Assembly (NCBI GenBank): GCA_000702025.1
Contig: JNKJ01000011.1
Location: 186,001-250,000, forward strand
Length of the DNA stretch: 64,000 nucleotides
Source of the DNA: Blautia schinkii DSM 10518
Lineage (GTDB): Bacteria; Bacillota; Clostridia; Lachnospirales; Lachnospiraceae
Reading direction: 5' to 3'
Positions 1 to 64,000 of the stretch are shown here, piece by piece. The notes below the pieces were generated by a model, which ran no database searches, was not told the DNA's origin, and saw only the letters and a program-made list of their open reading frames with translations. A program made the position numbers and the translations under genes. Each line of letters opens with the position of its first letter. Positions within the stretch are counted from its first letter, which is position 1.

Positions 1-1511
1 ATACCAATTTCCCCATCGTCTGTTTCTACCAGAATATCACTGTAGCCATCTCCTGACTCTTCATTGGAAGAAACGCTCCAGGTATCCTGAAACCCTAAGA
101 TTCCTAGCAGGATTCCATGGTAAAAATTCTCTTTCAACTGCTTTTTTACAAAGGTATCGCGGATACTGACCGTCCTTTTCAGATATTCTCCCAATCGTTT
201 TTCTACACACTCGGAATTTCCGTTTTTCAGGGCTTCGCAAAACTCTTTTAAAGCTTCCCCATTTTTCGGCACACTCTCCTTGAAAAATTCCATGATTTGT
301 GTGGTAAAGATTTTCCGTATCTCTATATTCGGAATAGCCAGGCGGAATTTATCCCCCTCCGGCTTTCCCCTCTGGGTAAGATATCCAGTAGTAAACAGGA
401 CGCTCCACAGATTGTCAATAGAAGCATACATATCATGATAGGTCAAATCCTGATGGATTTCCTTTGTGATGACCTCACCTGCCACCAGTTGTTCCAACTC
501 CCGCCTTATAACTGCTTTATCCGATTCCCGGACGAAACGCCTGACAGCTTCATTGCTGCTGGTATTCGTCCAATAATTCTTAGGCTGTGCATCCGGTTCC
601 GCCCGCAGGGCATCGCAAAAATTGATCACATCCCAGGGGCAGTACACCTCTGCATTTCCAAACTGATAGCCGTTATACCATTCCTTAATCTCTTTGTAAT
701 GCCCCGAAAGTCCATAATATTCCAGCATTTCCCTTACTTCACTGTCCGTAAAACCAAAGTATTCATCAAACTGTACGTCTGCGACTGACAAAATCTTGAG
801 GTTATTCAGCCCTGTAAAAATACTCTCCTTAGAGATGCGCATACATCCGGTCAATACTGCGAATTTCAGGCTGTCATTGGTCTTCAGCGCATGTTCAAAC
901 ATATTCCGGATAAACAGCACCATTTGGTCGTAGTATCCACGTTCAAATGCCTTTGCCAATGGAACATCATACTCATCAATCAGTAGGATTACTTTGCTTT
1001 TATGATGCTTTTCAAGAAGCTCCGACAGGACTTTCAGACTGCTGCACAAAACGCCCTCGCTCATGTCCGCCTTAAGGAGTGTAACAAGCGCATCTTTATC
1101 ATAAGGAGTAAGCTCTTCACTGTCCAAAAGATACTGAAATCTCCTGGCCTCCCCGCGGATAATCTGAACCGCCATATCCAGCGTTTTTTCATAAGTTCCT
1201 GCATTTATCCCTTTCAAAGAAATAAATATCACAGGAAATTTCCCCATGTATTCTTCGCAAAGAGAAGTCTCTTCCGAGATTTTTAAATTGCTGAAAATCT
1301 CTTTATTTCCATTTAGTTCAAAAAAATTCTTCAACATACTCATATTTAAAGATTTTCCGAACCTTCTTGGACGCGTGAAAAGAGTGACCTCGGCCCAATT
1401 ATTTAAAAGTTCTTTAATAAGATATGTCTTATCTAAATAATAGAAATCTTCTGTCTGCAATTTTTCAAAGTTCTCAATTCCTATTGGAAGTTTCTTTTTC
1501 CTGCCTTCCAT
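1..1511 (-). CDS. AAA-ATPase-like / PD-(D/E)XK nuclease-fused protein, 3' end outside the window
   Basis: Reads without a stop from the ATG at 1511 to the window edge (about 503 residues). AAGGAG lies about 12 nt before the start. The N-terminus carries a P-loop with RPRRFGKS (residues 47-54), a Walker-B-like VILLIDEYD (about 174-182) and the LPIGIENF start typical of the 'AAA-ATPase-like domain' family. The last residues visible (GDGYSDILVETDDGEIG) fit the beginning of the PD-(D/E)XK nuclease module that ends these proteins. The family is very common in gut Clostridia and Bacteroidetes, often in many copies. Its role is not established; mobile-element or defence-like roles have been suggested. 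The call is firm for the family and open for function. Confidence 0.85.
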   Translation of the reverse strand, partial: MEGRKKKLPIGIENFEKLQTEDFYYLDKTYLIKELLNNWAEVTLFTRPRRFGKSLNMSMLKNFFELNGNKEIFSNLKISEETSLCEEYMGKFPVIFISLKGINAGTYEKTLDMAVQIIRGEARRFQYLLDSEELTPYDKDALVTLLKADMSEGVLCSSLKVLSELLEKHHKSKVILLIDEYDVPLAKAFERGYYDQMVLFIRNMFEHALKTNDSLKFAVLTGCMRISKESIFTGLNNLKILSVADVQFDEYFGFTDSEVREMLEYYGLSGHYKEIKEWYNGYQFGNAEVYCPWDVINFCDALRAEPDAQPKNYWTNTSSNEAVRRFVRESDKAVIRRELEQLVAGEVITKEIHQDLTYHDMYASIDNLWSVLFTTGYLTQRGKPEGDKFRLAIPNIEIRKIFTTQIMEFFKESVPKNGEALKEFCEALKNGNSECVEKRLGEYLKRTVSIRDTFVKKQLKENFYHGILLGILGFQDTWSVSSNEESGDGYSDILVETDDGEIG

Positions 1512-1807
1512 TCCCTCATCACACTCCTTAGCTAATCTCTGCTTTTATGTGAATGCCCATCCTTTTGCTTGTGTGTCTGGGGATGTCCGTGCATTAATGC
1601 CCAGAAACACCTCGTGGGATATTCGCCGCTGAACAGTTGCAATTTCTTTTCATTATATCAGAAGTCATCCGTAAATCCTACTGCCATTTGAAAAAACTAT
1701 TCTTCACAATAAATGCTTTTATATTATCCCCCTATAGCAGGAAAATCCCCATATAGTATGATAAGGATTGGGCTGTATACCTTGTAATGCCTTGTAGTGC
1801 CTTATAT

Positions 1808-1875
1808 ATCACAACGCAATATTCATCACAACGCAATATTCATCACAACGTCATATATATCACAGTGTCATATGT
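1808..1875. repeat. Four tandem 17-bp units
   Basis: Four head-to-tail 17-bp units begin at 1808, 1825, 1842 and 1859. The first two are identical (ATCACAACGCAATATTC); the third and fourth diverge but keep ATCACA and the spacing. A second, shorter periodicity (CCTTGTAATG, CCTTGTAGTG, CCTTATATAT) lies just before, from about 1790. The array sits in the 586-bp gap between the divergent ATPase and lipoprotein genes. There are no spacers, so it is not a CRISPR array. Its role is unknown. Confidence 0.6.
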
Positions 1876-1974
1876 CCGTAACGTATTTGTCATGTCCACG
1901 AATTTATTGTATATTTCACACAACAATCATTGATTTCATCCAGCCTTCCAGGTGATATTTATGCAAAAAACAAA

Positions 1975-2003
1975 TTGCATCCCCCTCACCAAGCTGATAT
2001 AAT
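1975..2003 (+). promoter_or_regulatory. Sigma-A-type promoter for the binding-protein/AraC pair
   Basis: TTGCAT (1975-1980), a 17-bp spacer and a perfect TATAAT (1998-2003) lie about 95 nt before the lipoprotein start. An AAGGGGG ribosome site precedes that start. The remaining 1512-1974 gap holds only the short repeats. Confidence 0.65.
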
Positions 2004-2097
2004 ATATGAAAAAATCACACAAACATATGAATTAACTATCTTTTTTCAAGCCCCTTTTTTCCATATAATTGACTTATAAGAAAGGGGGTACTGACTT

Positions 2098-3090
2098 ATG
2101 AAAAAACAACTTTTAATGTTCGCAGTGCTGCTGTCCACCTTTACATTGTGGGGCTGTTCCCGCAAGCCGGACGGAGTCACGGTAACAGAGACAAAAATCG
2201 AACAACTCACCCCGGACAAAGCCTCAGGCATTACAATCGGCTGGTCCGTGTACACATTAGACAATGAATTCTTCCAGCGCATGGATGATGCCATCCGAGA
2301 GGAAGCTGTGGAAAAAGGCGTGACCCTTCTGGCACATGCCCAGAATTACGACAGCCAGGAGATGGTAAAGGCGTGTAAAAGCATGATCGCGCAGGATGTG
2401 GATGCCCTCTTGGTTTCTCCCTGCGAGCCTGACAAAATGCCGGAAATCATTGACGCAGCCCACGAACGGGATATCCCGGTTGTGATCGTGGACATCGGAG
2501 ACGGAGGCGGCGATAAGGATGCCATCATCATCTCCAACGGTTATGAAGGCGGTAAGGAAATGGGCGATTACGTCATCAGCCTTCTGGAAGAGAAAAACAT
2601 CGAAAGCAAAAAGCTTGGAATTGTCAAATGTGAGGATACTGCCGTATATGCCAACCAGCGCGGCGAAGGTTTCCGAGAAACCGTGGAGGCCGCAGGCTAT
2701 GAAATCGCCGTCCAGGAAAAGGGCGATTCCAAGGAGGTCCTTGGCTATGAGGCAGCGAAAAAAATGCTTGAGAAGGAACCCGACCTGGCCGCCATCTTTT
2801 CCGAAAACGACATGATGGCACTTGGCGTGACCAAGGCTGTCAAAGAAGCAGGAAGCGAAGCCCTTATTTTCGGATATGACGGAAACTCCCTGGCTATCAA
2901 TGCCATCATTGAGAAAAAAATGCACGGAACCATGAAGCAGGATGCTGAAGGAATGGGCATAAAAGGAATGGAGATTGCCCTTAAGCTTATCCACAATGAG
3001 GAAATCACCTACGGCAATCCCGAAACAAAGGAAATCTTTGTGGAGGGCTACATCATCGGTGAGGACAGTGATATTGTAAAAAAACAGTAA
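2098..3090 (+). CDS. Sugar-binding lipoprotein (periplasmic-binding-protein type, ribose/galactose family)
   Basis: 330 residues. The signal peptide ends in a lipobox LWGC with Cys20 as the predicted lipidation site. The rest is a two-lobe type-1 periplasmic-binding fold (Peripla_BP_4): the start of lobe 1 reads TIGWSVYTLDNEFFQRM, and the substrate/hinge region includes VSPCEP and GYDGNSLA. Such proteins deliver a sugar to an ABC importer or to a sensor kinase. No permease, ATPase or kinase gene follows; the next gene is an AraC regulator. The protein may therefore serve a transporter elsewhere or act in sensing. The specific ligand cannot be read from the sequence. Confidence 0.85.
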   Translation: MKKQLLMFAVLLSTFTLWGCSRKPDGVTVTETKIEQLTPDKASGITIGWSVYTLDNEFFQRMDDAIREEAVEKGVTLLAHAQNYDSQEMVKACKSMIAQDVDALLVSPCEPDKMPEIIDAAHERDIPVVIVDIGDGGGDKDAIIISNGYEGGKEMGDYVISLLEEKNIESKKLGIVKCEDTAVYANQRGEGFRETVEAAGYEIAVQEKGDSKEVLGYEAAKKMLEKEPDLAAIFSENDMMALGVTKAVKEAGSEALIFGYDGNSLAINAIIEKKMHGTMKQDAEGMGIKGMEIALKLIHNEEITYGNPETKEIFVEGYIIGEDSDIVKKQ

Positions 3091-3139
3091 GATTTTATCT
3101 GCGTCAGCATGAATATCAATACATTAAGGAGGCGGTTTT

Positions 3140-4111
3140 ATGAGGCAGGCAGAAAACAGTGCTTTGGTGACTGTAACTTCAGAATTAAAGAAACATACGG
3201 TTCTTCCCGACGCAATCCTGCCTCAGACGCTTCTGAAATACAGCCGTCGTCTCACCGAGAGCAGTTACGTCATCCAGAATTTCCACCAGATTTCCGAGAA
3301 ATTGCCGGAAGCAGAAAATATATACATTTTGGGACACGACATGAACGACGACTTCCCGGAACACCGCCACGACTACTATGAAATCTGCTACGTATGCGAA
3401 GGCGAAGTACTCAATATCATTGACGGAAATGAAATCTATATGTCCCAGGGCGAGCTTGCCATCGTCAATCCCAAGGGCAGGCAGGCGCTGCGTTACCTGG
3501 GAAAGCGCTCCCTGCTTCTGAACTTCTGTCTGAAAAAGGAATTGTTCAGCCGCACGCTGAAATCCTTTTACGAGGACGACAACCCTGTATCCGCATTTCT
3601 GCGTGGTGAGATTCCGGAGGGCCGCAATTACATGTTTTTCTCCGCCCAGCAGGACGGCCAGGCCCAGGCGATCATTTCAAACATAATCCAGGAGTACACC
3701 CAGGCAGGCTTCCGTCAGACTTATGCGCTGGAGGCGTATTTCATCCTTCTCTTTACCCATCTCACCCGCATGGGCGAGTACAGCTATTACGGTGTGGACA
3801 AAAAAACCCTGGAAATGATAGAAGAGCTCAAAAAAAGAGGAGCCACGGAGAGCATAGCCTCCGTGGCCCGAAGTTTTGGTTATCATCCGGGATATTTCAC
3901 CCTCTACATTAAGAAGCACACAGGCCGAAGCTGCAAAGATATCGTCCAGGAATCAAAGCTTCTAAAAGCCCTGGATGAGCTTGCGCACACGGACTACCGC
4001 ATTAACGACATTGCCGCAGACTGCGGATACACAAGTGCCAGCCACTTCTACCGCATCTTCCGGGAAACCTACGGCATGACACCGGGCGAATACAGGCGCA
4101 GACTTTTATGA
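3140..4111 (+). CDS. AraC-family transcriptional regulator with N-terminal cupin
   Basis: 323 residues, starting at an ATG 8 nt after AAGGAGG. The first part (about residues 50-130) is a cupin-like sugar-sensing domain with HRHDYYEICYV. The C-terminal about 100 residues contain two helix-turn-helix motifs (IASVARSFGYHPGYF and INDIAADCGYTSASHFYRIF) and the family ending YGMTPGEYRR. It lies 49 nt after the binding-protein gene and is probably co-transcribed, so a sugar-responsive regulator paired with the lipoprotein is a reasonable inference. The direct targets are not visible. Confidence 0.9.
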   Translation: MRQAENSALVTVTSELKKHTVLPDAILPQTLLKYSRRLTESSYVIQNFHQISEKLPEAENIYILGHDMNDDFPEHRHDYYEICYVCEGEVLNIIDGNEIYMSQGELAIVNPKGRQALRYLGKRSLLLNFCLKKELFSRTLKSFYEDDNPVSAFLRGEIPEGRNYMFFSAQQDGQAQAIISNIIQEYTQAGFRQTYALEAYFILLFTHLTRMGEYSYYGVDKKTLEMIEELKKRGATESIASVARSFGYHPGYFTLYIKKHTGRSCKDIVQESKLLKALDELAHTDYRINDIAADCGYTSASHFYRIFRETYGMTPGEYRRRLL

Positions 4112-4130
4112 AATCTGCGCCTGTATTTAT
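4091..4130 (+). terminator. Hairpin terminator overlapping the AraC stop codon
   Basis: TACAGGCGCAGA (4091-4102) pairs with TCTGCGCCTGTA (4114-4125) and is followed by a weak T-rich run. The stem spans the end of the AraC coding sequence and its TGA stop, an economical rho-independent-like terminator. Confidence 0.6.
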
Positions 4131-4232
4131 ATACGTGATATAAATGCTTAATAAACATGCCTCATATACGCCTCTATATGCCTGTTCTATATGCCTTGTG
4201 TATATAAGTCTTTGAATTGCATATATGTATCC

Positions 4233-5201
4233 TTATGCGAATTTCACAGTTTTCTGTACTGTATGTGTGATATTATAATACGAATCTCCGTATACACCTG
4301 TCATCCAACCCATAAACTGCGCCTCCGGATCATAGTATTTCCCGCTTATTTTTACCCAGCAGTGCCGGGTCAGGCCATCCGGTGCATCGTCACGACTGCC
4401 GGATACCCGGCCGCACACTACATAAGGCGTATATCCAACCTCATAAGCCAAGGCCGCGAAACCACAGGCAAATCCATAGCAATTCCCTCTGCCCTCATTA
4501 AGTATTTTCAACGCAGTCTCTTTTTGCCAACCGCTTTTGTTGAGATTCGGATAGTACAAATTTGAATACCGGAATTTGCTCTTACTTGTCATATAGTTCC
4601 AGCAAGCGCTCAGTTTCTGTGCTTTTGTCATGCTCTTATTAGTAATAGAATTCACTACACGCATGGATTTTATTTTTAATTGAGACGCCGTATTATTTTT
4701 TGCCGCCCCGGACGCAGTAAAGCTAATCCCTTTATAAGCCTTGTTTTTATAAAGCCTGCCCTTGCTGTCCGCATAATACAGCTTATTGCTAAGTACCATC
4801 CAACCCGTCGCAGCCTGCCCGTTCTTATTCACATAATAAGAATACTTGCCAACCTGAACGATAGAACTTTTAGCCGGCTGCATAAGCTGTCCCGCTGTAT
4901 TGAACACGTACAATTTCCCATCAATCTTCAAGCTATAGGTGGCCGCATAACCTTTGGCAGTAAAATAATACTGCTTTTTATTAATCTTTCTCCAGGAATT
5001 GGTAACCTTTTTACCATTTACATAATAGTAATATTTACCGTTCTCCTTTTTCAGCCCTTTCTTCACCGAGGCCTGAAGCACATCTGCCTCCGAAGCCTCC
5101 TCAACCGGAGAAGCGGACACAGGAATGCAGAGCTGCAGCACAAAGATACTGGCAATAACCAATAAAATTGCTTTTAACTTTTTCATACCTTTTAATTTCA
5201 A
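4233..5201 (-). CDS. Secreted cell-wall-binding protein with transglutaminase-like domain
   Basis: Best start is TTG at 5201, with AAAGGAGA 8 nt upstream (322 residues); an ATG five codons later is an alternative. A signal peptide is followed by choline-binding-like (CW_binding_1) repeats at about 48-150 (GKYYYYVNGKKVTNSW, NKKQYYFTAKGYAA, GKYSYYVNKNGQAATGW). A transglutaminase/protease-like domain carries Cys241 (GRGNCYGFACG), His280 (TRHCWV) and Asp291 (YYDPEAQ), a plausible catalytic triad. It probably acts on peptides at the cell wall as a cysteine peptidase or cross-linker. It belongs to a group of similar proteins at 9.0-10.5 kb. Confidence 0.85.
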   Translation of the reverse strand: MKLKGMKKLKAILLVIASIFVLQLCIPVSASPVEEASEADVLQASVKKGLKKENGKYYYYVNGKKVTNSWRKINKKQYYFTAKGYAATYSLKIDGKLYVFNTAGQLMQPAKSSIVQVGKYSYYVNKNGQAATGWMVLSNKLYYADSKGRLYKNKAYKGISFTASGAAKNNTASQLKIKSMRVVNSITNKSMTKAQKLSACWNYMTSKSKFRYSNLYYPNLNKSGWQKETALKILNEGRGNCYGFACGFAALAYEVGYTPYVVCGRVSGSRDDAPDGLTRHCWVKISGKYYDPEAQFMGWMTGVYGDSYYNITHTVQKTVKFA

Positions 5202-5250
5202 TACAATCTCTCCTTTAATCAATTACACATGTCTATCTTCAAAATATTCT

Positions 5251-6210
5251 TTAGTAATCCTCATAAGCGACACTGCCATCCGAATAGGTAATCTCATAAT
5301 AACCATGGCCGCTTCCATCGCAGTCATCATATGCCTCACGGCTTACCTCATAAACCTCCTGGGGCTGGGAATTCTCAGCCGCCGCTGCATCTGCCGCTGC
5401 CTGAGCCGCCGCTGCCGCATCTGCTTCCGCCTGTGCTGCCGCTGCTGCCTGAGCCGCTGCTGCAGCTTCTGCTTCCTGCTTTGCCTTCAATGCAGCTTCT
5501 ACACTTGCCTTATCCTCTGTGAGATAGCTGTGGTACGCATACCCTGTCACAGAATCACTCTCTACCTTTAACCATCCCGGCACAGCTCCAACTACCTTCC
5601 ACTCCTCGCCAAGCGCAGCCACTTTTAAAGATTCCGAATCCTTATTAGCTTCCTTACGGATATTCACATTTGTGGATACATACATGGTTATGGGCTGGTC
5701 AAACTTTTTCTCATCGGCAGTCTCCAAAACCTCCTGCTCCTTACTGTTCTCATCCTGGTATTTTATATAAAGAAATCCATACTCATCAAACAATACAGGC
5801 TCTTTCCACGTATCAGCTTCCACCTTTAAGAATGTATGGATATCACCGCCTTCTTCTGTCAAAACCAGTTCAAAGCTTTTCTCCTCTGCCAAGGAATCCT
5901 GTGTTTCTTTGGAATTCTGGGCATCCTTGTCCGACTTCTGTTCTGTTTCTGCCTGCTACAATTCTACCTTAGAGATATTGCGTTCGGTCTGATTTTTTAC
6001 AGTTACAATTCCCGTCTCCAGAGTAATGTCAAAATCTACGACCGGCTCTTCCTTTTTATCGGCTTCTTTATCGACATCTTTCTCCGCCTCACTTTCTGCC
6101 GCTGCCGCCTCCGTCTCCGGCTGGGCAGCCATAAGCACTGCCGGGCTGGTAACTCCCATCGCTGCCGCAACAGTGAGACTTAACATTGTTTTTACAAATT
6201 TCGCTTTCAT
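5251..6210 (-). pseudogene. Secreted SH3-domain protein interrupted by an in-frame TAG
   Basis: An 84-residue N-terminus (signal peptide, then acidic Ala/Glu linker) stops at TAG 5956-5958. The same frame continues past the stop without further interruption to 5251. It carries a beta-rich segment, a bacterial SH3 domain (MYVSTNVNIRKEANKDS) and a long Ala/Gln coiled segment with a C-terminal tail ending SYDGSVAYEDY-like (YEITYSDGSVAYEDY). The sequence right after the stop starts with CAG, so a CAG-to-TAG change is a simple explanation. The domain around the break (NQTERNISKVEL on one side, FELVLTEEGG on the other) reads as one domain cut in two. Either a nonsense mutant or an amber read-through gene; the former is likelier. 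The C-terminal piece alone could only start at TTG 5892 and would lack an export signal. Confidence 0.75.
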
Positions 6211-6225
6211 AGTTGATGTTCCTCC

Positions 6226-7620
6226 TTAAATCATGTCTTGATATATCTTGTAAAGTTTTTTATCCTTGCTGATAAATATCTCCAGAGTATTTTCCTCTGC
6301 TTTCAGCTTATCTGCGGACAGATACACGCAGAATCCATTGTCATCCGTCCCCGACTCTGTCTTAACATCCATTGGGAATGCCTCATAGGCCGCTGCACCG
6401 TTGAGCCTGAGATAAATCCCCGACTCTGTGTCAAGCTGCCCGGAAAGGATCCGGCCTGTAATCTGCACTCTTGGTCCCATAGCTTTCATCTGCACATCAA
6501 GAGCACCGTCCAAACTACTCTCCGCCATATCTCCGGTCAGCGGAATTTCCCCCGCATCCAGAACAGGCGGCGACTGTGCCACCTCCGGCAAAAACCGCTC
6601 CGCGCGCACCACGATCACGGTATCCGCAGCATTTACATCCACATCACTTAAATTATAAGGCACACCTCTGGAAAAATAAGCATTTGCATACGCATCAGCC
6701 ATAAAAGGCAGAAGCGCATTTCCAAAGGAATCCCTGTACATCACCAGGCTCCCTCTCTTCGATGGATTCACCGTGGTAATCTTCGGGTCAAAATTGCTGC
6801 CAACCTCTCCCACATATGCGAAGGAAGTAGGTTTATCAAAATAGATTTCATCCTCAGGCTCCATGGCCAGGGGGTAAAGCATTTTATCGAGGTCGCCCTC
6901 AAAATCCGTACGGACCGCATAAGCCTCCTCATCATAGGAATCATGCTCTTTGCCAGCGGCCGTCAGCAAAGCATCCGCCGCCAGCGCCGCACCTTTATTA
7001 TTCCAGTGCGAATCCCTTTGATGATACAAAGTCTCACTCTCTGCGTCAAAAACTGCCTGAAGGTCCGCATACGCCACACCCTCTTTTTCAAGATATGGCT
7101 TCAGTCTTTTTAAATTATTGTCCTCTGTCACCTTCAGACTGTCATAATAAGGCATATGCTCTCCGTATAATGTATTCTTATTGGGCGCCGCCGCAAAAAG
7201 GAATTTCACGCCGCGCTCCGTAAGATAGTCCTGCATCATCGAAAGCGTATGAGATATATTATAAAGGCTCCGCTCTGACAAAAGCTCTGTCCCCAGATAA
7301 TCATCCAGAGAATCCTTATAATAGAGCCAGCCGTCTTTTCCCTGGATTACGCCCTCAGCGGTTGATACTCCTAAAATCTTACCATGAAGCAGTGCATTGG
7401 CTGTAACCAGCTCATTTCGGAAAGCAAAGTGCTCCTGGAAATAATCCCCGGCCTGCGAAAGCCATTCCACATTTACGCCCTCTTCTGTCTTAAGCTTTGG
7501 AAATTCAGCCAGCTCCCTGTTTTCCGAGGAGGCTTCCTCCTTCACAAAAAGCATCCCCAAAAGCGGACACAGGCAGATTACAAAAAAAATAACACAATAT
7601 AGCTGTTTTAATCTCTTCAT
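6226..7620 (-). CDS. DHHW/AlgX-like cell-envelope protein of an O-acylation pair
   Basis: 464 residues with one N-terminal membrane anchor (about residues 6-26) and an extracytoplasmic SGNH-like domain. The DxHW signature is present as RDSHWNNKGAALAADAL, and other family landmarks include GKDGWLYY and MYRDSFGNALLPF. Such proteins partner with MBOAT acyltransferases to move acetyl groups onto exported polymers, as AlgX/AlgJ do with AlgI. The MBOAT gene lies immediately upstream (13-nt gap), so the two very likely act together. The acceptor polymer is not identified. Confidence 0.85.
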   Translation of the reverse strand: MKRLKQLYCVIFFVICLCPLLGMLFVKEEASSENRELAEFPKLKTEEGVNVEWLSQAGDYFQEHFAFRNELVTANALLHGKILGVSTAEGVIQGKDGWLYYKDSLDDYLGTELLSERSLYNISHTLSMMQDYLTERGVKFLFAAAPNKNTLYGEHMPYYDSLKVTEDNNLKRLKPYLEKEGVAYADLQAVFDAESETLYHQRDSHWNNKGAALAADALLTAAGKEHDSYDEEAYAVRTDFEGDLDKMLYPLAMEPEDEIYFDKPTSFAYVGEVGSNFDPKITTVNPSKRGSLVMYRDSFGNALLPFMADAYANAYFSRGVPYNLSDVDVNAADTVIVVRAERFLPEVAQSPPVLDAGEIPLTGDMAESSLDGALDVQMKAMGPRVQITGRILSGQLDTESGIYLRLNGAAAYEAFPMDVKTESGTDDNGFCVYLSADKLKAEENTLEIFISKDKKLYKIYQDMI

Positions 7621-7632
7621 CTCCTGTGCCTC

Positions 7633-9027
7633 CTAAAATCTAAAGTAAATGAATGGATTGTAGGTGCCGCTGGCAAGGCTTAAAATACAGACCACAAGCC
7701 CTGCAGCACTCAGAATATACGCAGCCGCCTCATACCCGCGCCTGCCCCTGCACAGCTTATTAAGAGGAAGAGAAGCCAGGATTGCGAAAACCAGCGTAAG
7801 CAGATATACAGGTGTTAGCTGCCGAAGCACAAGGCTCATAGCCGCCGCGTCATAACGGAAACCACTAAACATCTGTTTCACCCAGAAAATCCCCTGACCC
7901 ATAGTCTCCGCGCGGAAAAACACAAATCCGATACACGCCACCAGCAAAGCATACACATGCTGGAAAAAACTCTTAATCCGACCGCCTTTCTCCCGGATAG
8001 CGGGCACATATTCCTCCAGCATCAAAAAGAACCCATGGTAAACGCCCCAAAACAGGAAATTCACCGCTGCCCCATGCCAGATTCCGGTGCACACAAACAC
8101 GATCATTTTATTGATTGCGGTACGAGCTTTCCCCTTACGGTTACCTCCCAGAGGAATGTAGAGATATTCTTTAAACCACCCTGACAGAGAAATATGCCAT
8201 CTCTGCCAAAATTCACGAATACTTGAGGATATGTAAGGATAATTGAAATTTTCTTTAAAATGAAAACCAAACATCCATCCAAGTCCAATCGCCATATCAC
8301 TATAACCGCTGAAATCAAAATAAATCTGCAGCATGTAGGAGACAGCTCCCAGCCATGCGCCCACACCGTTAATCTCTGCCTGAGGCGCCTGGAATAGGGT
8401 ATCCGCAACCAGCCCCATCACATTGGCTACCAGCACCTTCTTGCTCAATCCGGCAATAAACCGGCGCACTCCCGTGCTCACACCCTCGGTCGTCACAGTA
8501 CGGTTATCGATTTCCAATGCAATATCATGATATTTCACAATCGGCCCGGCAATCAACTGCGGGAAGAACGAAATATAAAGGAGCACCTTAGGAAAGCTCT
8601 TCTGTGCTTTCGTCACACCGCGGTAAACATCAATCACATAGGACATAGCCTGGAATGTAAAAAAGGAAATTCCGATGGGCATCCGCACCTCAGGCACAGG
8701 CAGGGAAAGTCCAAAAAGATTCTCCACTGTCTCAGCCAAAAATCCGGTGTATTTAAAAGCCACCAGCACGCCCAGATTTACCACAACACCCAGTACCACC
8801 CACAGTTTCTTCTGCCCCGGCCTGTTTCCAATCAGATATGCACAGGCATAATTCAGCAGAGATGAACAAATCAACAAAATCAGATACAACGGCTCCCCGT
8901 ATGCATAAAACAGCAGACTCGCCAAAACCAGCATGGCATTTTTCGTCCGCATTCCCGGTAAAACCAGGTGCAGGGCAAAGACCACCGGCAGAAACACACA
9001 AAGGAACACCATGGAACTAAAAACCAT
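7633..9027 (-). CDS. MBOAT-family O-acyltransferase (AlgI-like)
   Basis: 464-residue polytopic membrane protein beginning MVFSSMVFLCVFLPVVF, the usual start of AlgI/DltB-type MBOAT proteins. The family core is present: FFPQLIAGPIVKYHDI, YFDFSGYSDMAIGLG, FNYPYISSSIREFWQRWHISL and the catalytic His region IWHGAAVNFLFWGVYHG. It would pass an acyl (probably acetyl) group across the membrane to the DHHW partner downstream. It starts 9 nt after the stop of a cell-wall-repeat protein gene, and a weak GAGAG ribosome site is visible. Confidence 0.92.
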   Translation of the reverse strand: MVFSSMVFLCVFLPVVFALHLVLPGMRTKNAMLVLASLLFYAYGEPLYLILLICSSLLNYACAYLIGNRPGQKKLWVVLGVVVNLGVLVAFKYTGFLAETVENLFGLSLPVPEVRMPIGISFFTFQAMSYVIDVYRGVTKAQKSFPKVLLYISFFPQLIAGPIVKYHDIALEIDNRTVTTEGVSTGVRRFIAGLSKKVLVANVMGLVADTLFQAPQAEINGVGAWLGAVSYMLQIYFDFSGYSDMAIGLGWMFGFHFKENFNYPYISSSIREFWQRWHISLSGWFKEYLYIPLGGNRKGKARTAINKMIVFVCTGIWHGAAVNFLFWGVYHGFFLMLEEYVPAIREKGGRIKSFFQHVYALLVACIGFVFFRAETMGQGIFWVKQMFSGFRYDAAAMSLVLRQLTPVYLLTLVFAILASLPLNKLCRGRRGYEAAAYILSAAGLVVCILSLASGTYNPFIYFRF

Positions 9028-9036
9028 AATACACTC

Positions 9037-9666
9037 TCATCGGGCAAAAATTCCCAGCACGATTTCTCTCCCTTTCGTATTTTTGAACGTATTGACCATA
9101 AAGTTCGGATAATAATACAGCATGTCCTTACCATCGCCATAGCAGCTGTCTAACGTCTCGGTCTTACTCGGTTTTCCGAAAAGTTTTGCAAGAAGCTTTT
9201 TGAGTGTGGCAGCATTTTTCTCATAGGCAGAGGCCTTACGCAGCTGCGTACTCATGCCCGGGTCATAGACACCTGTATTCTTATTAAACAAATAAAATTT
9301 GTCATTTATGACATATACGCCCTTTAACATCCGGGCAGAGGTTCCGAAAGCATAATAATTTCCGTTTATTTTTTTCACTGCCGGCACATTCACTCCGCTG
9401 ACCTTTTTACCCATGTAGGCAGCGCCGTCCTTACCGAAATAATATCTGTAGGAAACAGTCTTGCCATTGCTTTTCGTCTTAATTGTTCTCCAAGCGTTTT
9501 TCAATTTGGTGCCTTTGACATAAAAATAGTATTTGCCCTTTTCTTTTTTAAGCCCTGATTTCACAGCGGCAGCTTCCACAGTCACCGGCGCGGTCAATGA
9601 AATCACCGGTGCCTGCACAAACAGCAGACAGAGCATGATTGCTAAAATTTTCTTCCACTTTTTCAT
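9037..9666 (-). CDS. Secreted cell-wall-repeat protein without a recognisable catalytic domain
   Basis: 209 residues: signal peptide (cleavage after about residue 33), then choline-binding-like repeats (GKYYFYVKGTKLKNAWRTI, GNYYAFGTSARMLKGVYVI, NDKFYLFNKNTGVYD). The C-terminal 75 residues are of unknown type and end GREIVLGIFAR. It shares its repeat style with the transglutaminase-like genes at 4.2 and 9.7 kb but lacks their Cys-His-Asp triad. It lies upstream of the MBOAT/DHHW genes in what looks like one operon. Function unknown; a wall-bound accessory role is inferred. Confidence 0.7.
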   Translation of the reverse strand: MKKWKKILAIMLCLLFVQAPVISLTAPVTVEAAAVKSGLKKEKGKYYFYVKGTKLKNAWRTIKTKSNGKTVSYRYYFGKDGAAYMGKKVSGVNVPAVKKINGNYYAFGTSARMLKGVYVINDKFYLFNKNTGVYDPGMSTQLRKASAYEKNAATLKKLLAKLFGKPSKTETLDSCYGDGKDMLYYYPNFMVNTFKNTKGREIVLGIFAR

Positions 9667-9706
9667 AATCTTTCTCCCTTAGAATCGCTTAGTCTCTGAT
9701 TGACTT

Positions 9707-10510
9707 TTAAAGTTCAACATTTACCGTCTTCTGAGTCTTATAAATTTTACCGTTCATAGCGCTGCTCTTTTGTTGATACCATTTGCCTTTTCTAAGAGTA
9801 GACCATCTCGCGGCATTGGGGTCATATGTATACCAAGTGCTGCCAATCTTAATCTCCACCCATGCGTGAGCCTGCCAGCGGCTTGTGTTAAAAGCATTTG
9901 AGGTTCCCCAACAGATACGCACCGGATATCCAGTGGCACGTTTCGCAAGAAATGCAAACGCAGCGGCATAGTGATAGCAGCTTCCCTTTTTCTTGCTGAG
10001 CATCTCCTTTGCAAATGTATATTCCCAGCCTTTTTGTCCCTTAAAACCTACTACTCTCGCATAGTCGCATTTATTCTGGACATAGGTAAAAAGCTTTTTA
10101 AGGGCTGTTTTCTTAGCAGTTTTATCTGTTATTTTCTGTCCCTTGATAACTGCATCCATGGATTTCACCAAAGAAGCATCAATTTTTTTACTTTTCTGCA
10201 ACACACCTTTAGAGCTGAAATAATAAGATTTATCCTTAATTGTATACCAGCCTGTCTTACGCGCGCCGTTAGAACCAAAGTAGTATTTTTTCTTGCTGAT
10301 AGTTTTCCAATCATTGGTAACCTTCTTGCCGTTTACATAGTAGCAATAGCCAACACTCTCTTTCACCCAGCCCTTCTTTACGGCGGCTTTCTGCTGTGTT
10401 TTTATAGTGGCATCCGTGGCTGCAGCGGCCTGCATCGGGATACCGGCTGTCGTAATGCTGAATACCATCATAAATATTAACAGTTTCTTAAAAAACGTTT
10501 TCTTATTCAT
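9707..10510 (-). CDS. Secreted cell-wall-binding protein with transglutaminase-like domain
   Basis: 267 residues, with AAGGAGG before the ATG. Signal peptide, two or three choline-binding-like repeats at about 45-105 (GYCYYVNGKKVTNDWKTI, SKKKYYFGSNGARKTGWYTI, DKSYYFSSKGVLQ), then a transglutaminase-like domain. The domain has Cys178 (KKKGSCYHYAAAFAFL), His215 (WQAHAWVEI) and Asp230 (TYDPNAARW). Architecture and spacing match the gene at 4.2 kb, so the two are paralogues. It likely acts on wall or surface peptides. Confidence 0.87.
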   Translation of the reverse strand: MNKKTFFKKLLIFMMVFSITTAGIPMQAAAATDATIKTQQKAAVKKGWVKESVGYCYYVNGKKVTNDWKTISKKKYYFGSNGARKTGWYTIKDKSYYFSSKGVLQKSKKIDASLVKSMDAVIKGQKITDKTAKKTALKKLFTYVQNKCDYARVVGFKGQKGWEYTFAKEMLSKKKGSCYHYAAAFAFLAKRATGYPVRICWGTSNAFNTSRWQAHAWVEIKIGSTWYTYDPNAARWSTLRKGKWYQQKSSAMNGKIYKTQKTVNVEL

Positions 10511-10577
10511 ATAGTTTCCTCCTTAAAATGCATACGTTTTTGTTACCAAATTATAACATAGAACAGATAGGTTGTCA

Positions 10578-11309
10578 TCAGAATTTGCGATTTCCCCACA
10601 ATGTAAATCGTCTGCGTACCTCCGCTGCATAGGACCGGCTTACATTAACAACAGCTCCATTACTCAGCACCAGATACTGGCGGTTGACTTCTCTTACATA
10701 GTTAAGATTCACAATAAAACTATTATGACTGCGGATAAAGTAATCCGTATTGAGCTGTTCAAAAAGCTCATCCAGCTTTTCCCCCGTTACCAGAATGTCT
10801 CCGTTGCGCAGATTTATCTTGGTCTTTCGCAAATCTCTTTCCAGATAGAGAATGTCATGCTGGGCAATTCGGTGCATTTTGCTACCAACGTAGAGGTTCA
10901 GCCATTCCTCCTTTGGTTTGATCAGTGCAGGTATGATTTTCTCGAAAAGCACCGGGAGCCGTTCTTCCAGTTCATCTTTCAGGATAAAATAGCAGTGCTC
11001 TGTTTCATATACATCACTAACAAACTGCAGATATCCGGTTATGTACACCACCAGGGCATGGGGATACCGCTTGTTGATTTTCCTCGCCAGCCGGATACCT
11101 CCATCCTGCTGGTCCCTCATACAGATGTCAAGAAAAACAATAACTTTTTCCTCAGGAGCGTCCTGTAAAGCTTTAAAAAGCGCCCTCTCATCCGTACATA
11201 ATACAGCCTCTGTTTCATATTCCTTTTTCTTGCGGCAGTAGTCGACAACCCGGGCACTCACCTGTTTTACCTGGGCTTCGTCATCATCACAAAAAATCAA
11301 ATGATACAT
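10578..11309 (-). CDS. LytTR response regulator (AgrA/VirR type)
   Basis: Start at ATG 11309 after GGAGGAAGG (243 residues); a TTG 18 nt earlier is possible but lacks this spacing. A receiver domain has the acidic pair CDDDE near residue 8, phospho-acceptor Asp61 (VIVFLDICM) and Lys in YFILKDEL. The C-terminus is a LytTR DNA-binding domain (LNLYVGSKMHRIAQHDILYLE and IRSHNSFIVNLNYV). It starts just after the sensor stop at 11324, so the pair is one transcript. Confidence 0.93.
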   Translation of the reverse strand: MYHLIFCDDDEAQVKQVSARVVDYCRKKKEYETEAVLCTDERALFKALQDAPEEKVIVFLDICMRDQQDGGIRLARKINKRYPHALVVYITGYLQFVSDVYETEHCYFILKDELEERLPVLFEKIIPALIKPKEEWLNLYVGSKMHRIAQHDILYLERDLRKTKINLRNGDILVTGEKLDELFEQLNTDYFIRSHNSFIVNLNYVREVNRQYLVLSNGAVVNVSRSYAAEVRRRFTLWGNRKF

Positions 11310-11323
11310 ACGCCTTCCTCCCC

Positions 11324-12586
11324 TCAAGTATTCTTTATCGCAGGCAGAAATATCTCTGCTGTAAATCTGCTATCCTCCTCCTTTATGTAAATCCGGCCGT
11401 GGTCCTTCTTCACTATATCACGGACAATTTTTAGTCCAAGACCATGATTACGTTTATCCTTCTTTGTAGTAGCGAAATGTCCTCTTGGCCAGTCTGAACT
11501 GGCACTATTTTCTATAGTGAGATAAAGGCCCTGCCCGTCCGTATACGCAGTCACAATTAAATATCGTTCCTGAACGCTGCATTGCCCCGCAGCCTCCAGA
11601 CCATTGTCAAACAAATTGTAAAAGATGGTCAGAAAATGTATCTCCGGCACTCCCTGTGGAAGCTCCAAATCCTTCATCTCTAAGGTAATGGGAATTCCTG
11701 TACTCCGCCCCTGCTCCACCTTCGTTTCAATCGCAGTGTCCAGCAATTGATTTTTGCTGTAACCACCGGACTGACATACAACACTTTCATCAGGGAAAGT
11801 CATCCCGGGCACATTTGCATCTATTTTCTGCAGACAGTCCTTACACTTTTTCATAAACTCTGCCTGCTCCTTAAGCATCTGATCATGTTCCGCAAAAAGC
11901 TCTGCCTGCATAGCCAGGTAATGATTTTCCAATCGTATCTGCCTGCGGCGGCCAATCAGATACAGCCATCCAAACCCTAATACAGCAAGACTGGTGATAC
12001 TGCTGATCACAATAACCGTACTGTCGGAAAAATCAAGGACATCCATCGGTCTCACCATGATCAAACTGGGTGCCCAATAAAAGAATACCATGGTCTTTAA
12101 TGCCGGCCCCGGATAATTCATCGCCCTGCGGAATTTGCGCAGCCACGGGATAATAGTCAGCTGTACAAGACATAAAGGCAGTACTAAGCCTAGAATCGGC
12201 ACTACACGGAATTCGTCCGGAGTATATGCCGCCAGCGAAATTCCCAAAAACGAAAAAATGAAATAGCGTAACGTAATAGCAATACCCATGCAGAAATCAA
12301 ATATCGCCATACTCGCCAAAGTACTAAAAGCCCCTGTCTCATACATAGGAAATCTGCTTAGTACAATCACTGTCGTACCAAGTACCTTTATACCTGCCTG
12401 TGCATAGGGCGAAAATATCTCCGGATGTACAGAGGTATAATAAACCACCATATCCGAAACAAAGGGAACAAAAGCCATGACAGCTATTAACCAACGGGGA
12501 TTTTTCCGGATATCGCGGAAGCGAAATTCTTCATAAATCATCCAGGCACGGATAGAAAGCATTTCAAATATTCCATTCGGTGTCAT
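11324..12586 (-). CDS. GHKL sensor kinase (Agr-type) with atypical H-box
   Basis: 420 residues. About six membrane segments fill residues 30-212, followed by a linker and a GHKL ATPase domain. The N-box is intact (FYNLFDNGLEAA, Asn324 and Asn328) and so is the G-box (NHGLGLKIVRDIV). The phospho-acceptor region is unusual: the only well-placed His is His234 in AEHDQMLKEQ, without the Arg before it and without the HDxxNH pattern of this class. The 243-residue protein upstream has the canonical H-box but a ruined ATPase. This kinase may therefore work with that partner. Direct partner of the LytTR regulator. Confidence 0.85.
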   Translation of the reverse strand: MTPNGIFEMLSIRAWMIYEEFRFRDIRKNPRWLIAVMAFVPFVSDMVVYYTSVHPEIFSPYAQAGIKVLGTTVIVLSRFPMYETGAFSTLASMAIFDFCMGIAITLRYFIFSFLGISLAAYTPDEFRVVPILGLVLPLCLVQLTIIPWLRKFRRAMNYPGPALKTMVFFYWAPSLIMVRPMDVLDFSDSTVIVISSITSLAVLGFGWLYLIGRRRQIRLENHYLAMQAELFAEHDQMLKEQAEFMKKCKDCLQKIDANVPGMTFPDESVVCQSGGYSKNQLLDTAIETKVEQGRSTGIPITLEMKDLELPQGVPEIHFLTIFYNLFDNGLEAAGQCSVQERYLIVTAYTDGQGLYLTIENSASSDWPRGHFATTKKDKRNHGLGLKIVRDIVKKDHGRIYIKEEDSRFTAEIFLPAIKNT

Positions 12587-12628
12587 GATGTTTCTCCACT
12601 CTTAAATAATTTCATAAATCAAAAAATG

Positions 12629-13360
12629 TCACGCAGTTTTATACACTTCAGCCACCACCTTCATTGTAAAGTACACGATTTCCCACCCGCCCTTCAGCTC
12701 GCTATAAAGATTGCCACAATTTTTATCCGCAATCGTGCGGGTCTGGGCAAGCTCTGTCAGCATGCGGGCGTTCATCCCACGCACACTCTCCTTCTTCCAT
12801 ACCGGACAGGTAAGACGCAGGAATAAATACCCATTCTCCTGGTTCCCCTCAAGACGAAAACTTCGCTCAGAGGACTGCTTTGCTCTTTTCATGCCATAGT
12901 CTGTAAGCTCATAAAACACAATCATCAAATCCGTCTTATTTGCTTGGCCTCCATCCACAGTGAACAGGGCGGTCTTAAAGCTGATCTGCTCACGGGCACA
13001 CTGGGTCTTTCGCCGAACTAACATGGCATCCAGGACATAATCAGGACAAAGTCCATCCTTTTTCAAAACTGCGTACAATTCTTTCAACTGCTCCTCGTAT
13101 TTGAGAAACTCCTCTGTTTTCCCACTTTTTTCCAGATGTTCCATGACCTGGATGTGGTTTGCCAGGTCATGCCTGAGCCGCCTTGTCATCGCAATCTGAT
13201 TCTGCAGGACCACATAGTGCTCGTCCATCAGTGACTTCTGCAGCTTCAAATAATAATTCACCCGGCTCTCCTGCCGCCGCTTCTGCACACCCAACACCAG
13301 CCACAGCAAAAAACCTACCGCCACCACGGCCTCAACTGTCAGTAAAATACACTGCAACAT
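12629..13360 (-). CDS. Spo0B-like/GHKL-derived phosphotransfer protein, degenerate ATPase
   Basis: Start at ATG 13360 (243 residues), because the promoter lies over the only earlier ATG. One N-terminal membrane segment is followed by a dimerisation helix with a canonical H-box RRLRHDLANHIQ (His64). The following domain has the length of a GHKL ATPase, but the N-box position reads FYELTDYGMKRA (no Asn) and no GxGL motif is found, so ATP binding is unlikely. It resembles a Spo0B-type phosphotransferase or a receiver half for the kinase at 11.3 kb. It lies 42 nt upstream of that kinase in the same direction. Confidence 0.75.
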   Translation of the reverse strand: MLQCILLTVEAVVAVGFLLWLVLGVQKRRQESRVNYYLKLQKSLMDEHYVVLQNQIAMTRRLRHDLANHIQVMEHLEKSGKTEEFLKYEEQLKELYAVLKKDGLCPDYVLDAMLVRRKTQCAREQISFKTALFTVDGGQANKTDLMIVFYELTDYGMKRAKQSSERSFRLEGNQENGYLFLRLTCPVWKKESVRGMNARMLTELAQTRTIADKNCGNLYSELKGGWEIVYFTMKVVAEVYKTA

Positions 13361-13392
13361 TCTACTTACCACCCAAGATTTTATTAGTTTAT

Positions 13393-13421
13393 TATAGCAC
13401 ACAATGAAAGCGTTGGTAACA
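13393..13421 (-). promoter_or_regulatory. Promoter of the sensor/regulator operon
   Basis: On the minus strand TTACCA (13421-13416), a 17-bp spacer and TATAAT preceded by TGC (13398-13393) sit about 33 nt before the chosen start at 13360. This excludes the upstream ATG at 13402 as a translation start. Confidence 0.65.
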
Positions 13422-13443
13422 TAAGCTGTAGAAAAAGTAAGAT

Positions 13444-13460
13444 GGTAAAACGTTTTTACC
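13444..13460. promoter_or_regulatory. Perfect inverted repeat between divergent promoters
   Basis: GGTAAAA-CGT-TTTTACC (7-bp arms) lies between the sensor-operon promoter and the metal-ATPase promoter. It is a candidate operator for a dimeric regulator. No T-tract follows that would make it a terminator. Confidence 0.4.
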
Positions 13461-13489
13461 TAATATTTTTTTGGCCCTATTTCTTACTA

Positions 13490-13518
13490 TTGACTTCACA
13501 GAGAGGTGGTAATATAAT
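13490..13518 (+). promoter_or_regulatory. Promoter of the metal ATPase operon
   Basis: TTGACT (13490-13495), an exact 17-bp spacer and TATAAT (13513-13518): a strong sigma-A match. The leader to the ATPase start is about 130 nt. Confidence 0.75.
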
Positions 13519-13520
13519 GT

Positions 13521-13540
13521 TCATATGAATATTTGTTCAC
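13521..13540. promoter_or_regulatory. ArsR/SmtB-like operator downstream of the -10
   Basis: TGAA-TATTTG-TTCA (13526-13539) resembles the imperfect palindrome bound by SmtB/CzrA/CadC-type metal repressors, overlapping the likely transcription start. TTCATATGAA overlaps it by a few bases. No ArsR-family gene lies next to it here, so the repressor would act from elsewhere. Confidence 0.5.
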
Positions 13541-13655
13541 ACGTTTTCATCACTTATCTTAGAAAAGATTATACTTATAGCAAGTACGTTGGAACGCAAT
13601 TGAATTATATAATCGGATTTCAAAAATTTTATCTTAAATAAAGGAGGTAAATTCC

Positions 13656-16397
13656 ATGAAAAAGGTGTATATCATGGAAAACATCGACTGCGCGAACTGT
13701 GCAGCCAAAATAGAAAAAAAGATAGCTGAACTACCCGGAGTTAACGAAGCGGTCATTACCTTTGCCACCAAGCAGCTCCGCCTTGATGCGGAAAACCCCG
13801 AAGAACTTCTCCCACAAATCCAGAAAATCGCCAGGTCTGTGGAACCTGATGTCATTATAACCGAGCGCAGCCGCTCACATCGGAGCAAGGGAACTTCCGC
13901 CAGAGGGGATTTCAACAGAGGAGATTTCGTTCAAAGAGAAGCTCACTCCCATCTTCATGGAGAAGGATGCTGCTGCGGACATGAACATGTCCATGACACA
14001 GAATGCAGCTGTGGACATGAACATGATATGCACGAACATAGCGGGCATTCCCATGTCAATACCTGTAGCTGTGGGCAGGAACACATGGAACATATCCATA
14101 ATAAGACGTGCGATTGCGGGCATGAACATGGGACACATGAGCATGAGGAAGCATGCAGTTGTGGGCATGAACATGGAACACATGAACATGAGGAAGCGTG
14201 CAGTTATGGGCATGAACATGGGACACATGAGCATGAGGAAACGTGCAGTTGCGGGCATGAACATGAGGCACATGAGCATAAGGAAGCATGCAGTTGCGGT
14301 CATCAGCATAATGGGCAGGATGGACATTCTCATGATGGAGGGTGCAGTTGCGGTCATGAACATAACGAGCAATCTCAAGGTACAGCCTGCAATTGTGATA
14401 AACATTTGCATTCCGCATCAACTTCCGAAGCTGCGGAAGCTCACGGTTCCGAATACTGGAATCCCGAGGCAAAGCAATCCTCCTCAGACACCACAGAGCA
14501 GCCTGCATCACCCGCACGATCCAAGCGCAAGCACATCCTCTCCGGACACGGAAAAGAACTGCTCCCCATTTTAGCCGGCGCTGCACTCTTTATTATAGGC
14601 GAAATCCTTGAGCATATGAATCAGCCCCTGGCCGCATTCATTGCGGCACTTGCAGCGTACATAATCCTGGGTGGGCGTATCATTCTCACAGCACTCAAAA
14701 ACCTTCGCCATGGACAGATATTTGACGAAAACTTTCTCATGAGCATTGCTACTATCGGTGCATTCTGCATCCAGGAATACCTTGAGGCGGTAGGCGTTAT
14801 GCTCTTCTACCGCATAGGAGAATTTTTCGAGCATGTAGCTGTGGAGAGAAGCCGCAGTCAGATCATGGATGCCGTCGACCTGCGCCCAGAGGTGGTAAGC
14901 CTCGTCACAGGGCAGAACGTACAGGTCATTGATGCCGAAGAGGCGAACGTAGGCGACATCCTCTTAGTACGCCCCGGCGACCGCATCCCCCTCGACGGTA
15001 TTGTGGTGGAGGGCGAAAGCCGTATCGATACCTCCCCGGTTACAGGCGAACCGGTTCCCGTCCGGGCAGCCGCAGGCGACGCTGTGACCTCCGGCTGTGT
15101 CAATACCAGCGGCCAGCTAAAAATCCGCGTCGAAAAGATACTCGAGGAGTCCATGGTCACCAGAATCCTGGATTCCGTAGAAAACGCTGCCGCCGGAAAG
15201 CCGAAAATCGATCGCTTTATCACCCGCTTTGCCCGCATTTATACCCCCTTTGTGATCCTGCTCGCCCTGGGAACAGCGATTATTCCTTCCCTGATATCCG
15301 GTAATTGGAATTACTGGGTTTACACAGCCCTCACCTTCCTGGTAATGAGCTGTCCCTGCGCGCTGGTGCTCAGTGTACCCCTGGCGTTTTTCTCCGGTAT
15401 CGGCGCAGGCTCTAGAAGAGGCATCCTCTTCAAAGGCGGTGTATCTCTGGAAGCCATCCGCAACATTAAAACAGTTATCATGGACAAAACCGGAACCATC
15501 ACCCAGGGTAATTTCAAGGTGCAAAAGGTCATTCCTGCCCAGGGCTTCACAGAGCAGGAGGTTCTTTCCCTTTGCGCATGCTGCGAAATGAGCTCGACTC
15601 ATCCCATTGCCGTAAGTATTGTGACAGCCGCGGACGCTCAAAACCTGCAGCTTGACCGTCCCTCCAGTGTAGAAGAAATCGCAGGACACGGAATCCGGGC
15701 AGTTACCCGGGACGGTGAGGTTCTCTGCGGCAGCCGGAAATTACTGGAGGAGTGCAAGGTTGACCTGAGCAGCTACGCTCCCGCCGATTTCGGCACAGAG
15801 GTGTTGGCCGCCAAAAATGGAAAATATATTGGTTATATAGTGATTTCCGATACCATCAAAGCAGACGCACACCACGCGGTTTCCACGCTGAAAGCCCAAG
15901 GCATCACTCCGGTCATGCTGACAGGCGATTCAGAAGAAAGTGCCGCTTCCGTAGCCCGCGAGACCGGGATTACAGAGGTTCACGCCCGCCTGCTGCCCGA
16001 GGATAAACTCAACGAGCTTTCCAAAATCCGCAGCACTCACGGTGCAGTCATGTTTGTGGGCGACGGCATCAACGATGCACCTGTACTCGCCGGCGCAGAT
16101 GTGGGTGCAGCTATGGGAAGCGGAGCGGACGCTGCCATCGAAGCGGCAGACGTGGTATTTATGACCTCTAAAATGGAGGCAGTACCCCAGGCCATCTCCA
16201 TCGCCCGCAGGACTAATTCAATCGCCTTACAAAATATTGTTTTCGCCCTCATTATTAAGGCAATTGTCATGGTCCTCGGACTCTGCGGCTACGCCTCCAT
16301 GTGGATGGCAGTTTTCGCAGACACAGGCGTGGCAATGCTGTGTGTACTCAACTCCATACGCGCACTGTATGGCAGCTATAAAGGAAGCAAATTATGA
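13656..16397 (+). CDS. Zn/Cd/Co-exporting P1B-type ATPase with long His/Cys repeat region
   Basis: 913 residues, 7-8 nt after AAGGAGG. An N-terminal HMA metal-binding domain (residues 1-70) has NIDCANC with Cys12/Cys15. Residues about 98-255 form a Cys/His-rich insert with many repeats of a unit like CSCGHEHGTHEHEEA. After it come the eight-helix P1B core, the transmembrane metal motif SCPCAL (about residue 565), the phosphorylation site DKTGT (Asp about 610), TGDS and GDGINDAP. The CPC motif with these features fits ZntA/CadA exporters of Zn, Cd or Co. The repeat insert is much longer than usual and probably buffers or senses metal. The operator upstream points to metal control. A winged-helix gene overlaps the stop by 4 nt. 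Confidence 0.95.
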   Translation: MKKVYIMENIDCANCAAKIEKKIAELPGVNEAVITFATKQLRLDAENPEELLPQIQKIARSVEPDVIITERSRSHRSKGTSARGDFNRGDFVQREAHSHLHGEGCCCGHEHVHDTECSCGHEHDMHEHSGHSHVNTCSCGQEHMEHIHNKTCDCGHEHGTHEHEEACSCGHEHGTHEHEEACSYGHEHGTHEHEETCSCGHEHEAHEHKEACSCGHQHNGQDGHSHDGGCSCGHEHNEQSQGTACNCDKHLHSASTSEAAEAHGSEYWNPEAKQSSSDTTEQPASPARSKRKHILSGHGKELLPILAGAALFIIGEILEHMNQPLAAFIAALAAYIILGGRIILTALKNLRHGQIFDENFLMSIATIGAFCIQEYLEAVGVMLFYRIGEFFEHVAVERSRSQIMDAVDLRPEVVSLVTGQNVQVIDAEEANVGDILLVRPGDRIPLDGIVVEGESRIDTSPVTGEPVPVRAAAGDAVTSGCVNTSGQLKIRVEKILEESMVTRILDSVENAAAGKPKIDRFITRFARIYTPFVILLALGTAIIPSLISGNWNYWVYTALTFLVMSCPCALVLSVPLAFFSGIGAGSRRGILFKGGVSLEAIRNIKTVIMDKTGTITQGNFKVQKVIPAQGFTEQEVLSLCACCEMSSTHPIAVSIVTAADAQNLQLDRPSSVEEIAGHGIRAVTRDGEVLCGSRKLLEECKVDLSSYAPADFGTEVLAAKNGKYIGYIVISDTIKADAHHAVSTLKAQGITPVMLTGDSEESAASVARETGITEVHARLLPEDKLNELSKIRSTHGAVMFVGDGINDAPVLAGADVGAAMGSGADAAIEAADVVFMTSKMEAVPQAISIARRTNSIALQNIVFALIIKAIVMVLGLCGYASMWMAVFADTGVAMLCVLNSIRALYGSYKGSKL
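13950..14420. repeat. In-gene Cys/His repeat array
   Basis: Imperfect tandem units of about 45 bp encode CGHEHxxHEHEEACS-type segments. At least five are clearly recognisable between about 14100 and 14310. Recombination between units would change repeat number without changing frame. The same DNA gives several long open frames on both strands, which are by-products of the repetition. Confidence 0.7.
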
Positions 16398-17695
16398 ATG
16401 TGACACACGAGCAAATCCGTGCATACCGCCTGCAGGCGCACCATCTAGACCGCAAACTTACGCTCACAGATACAGAAAAAACTGTCTCGGCCTGCGAAAT
16501 ACAGAACTCTCCGCCCGGAGTCATAGAAAAAGCAGCTTCAGCCTACAGTATGCAAGGCCCTCCGCTTGCAGCAATAGAAAAAGCGGCCTCTGCCTGCGGC
16601 ATACAGAACTCCCCGCCTGGAGCCTGGGAAACTGCGCTGTTTAACAGAATAGAAGGCTGTACCTTAGACCACCTCCATGACGCTCTATACCGCCGGAAAA
16701 CTCTGCTGCAGGCATGGAGTTTCCGGGGCGTGCCCGCCATATTTCCTACCAGAGAAAGTGATATTTTCCTTTCCCCTCTGTGCGCACAGGAAAACGAAAC
16801 TCCCTGGATATACACAAGGGGAATCACCGGGGCACTTGATTACCTGCAGATGTCATTTGAAGCCCTTCTACCTCTGGTACAAAAAGCAGCACTCTATCTC
16901 AATGACCATACAATTGTAAGCAAAGAATCACTGGACCAGACACTGGCGGATATTGTGGAAAAGGATCTGCCTTTGGAAAAGAAAGACTTTTGGAGAGCAC
17001 CCTCCATGTACGGCGCTCCAGATAAACAGACAGTAGGCGGCGCTGCGGTTTCCTTTCTGCTGCGTCCCTGCTCGTTCTCGTCCCTTGTAGTGTTTGGGGA
17101 ACGAGTGAACGGCAGTCCGAGCTTTACTTCTTATGAGAATTGGATTGGTCATAAGCCTGAAGCACTGCCGGACGCGGACAAAATCCTTGTACGGAAATTC
17201 CTGCACTGCTATGGACCTGCCCTTGTGAGTTCCTTTACCGATTGGCTAGGCAGCTCTCCAAAACAGGCTAAACGGCTTTGGAATGAGATTACGGATGAGC
17301 TGGAGGTTGTCCAGGTAGAGGGCAAAGACAGCTATATTCTGGCTTCTGATTTGGAGAATCTTCGCACTGTCTGTACTACAGATTTTGACGAAAATAAATT
17401 GCTCATGCTTGGAGCACATGATCCATATCTGGATATCCGAGACAGAACAGTTCTTATGGAAAATAAAGCACTTCACAAAACTGTATGGCGCACCACGGCA
17501 AATCCCGGTGTCATTCTAAAAGGCGGCCGGATTGTCGGAATTTGGAGGCCAAAAACACAGAAGGATAAAATAGCCATTTCCGTTGAGCTCTATGAAAAGC
17601 TACATGCATCAGAACATCAGGCCCTGGAAGAACTTGCAGCGGAGTATACGCAATTCCGAATGGCAAGTCTGAAAAACTTTACAATAAGCGAATAG
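16394..17695 (+). CDS. AlkZ-like winged-helix (HTH_42) protein
   Basis: 433 residues; its ATG overlaps the ATPase stop (ATGA). The body fits the winged-helix DNA-glycosylase-like family (AlkZ/YcaQ, PF06224): an N-terminal SFRGVPAIFP, a central YGPALVSSFTDWLG, and the terminal block RDRTVLMENKALHKTVWRTT followed by NPGVILKGGRIVGIWRPK. Relatives excise alkylated or cross-linked bases, but this activity is not shown for most members. Residues about 24-78 hold three copies of a 17-residue repeat (IEKAASAYSMQGPPLAA and variants), an odd insertion between the first helix and the rest. Translational coupling with a metal exporter is unusual; a joint stress role is only inference. Confidence 0.75.
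   Translation: MNVTHEQIRAYRLQAHHLDRKLTLTDTEKTVSACEIQNSPPGVIEKAASAYSMQGPPLAAIEKAASACGIQNSPPGAWETALFNRIEGCTLDHLHDALYRRKTLLQAWSFRGVPAIFPTRESDIFLSPLCAQENETPWIYTRGITGALDYLQMSFEALLPLVQKAALYLNDHTIVSKESLDQTLADIVEKDLPLEKKDFWRAPSMYGAPDKQTVGGAAVSFLLRPCSFSSLVVFGERVNGSPSFTSYENWIGHKPEALPDADKILVRKFLHCYGPALVSSFTDWLGSSPKQAKRLWNEITDELEVVQVEGKDSYILASDLENLRTVCTTDFDENKLLMLGAHDPYLDIRDRTVLMENKALHKTVWRTTANPGVILKGGRIVGIWRPKTQKDKIAISVELYEKLHASEHQALEELAAEYTQFRMASLKNFTISE
16462..16630 (+). repeat. Three 51-54-bp in-frame tandem repeats
   Basis: Three successive units encode TEKTVSACEIQNSPPGV, IEKAASAYSMQGPPLAA and IEKAASACGIQNSPPGA inside the AlkZ-like gene. DNA similarity between units is high, so they are probably a recent in-frame expansion. 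Confidence 0.6.
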
Positions 17696-17733
17696 ACAAT
17701 CCCGGCTGCCACAACTGATAGCCGGGGATTGTT
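17695..17733. terminator. Bidirectional terminator between converging genes
   Basis: GACAATCCCGGCT (17695-17707) pairs with AGCCGGGGATTGTTC (17719-17733) with one bulge. It separates the AlkZ-like gene (+) from the Rpn-type gene (-), and each side has a T- or A-rich flank. Confidence 0.65.
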
Positions 17734-17739
17734 CTGCAA

Positions 17740-18690
17740 TCATTCATTAGCAAACTCACTATACCAACGTTTCACAGTCTCTACAGATTCCTGGACAAGC
17801 GCCGCGGCATCCTCAGCTGAATAACCTCTGCGATACATATTCTGTGTTGTCTGCCTGTTCGCCTGTTGAATACCTTCTTCTTTATACATCATCATCGCAC
17901 CATCCCATGCCTTACACACATCTTTCACCTCCACTCTGCCGTCTTCTAAAATATCATACTGATCCAAGAGGATTGCCAGGAATTCCCGTGTGTCCACACT
18001 AAGTCTGCACAATTCTTCCTTATGCTCCTCCATATATTTTTTAAGCTCTTTTTTCTTCCGGCTGTGGTTCATCACACGGATGATATCCTTCCATTCTGTC
18101 TGAAAAAGCTCAGGATTCTGGTCATGGATATCCACAAGATTAATCTTATACTCCGGCACAAGATGTCTGAATCCCCGCAGTATCTTCGGGATATCCATCA
18201 TCTCCTGAAGGCCGTGTTTGCTCATCCATCTTTTTTCACCTAAATACAGGACATTATGGATCACTGGTATCAGAGGACGGGACGGTCCTTTCGTACGCTT
18301 ATCGTGGCAGTCCTCTTTATTTGTCATGGAAGCTGCTTTTATCTGATCTGAATATTCCACACCATCATAGGTAAAATTCCGCAATGGCATAGCATAATCC
18401 GCATAGAGCTGTACCTCGCAGGCCAGATAGAATCTGCTGTACTTCTCATCATACAACATCAGCATGTCTCTCTCCCGCTTCAGATAGCGGATATCATTGT
18501 AAGAGCTTTTTGTCCTTTGCGTTGCGTTTTCTGTGTATGTACCTACTAATACACTCTTTTTCCTTGGCATCTTTCTGAGATATTCCGGCTTAACTACCTG
18601 CTTCCCATCAAAAACAGTTCCGTTCATCAGGTCTGCATACCGGGGAAAACTCTCAATGTACTTAAAAAATCCCTGTTCTTTAGCACCCAA
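17740..18690 (-). CDS. Rpn-family PD-(D/E)XK nuclease / transposase-like protein
   Basis: 316 residues if started at TTG 18690. The N-terminal half (GFFKYIESFPRYADLMNGTVF, later YADYAMPLRNFTYDGVEYS and PVIHNVLYLGEKRW) matches the Rpn/recombination-promoting nuclease-transposase group abundant in Lachnospiraceae; the C-terminus is a helical tail with RRGYSAEDAAALVQES. The start is doubtful. Upstream, another frame reads GTG..VINSEKEGDVDFG and then hits a stop after a GGG run, so a one-base insertion in TTTGGG would have split off a short natural N-terminus. Function of the family in vivo is unclear; it probably moves DNA or promotes recombination. Confidence 0.7.
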   Translation of the reverse strand: MGAKEQGFFKYIESFPRYADLMNGTVFDGKQVVKPEYLRKMPRKKSVLVGTYTENATQRTKSSYNDIRYLKRERDMLMLYDEKYSRFYLACEVQLYADYAMPLRNFTYDGVEYSDQIKAASMTNKEDCHDKRTKGPSRPLIPVIHNVLYLGEKRWMSKHGLQEMMDIPKILRGFRHLVPEYKINLVDIHDQNPELFQTEWKDIIRVMNHSRKKKELKKYMEEHKEELCRLSVDTREFLAILLDQYDILEDGRVEVKDVCKAWDGAMMMYKEEGIQQANRQTTQNMYRRGYSAEDAAALVQESVETVKRWYSEFANE

Positions 18691-18931
18691 AGTCTACATC
18701 GCCTTCTTTTTCTGAATTTATCACAGGAGTTCTGCTGCCGAATGGCAAGATATAATATAGAATTTCCTGAAATGTAAATTCAGCTTACCACAAATTGTTC
18801 CAAAGGACAATGACTTTATGTAATTTTAAGAATCTGGATTTATATATATTTTAACATGCTTTGTCATAGAACGCAATGGGCTTATTTCGTATGTTCTGTA
18901 CTCAACCAGAAAAGGATATTGTATTAATATA

Positions 18932-18982
18932 CAAAAAGACAAACCACTCAATCCTTTTATGGATTTTTCCGGTTTGCCTTTA
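18932..18982 (-). terminator. Terminator downstream of the YcxB gene
   Basis: On the minus strand AAAGGCAAACC and AATCC pair with GGATT and GGTTTGTCTTTTT, an interrupted stem with a T-run at the 3' side. The 18691-19094 gap otherwise shows nothing I can name. Confidence 0.55.
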
Positions 18983-19094
18983 TTATACTGTTTAAGCATA
19001 CATGTGTCTGATACTGCTGGCTTTGGCTTATCCTTCATCAGCATTCTTTTACCATTCGTTGCACACTGCAGGATTTCTAATCTACCTATCCAGC

Positions 19095-19631
19095 TCAACC
19101 AATCTTACATTTCACCTTCCCACGCATAAACTCCAGAAACGCCTCCGGTGTTCCCACCTGAAAATCCGACTTCTTCACCCAGTAAGCCACACCGTTCGCC
19201 TTTATAAAAAAGGTGTTGTCAAGATTTCGGAATTCCTCAATATTTACATAAGCAACGGTCGTAAAACTCTCTCCCCAGCCATACTGGAAAGTCTTTTCAT
19301 AAAAATAGTAATTCGCTTTCAGCACTCCGCCCGGCACTGCCTTAAGAATCTTCCGTCTCTGCAGATAAGGCAGGCTCACCATCATAACAATCGTACATAA
19401 AAGCGCAACGATCAATATCACATCCAGCACTCCGCCTGAGACAAAGGAAAACAACGATGCATGTCCCTCTCCCTTTGATGCCTCCCACAAGACCACAGCC
19501 ACATACAGCACAAAAACAATTCCCGTCGCTGTCAGGCTCAACCGCCGCAGCTTCTGGCTCGCTACCTTCTGCATCTGCAGGATATCATCCTTAGAATAAA
19601 TCGTATGTACTTTAAACTCTGTTGTCCTCAT
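19095..19631 (-). CDS. YcxB-family membrane protein
   Basis: 178 residues. A short cytoplasmic start is followed by two membrane helices (about residues 33-50 and 67-88). The C-terminal YcxB-like domain shows the usual pattern: NYYFYEKTFQYGW, VNIEEFRNLDNTFFIKANGVAYWVKKSDF and a final FLEFMRGKV. The family is widespread in Firmicutes and its function is unknown. GGAGG precedes the ATG. Confidence 0.75.
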   Translation of the reverse strand: MRTTEFKVHTIYSKDDILQMQKVASQKLRRLSLTATGIVFVLYVAVVLWEASKGEGHASLFSFVSGGVLDVILIVALLCTIVMMVSLPYLQRRKILKAVPGGVLKANYYFYEKTFQYGWGESFTTVAYVNIEEFRNLDNTFFIKANGVAYWVKKSDFQVGTPEAFLEFMRGKVKCKIG

Positions 19632-19882
19632 GATTTCCTCCGATTTTTAGTATTTATTGACACACAACATATGATTCTTGTATGTCATTACCCTGTCGTT
19701 CGACTGATTCATCAGGCATGACAGTTATAAATAACCAAACCTGTCAACAGTCTCGCACGACATGTCCGGGTAATAGTATATCAAAATTTCATGCAAATTA
19801 CCACTTTTCTATCATAAAATGTATAAATTCCTTTGATATGCAAATACTGACCATATCAATACCACAAAAAGGAGGTTCTCCT

Positions 19883-20041
19883 ATGATTTTATTCTTATTG
19901 CTTTTCTTCGGCCTGCAGACCATCGTACTCTTCTGCTGCCTGGCTGCCGGAAATGACCCGCTTTCGCAGGCCATATCCGATGAAGAACAGATGGAATTTA
20001 TCGCAGCGTGGATGGAACAACGTGGAAATGCACAAAAGTAG
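19883..20041 (+). CDS. Small single-helix membrane protein (52 residues)
   Basis: ATG 19883 follows AAAGGAGG at ideal spacing. One hydrophobic helix (ILFLLLFFGLQTIVLFCCLA) is followed by an acidic cytosolic tail (ISDEEQMEFIAAWMEQRGN). The stop is 2 nt from the end of the converging Fn3 gene. No family recognised. The gap before it (19632-19882) holds no clear signal. Confidence 0.6.
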   Translation: MILFLLLFFGLQTIVLFCCLAAGNDPLSQAISDEEQMEFIAAWMEQRGNAQK

Positions 20042-20042
20042 C

Positions 20043-21533
20043 TTACTTGCACACAATATTTTTCGCAGTGCTCCAGGCACCATACCGTTTGGTACTTCCG
20101 TCTTTACTATACGCACGCACCCGAACGTAATATCTCGTTCCCTTCTTTAAAGAAGAAATCTTTCTGGAAACGGTGGTGTTCTTTGATATATTAAGAGTTT
20201 TCGTCGTCTTTGCTGTAAAGCTCTTATTTGTAGAATACTGCACCTGATATCCGGCACCGGAAGTCACTCGTTTCCAGGCGGCAGTAACACTCTTGGATTT
20301 TGTAGTAAGCTTCGTAAGGTTTACTTTTGCAGGTGCTGTCACCACATTAAATGCATTACTATATGCACCTGTGCCATAATCCTTATGATATGCAGCTACA
20401 AGAAAACGATAGCTCACACCTGCTTTTAACCCTTTTACCGTAAAGGTATTCGTATTCTTATTGATCGTACCAACTGTAGAATACGTATTCTTAGAAGGAT
20501 TATACTGATAAACGCGATAGCCCTGAACATTTTCCTGACGGTTCCAGGTCAGCTTAACATATGACGCGGTAACGCCGGATGCCTTAACACCAGTCACCTG
20601 AGAAATAAATGGCTGCCATTTCCCATAATTCACGGGTGACATAGGATATCTGGCGTTAAACTCCGCTGAGGTAAATTCTTTATCACGCGCATGGTCAGGG
20701 AAATCCCCCGCACTTTTTAAGAAATACTGGTATTTCTGGTAATCACCTGCCGGAGAACGACCGGAATCCCAAGTTGTATCCAGGTTATACCAGCGTCCAT
20801 CCAACTTTACAATATTCCATGCATGAGGTTGACTCTGGCTGTTTCCCGTGATTACTCTCGTAGACAGCCCCATTTCCCGTAGAAGCCGATACGTCAGACT
20901 TGCATATCCCTGACATACAGCCTTCCCTTTAAAAAGAGCATTATACGCTGTATGCGCCATATCAGTACCAGACGCATTGTCATAGCTTACATGACTACAG
21001 ACATAATCATAAACTGCTTTCACACGCCCCGCATCCGTATTCTCCTGAAGCTTCAGGCCATTGGCGATTCTCTTAACCTCTGCGGTTACCTGCCTTTCCT
21101 GGCTCAGCGTGGTGTAATAAGACATACTTAAATTCAGGTCATAATAATACTTCCCATTTCGATTAGAAACCAGGCCTTTATCAACACCCAAATACTTTGT
21201 ATTCAACTTCAAATAATCACCTGCTTCCGGTGACAATGAACCATCATCCGCAAAAACCAACTCCGTAAGCGCCGCGAAAAGCTTATTAATATCCGATTCA
21301 GATGAGCTTATCCCCATAGAAAATGAAGTATTCCGCTCAACCATCTGCTTTCTAACATAAGCCGCCGCGTCAGACAGATTACCATAATAATCCCCTTCCC
21401 GAAGCGCAGACATCTCCTCCACTTCCTCTACCTCATACACAAACCTCTCCGGTGAATCCGCCAATACCGCTGCAGGCTGTACAAGACACAACACCATAAC
21501 CAATGCCAAAACCAATGATAATCTTTTTCTCAT
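20043..21533 (-). CDS. Secreted transglutaminase-like protein with two fibronectin III domains
   Basis: 496 residues. A signal peptide (1-25) is followed by a helical region. The transglutaminase-like domain has Cys207 (GKAVCQGYASLTYRLL), His237 (SQPHAWNIVKL) and Asp252 (YNLDTTWDSG). Two Fn3 domains (about 315-405 and 405-495) end in typical tandem style (KGTRYYVRVRAYS). It lies directly after the tyrosine kinase genes. It probably modifies or cleaves surface polypeptides. AGGAGG before the start. Confidence 0.88.
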   Translation of the reverse strand: MRKRLSLVLALVMVLCLVQPAAVLADSPERFVYEVEEVEEMSALREGDYYGNLSDAAAYVRKQMVERNTSFSMGISSSESDINKLFAALTELVFADDGSLSPEAGDYLKLNTKYLGVDKGLVSNRNGKYYYDLNLSMSYYTTLSQERQVTAEVKRIANGLKLQENTDAGRVKAVYDYVCSHVSYDNASGTDMAHTAYNALFKGKAVCQGYASLTYRLLREMGLSTRVITGNSQSQPHAWNIVKLDGRWYNLDTTWDSGRSPAGDYQKYQYFLKSAGDFPDHARDKEFTSAEFNARYPMSPVNYGKWQPFISQVTGVKASGVTASYVKLTWNRQENVQGYRVYQYNPSKNTYSTVGTINKNTNTFTVKGLKAGVSYRFLVAAYHKDYGTGAYSNAFNVVTAPAKVNLTKLTTKSKSVTAAWKRVTSGAGYQVQYSTNKSFTAKTTKTLNISKNTTVSRKISSLKKGTRYYVRVRAYSKDGSTKRYGAWSTAKNIVCK

Positions 21534-21584
21534 ACTGCTTTCCTCCTTCTTTATTTTGCGTTATTCATAACATTATTCTTAACA

Positions 21585-23006
21585 TCATTCATAACCATAC
21601 CCATACTTCCCATATTTCCCATAACCGTACTTCCCATATCCATACCTTCCAAGCCCCGGCTGTGCAAAATTGAGAACACATCCAAGTATCTCAATATCAC
21701 TGTCCGTAAGCAATGCAAGCCCCTCAGAAATATGGCTGACCTTCGCGAAATCCTGGCGAATCACATACAGCAGCGCATCCATATAAGCCGCCACAACCGA
21801 AGCATCCGTCATCATAGCTGCCGGCGGCGTATCCACAATTACATAATCATAATAATCCACCACCTCATCAATCAACTCCTGCATTCTGCGTGAGGATAAA
21901 AGCTCAGAAGCATTACTCACCGCCTTACGCCCAAAAATCATATCCATCTTAAGCCCCTTATGATGAGTGATACATTCACCTACCGTAGCCTTCCCCCGCA
22001 AAATATCCGCGATTCCCCGTTTTACATCCTTCACTCCTACAATCTGATTCATACTGGGATTCCGCAAATCCCCGTCAATCAGAAGCACCTTTTTCCCTCT
22101 GGACTGTAACGACAACGCCAGATTCAGAGAAACCGTAGTCTTACCCTCACCCGGAACAGAGCTGGACACCAGCAAGGTTTTCAAATCCTTCTCCCGCATA
22201 TCCTTCTCCACTCTTGTCCTGAGCGTATTGACCGCATCCCGGAAAGAGCCCGGAACCTTGTCGTTATGGATAGATATCGTAGCGTCAAACTTCTGCTTAC
22301 GCTTCTTAAACTTAGTCAGAGGAATCGTCCCCAGACAGGGCATATTCAAATACTTTTTCAAATCCTCATAACGTCCGATGGTCGAATTGTTATAAGCCAT
22401 CAAAAACAATATAATCAACACCACCGCAATCCCAAATCCGGCGCCCTTGACAACCGTGACCACAATATTCAACGGATTCTGAGGCTCACCACTGATTCCG
22501 GACCGGTCAATCGCCGTCATATCCACATCCCCCACCACCTGAGTAGCTAAATCCGGATAATAAGCAATGACCGCTTCAATCGCCTTATCCGCCTGCGTCT
22601 CATTCTGTGAATACGCTGTTATGGTCAAAAGATTCGTATCCTCAATCGCCGAAGACGCCAACGAAACAGGCATTGCCGCGCCTCCCACAATCCCAAGCTC
22701 TTTCCTTATATAACTCTCAAGCCTCCCGCTTCTCAGCACATACTGAAAACTGTTAGACAAACGGTTCGTCACCACCGTATCCACCGCGCTGGACTGATTT
22801 TTCGAGATTACAAAAGTTACATAGGCTTCATAATTCGGTTTATAAATATAAAGCTCTCTCGCTGTATACAATGACATCACTGCAAGAACCAGAATCACGA
22901 ACCGCAGCCAATATTTGCGGAAAGCCTTCCACATATCGTCTGCAATCGCAAGGAGGTCTATGCCCGCATTTTCTGTTAACCGATTATTCTCTTCATATAT
23001 CTGCAT
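21585..23006 (-). CDS. Wzz-fused bacterial tyrosine autokinase (CpsC/CpsD type), copy 2
   Basis: 473 residues: N-terminal chain-length (Wzz) domain with two membrane helices (about 35-55 and 185-205), then a BY-kinase domain. Walker A is SSVPGEGKTTVSLNLAL, Walker A' VLLIDGDLRNPS, Walker B YVIVDTPPAAMM. The C-terminus is a tyrosine cluster of YG/KYG units with eight Tyr in the last 20 residues, the autophosphorylation tail. It controls polymer length and export together with Wzy. A paralogue lies 15 nt upstream, and the PHP phosphatase that would reverse it is at 25.5 kb. Confidence 0.93.
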   Translation of the reverse strand: MQIYEENNRLTENAGIDLLAIADDMWKAFRKYWLRFVILVLAVMSLYTARELYIYKPNYEAYVTFVISKNQSSAVDTVVTNRLSNSFQYVLRSGRLESYIRKELGIVGGAAMPVSLASSAIEDTNLLTITAYSQNETQADKAIEAVIAYYPDLATQVVGDVDMTAIDRSGISGEPQNPLNIVVTVVKGAGFGIAVVLIILFLMAYNNSTIGRYEDLKKYLNMPCLGTIPLTKFKKRKQKFDATISIHNDKVPGSFRDAVNTLRTRVEKDMREKDLKTLLVSSSVPGEGKTTVSLNLALSLQSRGKKVLLIDGDLRNPSMNQIVGVKDVKRGIADILRGKATVGECITHHKGLKMDMIFGRKAVSNASELLSSRRMQELIDEVVDYYDYVIVDTPPAAMMTDASVVAAYMDALLYVIRQDFAKVSHISEGLALLTDSDIEILGCVLNFAQPGLGRYGYGKYGYGKYGKYGYGYE

Positions 23007-23021
23007 GACATCCTCCTTTCC

Positions 23022-24518
23022 CTATTCCTTATCCTTGTCTTCTTCCGCGGCCTGCTTCTGTCCGTTCTGTCCATTTGGGCCGTTCTGTCCATACTTCCCG
23101 TATTTGCCGTATTTCCCATACTTCCCGTACAACCGGCTGTATCCATACCCATAGCTGTACCCATACTCCGCAGATTTCGGCAAAATCCTTGTCTGGATGG
23201 CATTCAGCACACAGCCCAAAACCTCCGCGCGTGTCTTTTTAAAGGTATCCAGGGTATCATTGATATCCGCAACCCTGGACGCACACTGCCGCACCACCAT
23301 CAGCACACCGTCCGCCTGCTCGGCAATGATCTCCGCATCCGAAGTAATACTCACCGGAGACGAATCAATGATTACATAATCCATGACCTTCCGCGCCGCC
23401 CTCAATATATCCCGCATCCTTTGCGAAGAAAGAAGCGTATCCGAATTACGGTAGGACTTCGTCCCAAAGATATAATAAAGCCCGGTATCCTTGTCCTTTG
23501 TAAGAACATTCTGCATATCTGTTTTCTCAGCAAGACAAGCACTGATTTCCATTTCCGCAGTAATCTCTTTCTCAAAAATCTTATACAACGAAGGCTTACG
23601 CAAATCACCGTCGATCAGCAGAACCCTCTTGTTTTTATTTACAAGAGCCAGCGCAAGGTTGGCCGCCACTGTCGACTTTCCCTCATTCTCCATGACACTT
23701 GTGATAAGAATCACCTTCTGCTTATTTTTCCCGGCCCGGTAATCAAGCTTCGTAGCCATCTTACGGACATTTTCCGAATAGAAAAAGCTGGTAACCGGAC
23801 TGTTGATCAGGATGGTGCTCTTACCCTTTCCACGCTTTTTCTTCTCATAATAAATACTGGAAAACAACGGAGTATCAATGAGCGTATCCACCTGCCGCTC
23901 ATTTTTCACATCATCACGCAGGAAAGTCAGCATACCAATCAGCAGCGCTGCCCCTGCCCAGCCTAAAAGCAGAGCACGCATGGCCCAGGTAAACGCCAGC
24001 CCCTGGTTCGCCGCAACCGTCGGGATACTCGCCTCCTTCATAACCTCCAGAACAAAGGAAGAAATCACATAATCCGAAACCTTAGAATAATTAGCCACCG
24101 CAGTTTTCACCAAAAGATACGCATCTCCTGGCTTTTCCGACTGCCCCTGTACAATGATCAGGTTGGTACCCGGCACCACACTGGCACTGATGGTACCCGG
24201 CAGATTCTTTACCCCCAGCTCGTCCTGAACCGTGTTTTTCAACACCGTACTGCCTAAAATCTTCTGATACTGATTCGCCACCTTTTCCACCGCACTGTCC
24301 GTATACACAGACGTATCATTTCCGTTATTACTGATGACAAGCGTAGCCTGGGAAACATAAACCGGGGTTTTTAACACATTGACACCCATATACGCCCACA
24401 TCCCAAAAATGAACCCGGTCAGCAAAATCACCCACCAGTTTCTGATCAGCGCCCGAATGATTGCGGGAAAATCCACCTCAGCATTTCTCTGCTGATATAC
24501 TTTCGTCTGTACTTCCAT
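23022..24518 (-). CDS. Wzz-fused bacterial tyrosine autokinase (CpsC/CpsD type), copy 1
   Basis: 498 residues with the same design as the next gene: Wzz domain with flanking helices, Walker A-like SVMENEGKSTVAANLA, Walker A' VLLIDGDLRKPS and Walker B YVIIDSSPVSIT. The tail holds ten Tyr in YG/KYG repeats and then a Gln/Asn/Gly stretch ending AAEEDKDKE, longer than in copy 2. The two kinases are clearly paralogous but diverged. Two complete autokinases in one locus is less common than one; they may phosphorylate each other or act on different polymers. Confidence 0.92.
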   Translation of the reverse strand: MEVQTKVYQQRNAEVDFPAIIRALIRNWWVILLTGFIFGMWAYMGVNVLKTPVYVSQATLVISNNGNDTSVYTDSAVEKVANQYQKILGSTVLKNTVQDELGVKNLPGTISASVVPGTNLIIVQGQSEKPGDAYLLVKTAVANYSKVSDYVISSFVLEVMKEASIPTVAANQGLAFTWAMRALLLGWAGAALLIGMLTFLRDDVKNERQVDTLIDTPLFSSIYYEKKKRGKGKSTILINSPVTSFFYSENVRKMATKLDYRAGKNKQKVILITSVMENEGKSTVAANLALALVNKNKRVLLIDGDLRKPSLYKIFEKEITAEMEISACLAEKTDMQNVLTKDKDTGLYYIFGTKSYRNSDTLLSSQRMRDILRAARKVMDYVIIDSSPVSITSDAEIIAEQADGVLMVVRQCASRVADINDTLDTFKKTRAEVLGCVLNAIQTRILPKSAEYGYSYGYGYSRLYGKYGKYGKYGKYGQNGPNGQNGQKQAAEEDKDKE

Positions 24519-24527
24519 AAAACCTCC

Positions 24528-25460
24528 CTATTCCACTACTACAGTCATCTGCGTTGTACCTGTATAGTTATCCTTTGTAGTACAGGAATATTCAACCGTA
24601 TAAATTCCCGGCTCATCCGGCTTGACATTCGACTGATATTTCACAGCATCATAGCTTATCACACCCGTAATCTGCTTGCCCTCCTCAGTCATCTGTGCCG
24701 CACTCTCAGCGGACGCATCCTCAATCCCGTCCTCACCGGAAATATTCTCATCAAAAATATACAACTGGTTCCCGATTTTCACAGAATCCAAATAGTTCTT
24801 AGGCGCAAAATCAGCTCCTTTTTCGATGTACGTCACATAACTTTTCAGATAAATATTCGGATAAAACAATCGCTCCTCATACGTATCCGCATAAAACTCC
24901 ACGGAAACCGGCAGCACCGCCATATCCCCGATACTGTTCGTGACCTGAATCTCATAATTATAAATCCCGGCCCCGGTATACTCCGAATCCTTATCCTTAT
25001 CGACAAGCTTAATCCTGTTCGTGATATCCCCGTCAATACAATCCGTCGCCCTCAGGCTCTTCAAAATATCACTCTTAGACCCAAGCACAAACCTCAAAGG
25101 CTTAGAAATCGTAAAATGAGGCGACCGGTAATCCTCAAACTCAACCGTACGCGATGCCTTGGAAACATTGTTTGCACGGTCAAACGCCGCATACGTGACC
25201 AAACACCTGCCATCCTCATCCATACGGATCGACTCAATGATCAGAGACGAGCTCACATCCCCATCCACATCGTCCGCGGCCTTCACCCCTTTCAAAAGAG
25301 TGGCGTCCGAATCCTCGATACTGGCAGTGATACTCTTATCCTTACACGTGATCACCGGGCCTTCTATGTCCCTGCCCAGGTAGGTCTTTCCAATATAAAA
25401 CCCAAATACCCCCAGGGTCAAAACAAAAACAATTAAAATCAAACTCCGAATTCTTCTCAT
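24528..25460 (-). CDS. Membrane-anchored Ig-like domain protein
   Basis: 310 residues: one N-terminal membrane helix (about 5-25), then extracellular Ig-like (DUF5011/cadherin-like) domains with the signatures AADDVDGDVSSSLIIE and ATDCIDGDITNRIKLVDKD, and a third beta-rich domain ending in GTTQMTVVVE. Such proteins sit beside EPS genes in Lachnospiraceae, probably as an export or assembly platform partner. AAGGAG before the ATG. Confidence 0.7.
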   Translation of the reverse strand: MRRIRSLILIVFVLTLGVFGFYIGKTYLGRDIEGPVITCKDKSITASIEDSDATLLKGVKAADDVDGDVSSSLIIESIRMDEDGRCLVTYAAFDRANNVSKASRTVEFEDYRSPHFTISKPLRFVLGSKSDILKSLRATDCIDGDITNRIKLVDKDKDSEYTGAGIYNYEIQVTNSIGDMAVLPVSVEFYADTYEERLFYPNIYLKSYVTYIEKGADFAPKNYLDSVKIGNQLYIFDENISGEDGIEDASAESAAQMTEEGKQITGVISYDAVKYQSNVKPDEPGIYTVEYSCTTKDNYTGTTQMTVVVE

Positions 25461-25481
25461 AATAACTCCTTGCTCTGGATT

Positions 25482-26234
25482 TTACCAATATCGATTACGT
25501 CGGTACGGCTTTGGCGGAAAACCTGCTATCTCTTCACCGCTTACAATACGTCTGGGATTTTCCGAAAGGAGAAGCTCCCGGTATTTTGGCGGGACAGCCT
25601 CGTTTAAAAACCGCACTGCATTTCCCATCTTCGGGGTACGGTGCTGCGGACTATGGGCGTCACTGGCCACCACATGAATCAGATTATGGGAGAGCAAGGA
25701 CAGAGCCATGTCCGCCTCCTTTTTTCCATAAGCGCCCAGCAAGCTGCCCTTATTCACCTGGATGACACATCCACGCATCACCCACTGATACACTTCCTCC
25801 GGAAACCTCTGCACAAACGCATACCGCTCCGCATGGGCAATGACCGGGATATAACCAGCCTCATCCAACATCTGCAGATAATCATTCACCATCCACAGCT
25901 CCTCTTCCAAAGCAAACTCCACCAGCACATAGCGGGTTTCATTGATGGTCAAAAGGCTGCCGTCGGCTAGCTTTTGCTCCACATTGTGGTCCATAAAAAT
26001 CTCCATACCGGGATAAAGCTCCAGCGGAATGTCATTCCTGGTTAATTCCTGCGAAAGCTCCTCATACGCATCCCAATACTGTTCAATCGTAAATGCACCT
26101 GTATTTCCATGGGATGTCGCCGCAACTGCCAGAGTACCGCTTGCTGCAGCCATCTCTGCCATCTCCAGCGCAGCTTCTATGGAACCTGCACCATCATCGA
26201 TTCCCGGCAGGATATGTGTATGTAAATCGATCAT
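25482..26234 (-). CDS. PHP-family tyrosine-protein phosphatase (CpsB/CapC)
   Basis: Start ATG 26234 (250 residues), with GGGGAG 8 nt upstream; an earlier ATG 30 nt up has no such site. The metal-binding set of PHP phosphatases is complete: MIDLHTHILPGIDDGA, a later TSHGNT, the MEIFMDH segment, IPVIAHAERY and VASDAHSPQHR. It removes phosphate from the tyrosine tails of the two kinases downstream. Confidence 0.93.
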   Translation of the reverse strand: MIDLHTHILPGIDDGAGSIEAALEMAEMAAASGTLAVAATSHGNTGAFTIEQYWDAYEELSQELTRNDIPLELYPGMEIFMDHNVEQKLADGSLLTINETRYVLVEFALEEELWMVNDYLQMLDEAGYIPVIAHAERYAFVQRFPEEVYQWVMRGCVIQVNKGSLLGAYGKKEADMALSLLSHNLIHVVASDAHSPQHRTPKMGNAVRFLNEAVPPKYRELLLSENPRRIVSGEEIAGFPPKPYRRNRYW

Positions 26235-26264
26235 TTTCTTTTCTCCCCAAAATAAGCGTTCCAA

Positions 26265-26310
26265 AAAAGGACCTTCTAATGTTGTATTAAAAGGCCCTTC
26301 TAATACTATT
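26265..26310. repeat. Tandem direct repeat, two units of about 23 bp
   Basis: AAAAGGACCTTCTAAT (26265-26280) and AAAAGGCCCTTCTAAT (26289-26304) match except for one base, each followed by a similar 6-8 bp tail. It lies between the phosphatase start and the end of the sortase-substrate gene. Meaning unknown. Confidence 0.5.
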
Positions 26311-26944
26311 CAGAAATTTTCTTTACCTTAATCCCCGCCATCAGCGCCAAAATTCCAAAAGAAACAGCCAAAATACATGCAATATTGAATGCGTTGCTTT
26401 CCCCGGTTTTTGGAGAAACAGAAGATGTGTTATGTCCGTCTGTTCCGTTGGATGAGGAACCGTTATTATTGTCAATTACCGGTGTGTCCGTTCCTGAACT
26501 GGAGGACGAAGCTTTCTTCAGAATCTCTATGGTACCGGATTGCTCGATAGTAACTTGTACTTTATCATCGTCTATGACGATTGCTTCAACGTTTACCCAC
26601 TGGCCATCGACGTAGATTCTGACCATTACAACGTCGCCTTTTTTGACACCGGGGACGTGAAGGACAACTTGGGCAGAGGAAGCTTCTTCTGGAAGCGTTA
26701 CATCGAAAGAGTTAAGTGCAGCATAATTATTTATTTTCTCTAGTTCAACAGAGGGTGGCTTTATGTTTAGATACTCCTTTAGTTCTTCAGGGTTGGATAT
26801 ATCTGTTTTGCTACCATCTTTATTTGTGATTGTACCCTCCTGAGGAATCACTTCCTTTCCCGGGCTAAGTGAAGCGGCGGATATAGGGGTAATTAGCATT
26901 GTACACAATAAAACTATAGTTACTAAATTAAAGATTTTCTTCAT
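26306..26944 (-). CDS. Sortase-anchored surface protein (SPKTG motif)
   Basis: 212 residues: signal peptide (about 1-23), a beta-rich middle domain (about 70-140, with DVTLPEEASSAQVVLHVPG and IYVDGQWVNVE), a Ser/Asn/Gly linker, then a sorting signal SPKTGES, a hydrophobic helix and a charged tail KVKKISE. The SPKTG-type signal is common for Clostridia sortases. A class B sortase is encoded in the same locus at 57.4-58.3 kb and is a candidate for its anchoring. Confidence 0.85.
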   Translation of the reverse strand: MKKIFNLVTIVLLCTMLITPISAASLSPGKEVIPQEGTITNKDGSKTDISNPEELKEYLNIKPPSVELEKINNYAALNSFDVTLPEEASSAQVVLHVPGVKKGDVVMVRIYVDGQWVNVEAIVIDDDKVQVTIEQSGTIEILKKASSSSSGTDTPVIDNNNGSSSNGTDGHNTSSVSPKTGESNAFNIACILAVSFGILALMAGIKVKKISE

Positions 26945-27100
26945 ATTTTTAATCTCCCTCTTTATACTAAGTTTATTATAGTATTATTTGATATTTAATA
27001 CAACTGGAAATCATGATATATTAAGCATGTTTTTGCAGATAATTCGTAAACAGCAGAGCCCAAATACCTAAAAAAATATTAGGCCGCTTTTGCAGTCGTC

Positions 27101-27325
27101 TTATTCTTCACTCGCTTTCTTAGATTCCCTGATATGTTCTAGCAGTACATCTGACCAAGGTAACAACTCTACAAAAAAATCCGTATTTCTATTATCTACA
27201 TGTTTTAGAATCTTGGTAAGCAAATATTCAAAATAATCAAATGGTTTCAGAGCATTCGCTTACAACGCATATCGTAGCGTACTGCATATAACATCATGTG
27301 TTTTGGCCAAACCTATCGCCCGATA
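27101..27325 (-). pseudogene. Remnant of an IS66-type transposase C-terminus
   Basis: The minus strand reads ANALKPFDYFEYLLTKI, then LKHVDNRNTDFFVELLPWSDV and a few more codons to a stop at 27101. This is the IS66 transposase ending, with an internal stop just before it. Nothing else of the element is recognisable in the 26945-27734 gap. It marks an old insertion at the end of the glycan-assembly module. Confidence 0.65.
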
Positions 27326-27734
27326 GATAATATTGCAGCACTTCAACACCAACATTGATGCAACATCCTACTACCAAGCAATACAACCATTTTTGTTGAT
27401 TTCTATTTACACGCTCGAATATATATGGAAAAGTAAATCTAAGTGGCAAAAATAGAACTACATTCATCAACAATGTTCTAAGAGTCTTATTGTTATATGA
27501 TATTATTGAAACGTATGAAGCAGTATCAACTCGGCTGCCCTTTGGTCAGTTACACGTCCCCATAACGTCATCTTGATAATAAGTAAAATAGAACGTATGA
27601 AAAATATTATATTTATATATCTCTATCATTTTCTAAAGTTCCTATTTTTATTTGTAACCCGTTCAATTCCTGCTCATATCATGATAATAAGTACTATCAA
27701 TATAACCAAGCTACTTTAGTGCAACGCATAAAAT

Positions 27735-28802
27735 TTACTCATATTTCGCAAAAAAACGCCACTTAATATAAATTAATTTGTTTTTCATCCCGTTTATGTC
27801 TTTCAATGGTGTCATCTCTCCGGCCATTGAATCACACCAAGCTTCATATGCCCAATTCATTTGCAACCATTTCGGAGCTTTTAAGAACTCTGTTAAGCAC
27901 TCATCCAATCCTTTAAAAATTGGTTTATATTCATACTTCCCTCTAAAAGATTCAATTTTCGAATTATCAAACTCACGATCATATAGTCTATCATAAATAA
28001 TTTGCCATTTATTCCAAACTTTCTGTAATCCTTTCGAATCCTTTACAATTTTAACTTTAATTTTTTTTCCGGTTCTTTTATAAATAATTTTACAGTAAAA
28101 GTCAAGAATCTCTTTCCACGTATATGACTCTTGTGTAGTTATATGAAAAGCTTCTCCAAACGCTTTTTCATTTCCAATTAGTTGAACAATAGCGCCTGCA
28201 ACATCAGGTCCATATGTTAACGACGTTTTCCTGTCAGCTATGTCCTTTGGCAACACAACCGTTCTTCCTGCAAGCGCTCGCTTTATCCAATTCTCCTTTT
28301 CATATACTCCAAGTTGTATACGTTGAGAATTATAAGTAATATATGGCCGGATGATTGTCCAATTGTTACGGTTTGTTTTTTTCAATAGATTTTCTTCCCG
28401 TCCTTTTGCTAATCCATATTCATCGGTTGCAATATATTCAGAGTCTTGACAAACATCTACTAATCGCTGAGAAGATTCTTTAATTCGCTCCTTGGAATCG
28501 GCATAGCACCTTGCTGAGCTGAAAAAGAAATACTGATTAGTATGATTTAATAATGACTCTAGTCTTTTTTGTAATTGTTTTGTGTCATATACCATAAAAT
28601 CTACTATAACATCATAATTTCTACTTAATACTGAATTAAAAAATATATCATCTTTCGCATTTCCTTGAAGATATATAATATTTTCTTTATTCATATACCT
28701 TGTTCTTGATGTTACATATAAATTATTTTCTTTATTCCTTGCAAGCAAATCTACAAGCGGTATTCCCATTGCCCCTGTTCCGCCCAATATTAAAATATCC
28801 AT
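27735..28802 (-). CDS. SDR-type NAD(P)-dependent sugar epimerase/dehydratase
   Basis: 355 residues. The N-terminus has a Rossmann glycine loop (ILGGTGAMGIPLVDLL). The middle gives YADSKERI and YGLAKGREENLLK (YxxxK-type catalytic region) and IIRPYITYNSQR. It belongs to the extended SDR group that acts on nucleotide sugars. It directly follows the TPP-like gene with almost no gap and is the last gene of that module, so it may reduce or epimerise the product of the thiamine enzyme. The substrate is not known. Confidence 0.75.
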   Translation of the reverse strand: MDILILGGTGAMGIPLVDLLARNKENNLYVTSRTRYMNKENIIYLQGNAKDDIFFNSVLSRNYDVIVDFMVYDTKQLQKRLESLLNHTNQYFFFSSARCYADSKERIKESSQRLVDVCQDSEYIATDEYGLAKGREENLLKKTNRNNWTIIRPYITYNSQRIQLGVYEKENWIKRALAGRTVVLPKDIADRKTSLTYGPDVAGAIVQLIGNEKAFGEAFHITTQESYTWKEILDFYCKIIYKRTGKKIKVKIVKDSKGLQKVWNKWQIIYDRLYDREFDNSKIESFRGKYEYKPIFKGLDECLTEFLKAPKWLQMNWAYEAWCDSMAGEMTPLKDINGMKNKLIYIKWRFFAKYE

Positions 28803-29666
28803 TTACCCTTCCTCATAAACAAAAAAAACTGTTCTTTTACCATTTCTAATTGCACTAAGCATTTCCTGTTCATCCAATTCATTAAGTGATTTTCTAAAAA
28901 CTTCAAACCCCATAGACTTTGAATAATCACAAATTATATTGTTATCTTTCTTTGAAATAATAAAATATAAAAGCAAGTCATTTATATTTATATTTCCTAA
29001 CGCATTCATATCATGTAGGTACTCTTCTTCTGAAAGAACACCGATATATCTAGTCCTGCTTTTTGCCAGAGATGCTCCTAATACATTTGAAATTGCTCCA
29101 GCGTCACAGTTTTCAATTCCACCATATACAATTTTGCCCGGAACATTTAAGTTTTTAACATTTATGTTTCGACTTATGTATAAATACTGTTTTTTTTGAA
29201 CAATATTTTCAAGTTTCACTAAAAAGGATGTATATTTTTCTTCATAACTATCAGTTTTTTCTGGCTCAATTAATTCTATATGTATCGGTCCATCATCTAT
29301 ATAAACATTATCCATTTTCTCATTTAATGTAAAAACATAATGTTTTTTCACTACATCTTTTAATTCTGTTGAATAATTAAATGCTTTCCCTAAAGTAATT
29401 AGAATAACAGGCAATTTCCGATAAAAAGCTTCCGTCATTCCAGAAAATGCACTTCTGGAATTAGCTGCACTAATAAATACCACTACTTTCTCTTTACTCT
29501 GCGCAGCTATTCCTGTTGCATAATATGTTGCTGATCTGGCATCTAAAACAGAAATGCACTCAATCCCTAAGTTATATGCATTTTGTATAATCAATGACTT
29601 TTTCAATTTTTGATCAAAAACAATATATTTTATATTTAAGTCTAATAAATATTTAATCACGTTCAT
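28803..29666 (-). CDS. Thiamine-enzyme-like protein lacking catalytic residues
   Basis: 287 residues, about half the length of the neighbour upstream. The PYR-like domain aligns with it (LDARSATYYATGIA versus DERSAAFMACGLA; TEAFYRKLPVILIT versus TEAYYRHLPILAIT), but the catalytic Glu is Ala43. A reduced PP-like domain (GGIENCDAGAISNVLG, then IGVLSEEEYLHDMNAL) lacks the GDL/NN metal-binding pattern, and the central domain is missing. The lineage with MenD/IlvB-type enzymes is clear, yet it cannot be an active one by itself. It may be a regulatory or structural partner of the enzyme encoded at 29.7 kb. Ends 1 nt before the SDR start. Confidence 0.7.
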   Translation of the reverse strand: MNVIKYLLDLNIKYIVFDQKLKKSLIIQNAYNLGIECISVLDARSATYYATGIAAQSKEKVVVFISAANSRSAFSGMTEAFYRKLPVILITLGKAFNYSTELKDVVKKHYVFTLNEKMDNVYIDDGPIHIELIEPEKTDSYEEKYTSFLVKLENIVQKKQYLYISRNINVKNLNVPGKIVYGGIENCDAGAISNVLGASLAKSRTRYIGVLSEEEYLHDMNALGNININDLLLYFIISKKDNNIICDYSKSMGFEVFRKSLNELDEQEMLSAIRNGKRTVFFVYEEG

Positions 29667-29672
29667 ATACTC

Positions 29673-31373
29673 TTACCTTCTTAAAATTTTCCCAGTAATC
29701 TTCCCTAACGGACTTCTCTTAAATCTGCCTATTATCGAATTATCTTTAGCTATATTATTGATTAATTTCAATGCTTTGCTCTCTTCTTCATCTGATGTAA
29801 ATACCTCCAATAATACCGGTCCGCTCTTTTTATCTATCCATAAATCCCTGCAATCTATATACTCTTTCTTATCTTTTGCACACAAGTATTTCATTCCCAC
29901 ATCGCCACACATTACTTTTACCGTATCTTTATTCTTAAAACCATTATGACCCTTTGCAGCAATATAAGGATTTGCTTCTTCTCCAAAATATGAAGCTCTA
30001 TGATTATAATTTTTAAACTCAGTTCCAACACCATTATTAATAAGCATTATGTGTATATTTGACGGTAATTCATTATATACAGCATTCAAATCGTAAAAGA
30101 ACGCTAAATCACCAATTATTAAATAATGCTGCACTTGTCTATGCGTTATGGCAGAACCTAGGAAAGAGGATAAACATCCATCAATTCCATAACCACCAGA
30201 ATTAGTATAACACAATACATTTTCTGATGTTTCAAAATAATTCCATACTCTCAATGTATTTAATATACTCAAATGCAAAATTGAATCATCTGGGATTAAC
30301 ATTACAGTTTCTTTAGCAATCCACATATTGGAAAAAGGAAGTTCAGGTATTTTACTAAAAACAGCTTCTGTCGCTTTTTTACAACATTCTAAAATTGTAT
30401 TATTCTTCTCTTTTAAAGAATAATGTTTAAAAAATTCTATTTCCTCCATTTCAAAAACGTATGTCAAATTACAATACGGATCTCTAATAATTCCATCTGG
30501 ATTTACCCTCCAGAGTTCTTTTCCTACAAAATTTATATAAGCGCCATGAACGGATCCAATATAAATAATGAGATCAAAAACTTTTGTTCCAAAATTGTTC
30601 TCCTGATTATTTACCAGACTTGCAAGGAATCTATATTTTCCTCTGTAGTTACTTACGTGATCACAAATTACAATTGCATTATATGCTTCGCAAAATCTAT
30701 TGATTTCCTTTGTCTCATCTTCCGTAAATTTCCCATGCGCACCGACAAAAATTCCGATCTTTCCTTTTGGCATGTCAGGATAATCCTTATTAATAATCCT
30801 CCTAATCACTCTACATTCTGGCAATTCTTTAACCACAAAATTATTTGAATATGTTGTTAAAAGATTAATATGCACAGGTCCTGCAATACCATGTGTCAAT
30901 TCCAAAATTGCTTCATTAACAGCTGTTACAGTATGTCTTTTATCTTCTTCCGAATGAATAGTCGGTAACTGTATGCTCGTCTTAACCATGTCAGGAAATT
31001 GCTCACTTCGGTCAATCACCTGTGCCACATAATTTCCAACTCTTCCAGTATGCTGTGTAGAAGTGATTGCCAATATCGGTAAGTGTCTATAATATGCTTC
31101 TGTTAAACCTGGAATATAATTTCTTGACGCAGTCGCACCTGTACATGTTAATACAACAGGTTCTCCACTTTCCTCAGCCAAGCCACAAGCCATAAATGCT
31201 GCCGATCGTTCATCAACAACAGAATATACTTCAAAATATGAATCTATCTGTACAGAACCCACAAATGATATATTGGTGGTTCCAGGTGATGCAATAATCT
31301 TTCTAATATTATGTTTTTTTAAGAGTGAAATCAATATCAAAGTATTGATTTCATCCGTATAATAATGACTCAT
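29673..31373 (-). CDS. MenD/IlvB-like thiamine-diphosphate enzyme
   Basis: 566 residues with PYR, central and PP domains of full length. The catalytic glutamate is Glu55 in VVDERSAAFMACGLA. The PP domain (about residue 420) has IIGDLAFFYDLNAVYNEL followed by INNGVGTEF, the Mg/TPP site in a MenD-like form. MenD and its relatives condense a decarboxylated keto acid with an acceptor. Here, next to an SDR and a flippase in a glycan locus, a role in making a branched-chain or keto-acid-decorated sugar is inference; YerE-type branched-sugar enzymes are a precedent. The paralogue at 28.8 kb lies 6 nt after the stop. Confidence 0.8.
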   Translation of the reverse strand: MSHYYTDEINTLILISLLKKHNIRKIIASPGTTNISFVGSVQIDSYFEVYSVVDERSAAFMACGLAEESGEPVVLTCTGATASRNYIPGLTEAYYRHLPILAITSTQHTGRVGNYVAQVIDRSEQFPDMVKTSIQLPTIHSEEDKRHTVTAVNEAILELTHGIAGPVHINLLTTYSNNFVVKELPECRVIRRIINKDYPDMPKGKIGIFVGAHGKFTEDETKEINRFCEAYNAIVICDHVSNYRGKYRFLASLVNNQENNFGTKVFDLIIYIGSVHGAYINFVGKELWRVNPDGIIRDPYCNLTYVFEMEEIEFFKHYSLKEKNNTILECCKKATEAVFSKIPELPFSNMWIAKETVMLIPDDSILHLSILNTLRVWNYFETSENVLCYTNSGGYGIDGCLSSFLGSAITHRQVQHYLIIGDLAFFYDLNAVYNELPSNIHIMLINNGVGTEFKNYNHRASYFGEEANPYIAAKGHNGFKNKDTVKVMCGDVGMKYLCAKDKKEYIDCRDLWIDKKSGPVLLEVFTSDEEESKALKLINNIAKDNSIIGRFKRSPLGKITGKILRR

Positions 31374-31416
31374 TTTACAATTCCTTCCACTTATGTATTC
31401 TACAGCACTTTAACTA

Positions 31417-32970
31417 TTATTTTATAAACCTTTTTAAATTCAATTTTTCCTTTGTCATTTTATCCACTAATAAAATACTTTGTTGGAATTCTTCTCTTCT
31501 ATAAAAAGCAATTATATAGCTTAAACATGGGATTACGATACATATCATCACCCTCAAGAAGATTACAATAAGTAATGGTCCTTTTATAAAACCACATATT
31601 ATCACAACGATTACACATGATACAAATGATACAAATACATATTGAAATATTTTTTTTACATAACCTATTAATTGTTTTTTCTCAAACATTGTAGTAAACA
31701 AATTGTAAAATAACCATGGCATACCGACAAAAATCATAGACAATGCCGTTGACAAAAGCACTCCATAAATCCCCCATATTTGAACCATAATAAGATTCAT
31801 TCCTAAATTTACGATTGCCGTAACTAAAGGTCTGAATCGATCTTCATGCCAAATGCCTCCTGCATCTTTATAAAGATTCAATAATTGATTAATTTCATAT
31901 ATATAATAATATATCACCAAGCAAACAACTGCACTATAAGGAAGTAAATAGTCCTTGCCTACCCATAAAGTCATAAATGGTTGAAAGATTCCTAATAAAC
32001 AGCTTGAACATATTCCTGCAATACAAGAAATTAAAAATGTAAATTTACTTAAATCCCAAAAGTTCTTTTCCTTTGTTTCCGTCAACAGGCTATTTCCAAT
32101 TCCCGCAGTACATGAACTAAAAAAAACTGTTACAAATCCAATCACTGCCGTTATTATAAAATAGTAATTTTGATATATTGCCAAAACCGTCAATCCTAAA
32201 AATGCGGAAATCACAATAGTATCTGCAGAATTTACAATTACACCACCTAATTTTGCAGTAAATAAATCTTTAATCCTCCTATTAATGGTTTTAACCTCTT
32301 CTGATGGAAGTCTCCCTCCTGCTTTATATTTAGGATATAGTTTTTCTGCTTTTACTGCTGTAATTATATTATTCATCATCTGGGTCAGCAACATTACAAT
32401 TACATACAAATAATAATCTTTCCATATAAAAAGGATTATTATTTGAATTGCATATTGAATAGTACTTGTAATTAATGTTACTTTACTTACAATATCTGTT
32501 CTTTGATAGGCTTGCAAAATACTACCTTTATATGCAAAAAGCCAATATGTACACACCGTGGCAGCTAAATTCAATAAATATAATACATATACATTTAATC
32601 CACCTGGAACCGTTCCACTTATCAATTGTGGTACTAACGGAGTAAGAATCCCCCCCACTATCGCAATTATAAGTCCAATTACTCGATAATAGATTTTATA
32701 CAATTGCATTAATGCACATATTGTCTTTTCATCATCTTCCACGATTGGCTTATATATACTATAAACCATAGCTGAACCCACACCCAACTCTGCTAGATTC
32801 AACACTGAAAGGATGGATGTAAACAAACTGTTCAATCCAAGATACTGTACCCCTAAAGTATATATCATCGCTGTTCGCATCAAAAAAGGCACAAATGTCT
32901 GGTAGATTCTTAAAATCATACCAAAAACAATGTTTCGTGTAGCATTTTTTGTTCGTTCGATTTTTGCCAT
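31417..32970 (-). CDS. wzx: Polysaccharide flippase (Wzx, MATE/MVF-like)
   Basis: 517-residue protein with about 12-14 membrane helices in the polysaccharide biosynthesis/flippase pattern: RNIVFGMILRIYQTFVPF at the start, LGLNSLFTSILSVLNLAELG, GSILQAYQRTDIVSK and TADTIVISAFLG-like (SADTIVISAFLGLTVLA). It flips undecaprenyl-PP-linked repeat units outward. A run of seven G on the coding strand (32656-32650) codes part of VGGILTPLV; it is shorter than the three switch tracts but of the same kind. Confidence 0.9.
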   Translation of the reverse strand: MAKIERTKNATRNIVFGMILRIYQTFVPFLMRTAMIYTLGVQYLGLNSLFTSILSVLNLAELGVGSAMVYSIYKPIVEDDEKTICALMQLYKIYYRVIGLIIAIVGGILTPLVPQLISGTVPGGLNVYVLYLLNLAATVCTYWLFAYKGSILQAYQRTDIVSKVTLITSTIQYAIQIIILFIWKDYYLYVIVMLLTQMMNNIITAVKAEKLYPKYKAGGRLPSEEVKTINRRIKDLFTAKLGGVIVNSADTIVISAFLGLTVLAIYQNYYFIITAVIGFVTVFFSSCTAGIGNSLLTETKEKNFWDLSKFTFLISCIAGICSSCLLGIFQPFMTLWVGKDYLLPYSAVVCLVIYYYIYEINQLLNLYKDAGGIWHEDRFRPLVTAIVNLGMNLIMVQIWGIYGVLLSTALSMIFVGMPWLFYNLFTTMFEKKQLIGYVKKIFQYVFVSFVSCVIVVIICGFIKGPLLIVIFLRVMICIVIPCLSYIIAFYRREEFQQSILLVDKMTKEKLNLKRFIK

Positions 32971-33007
32971 TTTTAATCCTCTTTATTATCAAAAATTTAC
33001 TACTTTT

Positions 33008-34021
33008 TTATACTTGAACAGCTGAATTCAAGAATTCATATGCTTTTTTTCTTTCTTCTTCTAAAATCACTGGAACATGTGAATAATTAACATTCAATAT
33101 TTTTTCTGTCGATTCGTGATTATATCTTCTATCTTCCAATAGAAATTTTTTTAGTAATGTATCAATTCTTGACCCCATTGATCCGATACTGCTTTTTCTT
33201 TTAAAAACGACGAACGGTACTTCCATCAAGATAGAGAATATTGATCCGTGAAATGAATCTGTACAAAACAAGCTACAATGCTCTATTAACCATATAAACT
33301 CTGCCGGACCTACTACATTCCAATAATTGTTTCCCTGCTCCAGCTTAACAATTTCACATTTCATTTCTTCTGCAATCTTTTTTATATATTCGCTATACTC
33401 TGAATCAATCCCCCCCAAAAAATATGTCATTATATAAGCCTTTTTTTGAAAATGTTTCGGCTTACTTGCCACTGATGTCCAATCAGCTCTATCCAACATT
33501 AACGTAGGATCAATCAGCACCTTTGCTTCACGTCCTGTTAACTCCTTCACAATTTTCGCTCCTGCTTCTTCTCTTACAGAAATCACTTTCATTTCTGATA
33601 GATACTTTATATACTGATTTTTCTTTTCTTCAGGTATCTCGGAAACTCCAAAACTTGCCGCATATGCGATTCTCTTTTCCTTTTCGGCAAATGTCGCAAA
33701 CATGAAGTCATTTCCTGCCCAATAGGGATTCCACAACTGATCACTTCCACATATAACATAATCATATTCTTTATCATTGTAATCACACAAATATTCTATA
33801 TTTCTACTTCCCGCGGAAAACCTGTAAAATTTCAACATTCTTATATATGATAATCTTCTGTACTGCATTAAATTTTTCAACATTAAAAAATGATTTACAA
33901 CATTTATTTCTTTTACTGTTCCATCGTATACTTCACTCAAAACTTTCTTCACAGCATAATTTTGTAATCTATTTCCATAATTAGACAAATCATATATTGT
34001 AACAATACCTATTTTTTTCAT
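33008..34021 (-). CDS. Polysaccharide pyruvyl transferase (WcaK family)
   Basis: Start ATG 34021 with TGAGGA 6 nt before it (337 residues); the ATG 6 nt earlier abuts the ribosome site and is unlikely. Family features: KKIGIVTIYDLSNYGNRLQNYA at the start, CGSDQLWNPYW in the middle, ISVREEAGAKIV and the late CSLFCTDSFHGSIFS. It adds a pyruvate ketal from PEP to a sugar in the repeat unit, giving a negative charge. A G7 run (33416-33410) is in frame at LGGIDSEY. Confidence 0.88.
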   Translation of the reverse strand: MKKIGIVTIYDLSNYGNRLQNYAVKKVLSEVYDGTVKEINVVNHFLMLKNLMQYRRLSYIRMLKFYRFSAGSRNIEYLCDYNDKEYDYVICGSDQLWNPYWAGNDFMFATFAEKEKRIAYAASFGVSEIPEEKKNQYIKYLSEMKVISVREEAGAKIVKELTGREAKVLIDPTLMLDRADWTSVASKPKHFQKKAYIMTYFLGGIDSEYSEYIKKIAEEMKCEIVKLEQGNNYWNVVGPAEFIWLIEHCSLFCTDSFHGSIFSILMEVPFVVFKRKSSIGSMGSRIDTLLKKFLLEDRRYNHESTEKILNVNYSHVPVILEEERKKAYEFLNSAVQV

Positions 34022-34168
34022 ATTCATTCCTCATAAATCGTTTTTTCGAGAAATATATCTTATCTTTCTCTATGCTCACCTACTCAGAAACTCTGCATCT
34101 TGATATAAGGTAACTCAACTTATATTTTGTATAAATCAATATCTCATATAGCAAATGCATATATTTTA

Positions 34169-35083
34169 TCATAAAAAGGTGCTTATAACCCCCCCCCCCA
34201 CACACACAGGGCTATTTATAATTTCTGTTCGAATCTTCTCTTTATACTTCTTCTTTTCATACTTCGTTCCTTTTTCCAGTAAAACTATATATATATTTAT
34301 AAGAACTTCACATCGCACTTTTTCTATATCTTTGCAATGCCATGGGCATATTGTTTTTATACCATTTTTAATATACTCAAGCCCTTTTAAATAATCAAAA
34401 TACTCTACTTTAAATTTAATACTTGATGTAACAGAATTAGCTCTCCTAAGATAATTATAGCCATACTCTGTTATCAAACATACTTTAAAATCATTTTTAA
34501 TTATATCTATCATAAAACACGTGTCTTCACAGATTGCTAGCTTTTGAAATGTACGTCCTGCTATGATACAGGTCTTAAACATTTTCCCCCATACAACACG
34601 AGTATACATTTTCCCCTCAAAGTAATGATTGAGCAGCAATTCTTTATCATGTATTTCCACTGCTTCTTGAATACTATTAAGACTATTAATTTCTTTTCCT
34701 TTTTCATCCACTTCTTTTGCATTACATGCAATCCAATCAGCCTTATTTTTTAATAGTTCTTCCAATAATTTTTCACAAAATTCAGGTTCAATCCAATCGT
34801 CACTGTCTACAAAAGTTATGTACTCTCCCTGTGCCTCATTAATCCCATTTTCACGAGCCTTCCCAACACCTGAATTTTTCTGATGTATTATTTTAATCCT
34901 ACTATCTCTTTTAGAATATTCATCGCATATTTTCCCGCAACTATCCGGTGATTGATCATCCACCAAAATAATTTCAATATTTTTATAAGTTTGATTAATC
35001 ACACTATCTATGCACTTTCTTAAGTAAGCTTCAACATTATATATTGGTATTATTACACTTATTAATTTATTCATATCCTCCAT
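34169..35083 (-). CDS. Family-2 glycosyltransferase with a phase-variable C-terminus
   Basis: Start ATG 35083 (GAGG about 9 nt upstream) gives 304 residues: MEDMNKLISVIIPIYNVEAY, then the GT-A core with DDQSPDS, FVDSDDWIEPEF (DXD) and EDTCFMIDII. In the present sequence the end is SPVCVGGGVISTFL because of an 11-G tract (34189-34199). With 12 (or 9) G the frame would run on for about 35 codons to a TAG at 34080, adding YKHLFMIKYMHLLYEIL and a basic, Tyr-rich tail typical of membrane-bound GT2 ends. With 10 G it stops almost at once. So three protein forms are possible. Confidence 0.85.
   Translation of the reverse strand: MEDMNKLISVIIPIYNVEAYLRKCIDSVINQTYKNIEIILVDDQSPDSCGKICDEYSKRDSRIKIIHQKNSGVGKARENGINEAQGEYITFVDSDDWIEPEFCEKLLEELLKNKADWIACNAKEVDEKGKEINSLNSIQEAVEIHDKELLLNHYFEGKMYTRVVWGKMFKTCIIAGRTFQKLAICEDTCFMIDIIKNDFKVCLITEYGYNYLRRANSVTSSIKFKVEYFDYLKGLEYIKNGIKTICPWHCKDIEKVRCEVLINIYIVLLEKGTKYEKKKYKEKIRTEIINSPVCVGGGVISTFL
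34189..34199 (-). repeat. 11-G homopolymer in the GT2 gene (coding strand), next to a GT dinucleotide run
   Basis: Plus strand shows C11 flanked by ACACACACA; on the coding strand it is TGTGTGTGT then G11. Both sequence types are prone to strand slippage. Each one-base change moves the reading frame at the C-terminus. Confidence 0.85.
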
Positions 35084-35179
35084 ATAATTAATCCTCACAA
35101 TTATCCTCTTTACTACTAACACATTCTCATTTATTCAAAAACAATTTATCCTTGTATACTACTCCTTTTCTATTCTAAA

Positions 35180-36088
35180 TTATATACACATTATTACCGC
35201 AAATATCTTAAACTTCATCGAAATATTTTTTGATTTCACAAAATCCCCTATATATCTTCGAGTAATATTTTTCATATTTTTTATTTGTATTTCATTGTTA
35301 TATTTGCTTTTTTTAATTTCATACAAACTATATACTGTTGCACACATCAATCTTTCTATCGCAAGACTACTGAGATCTGGATATCTTATACAAACGTCTT
35401 CTACAATTTGTTTCCACATTGGAATTGCTGAATATTTTTTGTCGTTAAATGTCTGGTGTGATATGCTATTTGCGTTCAAAACATGATGATACAACACTTC
35501 GTCAGTTACAATCATCTTTTTCGATTTTTGTAATATTTTCCACAAAAACTCTGCATCTTCTCCATATCCAGTTTTCTCATTAAAAAAGATTCGTTCTGAC
35601 AAATCACGTCTAATCAATTTATTCCACAACATACCTGTCATCCGTTGATGCTTCATAAATTCTAATTGTTGTTGCTTTCTATCCCAGACTTCATTTTTTG
35701 AACATATTCTCTTTATAACTTCATCAGGTGACTCCGCATGATCAGAATTACAAAAAACAATATCGGTATCTTCGTCTACCAGCGAAATCATTTTTTGAAT
35801 CATATCCTTTTCTATCCAATCGTCTGCATCCACAAATAGGAAATACTCTCCCTTACAGTATTCCAAACCAGTATTTCTTGCTGCTGCAACTCCTTTATTT
35901 CGTTGACTAACCAGACAAACTCTACTATCTCTATATCTATATTTTTCCAATATTTGATATGTTTTATCTGTTGATCCATCATTAACCAAAATAACTTCTA
36001 TATCTTTATATGTCTGATTTATAATACTGTCAACACATCTACTTATCACATTAGCTGCATTATATACTGGCACAATAACCGAAACCAT
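35180..36088 (-). CDS. Family-2 glycosyltransferase
   Basis: 302 residues beginning directly MVSVIVPVYNAANVISRC. GT-A landmarks: NDGSTDKT, RNKGVAAARNTGLEYCKGEYF, FVDADDWIEKDM (DXD) and GYGEDAEFLWKIL. The start has only a weak purine-rich site and lies 3 nt from the IS110 relic, so the natural upstream end of this operon part was probably lost to the insertion. Same family as the gene at 34.2 kb. Confidence 0.88.
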   Translation of the reverse strand: MVSVIVPVYNAANVISRCVDSIINQTYKDIEVILVNDGSTDKTYQILEKYRYRDSRVCLVSQRNKGVAAARNTGLEYCKGEYFLFVDADDWIEKDMIQKMISLVDEDTDIVFCNSDHAESPDEVIKRICSKNEVWDRKQQQLEFMKHQRMTGMLWNKLIRRDLSERIFFNEKTGYGEDAEFLWKILQKSKKMIVTDEVLYHHVLNANSISHQTFNDKKYSAIPMWKQIVEDVCIRYPDLSSLAIERLMCATVYSLYEIKKSKYNNEIQIKNMKNITRRYIGDFVKSKNISMKFKIFAVIMCI

Positions 36089-36229
36089 CTTTATCTTTTA
36101 TGATGTTTATAGAAGCAAAAACAACATATTCCTTTCGTTTTTCTTAATCTGTGGTTTAAGACATTCACATACTGTGGACTATTGATTTTTTCTGTAGCTT
36201 GTCTGCTCAACAGGAGTGTATTACCGCTA

Positions 36230-37340
36230 CCTTTATCTGAATGTTTTATCAGCTGGATGTTTCCGCAGTGTTTCACTCTGAGTACATATTTCAATCAAGT
36301 CTACGATAACCTGCTTCATTCCTTCGCTGGGATTTCTTCGGAGGGCGTGATATTCATCAAGCTGTTCACATTCACAGATGACTATGATGACTTCTATATG
36401 CTGTTTTATAAACTGGCACCACTTGACCAGAACAGCATCATCATAGGTCTTGAATCAACGGCGCACTACGGTGACAACCTTGTTCGTTTTTAATAAACAT
36501 GGATTTTAAAGTCTGTATTTTTAACCCGATCAAGACTTCTGTTAAGCGTAAGAATAATGTAAGCAAAACTTATAAATTCGACACGTTTTTTATAGCTAAC
36601 CACCTTATGATGCAGGATTCCTTAAGGTTTCTAATCTTAAGGGAGCTGAATTACACCGAACTTAAGGAGCTTGGAAGATTTTGTAAGTAAACGGCAAAGC
36701 AACATACCCATTTAAATTACAGCTGACTTCTTACATTAATCAGGTCTTCCCGCAAGCTCCTGTACTTCTATAAAACCCGGTATATATCAGAATTCTGACC
36801 ATGTACTCCTTTAGAGACACCGATACCGATTTATATTGCTTCCATGCATATGACTCATCTCGCTCAACTTTTCCATACGGCTTCCACGGTCATTTTGATA
36901 AAAACACTGCCAGAAAATTAAGAATTCTTAAACAAAAATCGGTCGGTATCAATGACAATTCCTTATCCATTCAAATAACTCATACCTTTGAACAGATTGA
37001 GTTATTAAATAAGCAGTTATTCCATACAGGGCTTGAAATGGCAAACCATGTCACATGCCTCCTCTCTGTGATCATGAGCGTCCCGGGCATTAGGTCTATC
37101 AATGGCGGAATGATACTTGGTGAGATTGACGATACTCACCGCTCCTCTACACCGGATAAATTATCTGCATTTGTTAGGTTGGATCCAACTGTTTATCAGT
37201 CCGAAAATTTTCAGGTTAAGAGAACCCGCATGTTCAAACACAACTCATGTGTAGTGCGTTATGCCCTTATAAATGTAACGCATAATATTCTAAAGAGCTA
37301 TGCGAATTTCAAGCATTATTACGATATCAACAGAGCGTAA
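36230..37340 (+). pseudogene. Broken IS110-family transposase
   Basis: Three successive open pieces on the plus strand match one IS110 protein. The N-terminal DEDD part is FTFTDDYDDFYMLFYKLAPL and IIIGLESTAHYGDNLVRF. A second piece has VCIFNPIKTSVKRK. The third has [19 protein letters not shown] and the Transposase_20 block [18 protein letters not shown], then [17 protein letters not shown]. Stops and frameshifts separate them, so it is dead. It divides the GT2/Wzx part from the acyltransferase/kinase part of the locus. Confidence 0.85.
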
Positions 37341-37551
37341 TGCCATACTCATTACAATACCTTTGGGCATTGTAATGGTATACTTGTCAGAGTCATCTGG
37401 TAGACGCTCACTGACGAAGTAGAATTTAGCCTTAAATAAGAGTTCTAAATACCTATATCGATAGATTTGAAAAAATGCACCCAACAAGTAGATTTATTAA
37501 AATTACCCTTTTAACATCGATAAGAAAAATGCATTTTTTACTAATTTATAC

Positions 37552-38573
37552 TTATCGTTTCACAGCTGGTCTCATTTTAGGAAACAAAGGCAACGCACGT
37601 AACCCATCCAAAATTTTTTGATAGATAAACGCACCCACCAAACTAAGTAAAACAAGCCAGACAAACATCAGCGGTGGCCATGAAACCAATTTCAATATCG
37701 GTTGGAACAAGTCACAAACATATGTTGAAAAGAATACTGCATGAAAGAACCACATTCCAGTCGAATATTTACCGAGGAAGCTTAGCAATGCAGAAATTGG
37801 TGCACAGTCCACCATTTCAAACAAGTTGACAATAAAACAAATCATGACCGGAACATAAAATACATCCAGTAAAAATCCCACAACTGAGTTGATAACTATG
37901 CGTATCGCAAATACAGCCATGATTCCAATCACGCACACAACTGGATTTCGCATCCATTTTATCCGCTTTGCTTTCTCAACTAACTGATTCTCCGCCATCC
38001 AGTATCCCACCAAAAAGCACGGAAAATACAGAAAGCAGCTAAACAAATCGTTTAAAAGCGTATTAGTTTGATAGTTTTGCACTGTATGCAGGACAATTTC
38101 AAAGATGTATGGCACAATCAACATTAATGCGAGATTAATTAGCGGTTTAAAGCGAAACACCTTATATCTGAAAAAAAGCGGCATTACCATCACACAAAAA
38201 ATATAGAAAAATACATACCAAGCAAACCAATTTAAATTAGGCAGCAATCCAAACATTTGAATAACCATTTGCCATGGAGCGATTTTCCACCCCCCCCCGC
38301 CATAGCTGCTGGAATGAAAAGAGTGAACAATGAAATCCAATAAATCTGAAGTAGCCTCCATATTTTCTTTAATCCGTATCTGACCGTTTTCTCTTTGGAA
38401 AAGAAATAACCATATCCAGAAAGCACAGCATAAATTGCAACGCATATCTTGCAAGCATATCCAAACAAAGTGACAAGATATGGCAATTCTGTGAATGGAA
38501 TGACAATGAAATGATGCATAATCATTATTATAATTGCTATACCCTTTATCATCTGTGTTGCATTCTTATTCAT
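37552..38573 (-). pseudogene. Acyltransferase-3 membrane protein, frame-shifted OFF at a G9 tract
   Basis: The start at 38573 (GGAGAAGAG upstream) gives a 113-residue stub: MNKNATQMIKGIAIIIMIMHH, FVIPFTELPY and IYAVLSGYGYFF match the acyltransferase-3 start. It runs into another frame after G9 (38298-38290). The remaining about 245 codons lie in the frame reached with 10 (or 7) G: GGGGWKIAPWQMVIQMFGLL, NLNWFAWYVFFYIF, LGKYSTGMWFFHAVFF. With one extra G the gene gives a continuous 340-residue, roughly ten-helix protein. It would O-acylate the glycan; the present state should be inactive. Better described as switched off than dead. Confidence 0.85.
38290..38298 (-). repeat. 9-G homopolymer in the acyltransferase gene
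   Basis: Coding strand ATGGC-G9-TGGAAA. G10 or G7 joins the two halves of the protein; G9 gives the premature stop after 113 codons. Confidence 0.85.
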
Positions 38574-38584
38574 ATCTCTTCTCC

Positions 38585-39139
38585 TCAGCTAAAACGATAT
38601 GTTCTGTAATAAAAAGCTCCGCTTCTCTCAGCAGCTTCTAGCCCAACATCTGAATCCTCAAATATAATTGTCTCTGACGGTGCTGAGCCAAAATATTGCA
38701 TTGCTTTCAAAAATCCCTCGGGATCTGGCTTAGATTTTGCGATATCATCATGTGTAAGAATCAAATCAAACAAACCAACAAGATTAAACTGACTCAATAT
38801 ATCAGAACAATTCTCTCTTGATGCAGTCGTCACAACAGCTGTTTTATATTCTAACTTCATCAATCTGATAATATCAACCAACCTGTTATTTAGAATTGCC
38901 TTATTAAGATGATTCTTGTAGGCATTTTTTTTAGCTTTGTGCATTGCAGTTAAAATTTCTTTATTATTTGTAGTAATCTGCGGCAAAAATTCTAAATAGT
39001 GACGCCCATTACAGAATTGACAGTAGTATTTATAATCAATATCATATCCATACGGTGTAATTGCATCTTTATAGGCATGATAATTTACATCCTTCGTATC
39101 AAATAATGTACCATCTAAATCGACAATAATAAGCTTCAT
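38585..39139 (-). CDS. HAD-superfamily phosphatase (beta-phosphoglucomutase/phosphoglycolate phosphatase-like)
   Basis: 184 residues. HAD motif I IVDLDGTLFDTKD, motif II VVTTAS, motif III Lys in SKPDPEGFLKAM, motif IV FEDSDVGLEAAERSG. A helical cap between motifs I and II places it in HAD subfamily IA. It lies in the block with two nucleotidyltransferases and an APH-type kinase and would remove a phosphate from the sugar or alcohol being activated. Confidence 0.87.
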   Translation of the reverse strand: MKLIIVDLDGTLFDTKDVNYHAYKDAITPYGYDIDYKYYCQFCNGRHYLEFLPQITTNNKEILTAMHKAKKNAYKNHLNKAILNNRLVDIIRLMKLEYKTAVVTTASRENCSDILSQFNLVGLFDLILTHDDIAKSKPDPEGFLKAMQYFGSAPSETIIFEDSDVGLEAAERSGAFYYRTYRFS

Positions 39140-39332
39140 ACTATACCTCTCATATCAACTTACTCAAAAAATTATTATTTTTCTTTGTAATAATTGCACC
39201 TACGCAATGGTTCTTGCTTTGCAATTAAATAACTTGATATTTCATAAAATCCAAATTTTCACAAAATAAATACAATCAAAAGATATCTAAAGCAAGCAAA
39301 AGATGTAATGTTTGAACAATATCTTACTGCTT

Positions 39333-40307
39333 TCATAATTCAACTACTTTCCTATCAAGTTCCGTATCTGAAGCAATGATTTCTTTCTTTTCAGAGTACG
39401 GACAACCGTATATTATCTTAATGAATCTCAGACCTACACGTTGCAACTCTTCCAATGCAGAAATCTTGTACTCTTCATTTTCAACTGTATATCCAATAAA
39501 GGAAGCCCCCCTATCTTGCAGCACAGCTAGTTTTTCCATATTCTGTTGAGTTAACATACCACTACTGTCAAGAATATTATCCAAGTCAATAAAGTACATC
39601 GTATAGTCCCTCTGCATATCTTTCCACAGGCGTTCATCTCCCCAATTCTCATATTCTATAGCAGAAACATAGTGAAATACTCGCCCAGAATAGCCTATCA
39701 AATAGGAAATCACATGACTAATATACAGTTTTGATACCGGATAACTTGCATCATTTAATTTCTCATATGCCTTTACAAAATCTTCTGCTTTTTTAAATCC
39801 ATATAAACCAAGGCAAATAACCTCTGATCGAACCTGCTTCTCGATAATATCTAGCAAAGTCTTTTGTTCATTCAGAATTAAAAAACTTTTATTTCTCAAA
39901 TTATGTATATCGCGTTCCCATGTGTTTAAGTCAAGTCCTGCCACGAAATTCCCCTGAGGAACATATTCTGTCTTAAGATAATTATCTGCATCCTTTACTA
40001 CAACGGCTCCTGTTACTCCACCCTTTCGAATTGCAAGATAAACCGTTTCTGCCGGTCCAGATGTCATTTTTTTTAGAGTAACTATCTCTATTGGAAACTT
40101 TTTGAATTCCTTATAAATAACCGAATCTGCATGATATTCATTCACGTCTTCTTCTGATAAAACAATTAAGACTCTATCATATACTTCCGTAAATACACCT
40201 TCAATACTACGTTCAATCAATAAGCTTCCCTTGGGATGTCGATATAAATATTGTGGTATCCCATTAACCATTTTTCTTCCCAAGCAAGGAACAATTAATG
40301 TACTCAT
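39333..40307 (-). CDS. Nucleotidyltransferase-like protein with C-terminal HAD-like segment
   Basis: Start ATG 40307 inside the TAATG junction with the upstream kinase gene, after GGGGAGG (324 residues). The first about 230 residues have a sugar-nucleotidyltransferase-like layout: MSTLIVPCLGRKMVNGIPQY at the start, MTSGPAETVYLAIR, and VVVKDADNYL in place of the usual DXD loop. From about residue 235 a short HAD-like part begins (MYFIDLDNILDSSG, later FIGYTVENEEY). I do not recognise a named family. Translational coupling to the kinase and the nearby second nucleotidyltransferase suggest joint activation of one substituent. The 39140-39332 gap shows nothing. Confidence 0.65.
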   Translation of the reverse strand: MSTLIVPCLGRKMVNGIPQYLYRHPKGSLLIERSIEGVFTEVYDRVLIVLSEEDVNEYHADSVIYKEFKKFPIEIVTLKKMTSGPAETVYLAIRKGGVTGAVVVKDADNYLKTEYVPQGNFVAGLDLNTWERDIHNLRNKSFLILNEQKTLLDIIEKQVRSEVICLGLYGFKKAEDFVKAYEKLNDASYPVSKLYISHVISYLIGYSGRVFHYVSAIEYENWGDERLWKDMQRDYTMYFIDLDNILDSSGMLTQQNMEKLAVLQDRGASFIGYTVENEEYKISALEELQRVGLRFIKIIYGCPYSEKKEIIASDTELDRKVVEL

Positions 40308-41182
40308 TATACCACCTCCCCGGGTTGTCCTTCCAATATTTTTATATTCTGTAAAACGCAACTTGTCTTTTCATTCAAAAAATGATTGGTAAATTCATCC
40401 TTGATATATGGATAAATACGGATTAGTTTTTGAAGGAGAGCATAATAAATTTCAATCACATAACTAGAATCAATTTTACTAATCTTATCCAATAGCAGAT
40501 CACGAAACACAATTAATCTCAGGACGGTATTCATGCTGACATTTTTCTGAAAGCGGTAAGACCACATAACCTGAACATCTTGCAAAAGAGTGCCAATATC
40601 AAGAATCCATGAATCATAAAAAGAGTCCAAAAAATCAATAAAAAACAGACTATCGTTTTTAATGATTATATTTTCCAATGTCATATCTCCATGGCACTGC
40701 GAAGGAGATAACTTGCTCCAATCATGTGCCTCCAACATATTCAACGCTTGGTTAACTACATCATTATCATTGGAAAGCATCTTGCGGAGTCCTGATAACT
40801 TTACGCGGAAAATATCTGTTGCTAATAGCTGTTCTTCTACTGCAGCTAATGTTTGTTTTTTAGGAGCAAGGCTACTTACTAATATCTCTACCAATCCCTT
40901 TACTTTACCAATTTCCATTGTTTTCATGTATTCGGCAAGAGTCACCCCTTGAATATATTCCATATCAAAGAAATACATGCCATCCTCTGTATATCCTTCA
41001 CCCAATACTTTAGGCGCCTTAATCGGATCACCACAAAAGGCGGCCTGTTTTTCGCTTTGGATTTTTAAACGACTGTTATATTCTCTATCCTTTGAAATCT
41101 TGCGAACGTATGCCGTTGTCTCACCATCTTCCATCAAAAAAATTTGGCAACCAGAATGTCCGCCTAAATTATATCGATTCAC
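40307..41182 (-). CDS. APH/choline-kinase-like phosphotransferase
   Basis: 291 residues; the start is GTG at 41182 with AAGGA just before. The kinase signature is CHGDMTLENIIIKNDSLFFI followed by DFLDSFYDSWILDIGTLLQ (catalytic HGD..N and metal-binding D), as in aminoglycoside/choline kinases of the LicA type. It probably phosphorylates a small alcohol, amino alcohol or sugar before nucleotidyl transfer; the neighbours are two nucleotidyltransferase-type genes. Substrate unknown. Confidence 0.75.
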   Translation of the reverse strand: MNRYNLGGHSGCQIFLMEDGETTAYVRKISKDREYNSRLKIQSEKQAAFCGDPIKAPKVLGEGYTEDGMYFFDMEYIQGVTLAEYMKTMEIGKVKGLVEILVSSLAPKKQTLAAVEEQLLATDIFRVKLSGLRKMLSNDNDVVNQALNMLEAHDWSKLSPSQCHGDMTLENIIIKNDSLFFIDFLDSFYDSWILDIGTLLQDVQVMWSYRFQKNVSMNTVLRLIVFRDLLLDKISKIDSSYVIEIYYALLQKLIRIYPYIKDEFTNHFLNEKTSCVLQNIKILEGQPGEVV

Positions 41183-41218
41183 TTTCCTTCTCTCCCTAAA
41201 ATATTAAGCTTCAATCAT

Positions 41219-41962
41219 TTACTCCAACAACTTGAAGCAGTCCGATTTTTGTGCCATTTCGTACTCTACTGGTGTACCAAACGGAACATGGAAATCCACT
41301 ATATAGTTTTGAATATCCAGTCTCTTTTGACACATAATATTGTAAATGCCACTAACAAAGAATTCATTGTAATTGCAATTTTTTGAATATTCTTCCGCCA
41401 TTTCTCGGAACAACTGAGCATTTCGAATCATATAAGCACCACAAATCGCATAATTACTTACCACTCTCTTTTCTACTGTACCAATCACTTTCTCATTTTC
41501 ATATTTAATATAACTAAATTGCGGATGATTAGATTCAAATGTAAGCAAAGCGCCATCGTAATCCCATAACCCGGTATTCATATCCTCTGCAAAAGAGCTA
41601 CACGAAAACATATGATCACAATCATTGAACAAAATCGGCTGATTATCCTGGATATTCTTCAATCCGACCAAGCAAGTCATAACCGGACCGGATTTTACTT
41701 TCTCAAATTCAACTGCCTCAATCCTAGCTGTTGGAAAGTAATTAAGTATAACCTCATCGATATGAAACTCAGCTATATGCTGCTCCAGTACAACATATGT
41801 AATATCCGCAACATCCACATATTTCTCAATGGATCGAGTTGCCCAGTATAAGAACGGTTTTTCGTTAATTTTGATCAACGGTTTAGGCATTTCAAAACCA
41901 TTTTTTAGAAAGCGTGATCCCGCCCCACCCATTGGCATAATTAAATGTAACTTTTTTTTCAT
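41219..41962 (-). CDS. Sugar/alcohol-phosphate nucleotidyltransferase (NTP_transferase fold)
   Basis: Start ATG 41962 with GGAGTG upstream (247 residues). N-terminal signature LIMPMGGAGSRFLKNGFEMPKP with the PKPLI lysine; PILFNDCDHMF carries the metal-binding Asp pair, and FVSGIYN comes later. It activates a phosphorylated compound as an NDP derivative. Similar pairs (LicC with LicA) make CDP-choline, but the substrate here is not shown. The stop of a truncated GT2 gene overlaps the ribosome site. Confidence 0.83.
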   Translation of the reverse strand: MKKKLHLIMPMGGAGSRFLKNGFEMPKPLIKINEKPFLYWATRSIEKYVDVADITYVVLEQHIAEFHIDEVILNYFPTARIEAVEFEKVKSGPVMTCLVGLKNIQDNQPILFNDCDHMFSCSSFAEDMNTGLWDYDGALLTFESNHPQFSYIKYENEKVIGTVEKRVVSNYAICGAYMIRNAQLFREMAEEYSKNCNYNEFFVSGIYNIMCQKRLDIQNYIVDFHVPFGTPVEYEMAQKSDCFKLLE

Positions 41963-41964
41963 AC

Positions 41965-42036
41965 TCACACTCCAAGCTGTTTTTTTCGCAAAATTGTTTT
42001 AACCATCGTTTTACAAACATTCTTCGTATACCCCCC
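41965..42036 (-). pseudogene. C-terminal remnant of the gutted GT2 gene
   Basis: Minus strand reads GG-YTKNVCKTMVKTILRKKQ-LGV and stops at TGA 41967-41965. It is in the same frame as the N-terminal remnant on the other side of the IS if the IS and one CCCCC copy are removed. The joined product would have only about 50 residues, so the middle of the gene had been deleted as well. Confidence 0.5.
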
Positions 42037-44036
42037 AGACTGTCCGAAAACCTTATTTTTGAGCATAAAATTAGCCTCTTTCTTTCCTCTGTGTCATTGA
42101 AAACTGAATAAAACACACATTTTGAAAGAAATGAGGCTTATGCTCCTGCCATTATCTCCATCATTTTTCTGAATCCCAGGAGATTTTTAGCTCTTTCTAT
42201 ATTGTATCCCAGGCAAAAGAGCGCAAATTCACCTGCCACCTTCCGCAACCCTCTCAATAAGAAATAGGTGGCTCCCATCGCTCTCTTTATCGTTCCAAAC
42301 GGATGCTCTGACAGGCACATCCTTTGGGACATTTTTACCATGCTCGGCTTAAAAAGGAATCTCACGACCTTTACTTTTTCAAAACGGATCTTTGGCTCCT
42401 GTTTTTCCTTGGCTTCTTCCTATTCCTCTGCCTTCTGCCATTCCCTGCACGGCTTCTCAAGGCTGTCCTTGGTGAAATCAACCTCTTTCCATTCGCCCTT
42501 CCCTTTAAAGCATTTCTTCCTGTTGCTGCAATGCCTGCAGGCATTCTTATTGGCATACCGGATATTCCCGTTCTTCTTGATGCATTTCTGTCTCAGTATC
42601 TCTCCTGACGGACAGTACACCAGGTTCCTTTCCGGATCCCTTATGAAATACCCCTCTTTCGCACGCTCCTGCATCTCCTCGGGTGTTCCATATATGGAGG
42701 ACAGAACCGCCCCTTCCTCCTGCACATTCTTGACTTTTCGGCGTACCTCTTCTATCTTTATGTCTGAAATCACATCTTTGTATGCCTCCGGTACTTTTCC
42801 TGCATGCAGGCTCTTCCTCAGCTCCTCCGGCTCTGTGCTCCCTGTATCTGGCCCAGCCTCCTCATATGCGATCTCCAGTCCGTACCCGTCCTTCCCATCG
42901 TTCATTATCACATGGGGGATAATGCCATTCTCAAGGCACCGGATCATGTCTTCCGTGTCTTCGTAGCCTTTATCCGCCACTGCCTCCAGTATCTCCCCTG
43001 ATGTCTCTTCCCTGATGCCTTCCATGGTCGTGTACAGCAGCCCATGGTCTGTCACCTGGTTCGTCATTTCAAAGTCCCGGATCAGGTGTGTCTCAGAATC
43101 TACCGCCGTCTGTGGATTATATGACATCGCAAAGCCGTTCTTGGTCTTCATCAGCCTTGCATCCGCATCTGTCAATGACAGCTGTGATGCCCCTGTCTCT
43201 TCCATCAGCTTCTGATAGGATCCATATTTCTCCAGACGCTCCTTTGTTTCTTTTAACTTCGCCTCCACAACTTCTCTGGTAAGCTCCCCCGGTGTCCCTT
43301 CCTCATCTTCCTGCTCATCCATTTCCTTCAGTATCCTCAGGTACTCGTCTGTATGGGCATTCAGCCATCGGATCCGGTCATCCAGCTTATTCTTCGTGAA
43401 ATTCCTGTCCTTCGCATTGTCCGCCTGGTACTTGCTCCCGTCAATGGACACGAACCCCCATTCCACCGCACTGGATATCTTACGGTTGAATTCATGGAAA
43501 ATGCCTTTCAGGCTGTCTATGTTCTCTTTCCTGAAATCTGAGATGGTGCGGAAGTCTGGCTCCACTCCCCCGATCATCCACTTTACTTCCAGGTTCACCC
43601 CACAGCTCTCCGCAAGCTTGCGGGAGGAGCGGATACCTTTACGGCTTCCATATATGTAGAGCTTCAGCATTCCCTTCGGGTCATAGGATGGCCTGCCTTC
43701 TTTCGCACATTCCTTTATCCTATATTGCGATAGATCCAGGCTGTCCACAAAAGCATCGATCAGCCTGGCGATACTCTCTGGCGCCACGAAAGAATCCCAG
43801 GAACACAGCATCATCTGATTGCGGTTAAAAATTGGCACATATGGCATGATACTTCACCTCTGGATACATTTTTTCCAATATCCATTATACTATATCCAGG
43901 GCTGGAAATCATTATTTAGTGTGTGCTTTATTCAGTTTTCAATGTACAGGTATCTATGTCAAACATCCTTATATGGATGGTTTAACCTCATTGTTTTATT
44001 GCCGGTTAGTCACTTACTGTAGTTTTCGGACAGTCT
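42037..44036 (-). mobile_element. IS1182-family insertion sequence, about 2.0 kb
   Basis: Outer inverted repeats AGACTGTCCGAAAAC (42037-42051) and its complement (44022-44036) bound exactly 2000 bp and are flanked by CCCCC on both sides, a possible 5-bp target duplication. Inside, a second inverted pair of 25 bp (42095-42119 and 43920-43944, one mismatch; CATTGAAAACTGAATAAA...) could be the true element end. The transposase fills the middle. It disrupts a GT2 gene. Confidence 0.75.
42138..43847 (-). pseudogene. IS1182 transposase with an in-frame amber codon
   Basis: The ATG 43847 frame runs 475 codons to TAG 42420 and then continues in the same frame to 42138. Signatures: MPYVPIFNRNQMMLCSWDSF, EGRPSYDPKGMLKLYIYG, EPDFRTISDFRKEN and VSIDGSKYQADNAK (DDE region), YNPQTAVDSETHLI, VADKGYEDTEDM, and after the stop CLSEHPFGTIKRAMG, the normal IS1182 ending with its final catalytic Glu (SEHPFGTIKR). 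Either a nonsense mutation or amber read-through. Truncation removes that last region, so the copy is probably inactive unless read through. Confidence 0.85.
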
Positions 44037-44122
44037 CCCCCAAGGATACTATTCAGTGTTTTTTCTATTGTTTTTTCCGCATTATATGCAGGTACAATGA
44101 CTGATACTTTATATCTTCCCAT
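44037..44122 (-). pseudogene. N-terminal remnant of a GT2 gene cut by the IS
   Basis: ATG 44122 overlaps the end of the preceding glycosyltransferase gene and reads MGRYKVSVIVPAYNAEKTIE followed by KTLNSILG, the classic GT2 start, before the IS1182 end. The rest of the gene is missing except for the short piece at 41965-42036. Confidence 0.8.
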
Positions 44123-45341
44123 CTCTCAACCACTCCGCTTGTTTTTCCTCCAATTGTTTCAGCAGATTCTGTGCTACAACATCTCCATTGAAATTAGCTC
44201 TTACATAGTCGCAGCCAGTTTTAGCAATCTTCTCAAGTTCAACTTGATGCTCATCCATTTGATAATATTCAATAACACGTTTTAAATCTTCTTTTGTTCC
44301 GTCATAAATAATATAATGGACACCAGGAATCAAGCCCCAATCTCTGTAAGCAGGAATATCTAAGCCGATATATGCGCACCCACAAGCCATTCCTTCAACA
44401 AACCCAATGCCAGGAATTCCCAGAACTTCTTCACCAACAATACACATCTTGTAGCTGTTGAAAGCTTCAACCATATCGAATGAATAGTATTTTTCCTGCC
44501 TTCCAACATGAATCCGATTATAAACTTTTTTATATATCTTAACAGGAAAAAAATCTGTGTCATTCACTTTCTTTCCTTCATTATCTTCCAGATAATCACT
44601 GCTTGTGCAGTAAATTGTATTTTTAAAATACTCAGGATTATCTTTAATCTGCTTTCTGGTTGGCTGATTACAAGAGTCACCATAGGTATTTAAAAACTCA
44701 TTATGAACTTTATAAGTGATTGTTCCAGTAGCAAATGCCATATTCATTCTTTTATTAAAAGGAACTTTGTCTTGAAAACGTTTAGCATATACAAACGGAT
44801 GCGTTATCCAAGGCTTGTTCGTATGATAGTAACGGCGATATAGTTCGCAATTTGTTTCCAAATTCACCTCACCGAACAGGCAGTTCACATTAGCTTTGTT
44901 GATTTCATCACTTTCACCTTCTTTACCATGAAAATGAAGCATACTCAAAGCTTTAAAAGCATAGACACCATTCATCCCTCGATAATTATCTGAACAAACA
45001 TTATAGAGAATCACCAAATCATCCTGTTTAATTTCTGAAACACTTTTTAAAACTGTAATTTTATTCATATCAATACCATTGACCTTCATAGTCTTTCTAT
45101 TTTCAGCAAAACGAAAAAAATTCAATACCTTCATCAACGCATCATTATTATTTCTCAGCCACGAAAATCCTCTATCATTGATATAGTTACAAATTTCATA
45201 CTCAGGATGGTCTACCAAATAATTCATTATATATCCATGCTTTAATGCTAAAGAAAATTTAAATAGGTAAACCGAGGCAGTCTTAACCAACATCCAATCA
45301 GAATGCAAATTCACAAATACAATTCGTTTTCTTTCTCTCAT
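44109..45341 (-). CDS. GT-B type glycosyltransferase (family 4/1-like)
   Basis: 410 residues. The C-terminal nucleotide-binding half has EVLGIPGIGFVEGMACGCAY with the E(x7)E pattern and later IIYDGTKEDLKRVIEYYQ. The N-terminus (RKRIVFVNLHSDWMLVKTAS) is divergent. Its start overlaps the previous gene's stop by 4 nt (ATGA), a sign of tight coupling. Donor and acceptor unknown. Confidence 0.78.
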   Translation of the reverse strand: MRERKRIVFVNLHSDWMLVKTASVYLFKFSLALKHGYIMNYLVDHPEYEICNYINDRGFSWLRNNNDALMKVLNFFRFAENRKTMKVNGIDMNKITVLKSVSEIKQDDLVILYNVCSDNYRGMNGVYAFKALSMLHFHGKEGESDEINKANVNCLFGEVNLETNCELYRRYYHTNKPWITHPFVYAKRFQDKVPFNKRMNMAFATGTITYKVHNEFLNTYGDSCNQPTRKQIKDNPEYFKNTIYCTSSDYLEDNEGKKVNDTDFFPVKIYKKVYNRIHVGRQEKYYSFDMVEAFNSYKMCIVGEEVLGIPGIGFVEGMACGCAYIGLDIPAYRDWGLIPGVHYIIYDGTKEDLKRVIEYYQMDEHQVELEKIAKTGCDYVRANFNGDVVAQNLLKQLEEKQAEWLRDGKI

Positions 45342-46452
45342 GATTCAAACAAGTCCTCCATTTCCTGTACCATATGGTCTATACTATACTTTTCAAGCTT
45401 TATAGGATCAACTGTTAGCACTATTTTCTCATTCAAAACATCATTGAGTTTTTGCGCCCAAAAAGCGGCTGACTCTTCCAACGGAAGATATAGAGTGGAT
45501 CCACAATTTGCTTCCGCAGGTGTTGTTGTTGATGTAACACAGGGCAATCCCGCTGCTTGTGCTTCAATTAAAACAATTCCAAGACCTTCAAAGTTGCTCG
45601 GGAGAAAAAATACATCTACACAACGGAGAATTTCCGGAACATCTGATCTGGCACCCAGCATATGTATACGCTCAGCAATACCATAGGTATTAATTCTGTC
45701 AAATACCTGTTCTTCCATATCTCCGATTCCAATCCAAACAAAGTCGCAATCATCACGAATTTTGAATAATTCATTCATGACATCAACAATAAAAATTGGA
45801 TTTTTTTGAAATGTGATTCTTCCAATTGTACTGATATTATATTTTTTCCGAAGTCCCAACTTTTTTTCTTTTCATCAAAATTACAAGATCGCCGAAATTC
45901 CGAAAAATCGATACCATTATGAACTACTTTGGAATATTTATCACTTTTCCATTTTTGATGAAAAAGGAAATCCATTGCTATTTCGGAACATCCGCCTCTA
46001 CGATTGGAAAAATTCCAACACAACCATCTCATTAAGGTCTGGTACAATGTTACACACAGTTTCCTACCGACCTGAAGCTCTTTCTCTTGCTTGGAATTAT
46101 GAGAATGGCACTCACGGACTGGAACACCCGCCAACCAGGAGATAAATAGGTTTGGTCCATTAAATAAATCTATGTTTGTTTGAAAAATATCATACCTTTC
46201 TTTTCTTAACTCTTTATATAGCAATAATAGATGCCTTAATTTTTCCTTTATGTTTTTGAATGAACATGTCCATATAATGCGAACACCTGTAGTTTTCAAA
46301 TCATTTAGTTTCGGCCCTGGCTTTTTAGGGTCCATAGAAAGAACAACTGTCACACTATAGCCATCTTTCATTAATCCCTCGCACATATTTATCACAAATG
46401 TATCTGTTCCACCAAAACTTAAACTATTTTGCAATATACATACTTTTCTCAT
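45338..46452 (-). pseudogene. Family-4 glycosyltransferase split by a frameshift at an A7 tract
   Basis: Start ATG 46452 after AAAGGTGA. The N-terminal half (KVCILQNSLSFGGTDTFVIN, acceptor domain) ends in a wrong-frame tail at 45775. The C-terminal half in the -1 frame has ISTIGRITFQKNPIF, FVWIGIGDMEE and FLPSNFEGLGIVLIEAQAAG, the normal GT4 domain. The frames meet at AAGAAAAAAAG (A7, 45867-45861): one added A, or a -1 slip on AAA-AAA-AGT, joins them as KKKKLGLRKKYN. So it may be a mutant, a phase-variable gene, or a gene using slippage. About 370 residues when joined. Confidence 0.75.
45861..45867 (-). repeat. A7 slippery tract in the GT4 gene
   Basis: The coding strand has A7 followed by G, giving an A-AAA-AAG heptamer in the -1 register. 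This is the site where the two halves of the GT4 gene change frame. Confidence 0.6.
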
Positions 46453-46463
46453 AAAACTCACCT

Positions 46464-47537
46464 TTACCAAAACTTAAATTGATACGGCACGAACCCCATT
46501 CCACTTGAAGCAGTCGGACTTGCTATCAAAAAAATTACAACAACATATATAAAAATCAACAACTTAGCTATTTTTTTGCTATTATCATTAAATAGAAATA
46601 TACACTGTGGAATTAGAAATACTTGTACCATTAGAAAATACTCACCAATTCTCTTTGCAAACGCATTAGAAAATCCGAGATACTGACAAATTGCACCGAC
46701 CGCCATCATCATGATTAGCAAGTCATTTCTCTTATCGATAGCAATGAGTTCTGTTCTAAAAATAAAAAAAATAATAGTAATTAAAGAATAAAGCCAAAAT
46801 GTTCTATTTCTTCCTTCAACGGCATCAACGGCGTAAGTTTCATATCTGCCATTCATAACATTTCCTAATACCCATTGCAAATTCATGATAATAAATAGAC
46901 ACCCCACAACAATCAGCACTTTTTTGAGTGTACTTAAATCCCCTCCATCATTTATGAAAAAATATACTAATAAAAATACAATAGCCGTTGAATGAAATAA
47001 AAATGCTACTGCTACGAATAAAACAAATCTAATTGGTTTTCTTTCATAAACAAACTTCAACGAAAACATTAAAAAGCCTAATGCAATGCCCTGTTTGCAT
47101 GCAGAAAGAGAAAAAATAAATGGACTAAACATATAGATAAATATAATCATTTGCTGGATATCCACATCATTCCATTCTCTCAGTATATATGAAATACCAG
47201 GAATCAATGATAGAATCGCTAAAATCATCAGATATGCTCGTTCCGAGTTAAACACTGTTGCAATTTTAGTGATTAAATAGAATGCTATAGGATCCCCAGT
47301 TTCATATCCTGCAATAATAGACTCATACGTTATATCAAATGAATTATCATAATTCAAAACATAACTACCATAGTCATAACCAATATTATACCTAAATGTT
47401 GCTAAAAAAACAGGTGGGATAATGACTAAAAAGAGCTTAATAACATTGTTCTTTATATTCATCCTACATATCAGTCCTGAAAGACCAAAAGTCCCAACAT
47501 AAAATAGTATACTTCCTACAACAGACAATTGCCCCAT
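46464..47537 (-). CDS. wzy: Polysaccharide polymerase (Wzy, EpsG family)
   Basis: 357 residues with about 10-11 membrane helices. The EpsG signature FRYNIGYDYGSYVLNYD lies near residue 50, and the large extracytoplasmic loop and late KRIGEYFLMVQVFLIPQ fit. It polymerises flipped repeat units under control of the Wzz kinases. AAGGGAGG before the ATG. Confidence 0.85.
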   Translation of the reverse strand: MGQLSVVGSILFYVGTFGLSGLICRMNIKNNVIKLFLVIIPPVFLATFRYNIGYDYGSYVLNYDNSFDITYESIIAGYETGDPIAFYLITKIATVFNSERAYLMILAILSLIPGISYILREWNDVDIQQMIIFIYMFSPFIFSLSACKQGIALGFLMFSLKFVYERKPIRFVLFVAVAFLFHSTAIVFLLVYFFINDGGDLSTLKKVLIVVGCLFIIMNLQWVLGNVMNGRYETYAVDAVEGRNRTFWLYSLITIIFFIFRTELIAIDKRNDLLIMMMAVGAICQYLGFSNAFAKRIGEYFLMVQVFLIPQCIFLFNDNSKKIAKLLIFIYVVVIFLIASPTASSGMGFVPYQFKFW

Positions 47538-47566
47538 CCATTTCCCTCCCTTGTATATCGATTTTG

Positions 47567-48118
47567 CTAAAGCTTTTTAATCATTTGCACCGGAATACCT
47601 CCATACAAAGCACCACTTTCCTTAAGATCCTTATTGACCAGAGACATACTACTAATCTTAATATTATCAGCAATTTGAACCTTACCGATAACTTTTGCTC
47701 CCACACCAATAGAGATACTGTTCGCTAGAATTGGAGCATCCAATGGTCCAAAGTCCGAACCTTTATTCCCAATACAATTATTGCCATACAATTCGCAATC
47801 ATCACCTATAATTGCCCCACCATTAACCACAATATTATTATGATAAATTCTTATTCTTCTGCCAAATTCATTTGGTCCCAGTTCAATTCCTAATTTTTCG
47901 CCAAGAATATTCTTCTTTCTTGTATAATAAAAACAAAGAACTATTTTTAATATTGAATTACAATTCAAAGAATAGTATCCCGCTTTGCGTGCAACAATTA
48001 TGTATTTTCCTCTTTGATATACCGGATTATGCGTCATCATTCTATATATTCTTTTAAACCATTCACCATAATAGTATTCTTTATCTTCGGCAATTGCTAT
48101 TTTCAAAAATTGGTTCAT
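47567..48118 (-). CDS. Left-handed beta-helix acyltransferase (CysE/serine-acetyltransferase-like)
   Basis: 183 residues. The hexapeptide rungs read NNIVVNGGAIIGDDCELYGN, CIGNKGSDFGPLDAPILAN and SISIGVGAKVIGKVQIAD, with an N-terminal helical part. Such proteins acetylate sugars or amino sugars in glycan loci. Its start overlaps the upstream gene's stop (ATGA). Confidence 0.85.
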   Translation of the reverse strand: MNQFLKIAIAEDKEYYYGEWFKRIYRMMTHNPVYQRGKYIIVARKAGYYSLNCNSILKIVLCFYYTRKKNILGEKLGIELGPNEFGRRIRIYHNNIVVNGGAIIGDDCELYGNNCIGNKGSDFGPLDAPILANSISIGVGAKVIGKVQIADNIKISSMSLVNKDLKESGALYGGIPVQMIKKL

Positions 48119-48927
48119 TTTTTTCTCCTACTATCCAAGTAATAATGATACATCTGCATTAGCTTTTTGGGAATCAATGCTGCTATTATTGGTTTAAATG
48201 CATATGGATAATAATATATAGGATAATGTAACATCCGATATCCGCCTAAGAAGACTTTTGTTGTCCCAATAGCCGCCTTCATTGTTCTTTTTTTATAATC
48301 AGAAATGGTTTCTCTATATCTATATAGTGGTTCTTGGATATTATGTACGGTAAACCCTTCTCGAAAGAAACGAAACCACAAATCAATATCTTCTGCACGC
48401 ATTGTTTCCGGTACAGACCTATAGCCATGTAATTTATCATATGCCGCTTTTCTCATCATTATTGTTGGGTGAGCACATGGGGCACCATGAATTAAGCATG
48501 TATTTTTCGGATTACCTTTGTTTAGTCGTATATACTCTGAACCGTTCCCTACAAAAACAATCACACTTGAACCAACACAAGTAATCTCAGGATGCTTATT
48601 CAGAAATGCAACTTCCCGGGCTAATCGTTCAGGCATATTTTCATCATCGGCATCCATTCGAGCAATATATTCTCCGGTTGCAACAAAAAGACAGTAATTT
48701 AATGTTGCTGCTAATTTCTTATTTTCTTTATTCTTCAATAAAACTATTTTCCCAGGGTATTTACGCTGATAGCTCTTTGCAATCTCATAAGTATTGTCTT
48801 TCGATCCATCATCACACATAATTAGTTCCCAATTGGTATATGTTTGCGCCAAAACAGAGTCGATAGCTGTTGGTAACGTCTGCGCACAGTTATAGATACC
48901 CATTATGATTGAAACTTTCGCAGTCAT
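48115..48927 (-). CDS. Family-2 glycosyltransferase
   Basis: 270 residues: KVSIIMGIYNCAQTLPTAID, MCDDGSKDNTYEIAKSYQ, ARMDADDENMPERL (DXD) and RAEDIDLWFRFFREG. A complete GT-A domain with a short C-terminal end and a basic tail (YYLDSRRKK). GGAGGGATAATA before the ATG. Confidence 0.9.
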   Translation of the reverse strand: MTAKVSIIMGIYNCAQTLPTAIDSVLAQTYTNWELIMCDDGSKDNTYEIAKSYQRKYPGKIVLLKNKENKKLAATLNYCLFVATGEYIARMDADDENMPERLAREVAFLNKHPEITCVGSSVIVFVGNGSEYIRLNKGNPKNTCLIHGAPCAHPTIMMRKAAYDKLHGYRSVPETMRAEDIDLWFRFFREGFTVHNIQEPLYRYRETISDYKKRTMKAAIGTTKVFLGGYRMLHYPIYYYPYAFKPIIAALIPKKLMQMYHYYLDSRRKK

Positions 48928-48929
48928 TA

Positions 48930-50078
48930 TTATCCCTCCTGTTGATTCTTTAGCAGTCTTATGCGGTCATCTAAAATATACTGTTGCAACTTATTTTGTG
49001 CAAACCTCTCCTTCACGTAAGCTATTCCCGCCTCGGCATACTGTTGCGCAATCGTAGGGTTTTCCATAAGCCAACACATTGCCGAATACAGAGCCTGTTC
49101 ATCCTTCACTGGAACTATAACCCCCGTTTTGTGATGCTCCATTGCATCAACAGGACCCGGGATATCTGTAACAATCACAGGCAATCCCATAGCCTCTGCC
49201 TCCACGACGCCCATACCAAAACCTTCCCGATAACTTGGCAAAATATAGCAATCCATGGCCGCTAAGTATTTTTCAACAGCATTAGTATATCCTGTGTAAA
49301 CAACCCGATTACAAGACTTTGACCAGTCATAAAGCTCTTTGCTGATTGTTGCATCAACCTCACTAGGACCGACCATCACAAGATATGTATTATTTCCTGA
49401 CATCTTAAACGCTTTAAGGAGTTCATTAACTCCTTTATCCCTTGTTATTCGACCAACAAAACCGAACACAAAGGAATTTTTAGGTATTCCCAGTTTTTCT
49501 TGAATTTCTTCTCTATATTCTTTTTTATGCTCAACATCAAATTTTTTCAAATCAACCCCACAAGCACTTCCATTCCATATTACTGAGCTTTTTTCTTCAG
49601 GGTACAAACCTGCCTCCTGAGCAAATCTCAAATTACTTTTGCTATCGGGTTCTATCCATGTGGATAACTTGCATACCAATTTTTCTTCGGCCCTAAATAT
49701 TTTCCTCTTTATGCCCTCAAAACCAGCAAACACCATGCCCCATTGGCAATACAATCGAACCGGCACTTTTGCTAAAAATCCTGCCATAGCTGCATAAAGT
49801 GATGCATTTGGAGTAGAGTATTGAACAAGATCAAACTTCTCTCTTTCAAAAATCCGTTTCATTTCCAACATTGCCCTAACTCCACCGATACTTATCCCCC
49901 GTTCCATATGAACAGGGTAATAATGTATATAACAAGGAAGTGATTGAACAAATTCATCATTCGGGCTACAAATAAAACTAATATCCCAGTCTGTATTTTC
50001 ATGTATAAATTCTGCAGTCTTTATCACAAATACCTTTAATGTTAATGATATGGTTGTAATAAAACATATTTTCTTCAT
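48930..50078 (-). CDS. Family-4 glycosyltransferase
   Basis: 382 residues. GT-B fold: VFGFVGRITRDKGVNELLKA starts the C-terminal domain, YILPSYREGFGMGVVEAEAM has the E(x7)E pattern, and GPVDAMEHHKTGVIVPVKDE completes it. The N-terminal acceptor half is intact. AGGAG 8 nt before the ATG. It is the first gene after an IS scar, so transcription must cross the scar or start close by. Confidence 0.92.
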   Translation of the reverse strand: MKKICFITTISLTLKVFVIKTAEFIHENTDWDISFICSPNDEFVQSLPCYIHYYPVHMERGISIGGVRAMLEMKRIFEREKFDLVQYSTPNASLYAAMAGFLAKVPVRLYCQWGMVFAGFEGIKRKIFRAEEKLVCKLSTWIEPDSKSNLRFAQEAGLYPEEKSSVIWNGSACGVDLKKFDVEHKKEYREEIQEKLGIPKNSFVFGFVGRITRDKGVNELLKAFKMSGNNTYLVMVGPSEVDATISKELYDWSKSCNRVVYTGYTNAVEKYLAAMDCYILPSYREGFGMGVVEAEAMGLPVIVTDIPGPVDAMEHHKTGVIVPVKDEQALYSAMCWLMENPTIAQQYAEAGIAYVKERFAQNKLQQYILDDRIRLLKNQQEG

Positions 50079-50101
50079 TTACTTACTCCTGCTGTAACTG
50101 T

Positions 50102-51165
50102 GGTAGTGTCAAAATCCCACCTGTTTTTTTGTATTTATATTTATTAAAACATTATTTTTAAGGGAGATGTGTAATAAAAAGAACAGTGACCTCCATTTTT
50201 GTGTATAATGTAAATCGCCACAACCAACAAAAACAAAAGGAGTCATTGCTCATAGACATTATACTCTATTTACTTCATTACCAATATAAACAAATCTGCT
50301 GGCTCATTAACTTTATCTGTAGATACATTCCACTCAAGCAGTAGACTTTTGATAATTCCCAAAATCATATCCAAATCCGTGTATCCTTGCCGTGCGAATG
50401 ACTTTCAAACTTCTCAAGGAACTTCCACAGCACTTCAAATTCACTGCTGACGGTTACAGTGCCAATCCCCTGACTGCCCAGGAGTTTTCCAAGAGTTTGG
50501 AGATAAATTTAAGTTCAATATTACCCAAATAATTTGACTTACCAACGACGATGAGGTGTCAAAATAATTCTGACCATTCAAATAGATGATTGATAGATTC
50601 AATCGTACATACAAGGCTTCTTGCAGCCCTACCAATGGTTTTGATAACATCAACGGTGCTAACTATGATCTGGTTCTCTGGGTTGCTTAATACAATTTTC
50701 TCCGTCCTCACAAACACACCAACTATAAAGTTCTAAATAATGTGGAAATGCTTAGAGTTCCCGGAAATATGACGGGTAAATGGCAGTTTCTCGTCTTCCT
50801 TGGTCCGCAGACAATTCTAAATATACAACACCATGCTACTGCTTAAAGGGAGCGGAACCGTTGTCAAGGAAGCAGTGAAATGTCGCAGTGCATCGCACGA
50901 GGATATGCCGTAAAAATTCCTTAACATAAAATTCTCGGATTATCCTGTTTCAGCAAAAAGGGGCGAGTGCGCCCTTTTCCTTCTTTCCGGTGAGGGTTGG
51001 TTTCGGCAAAGCCTATATCGAGTCAAAAGACAAGCCCCTTCCGGTTACTTAAGGCAGCGCCCTATTCCCTCGGAGCGCTATTCGTAATCAGTATTTACAG
51101 TTTTCAATGTTCGTTTGAGCCTTATTTTTTTGACTGAGTTTTTTCATAAATCATTCGACACTACC
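50102..51165 (+). mobile_element. Decayed IS element with a DDE transposase relic
   Basis: Short inverted ends GGTAGTGTC (50102-50110) and GACACTACC (51157-51165) bound 1064 bp. Inside, the plus strand shows a broken DDE transposase: LYLLHYQYKQICWLINF near 50275, FKLLKELPQHFKFTADGYSA at about 50410, and YKASCSPTNGFDNINGANYD at about 50625. There are internal stops (for example TAA inside WVA-YNFLRPHKH at about 50680). A hairpin AAAGGGG..GCGCCCTTT follows at about 50959. Family name not certain. Confidence 0.7.
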
Positions 51166-51169
51166 GACT

Positions 51170-51335
51170 CTAGAATTTCCCCTGATGTTTCTTCCTAGAT
51201 ATCCTTTACGGTCAAATAAGCAACATTTAGTCTATCACCTGCTTCACCATTTCGAAGTCCATGGTCAAACGTGTCGCAGAATTTACTGTTGTCATCGTAC
51301 GGAACTGTGGCTACACTCTCGCAATCTTCCACTTT
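51170..51335 (-). pseudogene. Fragment of an IS1182-type transposase
   Basis: Minus-strand codons read EETSGEILES and, further upstream, FDHGLRNGE-type sequence similar to TNQVTDHGLLYTTMEG of the intact element at 43.0 kb. It is an old, degraded copy next to the IS scar. From 51336 to 51726 I see nothing recognisable. Confidence 0.55.
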
Positions 51336-51726
51336 TCTTCTACTTTTCTTCTATCCCCATCCTTTAGCTCTCTACACGCTCGCAGAGAAACTTATACCTT
51401 TATAGATTCTTCTTCGCCCGTCATAAGGTGGCCCCTTTTATTAAATTTAACTATACTGTTCCAATCTATCAGTTCTGTGTCATATGACTTTCCACAATTC
51501 ATTTATATTTCTAAATCAAAGCGCTTTATCATAATTCTCTTACTTTCACTTATTAGAAATACTGAATCGCAAAAAGTCACCATACTTTTTGTCGCATCTT
51601 GTAATTCTGCGTTCTATGTATCACAAAGCAATCTGAATGCCTTGATTTATCAAACTACTGGTTCAACTTCTTTTAAAATACTATAATCTGTTCTCCCAAC
51701 TATACAATCAAGCGTAGTTTTATATA

Positions 51727-52371
51727 TTAAAAATACAATCCCTCTGTATTTTTAAACCATATGCATCTCATCCCAAGCTTTTGGGGAGCTATAAAATCTT
51801 TTTTTATATTATCTCCTATGTAACACATTTTAAAATAAGGTATTTCCCGAACAAAACATTTTTCCATTCTCTTTCGCATTAAACTGAAAGATTCAGTACA
51901 AGGTTTCCTATAATTTATACCTCCGAGTTCATCTGTGACAATAATATCATCAACGTATTTTTCTATGTTAAGATTTTCTATTTTCGCTCTCTGCCCTTCC
52001 GGCCTGCCATCTGTAATAATACCAATTTTGCGTCCTTGATTACGTATTTTTACTAACATCTCTACAACACCATCATACATATGGATATTAGGTATATGGC
52101 AATGATACTCTTCTACACACAAATTTTTTAATTCTTCTTTAAATATACCTTCCGATTGCAGAACTTCATTAAACACTAATTTTTTTTCTTCAAATGCTTT
52201 CCATAGTTTTTCTTCTGCATCATTAATCTGTGGTAATATTCTAGATACAGCTCTAAAGCCACTTTTAACATACTCTTTTTCGCTATAAAGCGTATCATCC
52301 AGATCAAACACGACAACTTCTATATCATCAATATACATCATAGCATGTGTAATATCAGAAATCTCAATCAT
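51727..52371 (-). CDS. HAD-superfamily hydrolase
   Basis: Start ATG 52371 with GGGGTGG before it (214 residues). Motif I VVFDLDDTLYSEKEYV, motif II IITDG, motif III Lys region NYRKPCTESF, motif IV YIGDNIKKDFIAPQKLG. A subfamily-I cap is present. It sits directly downstream of the ATP-grasp gene, which suggests they handle the same small-molecule substituent. Confidence 0.85.
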   Translation of the reverse strand: MIEISDITHAMMYIDDIEVVVFDLDDTLYSEKEYVKSGFRAVSRILPQINDAEEKLWKAFEEKKLVFNEVLQSEGIFKEELKNLCVEEYHCHIPNIHMYDGVVEMLVKIRNQGRKIGIITDGRPEGQRAKIENLNIEKYVDDIIVTDELGGINYRKPCTESFSLMRKRMEKCFVREIPYFKMCYIGDNIKKDFIAPQKLGMRCIWFKNTEGLYF

Positions 52372-52400
52372 GTTACCACCCCACAATCATCTAACTTTTA

Positions 52401-53360
52401 TTAATTAATACATATGCTTTGATCAAAACGGCTAAAAATTGCTCCATTCCTTGCAGCCCTATCTTCATATTTTAAGACTTCCCCTTTGAGCATTCGTATA
52501 ATAGCTTTTGCACTATCTGCTCCTGCTTTCATACTCAAAGGAGCACCGCCACCGAAACGAGGATTGATTTCTATGTAATAATCATCACCACTTATGTTTT
52601 CACGAATAAGCTGAACTGTAATTTGACCACAAGGTTTATAATTCATTATTAGAGTCTGCATTTCAGATATAATAGTTTCATCATAAATAATACGAGTTTT
52701 TGATACTTCACCAGCTCTGACTGCTATACGTTCTCTCGGTGTTATAAATATTGGACTACCATAATAGTCACATAATATATCTATCGTATATTCTTTACCC
52801 GAAATATAAGGCTGTATTACGTAATCTTTAATCTTATCAGCATATACTTTTAAATCAAAAATATTTTCAGCTTTATATGCATCAATGCTAGAGCTCCCAT
52901 CTTTAGGCTTAATGAAAGCTGGAAAACCTAATGCTCTCTCCTCATATTTTTCAATTGAATTAACTGTTTCAGGAGCTAATAAACCAAGTGATGCAAAATA
53001 CCCTGCTGTAAAATTCTTATCTCGACATACTTTTACCTTATCAACCGCACTAACTAGTACCTTTGTACCAATTCTCTCAAATCTATTTTTATTTTCTGCA
53101 AGCAATAGCAAGTCTGTATCTATTGTAGGGATCAAGCAATCAACTTTTTCTTCTTTACACAGTAAAAGAAGCTGTGGAATATATTGTTCATTATTAATAT
53201 CACAGATTCTTCTTATTCTATCACAAAAGAACAGTGCAGGGGCATCTGTTTTAATATCTACACCTATTAAAGTAACATTCTCATTAAGTTCTTGTGATGC
53301 ATTACGAAATGCCTGTATCAGTTCAACACGTCTTCCAACACTTGTAAATAGTATTTTCAT
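52401..53360 (-). CDS. ATP-grasp ligase (CarB/D-Ala-D-Ala-ligase-like)
   Basis: 319 residues. An N-terminal nucleotide-fold part (MKILFTSVGRRVELIQAF), an ATP-grasp core with PAFIKPKDGSSSIDAYK and VIQPYISGKEYTIDIL, and the metal-binding YYIEINPRFGGGAPLSMKAG. Such ligases in glycan loci attach amino acids or similar carboxylates. Its start overlaps the GT14 stop (ATGA). Acceptor unknown. Confidence 0.85.
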   Translation of the reverse strand: MKILFTSVGRRVELIQAFRNASQELNENVTLIGVDIKTDAPALFFCDRIRRICDINNEQYIPQLLLLCKEEKVDCLIPTIDTDLLLLAENKNRFERIGTKVLVSAVDKVKVCRDKNFTAGYFASLGLLAPETVNSIEKYEERALGFPAFIKPKDGSSSIDAYKAENIFDLKVYADKIKDYVIQPYISGKEYTIDILCDYYGSPIFITPRERIAVRAGEVSKTRIIYDETIISEMQTLIMNYKPCGQITVQLIRENISGDDYYIEINPRFGGGAPLSMKAGADSAKAIIRMLKGEVLKYEDRAARNGAIFSRFDQSICIN

Positions 53361-54259
53361 ATAGAATAACCGCTTTCCTTATATTTATCATACAAAGCAT
53401 TGTAAATCTTTATAATTACCTCTTTATCCTCTGTTTCATCGAATTTTCTCGCAAATAAATAACGTGTATTAAAATTCTCTGTCAAATCTTTTAAATCATT
53501 TATCACAAAAGTATATGGTGAATTCGCTTTTCTTCGGGTCCAATCTATATATCTTAAATTTCCCCAAGGCTGCTCTTTTTCATATACATTAAATTTGTAA
53601 GGAGAGGCTGCTACTTCAGTCTGTATCCACACTTCGTCCCCTCCTAAGGTATAACGATACATTTTCTTAATTTCCCTCTCTCTCTCTAATAGATACTCCA
53701 TAAATTCTTTAGTAATCGAAAAATAAGCCGAACCGTGATACAGGTCTTTACGCTTTCGATTTATTACTATTACCTTTTGCAACCTAACAAAAGAATGATT
53801 TAACACCTTTAACAAATAATTATTTCGGTACCATTGATTTTCCACAAAGAGATGCCAGTAGTTACATTTGTAATATGCAAAATCATAATTTATCTTTTCA
53901 AACTCTATAAATTCATAGCCTTTATGTTCTTCAAAAAATTCTTCTATAACATATCTGCTCATCATCGGCACGTCCGAGCCGGTTAAAAAGTGAATATAAT
54001 CTGGTTTAAACTTCTGTGCCTGTCGCATCATTTGCAATGTTGCAGAAACCTGTGTCCCCCCTCCCCAATTAATTTTTAGTTCAAGATATACGGTTTGTTT
54101 TCCTGCTATATTCAATATGCTATCTTGTAATTGATAATTGTTTGCTCTTTTATCTATTCCCAGTACAAAGTAGTGATTCTCTGCCACCAAACTATGTACT
54201 AACTTTTTAAGCTGCCAAAAATTATTATGAAACATAATCATAAAAACGTGTTTCATCAT
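53357..54259 (-). CDS. Core-2/I-branching-type N-acetylglucosaminyltransferase (GT14-like)
   Basis: 300 residues from ATG 54259, which overlaps the sugar-transferase stop (ATGA). The family pattern is clear: HVFMIMFHNNFWQLKKLVHS, HYFVLGIDKRAN, LELKINWGGGTQVSATLQMM, FLTGSDVPMMS and YHGSAYFSITKEFMEYLL, then GGDEVWIQTEVA. Probably adds a branching sugar to the repeat unit. Runs of C on the plus strand near 54056 are only six long. Confidence 0.85.
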   Translation of the reverse strand: MMKHVFMIMFHNNFWQLKKLVHSLVAENHYFVLGIDKRANNYQLQDSILNIAGKQTVYLELKINWGGGTQVSATLQMMRQAQKFKPDYIHFLTGSDVPMMSRYVIEEFFEEHKGYEFIEFEKINYDFAYYKCNYWHLFVENQWYRNNYLLKVLNHSFVRLQKVIVINRKRKDLYHGSAYFSITKEFMEYLLEREREIKKMYRYTLGGDEVWIQTEVAASPYKFNVYEKEQPWGNLRYIDWTRRKANSPYTFVINDLKDLTENFNTRYLFARKFDETEDKEVIIKIYNALYDKYKESGYSI

Positions 54260-54918
54260 TTCTCTCTTTCTCTCATGCAATTTCCTTTGAACTCATCCAT
54301 CGTAACAGACGTCAAGGAACTGATACCCTCGCGCTTTAACACAGTTCCAACAGTTTGAAAAATAATTAACCAATCCCACCAGAATGAAATATTGTCTACA
54401 TAGCAGATATCCATTTCAAACCTTTTATCCCAAGATAATGTATTTCTCCCGTGAACTTGAGCATATCCAGTAATCCCTGGACGAACCTCATGTCTTCTAA
54501 ATTGATGAACATTATATCTGGACAAATATTTAACCAAAAGCGGTCTTGGTCCAACCACCGCCATATCACCTTTCAGTATATTGAAAAGCTCAGGCAACTC
54601 ATCGAGAGATGTACTACGTAATTTCTTGCCAAACCTCGTCAAACGAACTTCATCTGGCAACAACTCTCCATCTTTATTTTTCTCTTCTGACATACTCCTA
54701 AATTTATAGAGTGTAAATATTTCCCCATTCTTTCCCGGACGCTGTTGTTTAAAAATCACAGGTGCCCCTATCTTAATACGGACAAGGATTGCTATGACCA
54801 ACATAACCGGGGTAAGAACAATCAGTGCAAATAATGAGCAACAAAAATCTTGAGGGCGCTTTATGTATTTTTCATAAAATCCCTGTTCATGAGATATTGA
54901 ATTTTCTTTTCGCTTCAT
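54256..54918 (-). CDS. Priming undecaprenyl-phosphate sugar phosphotransferase (PglC/WcaJ-type, short form)
   Basis: Start ATG 54918 after AGGAG (220 residues). One N-terminal re-entrant membrane helix (FCCSLFALIVLTPVMLVIA) and the core GAPVIFKQQRPGKNGEIFTL, YKFRSM, RSTSLDELPELFNILKGDM and VVGPRPLL. This short, PglC-like form transfers a phospho-sugar, often a diamino-trideoxy sugar, to the lipid carrier, starting each repeat unit. Consistent with the dehydratase and aminotransferase nearby. Confidence 0.93.
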   Translation of the reverse strand: MKRKENSISHEQGFYEKYIKRPQDFCCSLFALIVLTPVMLVIAILVRIKIGAPVIFKQQRPGKNGEIFTLYKFRSMSEEKNKDGELLPDEVRLTRFGKKLRSTSLDELPELFNILKGDMAVVGPRPLLVKYLSRYNVHQFRRHEVRPGITGYAQVHGRNTLSWDKRFEMDICYVDNISFWWDWLIIFQTVGTVLKREGISSLTSVTMDEFKGNCMREREK

Positions 54919-54946
54919 AACACACTCCTGCTCAAGATAGAAAATT

Positions 54947-56212
54947 TTATATAAAACAGCCTCTGACAATCCCAATAATCTTATCCTGCTGCTCCTGAGT
55001 CATTTTATTGTCGCTTGGAAGGCACAACCCCCTATGGAAAATATCTCTCCCCACATCCAACTGCAATCCGCATTCTTCATTAGCTTCAGTTTCTAAGGAA
55101 GTAATCGATGTCCCTCTGGCATTGCCTTGTCTTGTTACAAACTCATTATTTCTATAAATTGGCTGCATATGCATCGGTTTCCAAATAGGACGCCCTTCTA
55201 CATTATATTTCAACAATGTTTCTAAAATTTCTGTAGGACAAGACTTACCAGCTTCGGAAACATATGAAACATCACATTCTTCTCTAACCTGTTTGCACAT
55301 TGCATCCGAATTAACGATAAGGCAAGACAGCCAAAAATTCGGCATGGAATTTTCTACATCATAAGGATTCATATGTACCGGCAAATCTTCCAAACCTTTC
55401 TTATACCTTTCATATATAGCTTTCTTCTGCGCAATATGTTCATCCAAATATGGAATCTGACCTCTTATGACCCCTGCAATTAAATTGCTCATACGATAGT
55501 TATAGCCAATCTCTGCATGTTGATACCATGGTGCATTTTCTTTTGCCTGGGTAGACCATTTGCGGACCTTATCTGCAGCCCATGAATCATTTGTCAATAG
55601 AAATCCACCTGAAGAACCAGTGATAATCTTATTTCCATTACAAGATAAACACCCAATCTTTCCGAATGAGCCTGTCTGAATCCCTTTGTAACTGGCCCCC
55701 AGACTTTCTGTGGCATCCTCAATAAGCAAGGCGCCGTGTTTATCACAGATTGCTTTTATTTCATCAATTTTTCCCGGTGTACCGTACAGATGTGCAATAA
55801 CAACTACTTTCACATCCGGGTAAAGCTCAAATGCTTTCTCCAATGCTACAGGATCCATATTCCATGTGTCATACTCTGTATCAATAAAAACCGGGACACC
55901 ACCTTCATATACAACAGGATTAACAGTAGCATCAAACGTCATATCGGAACAAAATACTTTGTCCCCCGGCTTTACTCCTGCAAGCTTTACTGCAAGATGT
56001 ATCGATGCCGTTCCTGCCGACAGAGCCACTGCATATTCTACCCCTATTTTTTTCGCAATCATTCTTTCAACTTCATCTATGTTTTCGCCAACTGTAGACA
56101 TCCAATTTGTTTCATATGCCTCTGTAATATACTTCAATTCTTCTCCATGCATCGTTGGAGATGAGAGCCATATTTTCTTCTCAAACGGTTTGAACATTTC
56201 TGTATCTTTCAT
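54947..56212 (-). CDS. DegT/DnrJ/EryC1 aminotransferase (PglE/PseC-like)
   Basis: 421 residues. PLP-binding pattern: ALSAGTASIHLAVKLAG, VIAHLYGTPGKIDEI, LIEDATESLGASYKG and the lysine in LSCNGNKIITGSSGGF. It aminates a 4-keto sugar nucleotide. With the 4,6-dehydratase at 61.6 kb it would make a UDP-4-amino-4,6-dideoxy-HexNAc, the bacillosamine route; the acetylation step could come from one of the acyltransferases. Confidence 0.92.
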   Translation of the reverse strand: MKDTEMFKPFEKKIWLSSPTMHGEELKYITEAYETNWMSTVGENIDEVERMIAKKIGVEYAVALSAGTASIHLAVKLAGVKPGDKVFCSDMTFDATVNPVVYEGGVPVFIDTEYDTWNMDPVALEKAFELYPDVKVVVIAHLYGTPGKIDEIKAICDKHGALLIEDATESLGASYKGIQTGSFGKIGCLSCNGNKIITGSSGGFLLTNDSWAADKVRKWSTQAKENAPWYQHAEIGYNYRMSNLIAGVIRGQIPYLDEHIAQKKAIYERYKKGLEDLPVHMNPYDVENSMPNFWLSCLIVNSDAMCKQVREECDVSYVSEAGKSCPTEILETLLKYNVEGRPIWKPMHMQPIYRNNEFVTRQGNARGTSITSLETEANEECGLQLDVGRDIFHRGLCLPSDNKMTQEQQDKIIGIVRGCFI

Positions 56213-56245
56213 CCTGTATATACTTCCTAATAATTATTTATAAAC

Positions 56246-57385
56246 TCACACCTTCTCATAAAATATTTCCAGTATCAATTCATACATTCTTTCCTCATCC
56301 ACCAAATATTTCATATATAACTCCGACTCTTCAGTCTTCCCCGGTACGCTTTGTATAAAATCATCATTAAATCTATACGATACCACCTGACTTGCCAAAT
56401 AAGAAAACTCATCCATCGCCACATCTGTCACCATATACGGCATAATTTCCTGATATAATGATACCGGCAGCGTAATATTTTCCTTAACCGCCCCAATAGC
56501 CTGACTTGCAAAAGCCAAAATATACTGCTGCTGCCTGGCCATTCTGGATTCATTGGTTCCTTCACCAACTCCCATTCGGCTTCGCACATATGTTTCAGAA
56601 AAATCCCCTAAAAGGTGAACCTTTGTCCCCTGTACATATGATTGATCCACTCTGGTAAAGTCATCTAAAAGACTAACATAAACCCCACCCACCATATCAT
56701 TCACAATTGGAATTGCACTAGTATTAAGTGCAAAGTATCCATGAATCGGTAATCCATAAAAAAGATGTGAGACTGCATCTCTGGTCAATTCAGCACTTTT
56801 CTTTGCACCGTCACCAAAGGCATAAGACAGTGCTATCTGCTCCGTCTGTTTCCCGGTAAACTGCCCATCTAAATCATAAATAGAAATCTCCGTCATGGTA
56901 TCCCTGTTCACCGGGATCAGTGTAACCATTTTTCTTTTATTATCCATTGCCGCCAGAAAGATGGTATCCGCCTGCCCGGCATCTTTGCCTGTTCCCTTAT
57001 TCTCAGCTTCACCATTCCCAACTTCACCTGAAGTATCCACACCAATAAACAGCAGATTAATCATCTCCTCATTATAGCGGTATTTCACTCCTTTATATTT
57101 TAAGGTATTCTCATCCAATATCTCCGTCTTAATATCCGCAGAATCCGTTTTTACCGGTTTCAACTCCGGCCTGGACACTCTGCCCTTTTGTTCAATCTTA
57201 TTTTTTCCGGAAGAAATCAAGTACCCGCCAACGCCGAACATCCCAACGACCAATATCAGAAAGACTGTCAGGATACGCATCCATATCTTTCTCTTCTTTT
57301 TTCTGCGATGGGACTTTCTTTTTATGTAGGCAATACCTTTCCCTTCATCCTCCCGCACCTTCTCTATATCAAAATTAGTTTCCAA
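56246..57385 (-). CDS. LytR-CpsA-Psr (LCP) ligase
   Basis: 379 residues; TTG start at 57385 with GGAG at normal spacing. Cytosolic basic start (HRRKKKRKIWMRILTVFLIL), one membrane helix, then the LCP domain with INLLFIGVDTSG, RDTMTEISIYDLDG, VDQSYVQGTKVHLLG and SRMGVGEGTNESRMARQQQ. LCP proteins move finished polymers from the lipid carrier to the cell wall. It follows the sortase stop by a few bases. Confidence 0.92.
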   Translation of the reverse strand: METNFDIEKVREDEGKGIAYIKRKSHRRKKKRKIWMRILTVFLILVVGMFGVGGYLISSGKNKIEQKGRVSRPELKPVKTDSADIKTEILDENTLKYKGVKYRYNEEMINLLFIGVDTSGEVGNGEAENKGTGKDAGQADTIFLAAMDNKRKMVTLIPVNRDTMTEISIYDLDGQFTGKQTEQIALSYAFGDGAKKSAELTRDAVSHLFYGLPIHGYFALNTSAIPIVNDMVGGVYVSLLDDFTRVDQSYVQGTKVHLLGDFSETYVRSRMGVGEGTNESRMARQQQYILAFASQAIGAVKENITLPVSLYQEIMPYMVTDVAMDEFSYLASQVVSYRFNDDFIQSVPGKTEESELYMKYLVDEERMYELILEIFYEKV

Positions 57386-57389
57386 AACA

Positions 57390-58250
57390 TTACTCCACTT
57401 CTTTTAATACACCCTGGACCAGATACCGCGAGGATGGTGCGTTTCCTATACATGTTGACAGTGTTATGATACAATCTTTTGATGTAACCTTTATTTTATC
57501 ACGGATATAAGCATCCATGGTCCGGACTGCATAAATCTCCTCCAGATATGTCTGAACCACCTCTTCATTTTCGAAATCATATGTATTTAAAATATGGCGG
57601 TCATCGTAAGTATAGGCGGCAAAAATATCATAATGGTATATATGCTCCGGCGTATAAATAATAACCTCCCGGTTTTTATCGAAAAAATCTCTATCCTTAA
57701 AAGAGTGCAAGCCTGCAAACATACTTCCGTCTTTCATATTGTGCCCATACAAAACTGTATTGAAGTCTGTAAAATCTTTGTTGTTTTTTCTCTCCGTATA
57801 GATGGCTCCGGCGTACAAATATTCTCTGTCTATTCCGCGATGCATGTAAAAGCTGTCATCTGATTCGCTTTGCACTACAGGATAATCTATTTGCGTCCCG
57901 GGAACCGTAATCCAGGCATAAATCTCTTCGTTCTTTTCTTTCAAAGCATCAAAATCCACAGGTATCGTCACCGGAACAGCCGTTGGAGCTGGGCTTACTG
58001 TTGGTGTTGGTGCTGCTGTCTCTTTCGGCGTTACACTCAGCTTCGGCGTTGCGCTTAACTTGGGTGAGTCACCTGAATCAGGTGTAGAACCTGGCTCTTT
58101 TTCTGGCTCTTTTGCATTTCTTCTCGCCTCATCATAAGCTTCTTGCCCTTGCTGCTGGCTGTTTCTATATTGAATCGCATATCCCAATGCCGCCAGACTG
58201 CCAATCAAAGCCAAAATGCAGACAATCGACCATATCTTTTTACTCTTCAT
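57390..58250 (-). CDS. Class B sortase
   Basis: 286 residues: N-terminal membrane anchor, a Pro/Thr-rich stalk (TPKLSVTPKETAAPTPT, two repeats) and the SrtB-type catalytic domain with His170 (VLYGHNMKDGSMF), Cys267 (ITLSTCIGN) and Arg275 (SSRYLVQG). It likely anchors surface proteins such as the SPKTG protein at 26.3-26.9 kb. It sits between the signal-peptidase-like gene and LCP, so it may also act on the neighbouring peptide, which has no obvious sorting signal. Confidence 0.93.
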   Translation of the reverse strand: MKSKKIWSIVCILALIGSLAALGYAIQYRNSQQQGQEAYDEARRNAKEPEKEPGSTPDSGDSPKLSATPKLSVTPKETAAPTPTVSPAPTAVPVTIPVDFDALKEKNEEIYAWITVPGTQIDYPVVQSESDDSFYMHRGIDREYLYAGAIYTERKNNKDFTDFNTVLYGHNMKDGSMFAGLHSFKDRDFFDKNREVIIYTPEHIYHYDIFAAYTYDDRHILNTYDFENEEVVQTYLEEIYAVRTMDAYIRDKIKVTSKDCIITLSTCIGNAPSSRYLVQGVLKEVE

Positions 58251-58288
58251 ACCTCTCCCCCGGAAGCACTAAAATGTATCCTTTTGGC

Positions 58289-58708
58289 TCATTTTCCCTT
58301 TATGTACCGGTAAATCCTCCAGCAGGCTTTACGAAGAGGAAAAATAAACCACCATATTTTTGTATAGCATTGGTATCTCCAATCAGAAACCGGCACGTAA
58401 GAATCCTTACGATAAAAGCCGGACATCACGCCCAAAATCTGTTCCCTGCAGATTCCGGGTTCAAAGCTATATGTATTATCTCCACAGGCAACAAACGTAT
58501 TATCCCGCACATTAATAAGCCTATGCAGGACCAATTTTCCAGCCTTACCACGATATAAGACTACATCGAATTTCTTCAATAAACCTTGAGGCTTTACCAG
58601 CAGCACCTGGCACTTATCGCCTTTAAGCAACGGCCTCATACTGCCTCCAAGCGGTGCAGCTAAAACTTCTCCATGCTCGGACAGGTACTCTCCGATATCC
58701 CTATACAA
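58289..58708 (-). CDS. S26/S24-like peptidase with a Ser-His arrangement
   Basis: Best start TTG 58708, with GGAAGGAG about 9 nt upstream (139 residues, 8-nt overlap with the PqqD gene); a longer form from 58780 is possible. Ser23 lies in PLGGSMRPLLKGDK. The box after it is KFDVVLYRGKAGKLVLHRL with His62 where bacterial type I peptidases have Lys, as in SipW/ER-type signal peptidases. GDNTYSFEPGI closes the fold. No N-terminal membrane helix; a C-terminal WWFIFPLRKACWRIYRY could bind the membrane. Likely processes the small peptide of this cassette. Confidence 0.78.
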   Translation of the reverse strand: MYRDIGEYLSEHGEVLAAPLGGSMRPLLKGDKCQVLLVKPQGLLKKFDVVLYRGKAGKLVLHRLINVRDNTFVACGDNTYSFEPGICREQILGVMSGFYRKDSYVPVSDWRYQCYTKIWWFIFPLRKACWRIYRYIKGK

Positions 58709-58964
58709 GAATTTCCGCTCCTTCCAGTTTATCGAGAAATTCTCTGACATCAATATCAGCCGCATCCTGCCCGATATCATATTCGGAACAAAGGCAGATG
58801 ATTAATTCTTCTGCGGTTTTATCTGTCTTAAGACATTCCCACAGAAATCTGCCGGTCTCATTCATGCGGACAAGGCCGTTAAATTCTTTCCGCGCTTCTC
58901 CCATGGCAACTGCCACATATTCAGTTCCCAGCTTTCTCAACACGAAACCATCCTTTATCCTCAT
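58701..58964 (-). CDS. PqqD-family protein (peptide-binding, RRE-like)
   Basis: 87 residues: start KDGFVLRKLGTEYVAVAMGE, the middle FNGLVRMNETGRFLWECL and the end VREFLDKLEGAEIL, all typical of PqqD. In RiPP pathways PqqD folds bind a leader peptide and present it to a modifying enzyme. Here no radical-SAM gene is near; the neighbours are a kinase-like and a nucleotidyltransferase-like gene plus a small peptide gene. GGAGG 7 nt before the ATG. Confidence 0.9.
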   Translation of the reverse strand: MRIKDGFVLRKLGTEYVAVAMGEARKEFNGLVRMNETGRFLWECLKTDKTAEELIICLCSEYDIGQDAADIDVREFLDKLEGAEILV

Positions 58965-58985
58965 TAATCAAACCTCCGGGATATG

Positions 58986-59699
58986 TTAATCTTTGCTCTG
59001 CAATGCTAACCGAGCAACTCTCGCCGCATCCTGTGAAGCATTACATGACAAAATATAAAACGAAACTTTTTTCATCATCAAATCTATCAAATCCAATTCT
59101 ATCTGCAGCAAGTCATCACTCACTGGAATCAAGACCTGCGAAAACAGTCTTTCTAAAGTTTCCTTTGGCTCCGCCTCTCGGATATGATTATCGGTCTCGC
59201 GTTCCAGAAAACAAATAGCTTTTAGAGGCACACTTTTATTAACTCCCCAGCCCTCTTTACCGCACCAGGGAGTACCATAGGCAATGAACTCCTCTTTCTC
59301 CTTATCAAAAGATAGTAACGGTTTATCTCCGTTAATAATCTCCACCTTATCACCAAATGCCTGCCTCCACAAAACAACATGCGTTGACTTCCCGGTTCCA
59401 CTTCGGGCTGCAAAGGCGAAGCCTTCTCTTTCGCAGGATATGACTGCCGCATGTACCACCATGCTCCTATGATAGAGCATTTCAAGACAGATTTTACGAT
59501 ATATGATATTGCTCTCACAGTAACCAAAGGAAAAGCCGGATAATAACTCATGCTCTAGCAGAAGTTCTTTTTCTGTATAAGATATCTCCATCTCAAAAGG
59601 CAGCTTGTCCGCCACACGAAAATCATCACAAAGCCATTTAACGTAATCATACAAATTATGTATTCGTATAATAATACCAGCCAGTTTTATTTGAAACAT
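58986..59699 (-). CDS. HPr-kinase/PEPCK-like kinase
   Basis: 237 residues. The P-loop is FAARSGTGKSTHVVLW (about 95-110), followed by IINGDKPLLSFDKEKEEF and GTPWCGKEGWG, the pattern of HprK-like proteins found with PqqD and nucleotidyltransferase genes. Relatives phosphorylate serines; in some lasso-peptide clusters such a kinase modifies the peptide. An action on the small peptide (59.9-60.2 kb) is inference. AGAGG before the ATG. Confidence 0.85.
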   Translation of the reverse strand: MFQIKLAGIIIRIHNLYDYVKWLCDDFRVADKLPFEMEISYTEKELLLEHELLSGFSFGYCESNIIYRKICLEMLYHRSMVVHAAVISCEREGFAFAARSGTGKSTHVVLWRQAFGDKVEIINGDKPLLSFDKEKEEFIAYGTPWCGKEGWGVNKSVPLKAICFLERETDNHIREAEPKETLERLFSQVLIPVSDDLLQIELDLIDLMMKKVSFYILSCNASQDAARVARLALQSKD

Positions 59700-59792
59700 A
59701 ACTACCTCTTTTATAATAACTATAAATCATTCCACCATATCGCGAGCAGGAGCAGACCCTTACTCAAGAACAACATCTGCCTCTGAAACGGC

Positions 59793-59932
59793 CTAAGGTT
59801 CTGAAACGGGTTCAGGAGTAGAACCGTCTTGGGGGAGCTCATCATTTGTCGGAGAGTCTGATTGTGTCGGAGAGTCTGGTTGTATCGGCGAATCTGGCTG
59901 TACTGGAGGTTCTGGTTGTACTGGAGGATTTA
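59793..59932 (-). other. Downstream in-frame extension of the small peptide reached by +1 G
   Basis: This stretch is outside the peptide gene as it now reads but is open in the frame made by 13 G. It encodes repeated Pro-x-Gln-Pro-type segments and ends at TAG 59793, close to the HprK start at 59699. Its Pro/Asp/Ser bias equals that of the first half of the gene, strong evidence that it is a real coding part. Confidence 0.75.
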
Positions 59933-60223
59933 CTAGTGGACTCTCTGGCTCTGGTGCCTCGTCCGGACTTTCATTATTACCCTCTTCACTCCCCCCCCCC
60001 CCTTTTCATTAGATCCTGTATCATCTGCTCCCGTGGACACAGTCGGTTCAGATGTCGTTCCATCAACAGTCTGTGGCTCGTTAGGAGGTGTTGGCTCATT
60101 CTTCGGTTCCTCTCCTTCATCTTTGTCTATTCCATCATCCGATGCAGCAGTAGTACTCTCCATCAAAATATCAACCTTCCCAAACTCAATAATATCCACT
60201 TCCGGTTTCACATATTTTCTCAT
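59933..60223 (-). CDS. Small acidic Pro/Ser/Thr-rich peptide, candidate modified peptide, phase-variable end
   Basis: Start ATG 60223, GAGGG 6 nt upstream (96 residues in this state). The N-terminus MRKYVKPEVDIIEFGKVDIL resembles short leader-like peptides of gut Clostridia. The middle is acidic and Pro/Thr/Ser-rich with no membrane helix. After residue 76 (AAG in AAG-G12) the current frame gives a basic, unrelated tail to TAG 59933. With 13 (or 10) G the frame continues for 65 more codons with the same composition (ESPDEAPEPESPLV, PPVQPEPPVQPDSPIQPDSP and so on) to TAG 59793, so that state is the likely natural long form (143 residues). With 11 G it ends within a few codons. Confidence 0.75.
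   Translation of the reverse strand: MRKYVKPEVDIIEFGKVDILMESTTAASDDGIDKDEGEEPKNEPTPPNEPQTVDGTTSEPTVSTGADDTGSNEKGGGGVKRVIMKVRTRHQSQRVH
59991..60002 (-). repeat. 12-G homopolymer in the small-peptide gene
   Basis: Coding strand GAAAA-G12-AGTGAAGAG. The longest G-run in the window; frame changes at this site alter everything after residue 76. Confidence 0.88.
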
Positions 60224-60328
60224 ATCTGTCCCTCTTAACATCACATCCGGGCAGTCACCTTCATCAAATCACCGCCCAATTAACCTGTTACATTTATATC
60301 TCAATATCTTTTATATCCACGCTTCAAT

Positions 60329-61561
60329 CTAATGCCATTTCCCCCACATTCCCGCATCCAATCCCCATACATGATACAACTCCTGGAGTTCAGAAATATG
60401 GTTCTCATCCAACATCTTCACATTTTCAATCTCTCGTCTCACTGCCCCGATTCTCTTCAATCCATTCTTATACAAACGATAAATATAATACCCTGGCAGT
60501 GCATACGGATGTCTCTCTAACGCTTCATACCGCCGGACCATCCATTTATAACTCGGAAATAACCTACTGCAAACATACTTAATCTTCCCAAACCCACAAA
60601 AACTCTTTATCTTATCACCAACAACCACATTCCCAATCACAGTCACATTAGTCGTCCCGTATGCCGCGCTGTTCAGTACAAACTCTTCCAGCCGCGCATC
60701 CTCTTCTGTCTCTTCCTCTTCTCCATTCCCAAACCACAACTCAGCCAAATGCTGTGCCTGCTTTGCAAAAACATCCAACCCCAATTCCCTCAATCTGGCA
60801 TCCATATACTCTTCATCCCACATCCCGCCATACTTCTCCGAATAAACCCACAAATCCAAAAACGACCGGATTCCCGTACCGCCATTGACCATATGGCCTG
60901 CCATGTGTATGATCAAGTGTATATAAAAATCTTCCTCACTCATCTGGTATCTATATTCATATCCATCTGTTTTTCTTGCCCTGGACCAGATACTGCCGAC
61001 ATCACAAACCTCTTTGTTCCCTGTCAGCCTCTTGTGGAATTCGTAGGACATATAAGGCTTTTTCCTGTATACATCATGCTTCCCGCTGCCATAAAGAAAT
61101 GTCTCATACCCAAGCTCCTGCATCATTTTCTTTACTGCCTGAGCATCCACCTCATGTATGAGCAAATCCACATCCGCCATGCTCCTGAGATCGGATTTCG
61201 GGTAGATTTCCTTTAACACCCAGCCCTTTAACGGAATCACAGATATCTTCCGTTTCTCCATCTCTTCAAACAATGCATGCACCTCATAATACTGGTGCAT
61301 ATCCTGAACCGTGGAGGCTCCTGCATTCTGCTTCAATGTCATCTGTATCTCTGCATCAGGCTGCAGCTTTTCAGGGAGCAGCCTTGATGCCTCATAAACT
61401 AAATTTTCAACCCTGTGTCTGCATGCAGTTTTACACACGCTGTTCCAGTCAATTGCCTCCCCATTAACAGCGTCCCAGTCCGCATCTGCCGCCTGCCTCA
61501 CTGCCAATCTGATAAGCCATATAATATCCTTATTTATTGCTTTTCCTGTATTTCTCTGCAT
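60329..61561 (-). CDS. Nucleotidyltransferase-fold protein (NTP_transf_5 type)
   Basis: 410 residues. The nucleotidyltransferase core is VIPLKGWVLKEIYPKSDLRS, then MADVDLLIHEVDAQAVKKMM with Asp130 and Asp132 as metal ligands; GYEYRYQMSEEDFYIHLIIH and MAGHMVNGGTGIRSFLDLWV continue the family. Members are often encoded next to PqqD and HprK-like proteins, as here. They may transfer a nucleotide to a small peptide or sugar. The ATG overlaps the preceding stop (TGATG). Confidence 0.85.
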   Translation of the reverse strand: MQRNTGKAINKDIIWLIRLAVRQAADADWDAVNGEAIDWNSVCKTACRHRVENLVYEASRLLPEKLQPDAEIQMTLKQNAGASTVQDMHQYYEVHALFEEMEKRKISVIPLKGWVLKEIYPKSDLRSMADVDLLIHEVDAQAVKKMMQELGYETFLYGSGKHDVYRKKPYMSYEFHKRLTGNKEVCDVGSIWSRARKTDGYEYRYQMSEEDFYIHLIIHMAGHMVNGGTGIRSFLDLWVYSEKYGGMWDEEYMDARLRELGLDVFAKQAQHLAELWFGNGEEEETEEDARLEEFVLNSAAYGTTNVTVIGNVVVGDKIKSFCGFGKIKYVCSRLFPSYKWMVRRYEALERHPYALPGYYIYRLYKNGLKRIGAVRREIENVKMLDENHISELQELYHVWGLDAGMWGKWH

Positions 61562-63450
61562 CAGATAACTCCTGAAATCCCGCGCATGTTATCATTGGTA
61601 TTCACATGATACGTGGGCACAATCTGCATAACCATCTCCCTGGCTTCTTCACTATCTTTATAAGCTTTTTCCTTCAAAACCACAAGGTCCTCAAAGAACT
61701 TTTTCTCATCAAATTCCAGCGGTTTCCCGATATGAATCAAATGATTTTCCGTCTCCTGCAAGCCTTCTTCATCCATCAAAGTCTCTTCATAAAGCTTCTC
61801 TCCCGGCCGCAGTCCGGTAATTTTTATATCTATATCCACACCTACCCGCAAACCTGACAATTCAATCAGATTCCTTGCCAGATCAATAATCTTCACCGGC
61901 TCGCCCATATCCAGCACGAAGATTTCTCCGCCCTTGGCATACGCGCCCGCCTGTAACACCAGTGATACCGCCTCAGCTATAGTCATAAAGTACCGAATAA
62001 TCCTTTCATCCGTAACCGTGACTGGGCCGCCGTTTTCTATCTGTTTCTTAAACAGAGGAATCACGCTTCCATTGCTTCCAAGTACATTGCCAAATCGCAC
62101 AGCGGCAAACTCCGTCCTGCTGTTTCTGGACATAGCCTGGATGATCATCTCGCAGATTCGTTTGGACGCCCCCATAATATTGGTCGGGTTTACGGCCTTA
62201 TCTGTGGAGATGAGCACAAACTTTTTACATCCGTTAAGGTCTGCTGCCTTTGCCACATTCAGGGTTCCAAACACATTATTTTTAATCGCTTCGTTAGGGC
62301 TGTCCTCCATCAGAGGGACATGCTTATGTGCCGCGGCATGATACACCAAATCGGGCTTGTAGCGTTCAAATAAGGTATTTACCCAATGTTCATTTCTCAC
62401 GGAACAAATATGTACGGCTAAATCCAACTGGGGGAATTTCCGTTTTAATTCCTGCTGGATTTCATAAACGCTGTTTTCATAAATATCTATAATGATCAGT
62501 TTTTTAGGCTGGTGAGCGGCAATCTGGCGGCAAAGCTCGCTGCCGATGGAACCTCCGCCCCCGGTTACCATCACTACCTGATTTTTCACGTAATCAAGTA
62601 TCAATTTCAAATCTGTTTCGACGGGTTCTCTGCCAAGTAAATCTTCTATATTAACCTTGCGCAGCATGGAGACATTGACCTCCCCGTTGATGAGCTGGTA
62701 TACACCCGGCAGTGTCAGCAATTTGCATCCTGTCTGGCTGCAAATCTTTAGTATATCTTTCTTCTCCTTACTGGGAAGGGTCGGAATGGCGAAAATTATC
62801 ACCTGTACATGGTATCTTTCCACTGCATCGACAATCACATCTCTGCCGCCGATTACAGGTATTCCGCGTATTTTCGTTCCGATTTTGTCAGGTGCGTCGT
62901 CTATGACGCAGACGATATCCCGCTCGATTTTGTCACTGTTGATAATTTCACGGATGATTGTATTTCCGGCATCTCCTGCACCGATCACCATGGTCGGTAT
63001 GGCGTTCTTCTGCCTGCTGAAGTTCACTCTCGCTCGTATCAATCGTAAAAGCCGATAAAAAAAGCGCTCCCCGACAATCCCTGGAGTCAGCAGTAAGAAG
63101 TAAATCATATAATAGGAACGGGGTAGGTTATAATTCAGTCCCCAGCTTCCCAGAAATTGTAATAATGCTGACAAAATACAAGCATCAACCACATATATTA
63201 ATTCATTAATACCTGCGTAAGCCCACAAGCTGCTGTAAAGCTGAAACGCATAAAATAAAACCAATGTCACTAATAAATTAATTGGAGTATACAATTGTAG
63301 ATTTTCCATGAAATCTGTAGGAACGGCACTCAGTTTAAACTCAAACCGTATCAGCAGAGACAGATACTCTGCCAGAACAATAATGATAATATCAAATAAT
63401 AAAAGCAAAAGTCTTCTGGTAGACTTCCTTGGTTCTAAAAGCCACTTCAT
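61561..63450 (-). CDS. Membrane NDP-sugar 4,6-dehydratase (CapD/PglF/FlaA1-like)
   Basis: Start ATG 63450 with GGGAG upstream (629 residues). Four N-terminal membrane helices; a first Rossmann part with MVIGAGDAGNTIIREI; the dehydratase domain with MVTGGGGSIGSELCRQIA, HAAAHKHVPLMEDSP, LISTDKAVNPTNIMGASKR (SMK triad in place of SYK) and RPGEKLYEETL. It turns UDP-GlcNAc into the 4-keto-6-deoxy compound used by the aminotransferase at 55 kb. First gene of the large glycan operon. Confidence 0.95.
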   Translation of the reverse strand: MKWLLEPRKSTRRLLLLLFDIIIIVLAEYLSLLIRFEFKLSAVPTDFMENLQLYTPINLLVTLVLFYAFQLYSSLWAYAGINELIYVVDACILSALLQFLGSWGLNYNLPRSYYMIYFLLLTPGIVGERFFYRLLRLIRARVNFSRQKNAIPTMVIGAGDAGNTIIREIINSDKIERDIVCVIDDAPDKIGTKIRGIPVIGGRDVIVDAVERYHVQVIIFAIPTLPSKEKKDILKICSQTGCKLLTLPGVYQLINGEVNVSMLRKVNIEDLLGREPVETDLKLILDYVKNQVVMVTGGGGSIGSELCRQIAAHQPKKLIIIDIYENSVYEIQQELKRKFPQLDLAVHICSVRNEHWVNTLFERYKPDLVYHAAAHKHVPLMEDSPNEAIKNNVFGTLNVAKAADLNGCKKFVLISTDKAVNPTNIMGASKRICEMIIQAMSRNSRTEFAAVRFGNVLGSNGSVIPLFKKQIENGGPVTVTDERIIRYFMTIAEAVSLVLQAGAYAKGGEIFVLDMGEPVKIIDLARNLIELSGLRVGVDIDIKITGLRPGEKLYEETLMDEEGLQETENHLIHIGKPLEFDEKKFFEDLVVLKEKAYKDSEEAREMVMQIVPTYHVNTNDNMRGISGVI

Positions 63451-63496
63451 GTTACTCCCACACATTTCTAAAACAGTCTATTAATACTCTAAAATC

Positions 63497-63524
63497 ATTA
63501 TAGCGTATTTTAAAAATTTTTCAA
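63497..63524 (-). promoter_or_regulatory. Promoter of the polysaccharide operon
   Basis: On the minus strand TTGAAA (63524-63519), a 16-bp spacer and TATAAT (63502-63497) about 47 nt before the dehydratase start. The region upstream is very AT-rich with long T runs. Confidence 0.6.
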
Positions 63525-63538
63525 TAGATTTGACAACA

Positions 63539-63739
63539 TTCACGAATTTTTTTATTTCTTTTTTGTGATTTAAGTGAGATTTTTTTTTGGTTTTCAAAGT
63601 ATAAAAATGCCAAAATACAACAAAAATTAACATATTTTTCCATTGCTTTTTTATCATTTTTGAATCAGTAAATCACACGTTTTGCAACATCGTTCGCGGA
63701 ATATTTTTTCATTCACGAAATATGTAGTTCGTTCACGGA
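63539..63739. repeat. Four TTCACGAA-like boxes upstream of the operon promoter
   Basis: TTCACGAA (63539-63546), TTCGCGGA (63693-63700), TTCACGAA (63712-63719) and TTCACGGA (63732-63739). The last three are spaced 19 and 20 bp start to start, close to two helical turns, on one face of the DNA. One further box lies 15 bp upstream of the -35. A cluster of this kind is typical of a regulator site. Confidence 0.5.
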
Positions 63740-63765
63740 TAATTATTTTATTTACTTCTAACCAG

Positions 63766-63805
63766 CAGAAAAAACTTAAGGGAACAGTGCTCCAACTGTC
63801 CCCTT
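63766..63805 (-). terminator. Rho-independent terminator of the XRE gene
   Basis: Minus strand AAGGGGACAGT (63805-63795) pairs with ACTGTTCCCTT (63788-63778), followed by AAGTTTTTTCTG. It ends the gene that continues past the window. Confidence 0.8.
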
Positions 63806-63833
63806 AAAAATCACACTTTACAATTTCAGCTAC

Positions 63834-64000
63834 TTACTTTGTGTTCTTCTTTACCCTCCGGAACTCCTCCCCTTCGAAAAACTCCTGCACCGTAATCCCC
63901 AGTCCATCGCAGAGCTTGAATATTGTAAAAACTCCGGGATTTTTAGTGGTGCAATGCACAATATTCATAATTGTAGTGATGGGGACGCCCGATTTGTAGG
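63834..64000 (-). CDS. XRE-type helix-turn-helix regulator, 5' end outside the window
   Basis: The last 54 codons are present: SGVPITTIMNIVHCTTKNPG, then VFTIFKLCDGLGITVQEFFE and a basic tail RRVKKNTK. This is the second half of an HTH_3 domain with a short tail. It lies in the same direction as the polysaccharide operon but is followed by its own terminator. Whether it binds the boxes at 63.5-63.7 kb is not known. Confidence 0.8.
   Translation of the reverse strand, partial: YKSGVPITTIMNIVHCTTKNPGVFTIFKLCDGLGITVQEFFEGEEFRRVKKNTK

Follow-up and report, generated by a model that had tools for sequence, protein, structure and literature searches.

Why do three genes of one polysaccharide locus in Blautia schinkii DSM 10518 each carry a long run of G residues at the point where the reading frame breaks? 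In other bacteria, G-runs of this kind switch genes randomly on and off in individual cells, and a sequence-only reading of the 64-kb stretch of DNA analysed here (the window) had proposed slipped-strand phase variation. As far as sequence can tell, this proposal appears supported, since its testable predictions were mostly borne out.

Three G-tracts in the window

The tracts are C runs on the plus strand, hence G runs of 11, 9 and 12 on the coding (minus) strand. The features involved are as follows.

34189..34199, minus strand: G11 tract, close to the 3' end of a GT2 glycosyltransferase gene
34169..35122, minus strand: GT2 glycosyltransferase ORF as assembled, 317 amino acids (Pfam PF00535, 7.9e-43); it stops soon past the tract, and relatives extend further
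34080..34211, minus strand: other-frame open stretch of the GT2 gene, 39 amino acids from the tract on, resembling the C-terminal tails of relatives P0122-P0126 and P0129
38290..38298, minus strand: G9 tract, within an acyltransferase gene
38232..38573, minus strand: N-terminal part of the acyltransferase, an ORF of 113 amino acids that stops past the tract; 87% identity to residues 1-95 of relative P0004
37552..38454, minus strand: C-terminal part of the acyltransferase, in the other frame (PF01757, 1.9e-9); 73% identity to residues 84-328 of P0004
59991..60002, minus strand: G12 tract, within a small proline/acid-rich peptide gene
59933..60244, minus strand: peptide ORF as assembled, 103 amino acids, without a Pfam family
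59793..60005, minus strand: other-frame open stretch of the peptide gene, 69 amino acids, rich in Pro, Ser and Glu

The positions and lengths of the tracts are exactly those first claimed, and the window indeed holds no other G/C run of at least 8, the longest others being two runs of 7. In all three genes the ORF entering the tract ends soon past it and is followed by an open stretch in another frame, and it is correct that one more G would join the two frames. That the joined form is the more sensible protein is supported by relatives for the acyltransferase and the GT2 gene; for the peptide gene it is a prediction from the reading frames. In 100 simulations of the window under a first-order Markov model, runs of exactly 8 number 0.37 per 64 kb, those of 9-10 number 0.07 and those of 11-12 number 0.00. 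Three tracts against 0.31 expected is an excess judged after the fact, since the tracts were the reason for choosing the window.

All three tracts stand in the same off register. This counts against phase variation and would be expected if the assembly were systematically off by one base: the tracts would be real, one base would be mis-called, and the genes would be constitutively in frame. One-base homopolymer miscalls are common.

The surroundings of the tracts include several further polysaccharide genes.

33008..34027, minus strand: polysaccharide pyruvyl transferase (PF04230, 1.1e-36), next gene downstream of GT2, with a G7 run at 33410-33416
31417..32970, minus strand: flippase-like gene (PF01943, E 7.4e-4, under the curated cut-off), with a G7 run at 32650-32656
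46464..47537, minus strand: EpsG-family protein (PF14897, 1.4e-43)
56246..57385, minus strand: LytR-CpsA-Psr protein (PF03816, 6.4e-18), of a family that attaches polysaccharide to the wall
61561..63465, minus strand: polysaccharide-biosynthesis dehydratase/epimerase (PF02719, 1.4e-122)

Another break in the window, in a GT4 gene (45338-46470), lies close to A-runs and has no G-tract, and therefore decay does seem to occur here. This would fit a reading of the tract genes as pseudogenes, in which frames decay in a variable polysaccharide locus and the G-runs are hot spots of loss.

Relatives of the tract genes

Among the acyltransferase matches listed, 72 of 120 relatives read through the tract site, and 66 of these 72 have GG at the joint. 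A scan of genome contigs for the acyltransferase revealed one relative, in Pseudoflavonifractor sp. An44, that has GGAGGATGG, without a tract. We found no match to the gene in 63 other genomes of the genus at E 1e-30. In a class-wide draw of 391 genomes at E 1e-40, it matched in its own genome and in G297, where the coordinates of the match are those of the An44 locus. For each of the six GT2 relatives tested, the alignment of its tail with the other-frame tail outscores 1000 of 1000 shuffles. Elsewhere in the genome, a G11 tract truncates a GHKL sensor kinase (L032) ahead of its ATPase domain; its relatives P0242-P0244 (60-63% identical) and P0245, on the same contig, are 493-494 amino acids long and possess the domain. 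A 20-kb segment from the C20 polysaccharide locus, compared with the genus, gave matches in 50 of 64 genomes, the own genome included; among the matches listed, long ones outside the own genome are 64-77% identical.

Runs of 9-13 G at a site where a relative shows GGAGGATGG (L069) are beyond what assembly or sequencing error produces.

Genome-wide census

The count of three tracts holds for the window, yet it understates the phenomenon: the genome (6.68 Mb, 65 contigs) has 33 runs of at least 8, namely one of 8, ten of 9, seven of 10, nine of 11, four of 12 and two of 13. Together with 22 runs of exactly 7, this gives a two-humped length distribution, with a single run of 8 between the G7 runs and the 32 runs of 9-13. 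Geometric decay from G7 predicts about 1-2 runs of at least 9 against these 32, and the Markov rates, hand-scaled to the genome, give about 39 runs of exactly 8 and about 7 of at least 9. The tracts are thus long beyond chance, as in simple-sequence-repeat contingency loci. The eight surface states first proposed are right as arithmetic for the window and too low for the genome.

By our own reading of several results rather than the output of one test, 17 of the 33 runs lie inside ORFs or at their ends, 3 in promoter spacers against a -10 box and 2 just before start codons, with 11 unassigned, so that they commonly occur where a change of length would alter a frame or a promoter spacing; on the same footing, the registers of 16 frame-relevant tracts are 4 in frame and 6 and 6 in the other two. 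This split, whose chi-square was run on hand-counted figures, argues against one-sided assembly shortening. In the 30 own loci examined, 21 tracts overlie a stop-to-stop stretch of at least 150 codons, and all but one of these have G on the coding strand. Tandem Repeats Finder, run on L041, found nothing.

Surface-glycan genes form the largest group of tract targets, and a clonal population would therefore hold mixed glycan forms. We considered a mismatch-repair defect as the cause; the genome has MutS- and MutL-family genes whose frames are open, so that a lost mismatch-repair system does not account for the slippage that we propose.

Tracts at promoters and 5' ends

A TAxxxT motif lies directly 3' of the tract at 21 of 81 sites without an upstream ORF, versus 55 of 1991 after short G-runs, a control of unmatched base composition. 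The scan behind this count took 32 of our 33 tracts (the G8 run being below the cut), 71 congener sites, 36 from other members of the family and 22 from the genome G146; it excluded sites close to the end of a contig or next to an N, and G146 was left out of the promoter figures and of the control. Taking each -35 as the best of nine spacings, we recognise two promoter-like arrangements in which the tract lies between -35 and -10 boxes at near-optimal spacing: TTGCCG, 18, TATAAT (L033) and TTGATT, 18, TAAAAT (L049). At a third site (L065) the -10 box is present and the -35 is weak. In another gene, encoding a pilin-like protein with the N-methylation motif PF07963 (L059), the tract precedes the start codon.

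An assembly error does not put G-runs against -10 boxes, and with registers that are not one-sided we consider this explanation very unlikely. The pseudogene reading, faced with tracts long beyond chance, 4 of 16 of them in frame, and with promoters that also carry tracts, seems to us highly improbable.

Tracts in congeners and the wider family

Runs of at least 10 are present in 37 of 64 genomes of the genus, the own genome included, and in 67 of 200 genomes of the family, with one genome per species in the sets compared. The trait is thus not general across either. Sites were fetched for 74 of the 83 listed congener runs of at least 10, and for 10 of 28 in G060, 10 of 14 in G196, 10 of 10 in G084, 6 of 8 in G119 and 20 of 21 in G146. 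The last genome (68% complete, 21 runs of at least 10) was set aside: 18 of the 23 runs of at least 9 in its fetched stretches are exactly 10 long, and 13 of 20 tracts are in frame. We suspect another cause for these runs.

Congener tract genes encode two Acyl_transf_3 proteins, two GT2 enzymes, a Core-2 branching enzyme, a hexapeptide transferase and a Wzy polymerase, as well as kinases; some, for example that of a GerA germination protein (L094), have no obvious link to the surface. These sites are not all independent, L072, L089 and L190 looking alike. In one orthologous pair, the tract 5' of the pilin gene is G11 here and G10 in a congener (G236, L080). A second orthologous tract, in a secreted protein (L044/L083), is G10/G11, with a flanking substitution. 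Three further blastn pairings (L065/L106, L064/L077 and L036/L107) were rejected by eye, the tract not being common to both members.

The secreted-protein pair has the same out-of-frame register in both species. This would be consistent with productive transcriptional slippage, in which RNA polymerase slips on the G-tract and a fixed out-of-frame gene still gives some full-length protein. The tract type is the same, and PMC9187656 has work on such slippage among its references. However, this mechanism leaves the promoter-spacer tracts and the in-frame tracts unexplained, and we regard it as an unlikely explanation of the whole. Transcriptional slippage may also coexist with phase variation, and the odds of the two overlap.

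A putative poly-G phasome

We conclude that the tracts very probably constitute a multi-locus poly-G phasome, that is, contingency loci subject to slipped-strand phase variation. Replication slippage would add or remove G residues in the tracts. In the acyltransferase and peptide genes, the change of length would move the second half of the gene in or out of frame; in the GT2 gene it would swap the C-terminal tail; elsewhere in the genome it would alter the distance between the -35 and -10 boxes of promoters. Slippage in populations, its reversibility, its effect on the polysaccharide and a selective cause (phage or immunity) are what we infer from this arrangement. The mechanism is of a known kind, and a limited literature search found no earlier report for this Clostridia lineage.

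A broader and rather doubtful possibility is that the genus has a large poly-G phasome acting on three levels, promoter spacing, reading frame and gene ends. Its tracts would recurrently mark the junction between sugar enzymes that are homologous and encoded in tandem. Tract length would then set whether the second enzyme is made, and the outcome would be a combinatorial surface chemistry rather than plain on/off switching.

With dozens of poly-G tracts in one Clostridia genome and smaller sets in congeners, phase variation, if true, would mean that the reference genome of such a bacterium records just one randomly drawn set of surface states, and frame-broken glycan genes in such assemblies should not be dismissed as pseudogenes.

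Comparison with known systems

Campylobacter jejuni NCTC11168 has 29 poly-G/C loci with tracts of seven or more (PMC4965091). Our genome resembles this phasome in its tens of poly-G tracts and their reading-frame arrangement. It differs in being a 6.7 Mb Clostridia genome with 55 runs of at least 7 and 32 of at least 9 (the cut-offs differ), in its extra promoter-spacer class, and in that its switching is a prediction.

In Neisseria gonorrhoeae, transcriptional, translational and C-terminal phase variation are described, and a tract at the 3' end can, in one of its frames, produce a fusion with the following gene (PMC5320596). All three arrangements occur here, in another lineage and in other genes: promoter spacers (L033, L049), mid-gene tracts and 3'-end tracts (L034, L051, L052). 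At the three 3'-end tracts, the stop of one frame touches the start codon of the next gene, and the neighbours are homologous, clearly for the TPP/TPP and GT/GT pairs and weakly for an epimerase pair. The porA promoter of Neisseria meningitidis has poly-G between -35 and -10 (PMC7864442). Here too a G-tract fills the spacer; however, it abuts the -10 box, and the putative spacers are mostly 18-20 where a -35 is recognisable.

Among Gram-positive bacteria, Bifidobacterium breve switches its sortase pili through a G-tract, a mechanism that concerns one or two pilus clusters (PMC9187656). As at L044, the tract separates the signal sequence of a surface protein from the remainder. The bifidobacterial tract lies within the first gene of the cluster, whereas our pilin tract (L059) precedes the start codon of a PF07963 pilin-like protein and is one of about thirty tracts, many of them in glycan genes. 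Phase variation in Clostridia is described for Clostridioides difficile, through invertible promoters (PMC11868660); there it proceeds by site-specific inversion, while here it would proceed through simple-sequence repeats.

G-tracts of the window polysaccharide locus

The sequence-only reading had placed three G-tracts on the coding strand of genes in the window, with no further run of at least 8 G or C. A run count over the 64 kb confirms both points, and frame analysis bears out that each tract separates two reading frames:

34189-34199, minus strand: G11 in a GT2 glycosyltransferase gene
38290-38298, minus strand: G9 in an acyltransferase gene
59991-60002, minus strand: G12 in a peptide gene

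All three genes belong to a minus-strand polysaccharide locus, where their neighbours encode GT2 and GT4 glycosyltransferases, a pyruvyl transferase, an EpsG-family protein, a Core-2 branching enzyme, a DegT aminotransferase, a LytR-CpsA-Psr protein and a polysaccharide-biosynthesis dehydratase. The locus holds an additional frame break without a G-tract: a GT4 glycosyltransferase gene (45338-46470, minus strand) consists of two overlapping ORFs, split near A7, A6 and A7 runs (45801-45867). Two adjoining genes carry G7 runs that are perhaps young tracts, at 32650-32656 (flippase-like) and 33410-33416 (pyruvyl transferase).

Read-through in relatives

A search of 5.8 billion proteins returned 145 relatives of the acyltransferase, 120 of which are listed and counted here. 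Taking at least 90 residues upstream of the motif FGL(L/Y)PNLNWFAW as read-through, 72 of the 120 cross the tract site, 66 of these 72 with GG at the joint; 14 begin at or after the site, 6 are intermediate and 28 lack the exact motif. One relative (P0031) apparently starts, by eye, in the same off frame as the window gene. The short forms are compatible with an off state in other strains, although truncated contigs or misplaced start calls would give an identical picture. For the GT2 protein, the closest match is P0121, followed by five relatives (P0122-P0126) that are 58-73% identical; the tails of these five and of P0129 (45%) align to the other-frame tail of the window gene, and none of 1000 shuffles reaches any of the six scores.

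Abundance of long G-runs

The window's own genome (G000; 6.68 Mb, 65 contigs, 98.3% complete) contains 33 runs of at least 8, distributed as 1, 10, 7, 9, 4 and 2 runs of length 8, 9, 10, 11, 12 and 13, respectively, and 22 runs of exactly 7. If run numbers simply decayed from those at G7, about 1 to 2 runs of at least 9 would be expected. When the window's Markov rates are extrapolated by hand to genome size, the expectation is about 39 runs of length 8 and about 7 longer ones; against this the excess of long runs is milder and the shortage of length-8 runs strong. The polysaccharide loci studied, namely that of the window and a second one (C20), hold 3 of the 22 G7 runs, two in the window and one at C20:65505.

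G000 shares its class with G297, a genome whose acyltransferase match occupies the contig coordinates of the Pseudoflavonifractor sp. An44 locus, and that genus belongs to Clostridia; with at least 200 genera, the family of G000 is probably Lachnospiraceae. Any run of at least 10 occurs in 67 of 200 genomes of the family, each from another genus, and in 37 of 64 genomes within the genus, where G236 (9 runs) follows G000. Among the 200, G000 ranks second with 22 such runs, exceeded by the 28 of G060, a 3.1-Mb genome of another genus. Two of ten loci fetched from G060 (L131, L140) have TTGACA and a -10 box around the tract. Another family member, G146 (68% complete; L110-L129), has 21 runs of at least 10, the majority of them G10; they lie mid-gene, usually in frame, and are possibly artefacts.

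Targets of the tracts

In G000, we assign 17 of the 33 tracts to the interior or the end of an ORF, and 11 have no assigned gene or promoter.

Genes and signals touched by the tracts (L numbers are tract loci)
Glycosyltransferases, in or at end of ORF: L034, L037, L045, L055
Acyl- and hexapeptide transferases, in or at end of ORF: L038, L046, L054
Epimerase, FdtA-family protein, TPP enzyme and GDSL-like protein, C20 polysaccharide locus: L051, L056, L052 and L053, respectively
GHKL kinase: L032
D12-class DNA adenine methyltransferase: L043
Protein with signal-peptide-like start: L044
Amidohydrolase: L040
Transposase-like ORF: L050
Window peptide: L047
-10 box directly 3' of tract (3/33): L033, L049, L065
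Tract immediately upstream of start codon (2/33): L036 response regulator, L059 pilin-like

Sixteen tracts have a defined partner frame, with 4 in frame and 6 in each of the two other registers, as a random draw would give. Shortening of tracts by assembly, if one-sided, would not yield such a split.

At L043 (1502-1510), a G9 near the start of the methyltransferase gene parts two frames, at what we take to be the SAM-binding motif; it is possibly a phase-variable methylation switch. By eye, the G-rich surroundings of some unassigned tracts (L041, L042 and L066) have a common motif like CGAGGGGGCAATCTCAGAGTTGC.

At L034, L051 and L052, the ORF stops shortly past the tract and the stop of one other frame falls at the start of the next gene (TAAATG, ATGA and ATGA, respectively); this arrangement was sought at L040 and is absent there. 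The neighbouring genes are homologous (TPP/TPP, 32%; GT/GT, 24%; the epimerase pair weakly, 17%, E 8e-4), and a tract also separates homologous units at L037 (GT/GT domain, 43%) and L056 (FdtA/FdtA, 38%). Gene-end tracts may choose between related enzymes, a reading we keep as a lead because adjacent homologues are frequent in polysaccharide loci anyway.

Promoter-class tracts were counted over G000, congeners and other family members, excluding G146. At sites without an upstream ORF (none of 40 codons), TAxxxT directly follows the tract in 21 of 81 cases, versus 55 of 1991 for short G-runs at comparable positions; a TATAAT match of at least 5/6 is present in 18 of 81 versus 22 of 1991. Sites with an upstream ORF have TAxxxT in 4 of 58 cases (p 0.08). 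A -35 box scoring at least 5 accompanies 11 of the 25 TAxxxT sites listed, with a spacer of 18 to 20 in 10 of the 11.

Tracts in other species

Congener G236 has tracts orthologous to two of those in G000. The tract 5' of the pilin gene is G11 in G000 and G10 in G236; that of L044 is G10 preceded by C in G000 and G11 in G236, leaving the register unchanged (80.7% identity over 2.5 kb). In both species a strong RNA hairpin is predicted ahead of the pilin start, with the G-tract as its 3' arm (L059, 1455-1555, z -3.5; L080, 1202-1302, z -3.7), so that tract length may tune translation.

Of 39 listed loci, 18 supplied the 20 pieces that were searched with Pfam. Congener tract genes matched Acyl_transf_3 (L165, L179), GT2 (L173, L184), Branch (L099), Hexapep (L103), Wzy (L193), kinases (L086, L170) and beta-helix (L081, L164), along with two families without evident surface-glycan role, GerA (L094) and PAS (L109). 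In G060, L134 matched surface-type repeats and L158 radical SAM. No Pfam family was matched by four pieces (L087, L139, L166 and the second of L173).

Comparison with known systems

The gonococcus has three described classes of repeat-based phase variation (PMC5320596), C. jejuni has 29 poly-G/C loci (PMC4965091) and Bifidobacterium has pili switched by G-tracts (PMC9187656); promoter-class tracts have a parallel in Neisseria porA (PMC7864442). A 2010 survey of homopolymeric tracts has Clostridia among its sampled groups (PMC2831843). In the portions available of two further papers, slipped-strand mispairing is mentioned in C. difficile for rRNA spacers only (PMC3902958), and phase-variable surface polysaccharides of the gut for Bacteroides only (2025 review, PMC12413058). 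None of the literature matches listed for Clostridia, gut Firmicutes and Gram-positives describes phase variation by poly-G or other homopolymeric tracts in a member of the Clostridia; preprints and most subscription papers fall outside this scope, so the evidence for novelty is weak. The mechanism proposed here, slipped-strand phase variation, is of a known kind; what would, on that evidence, appear to be new is the lineage in which it occurs, how many tracts there are and how their classes are combined.
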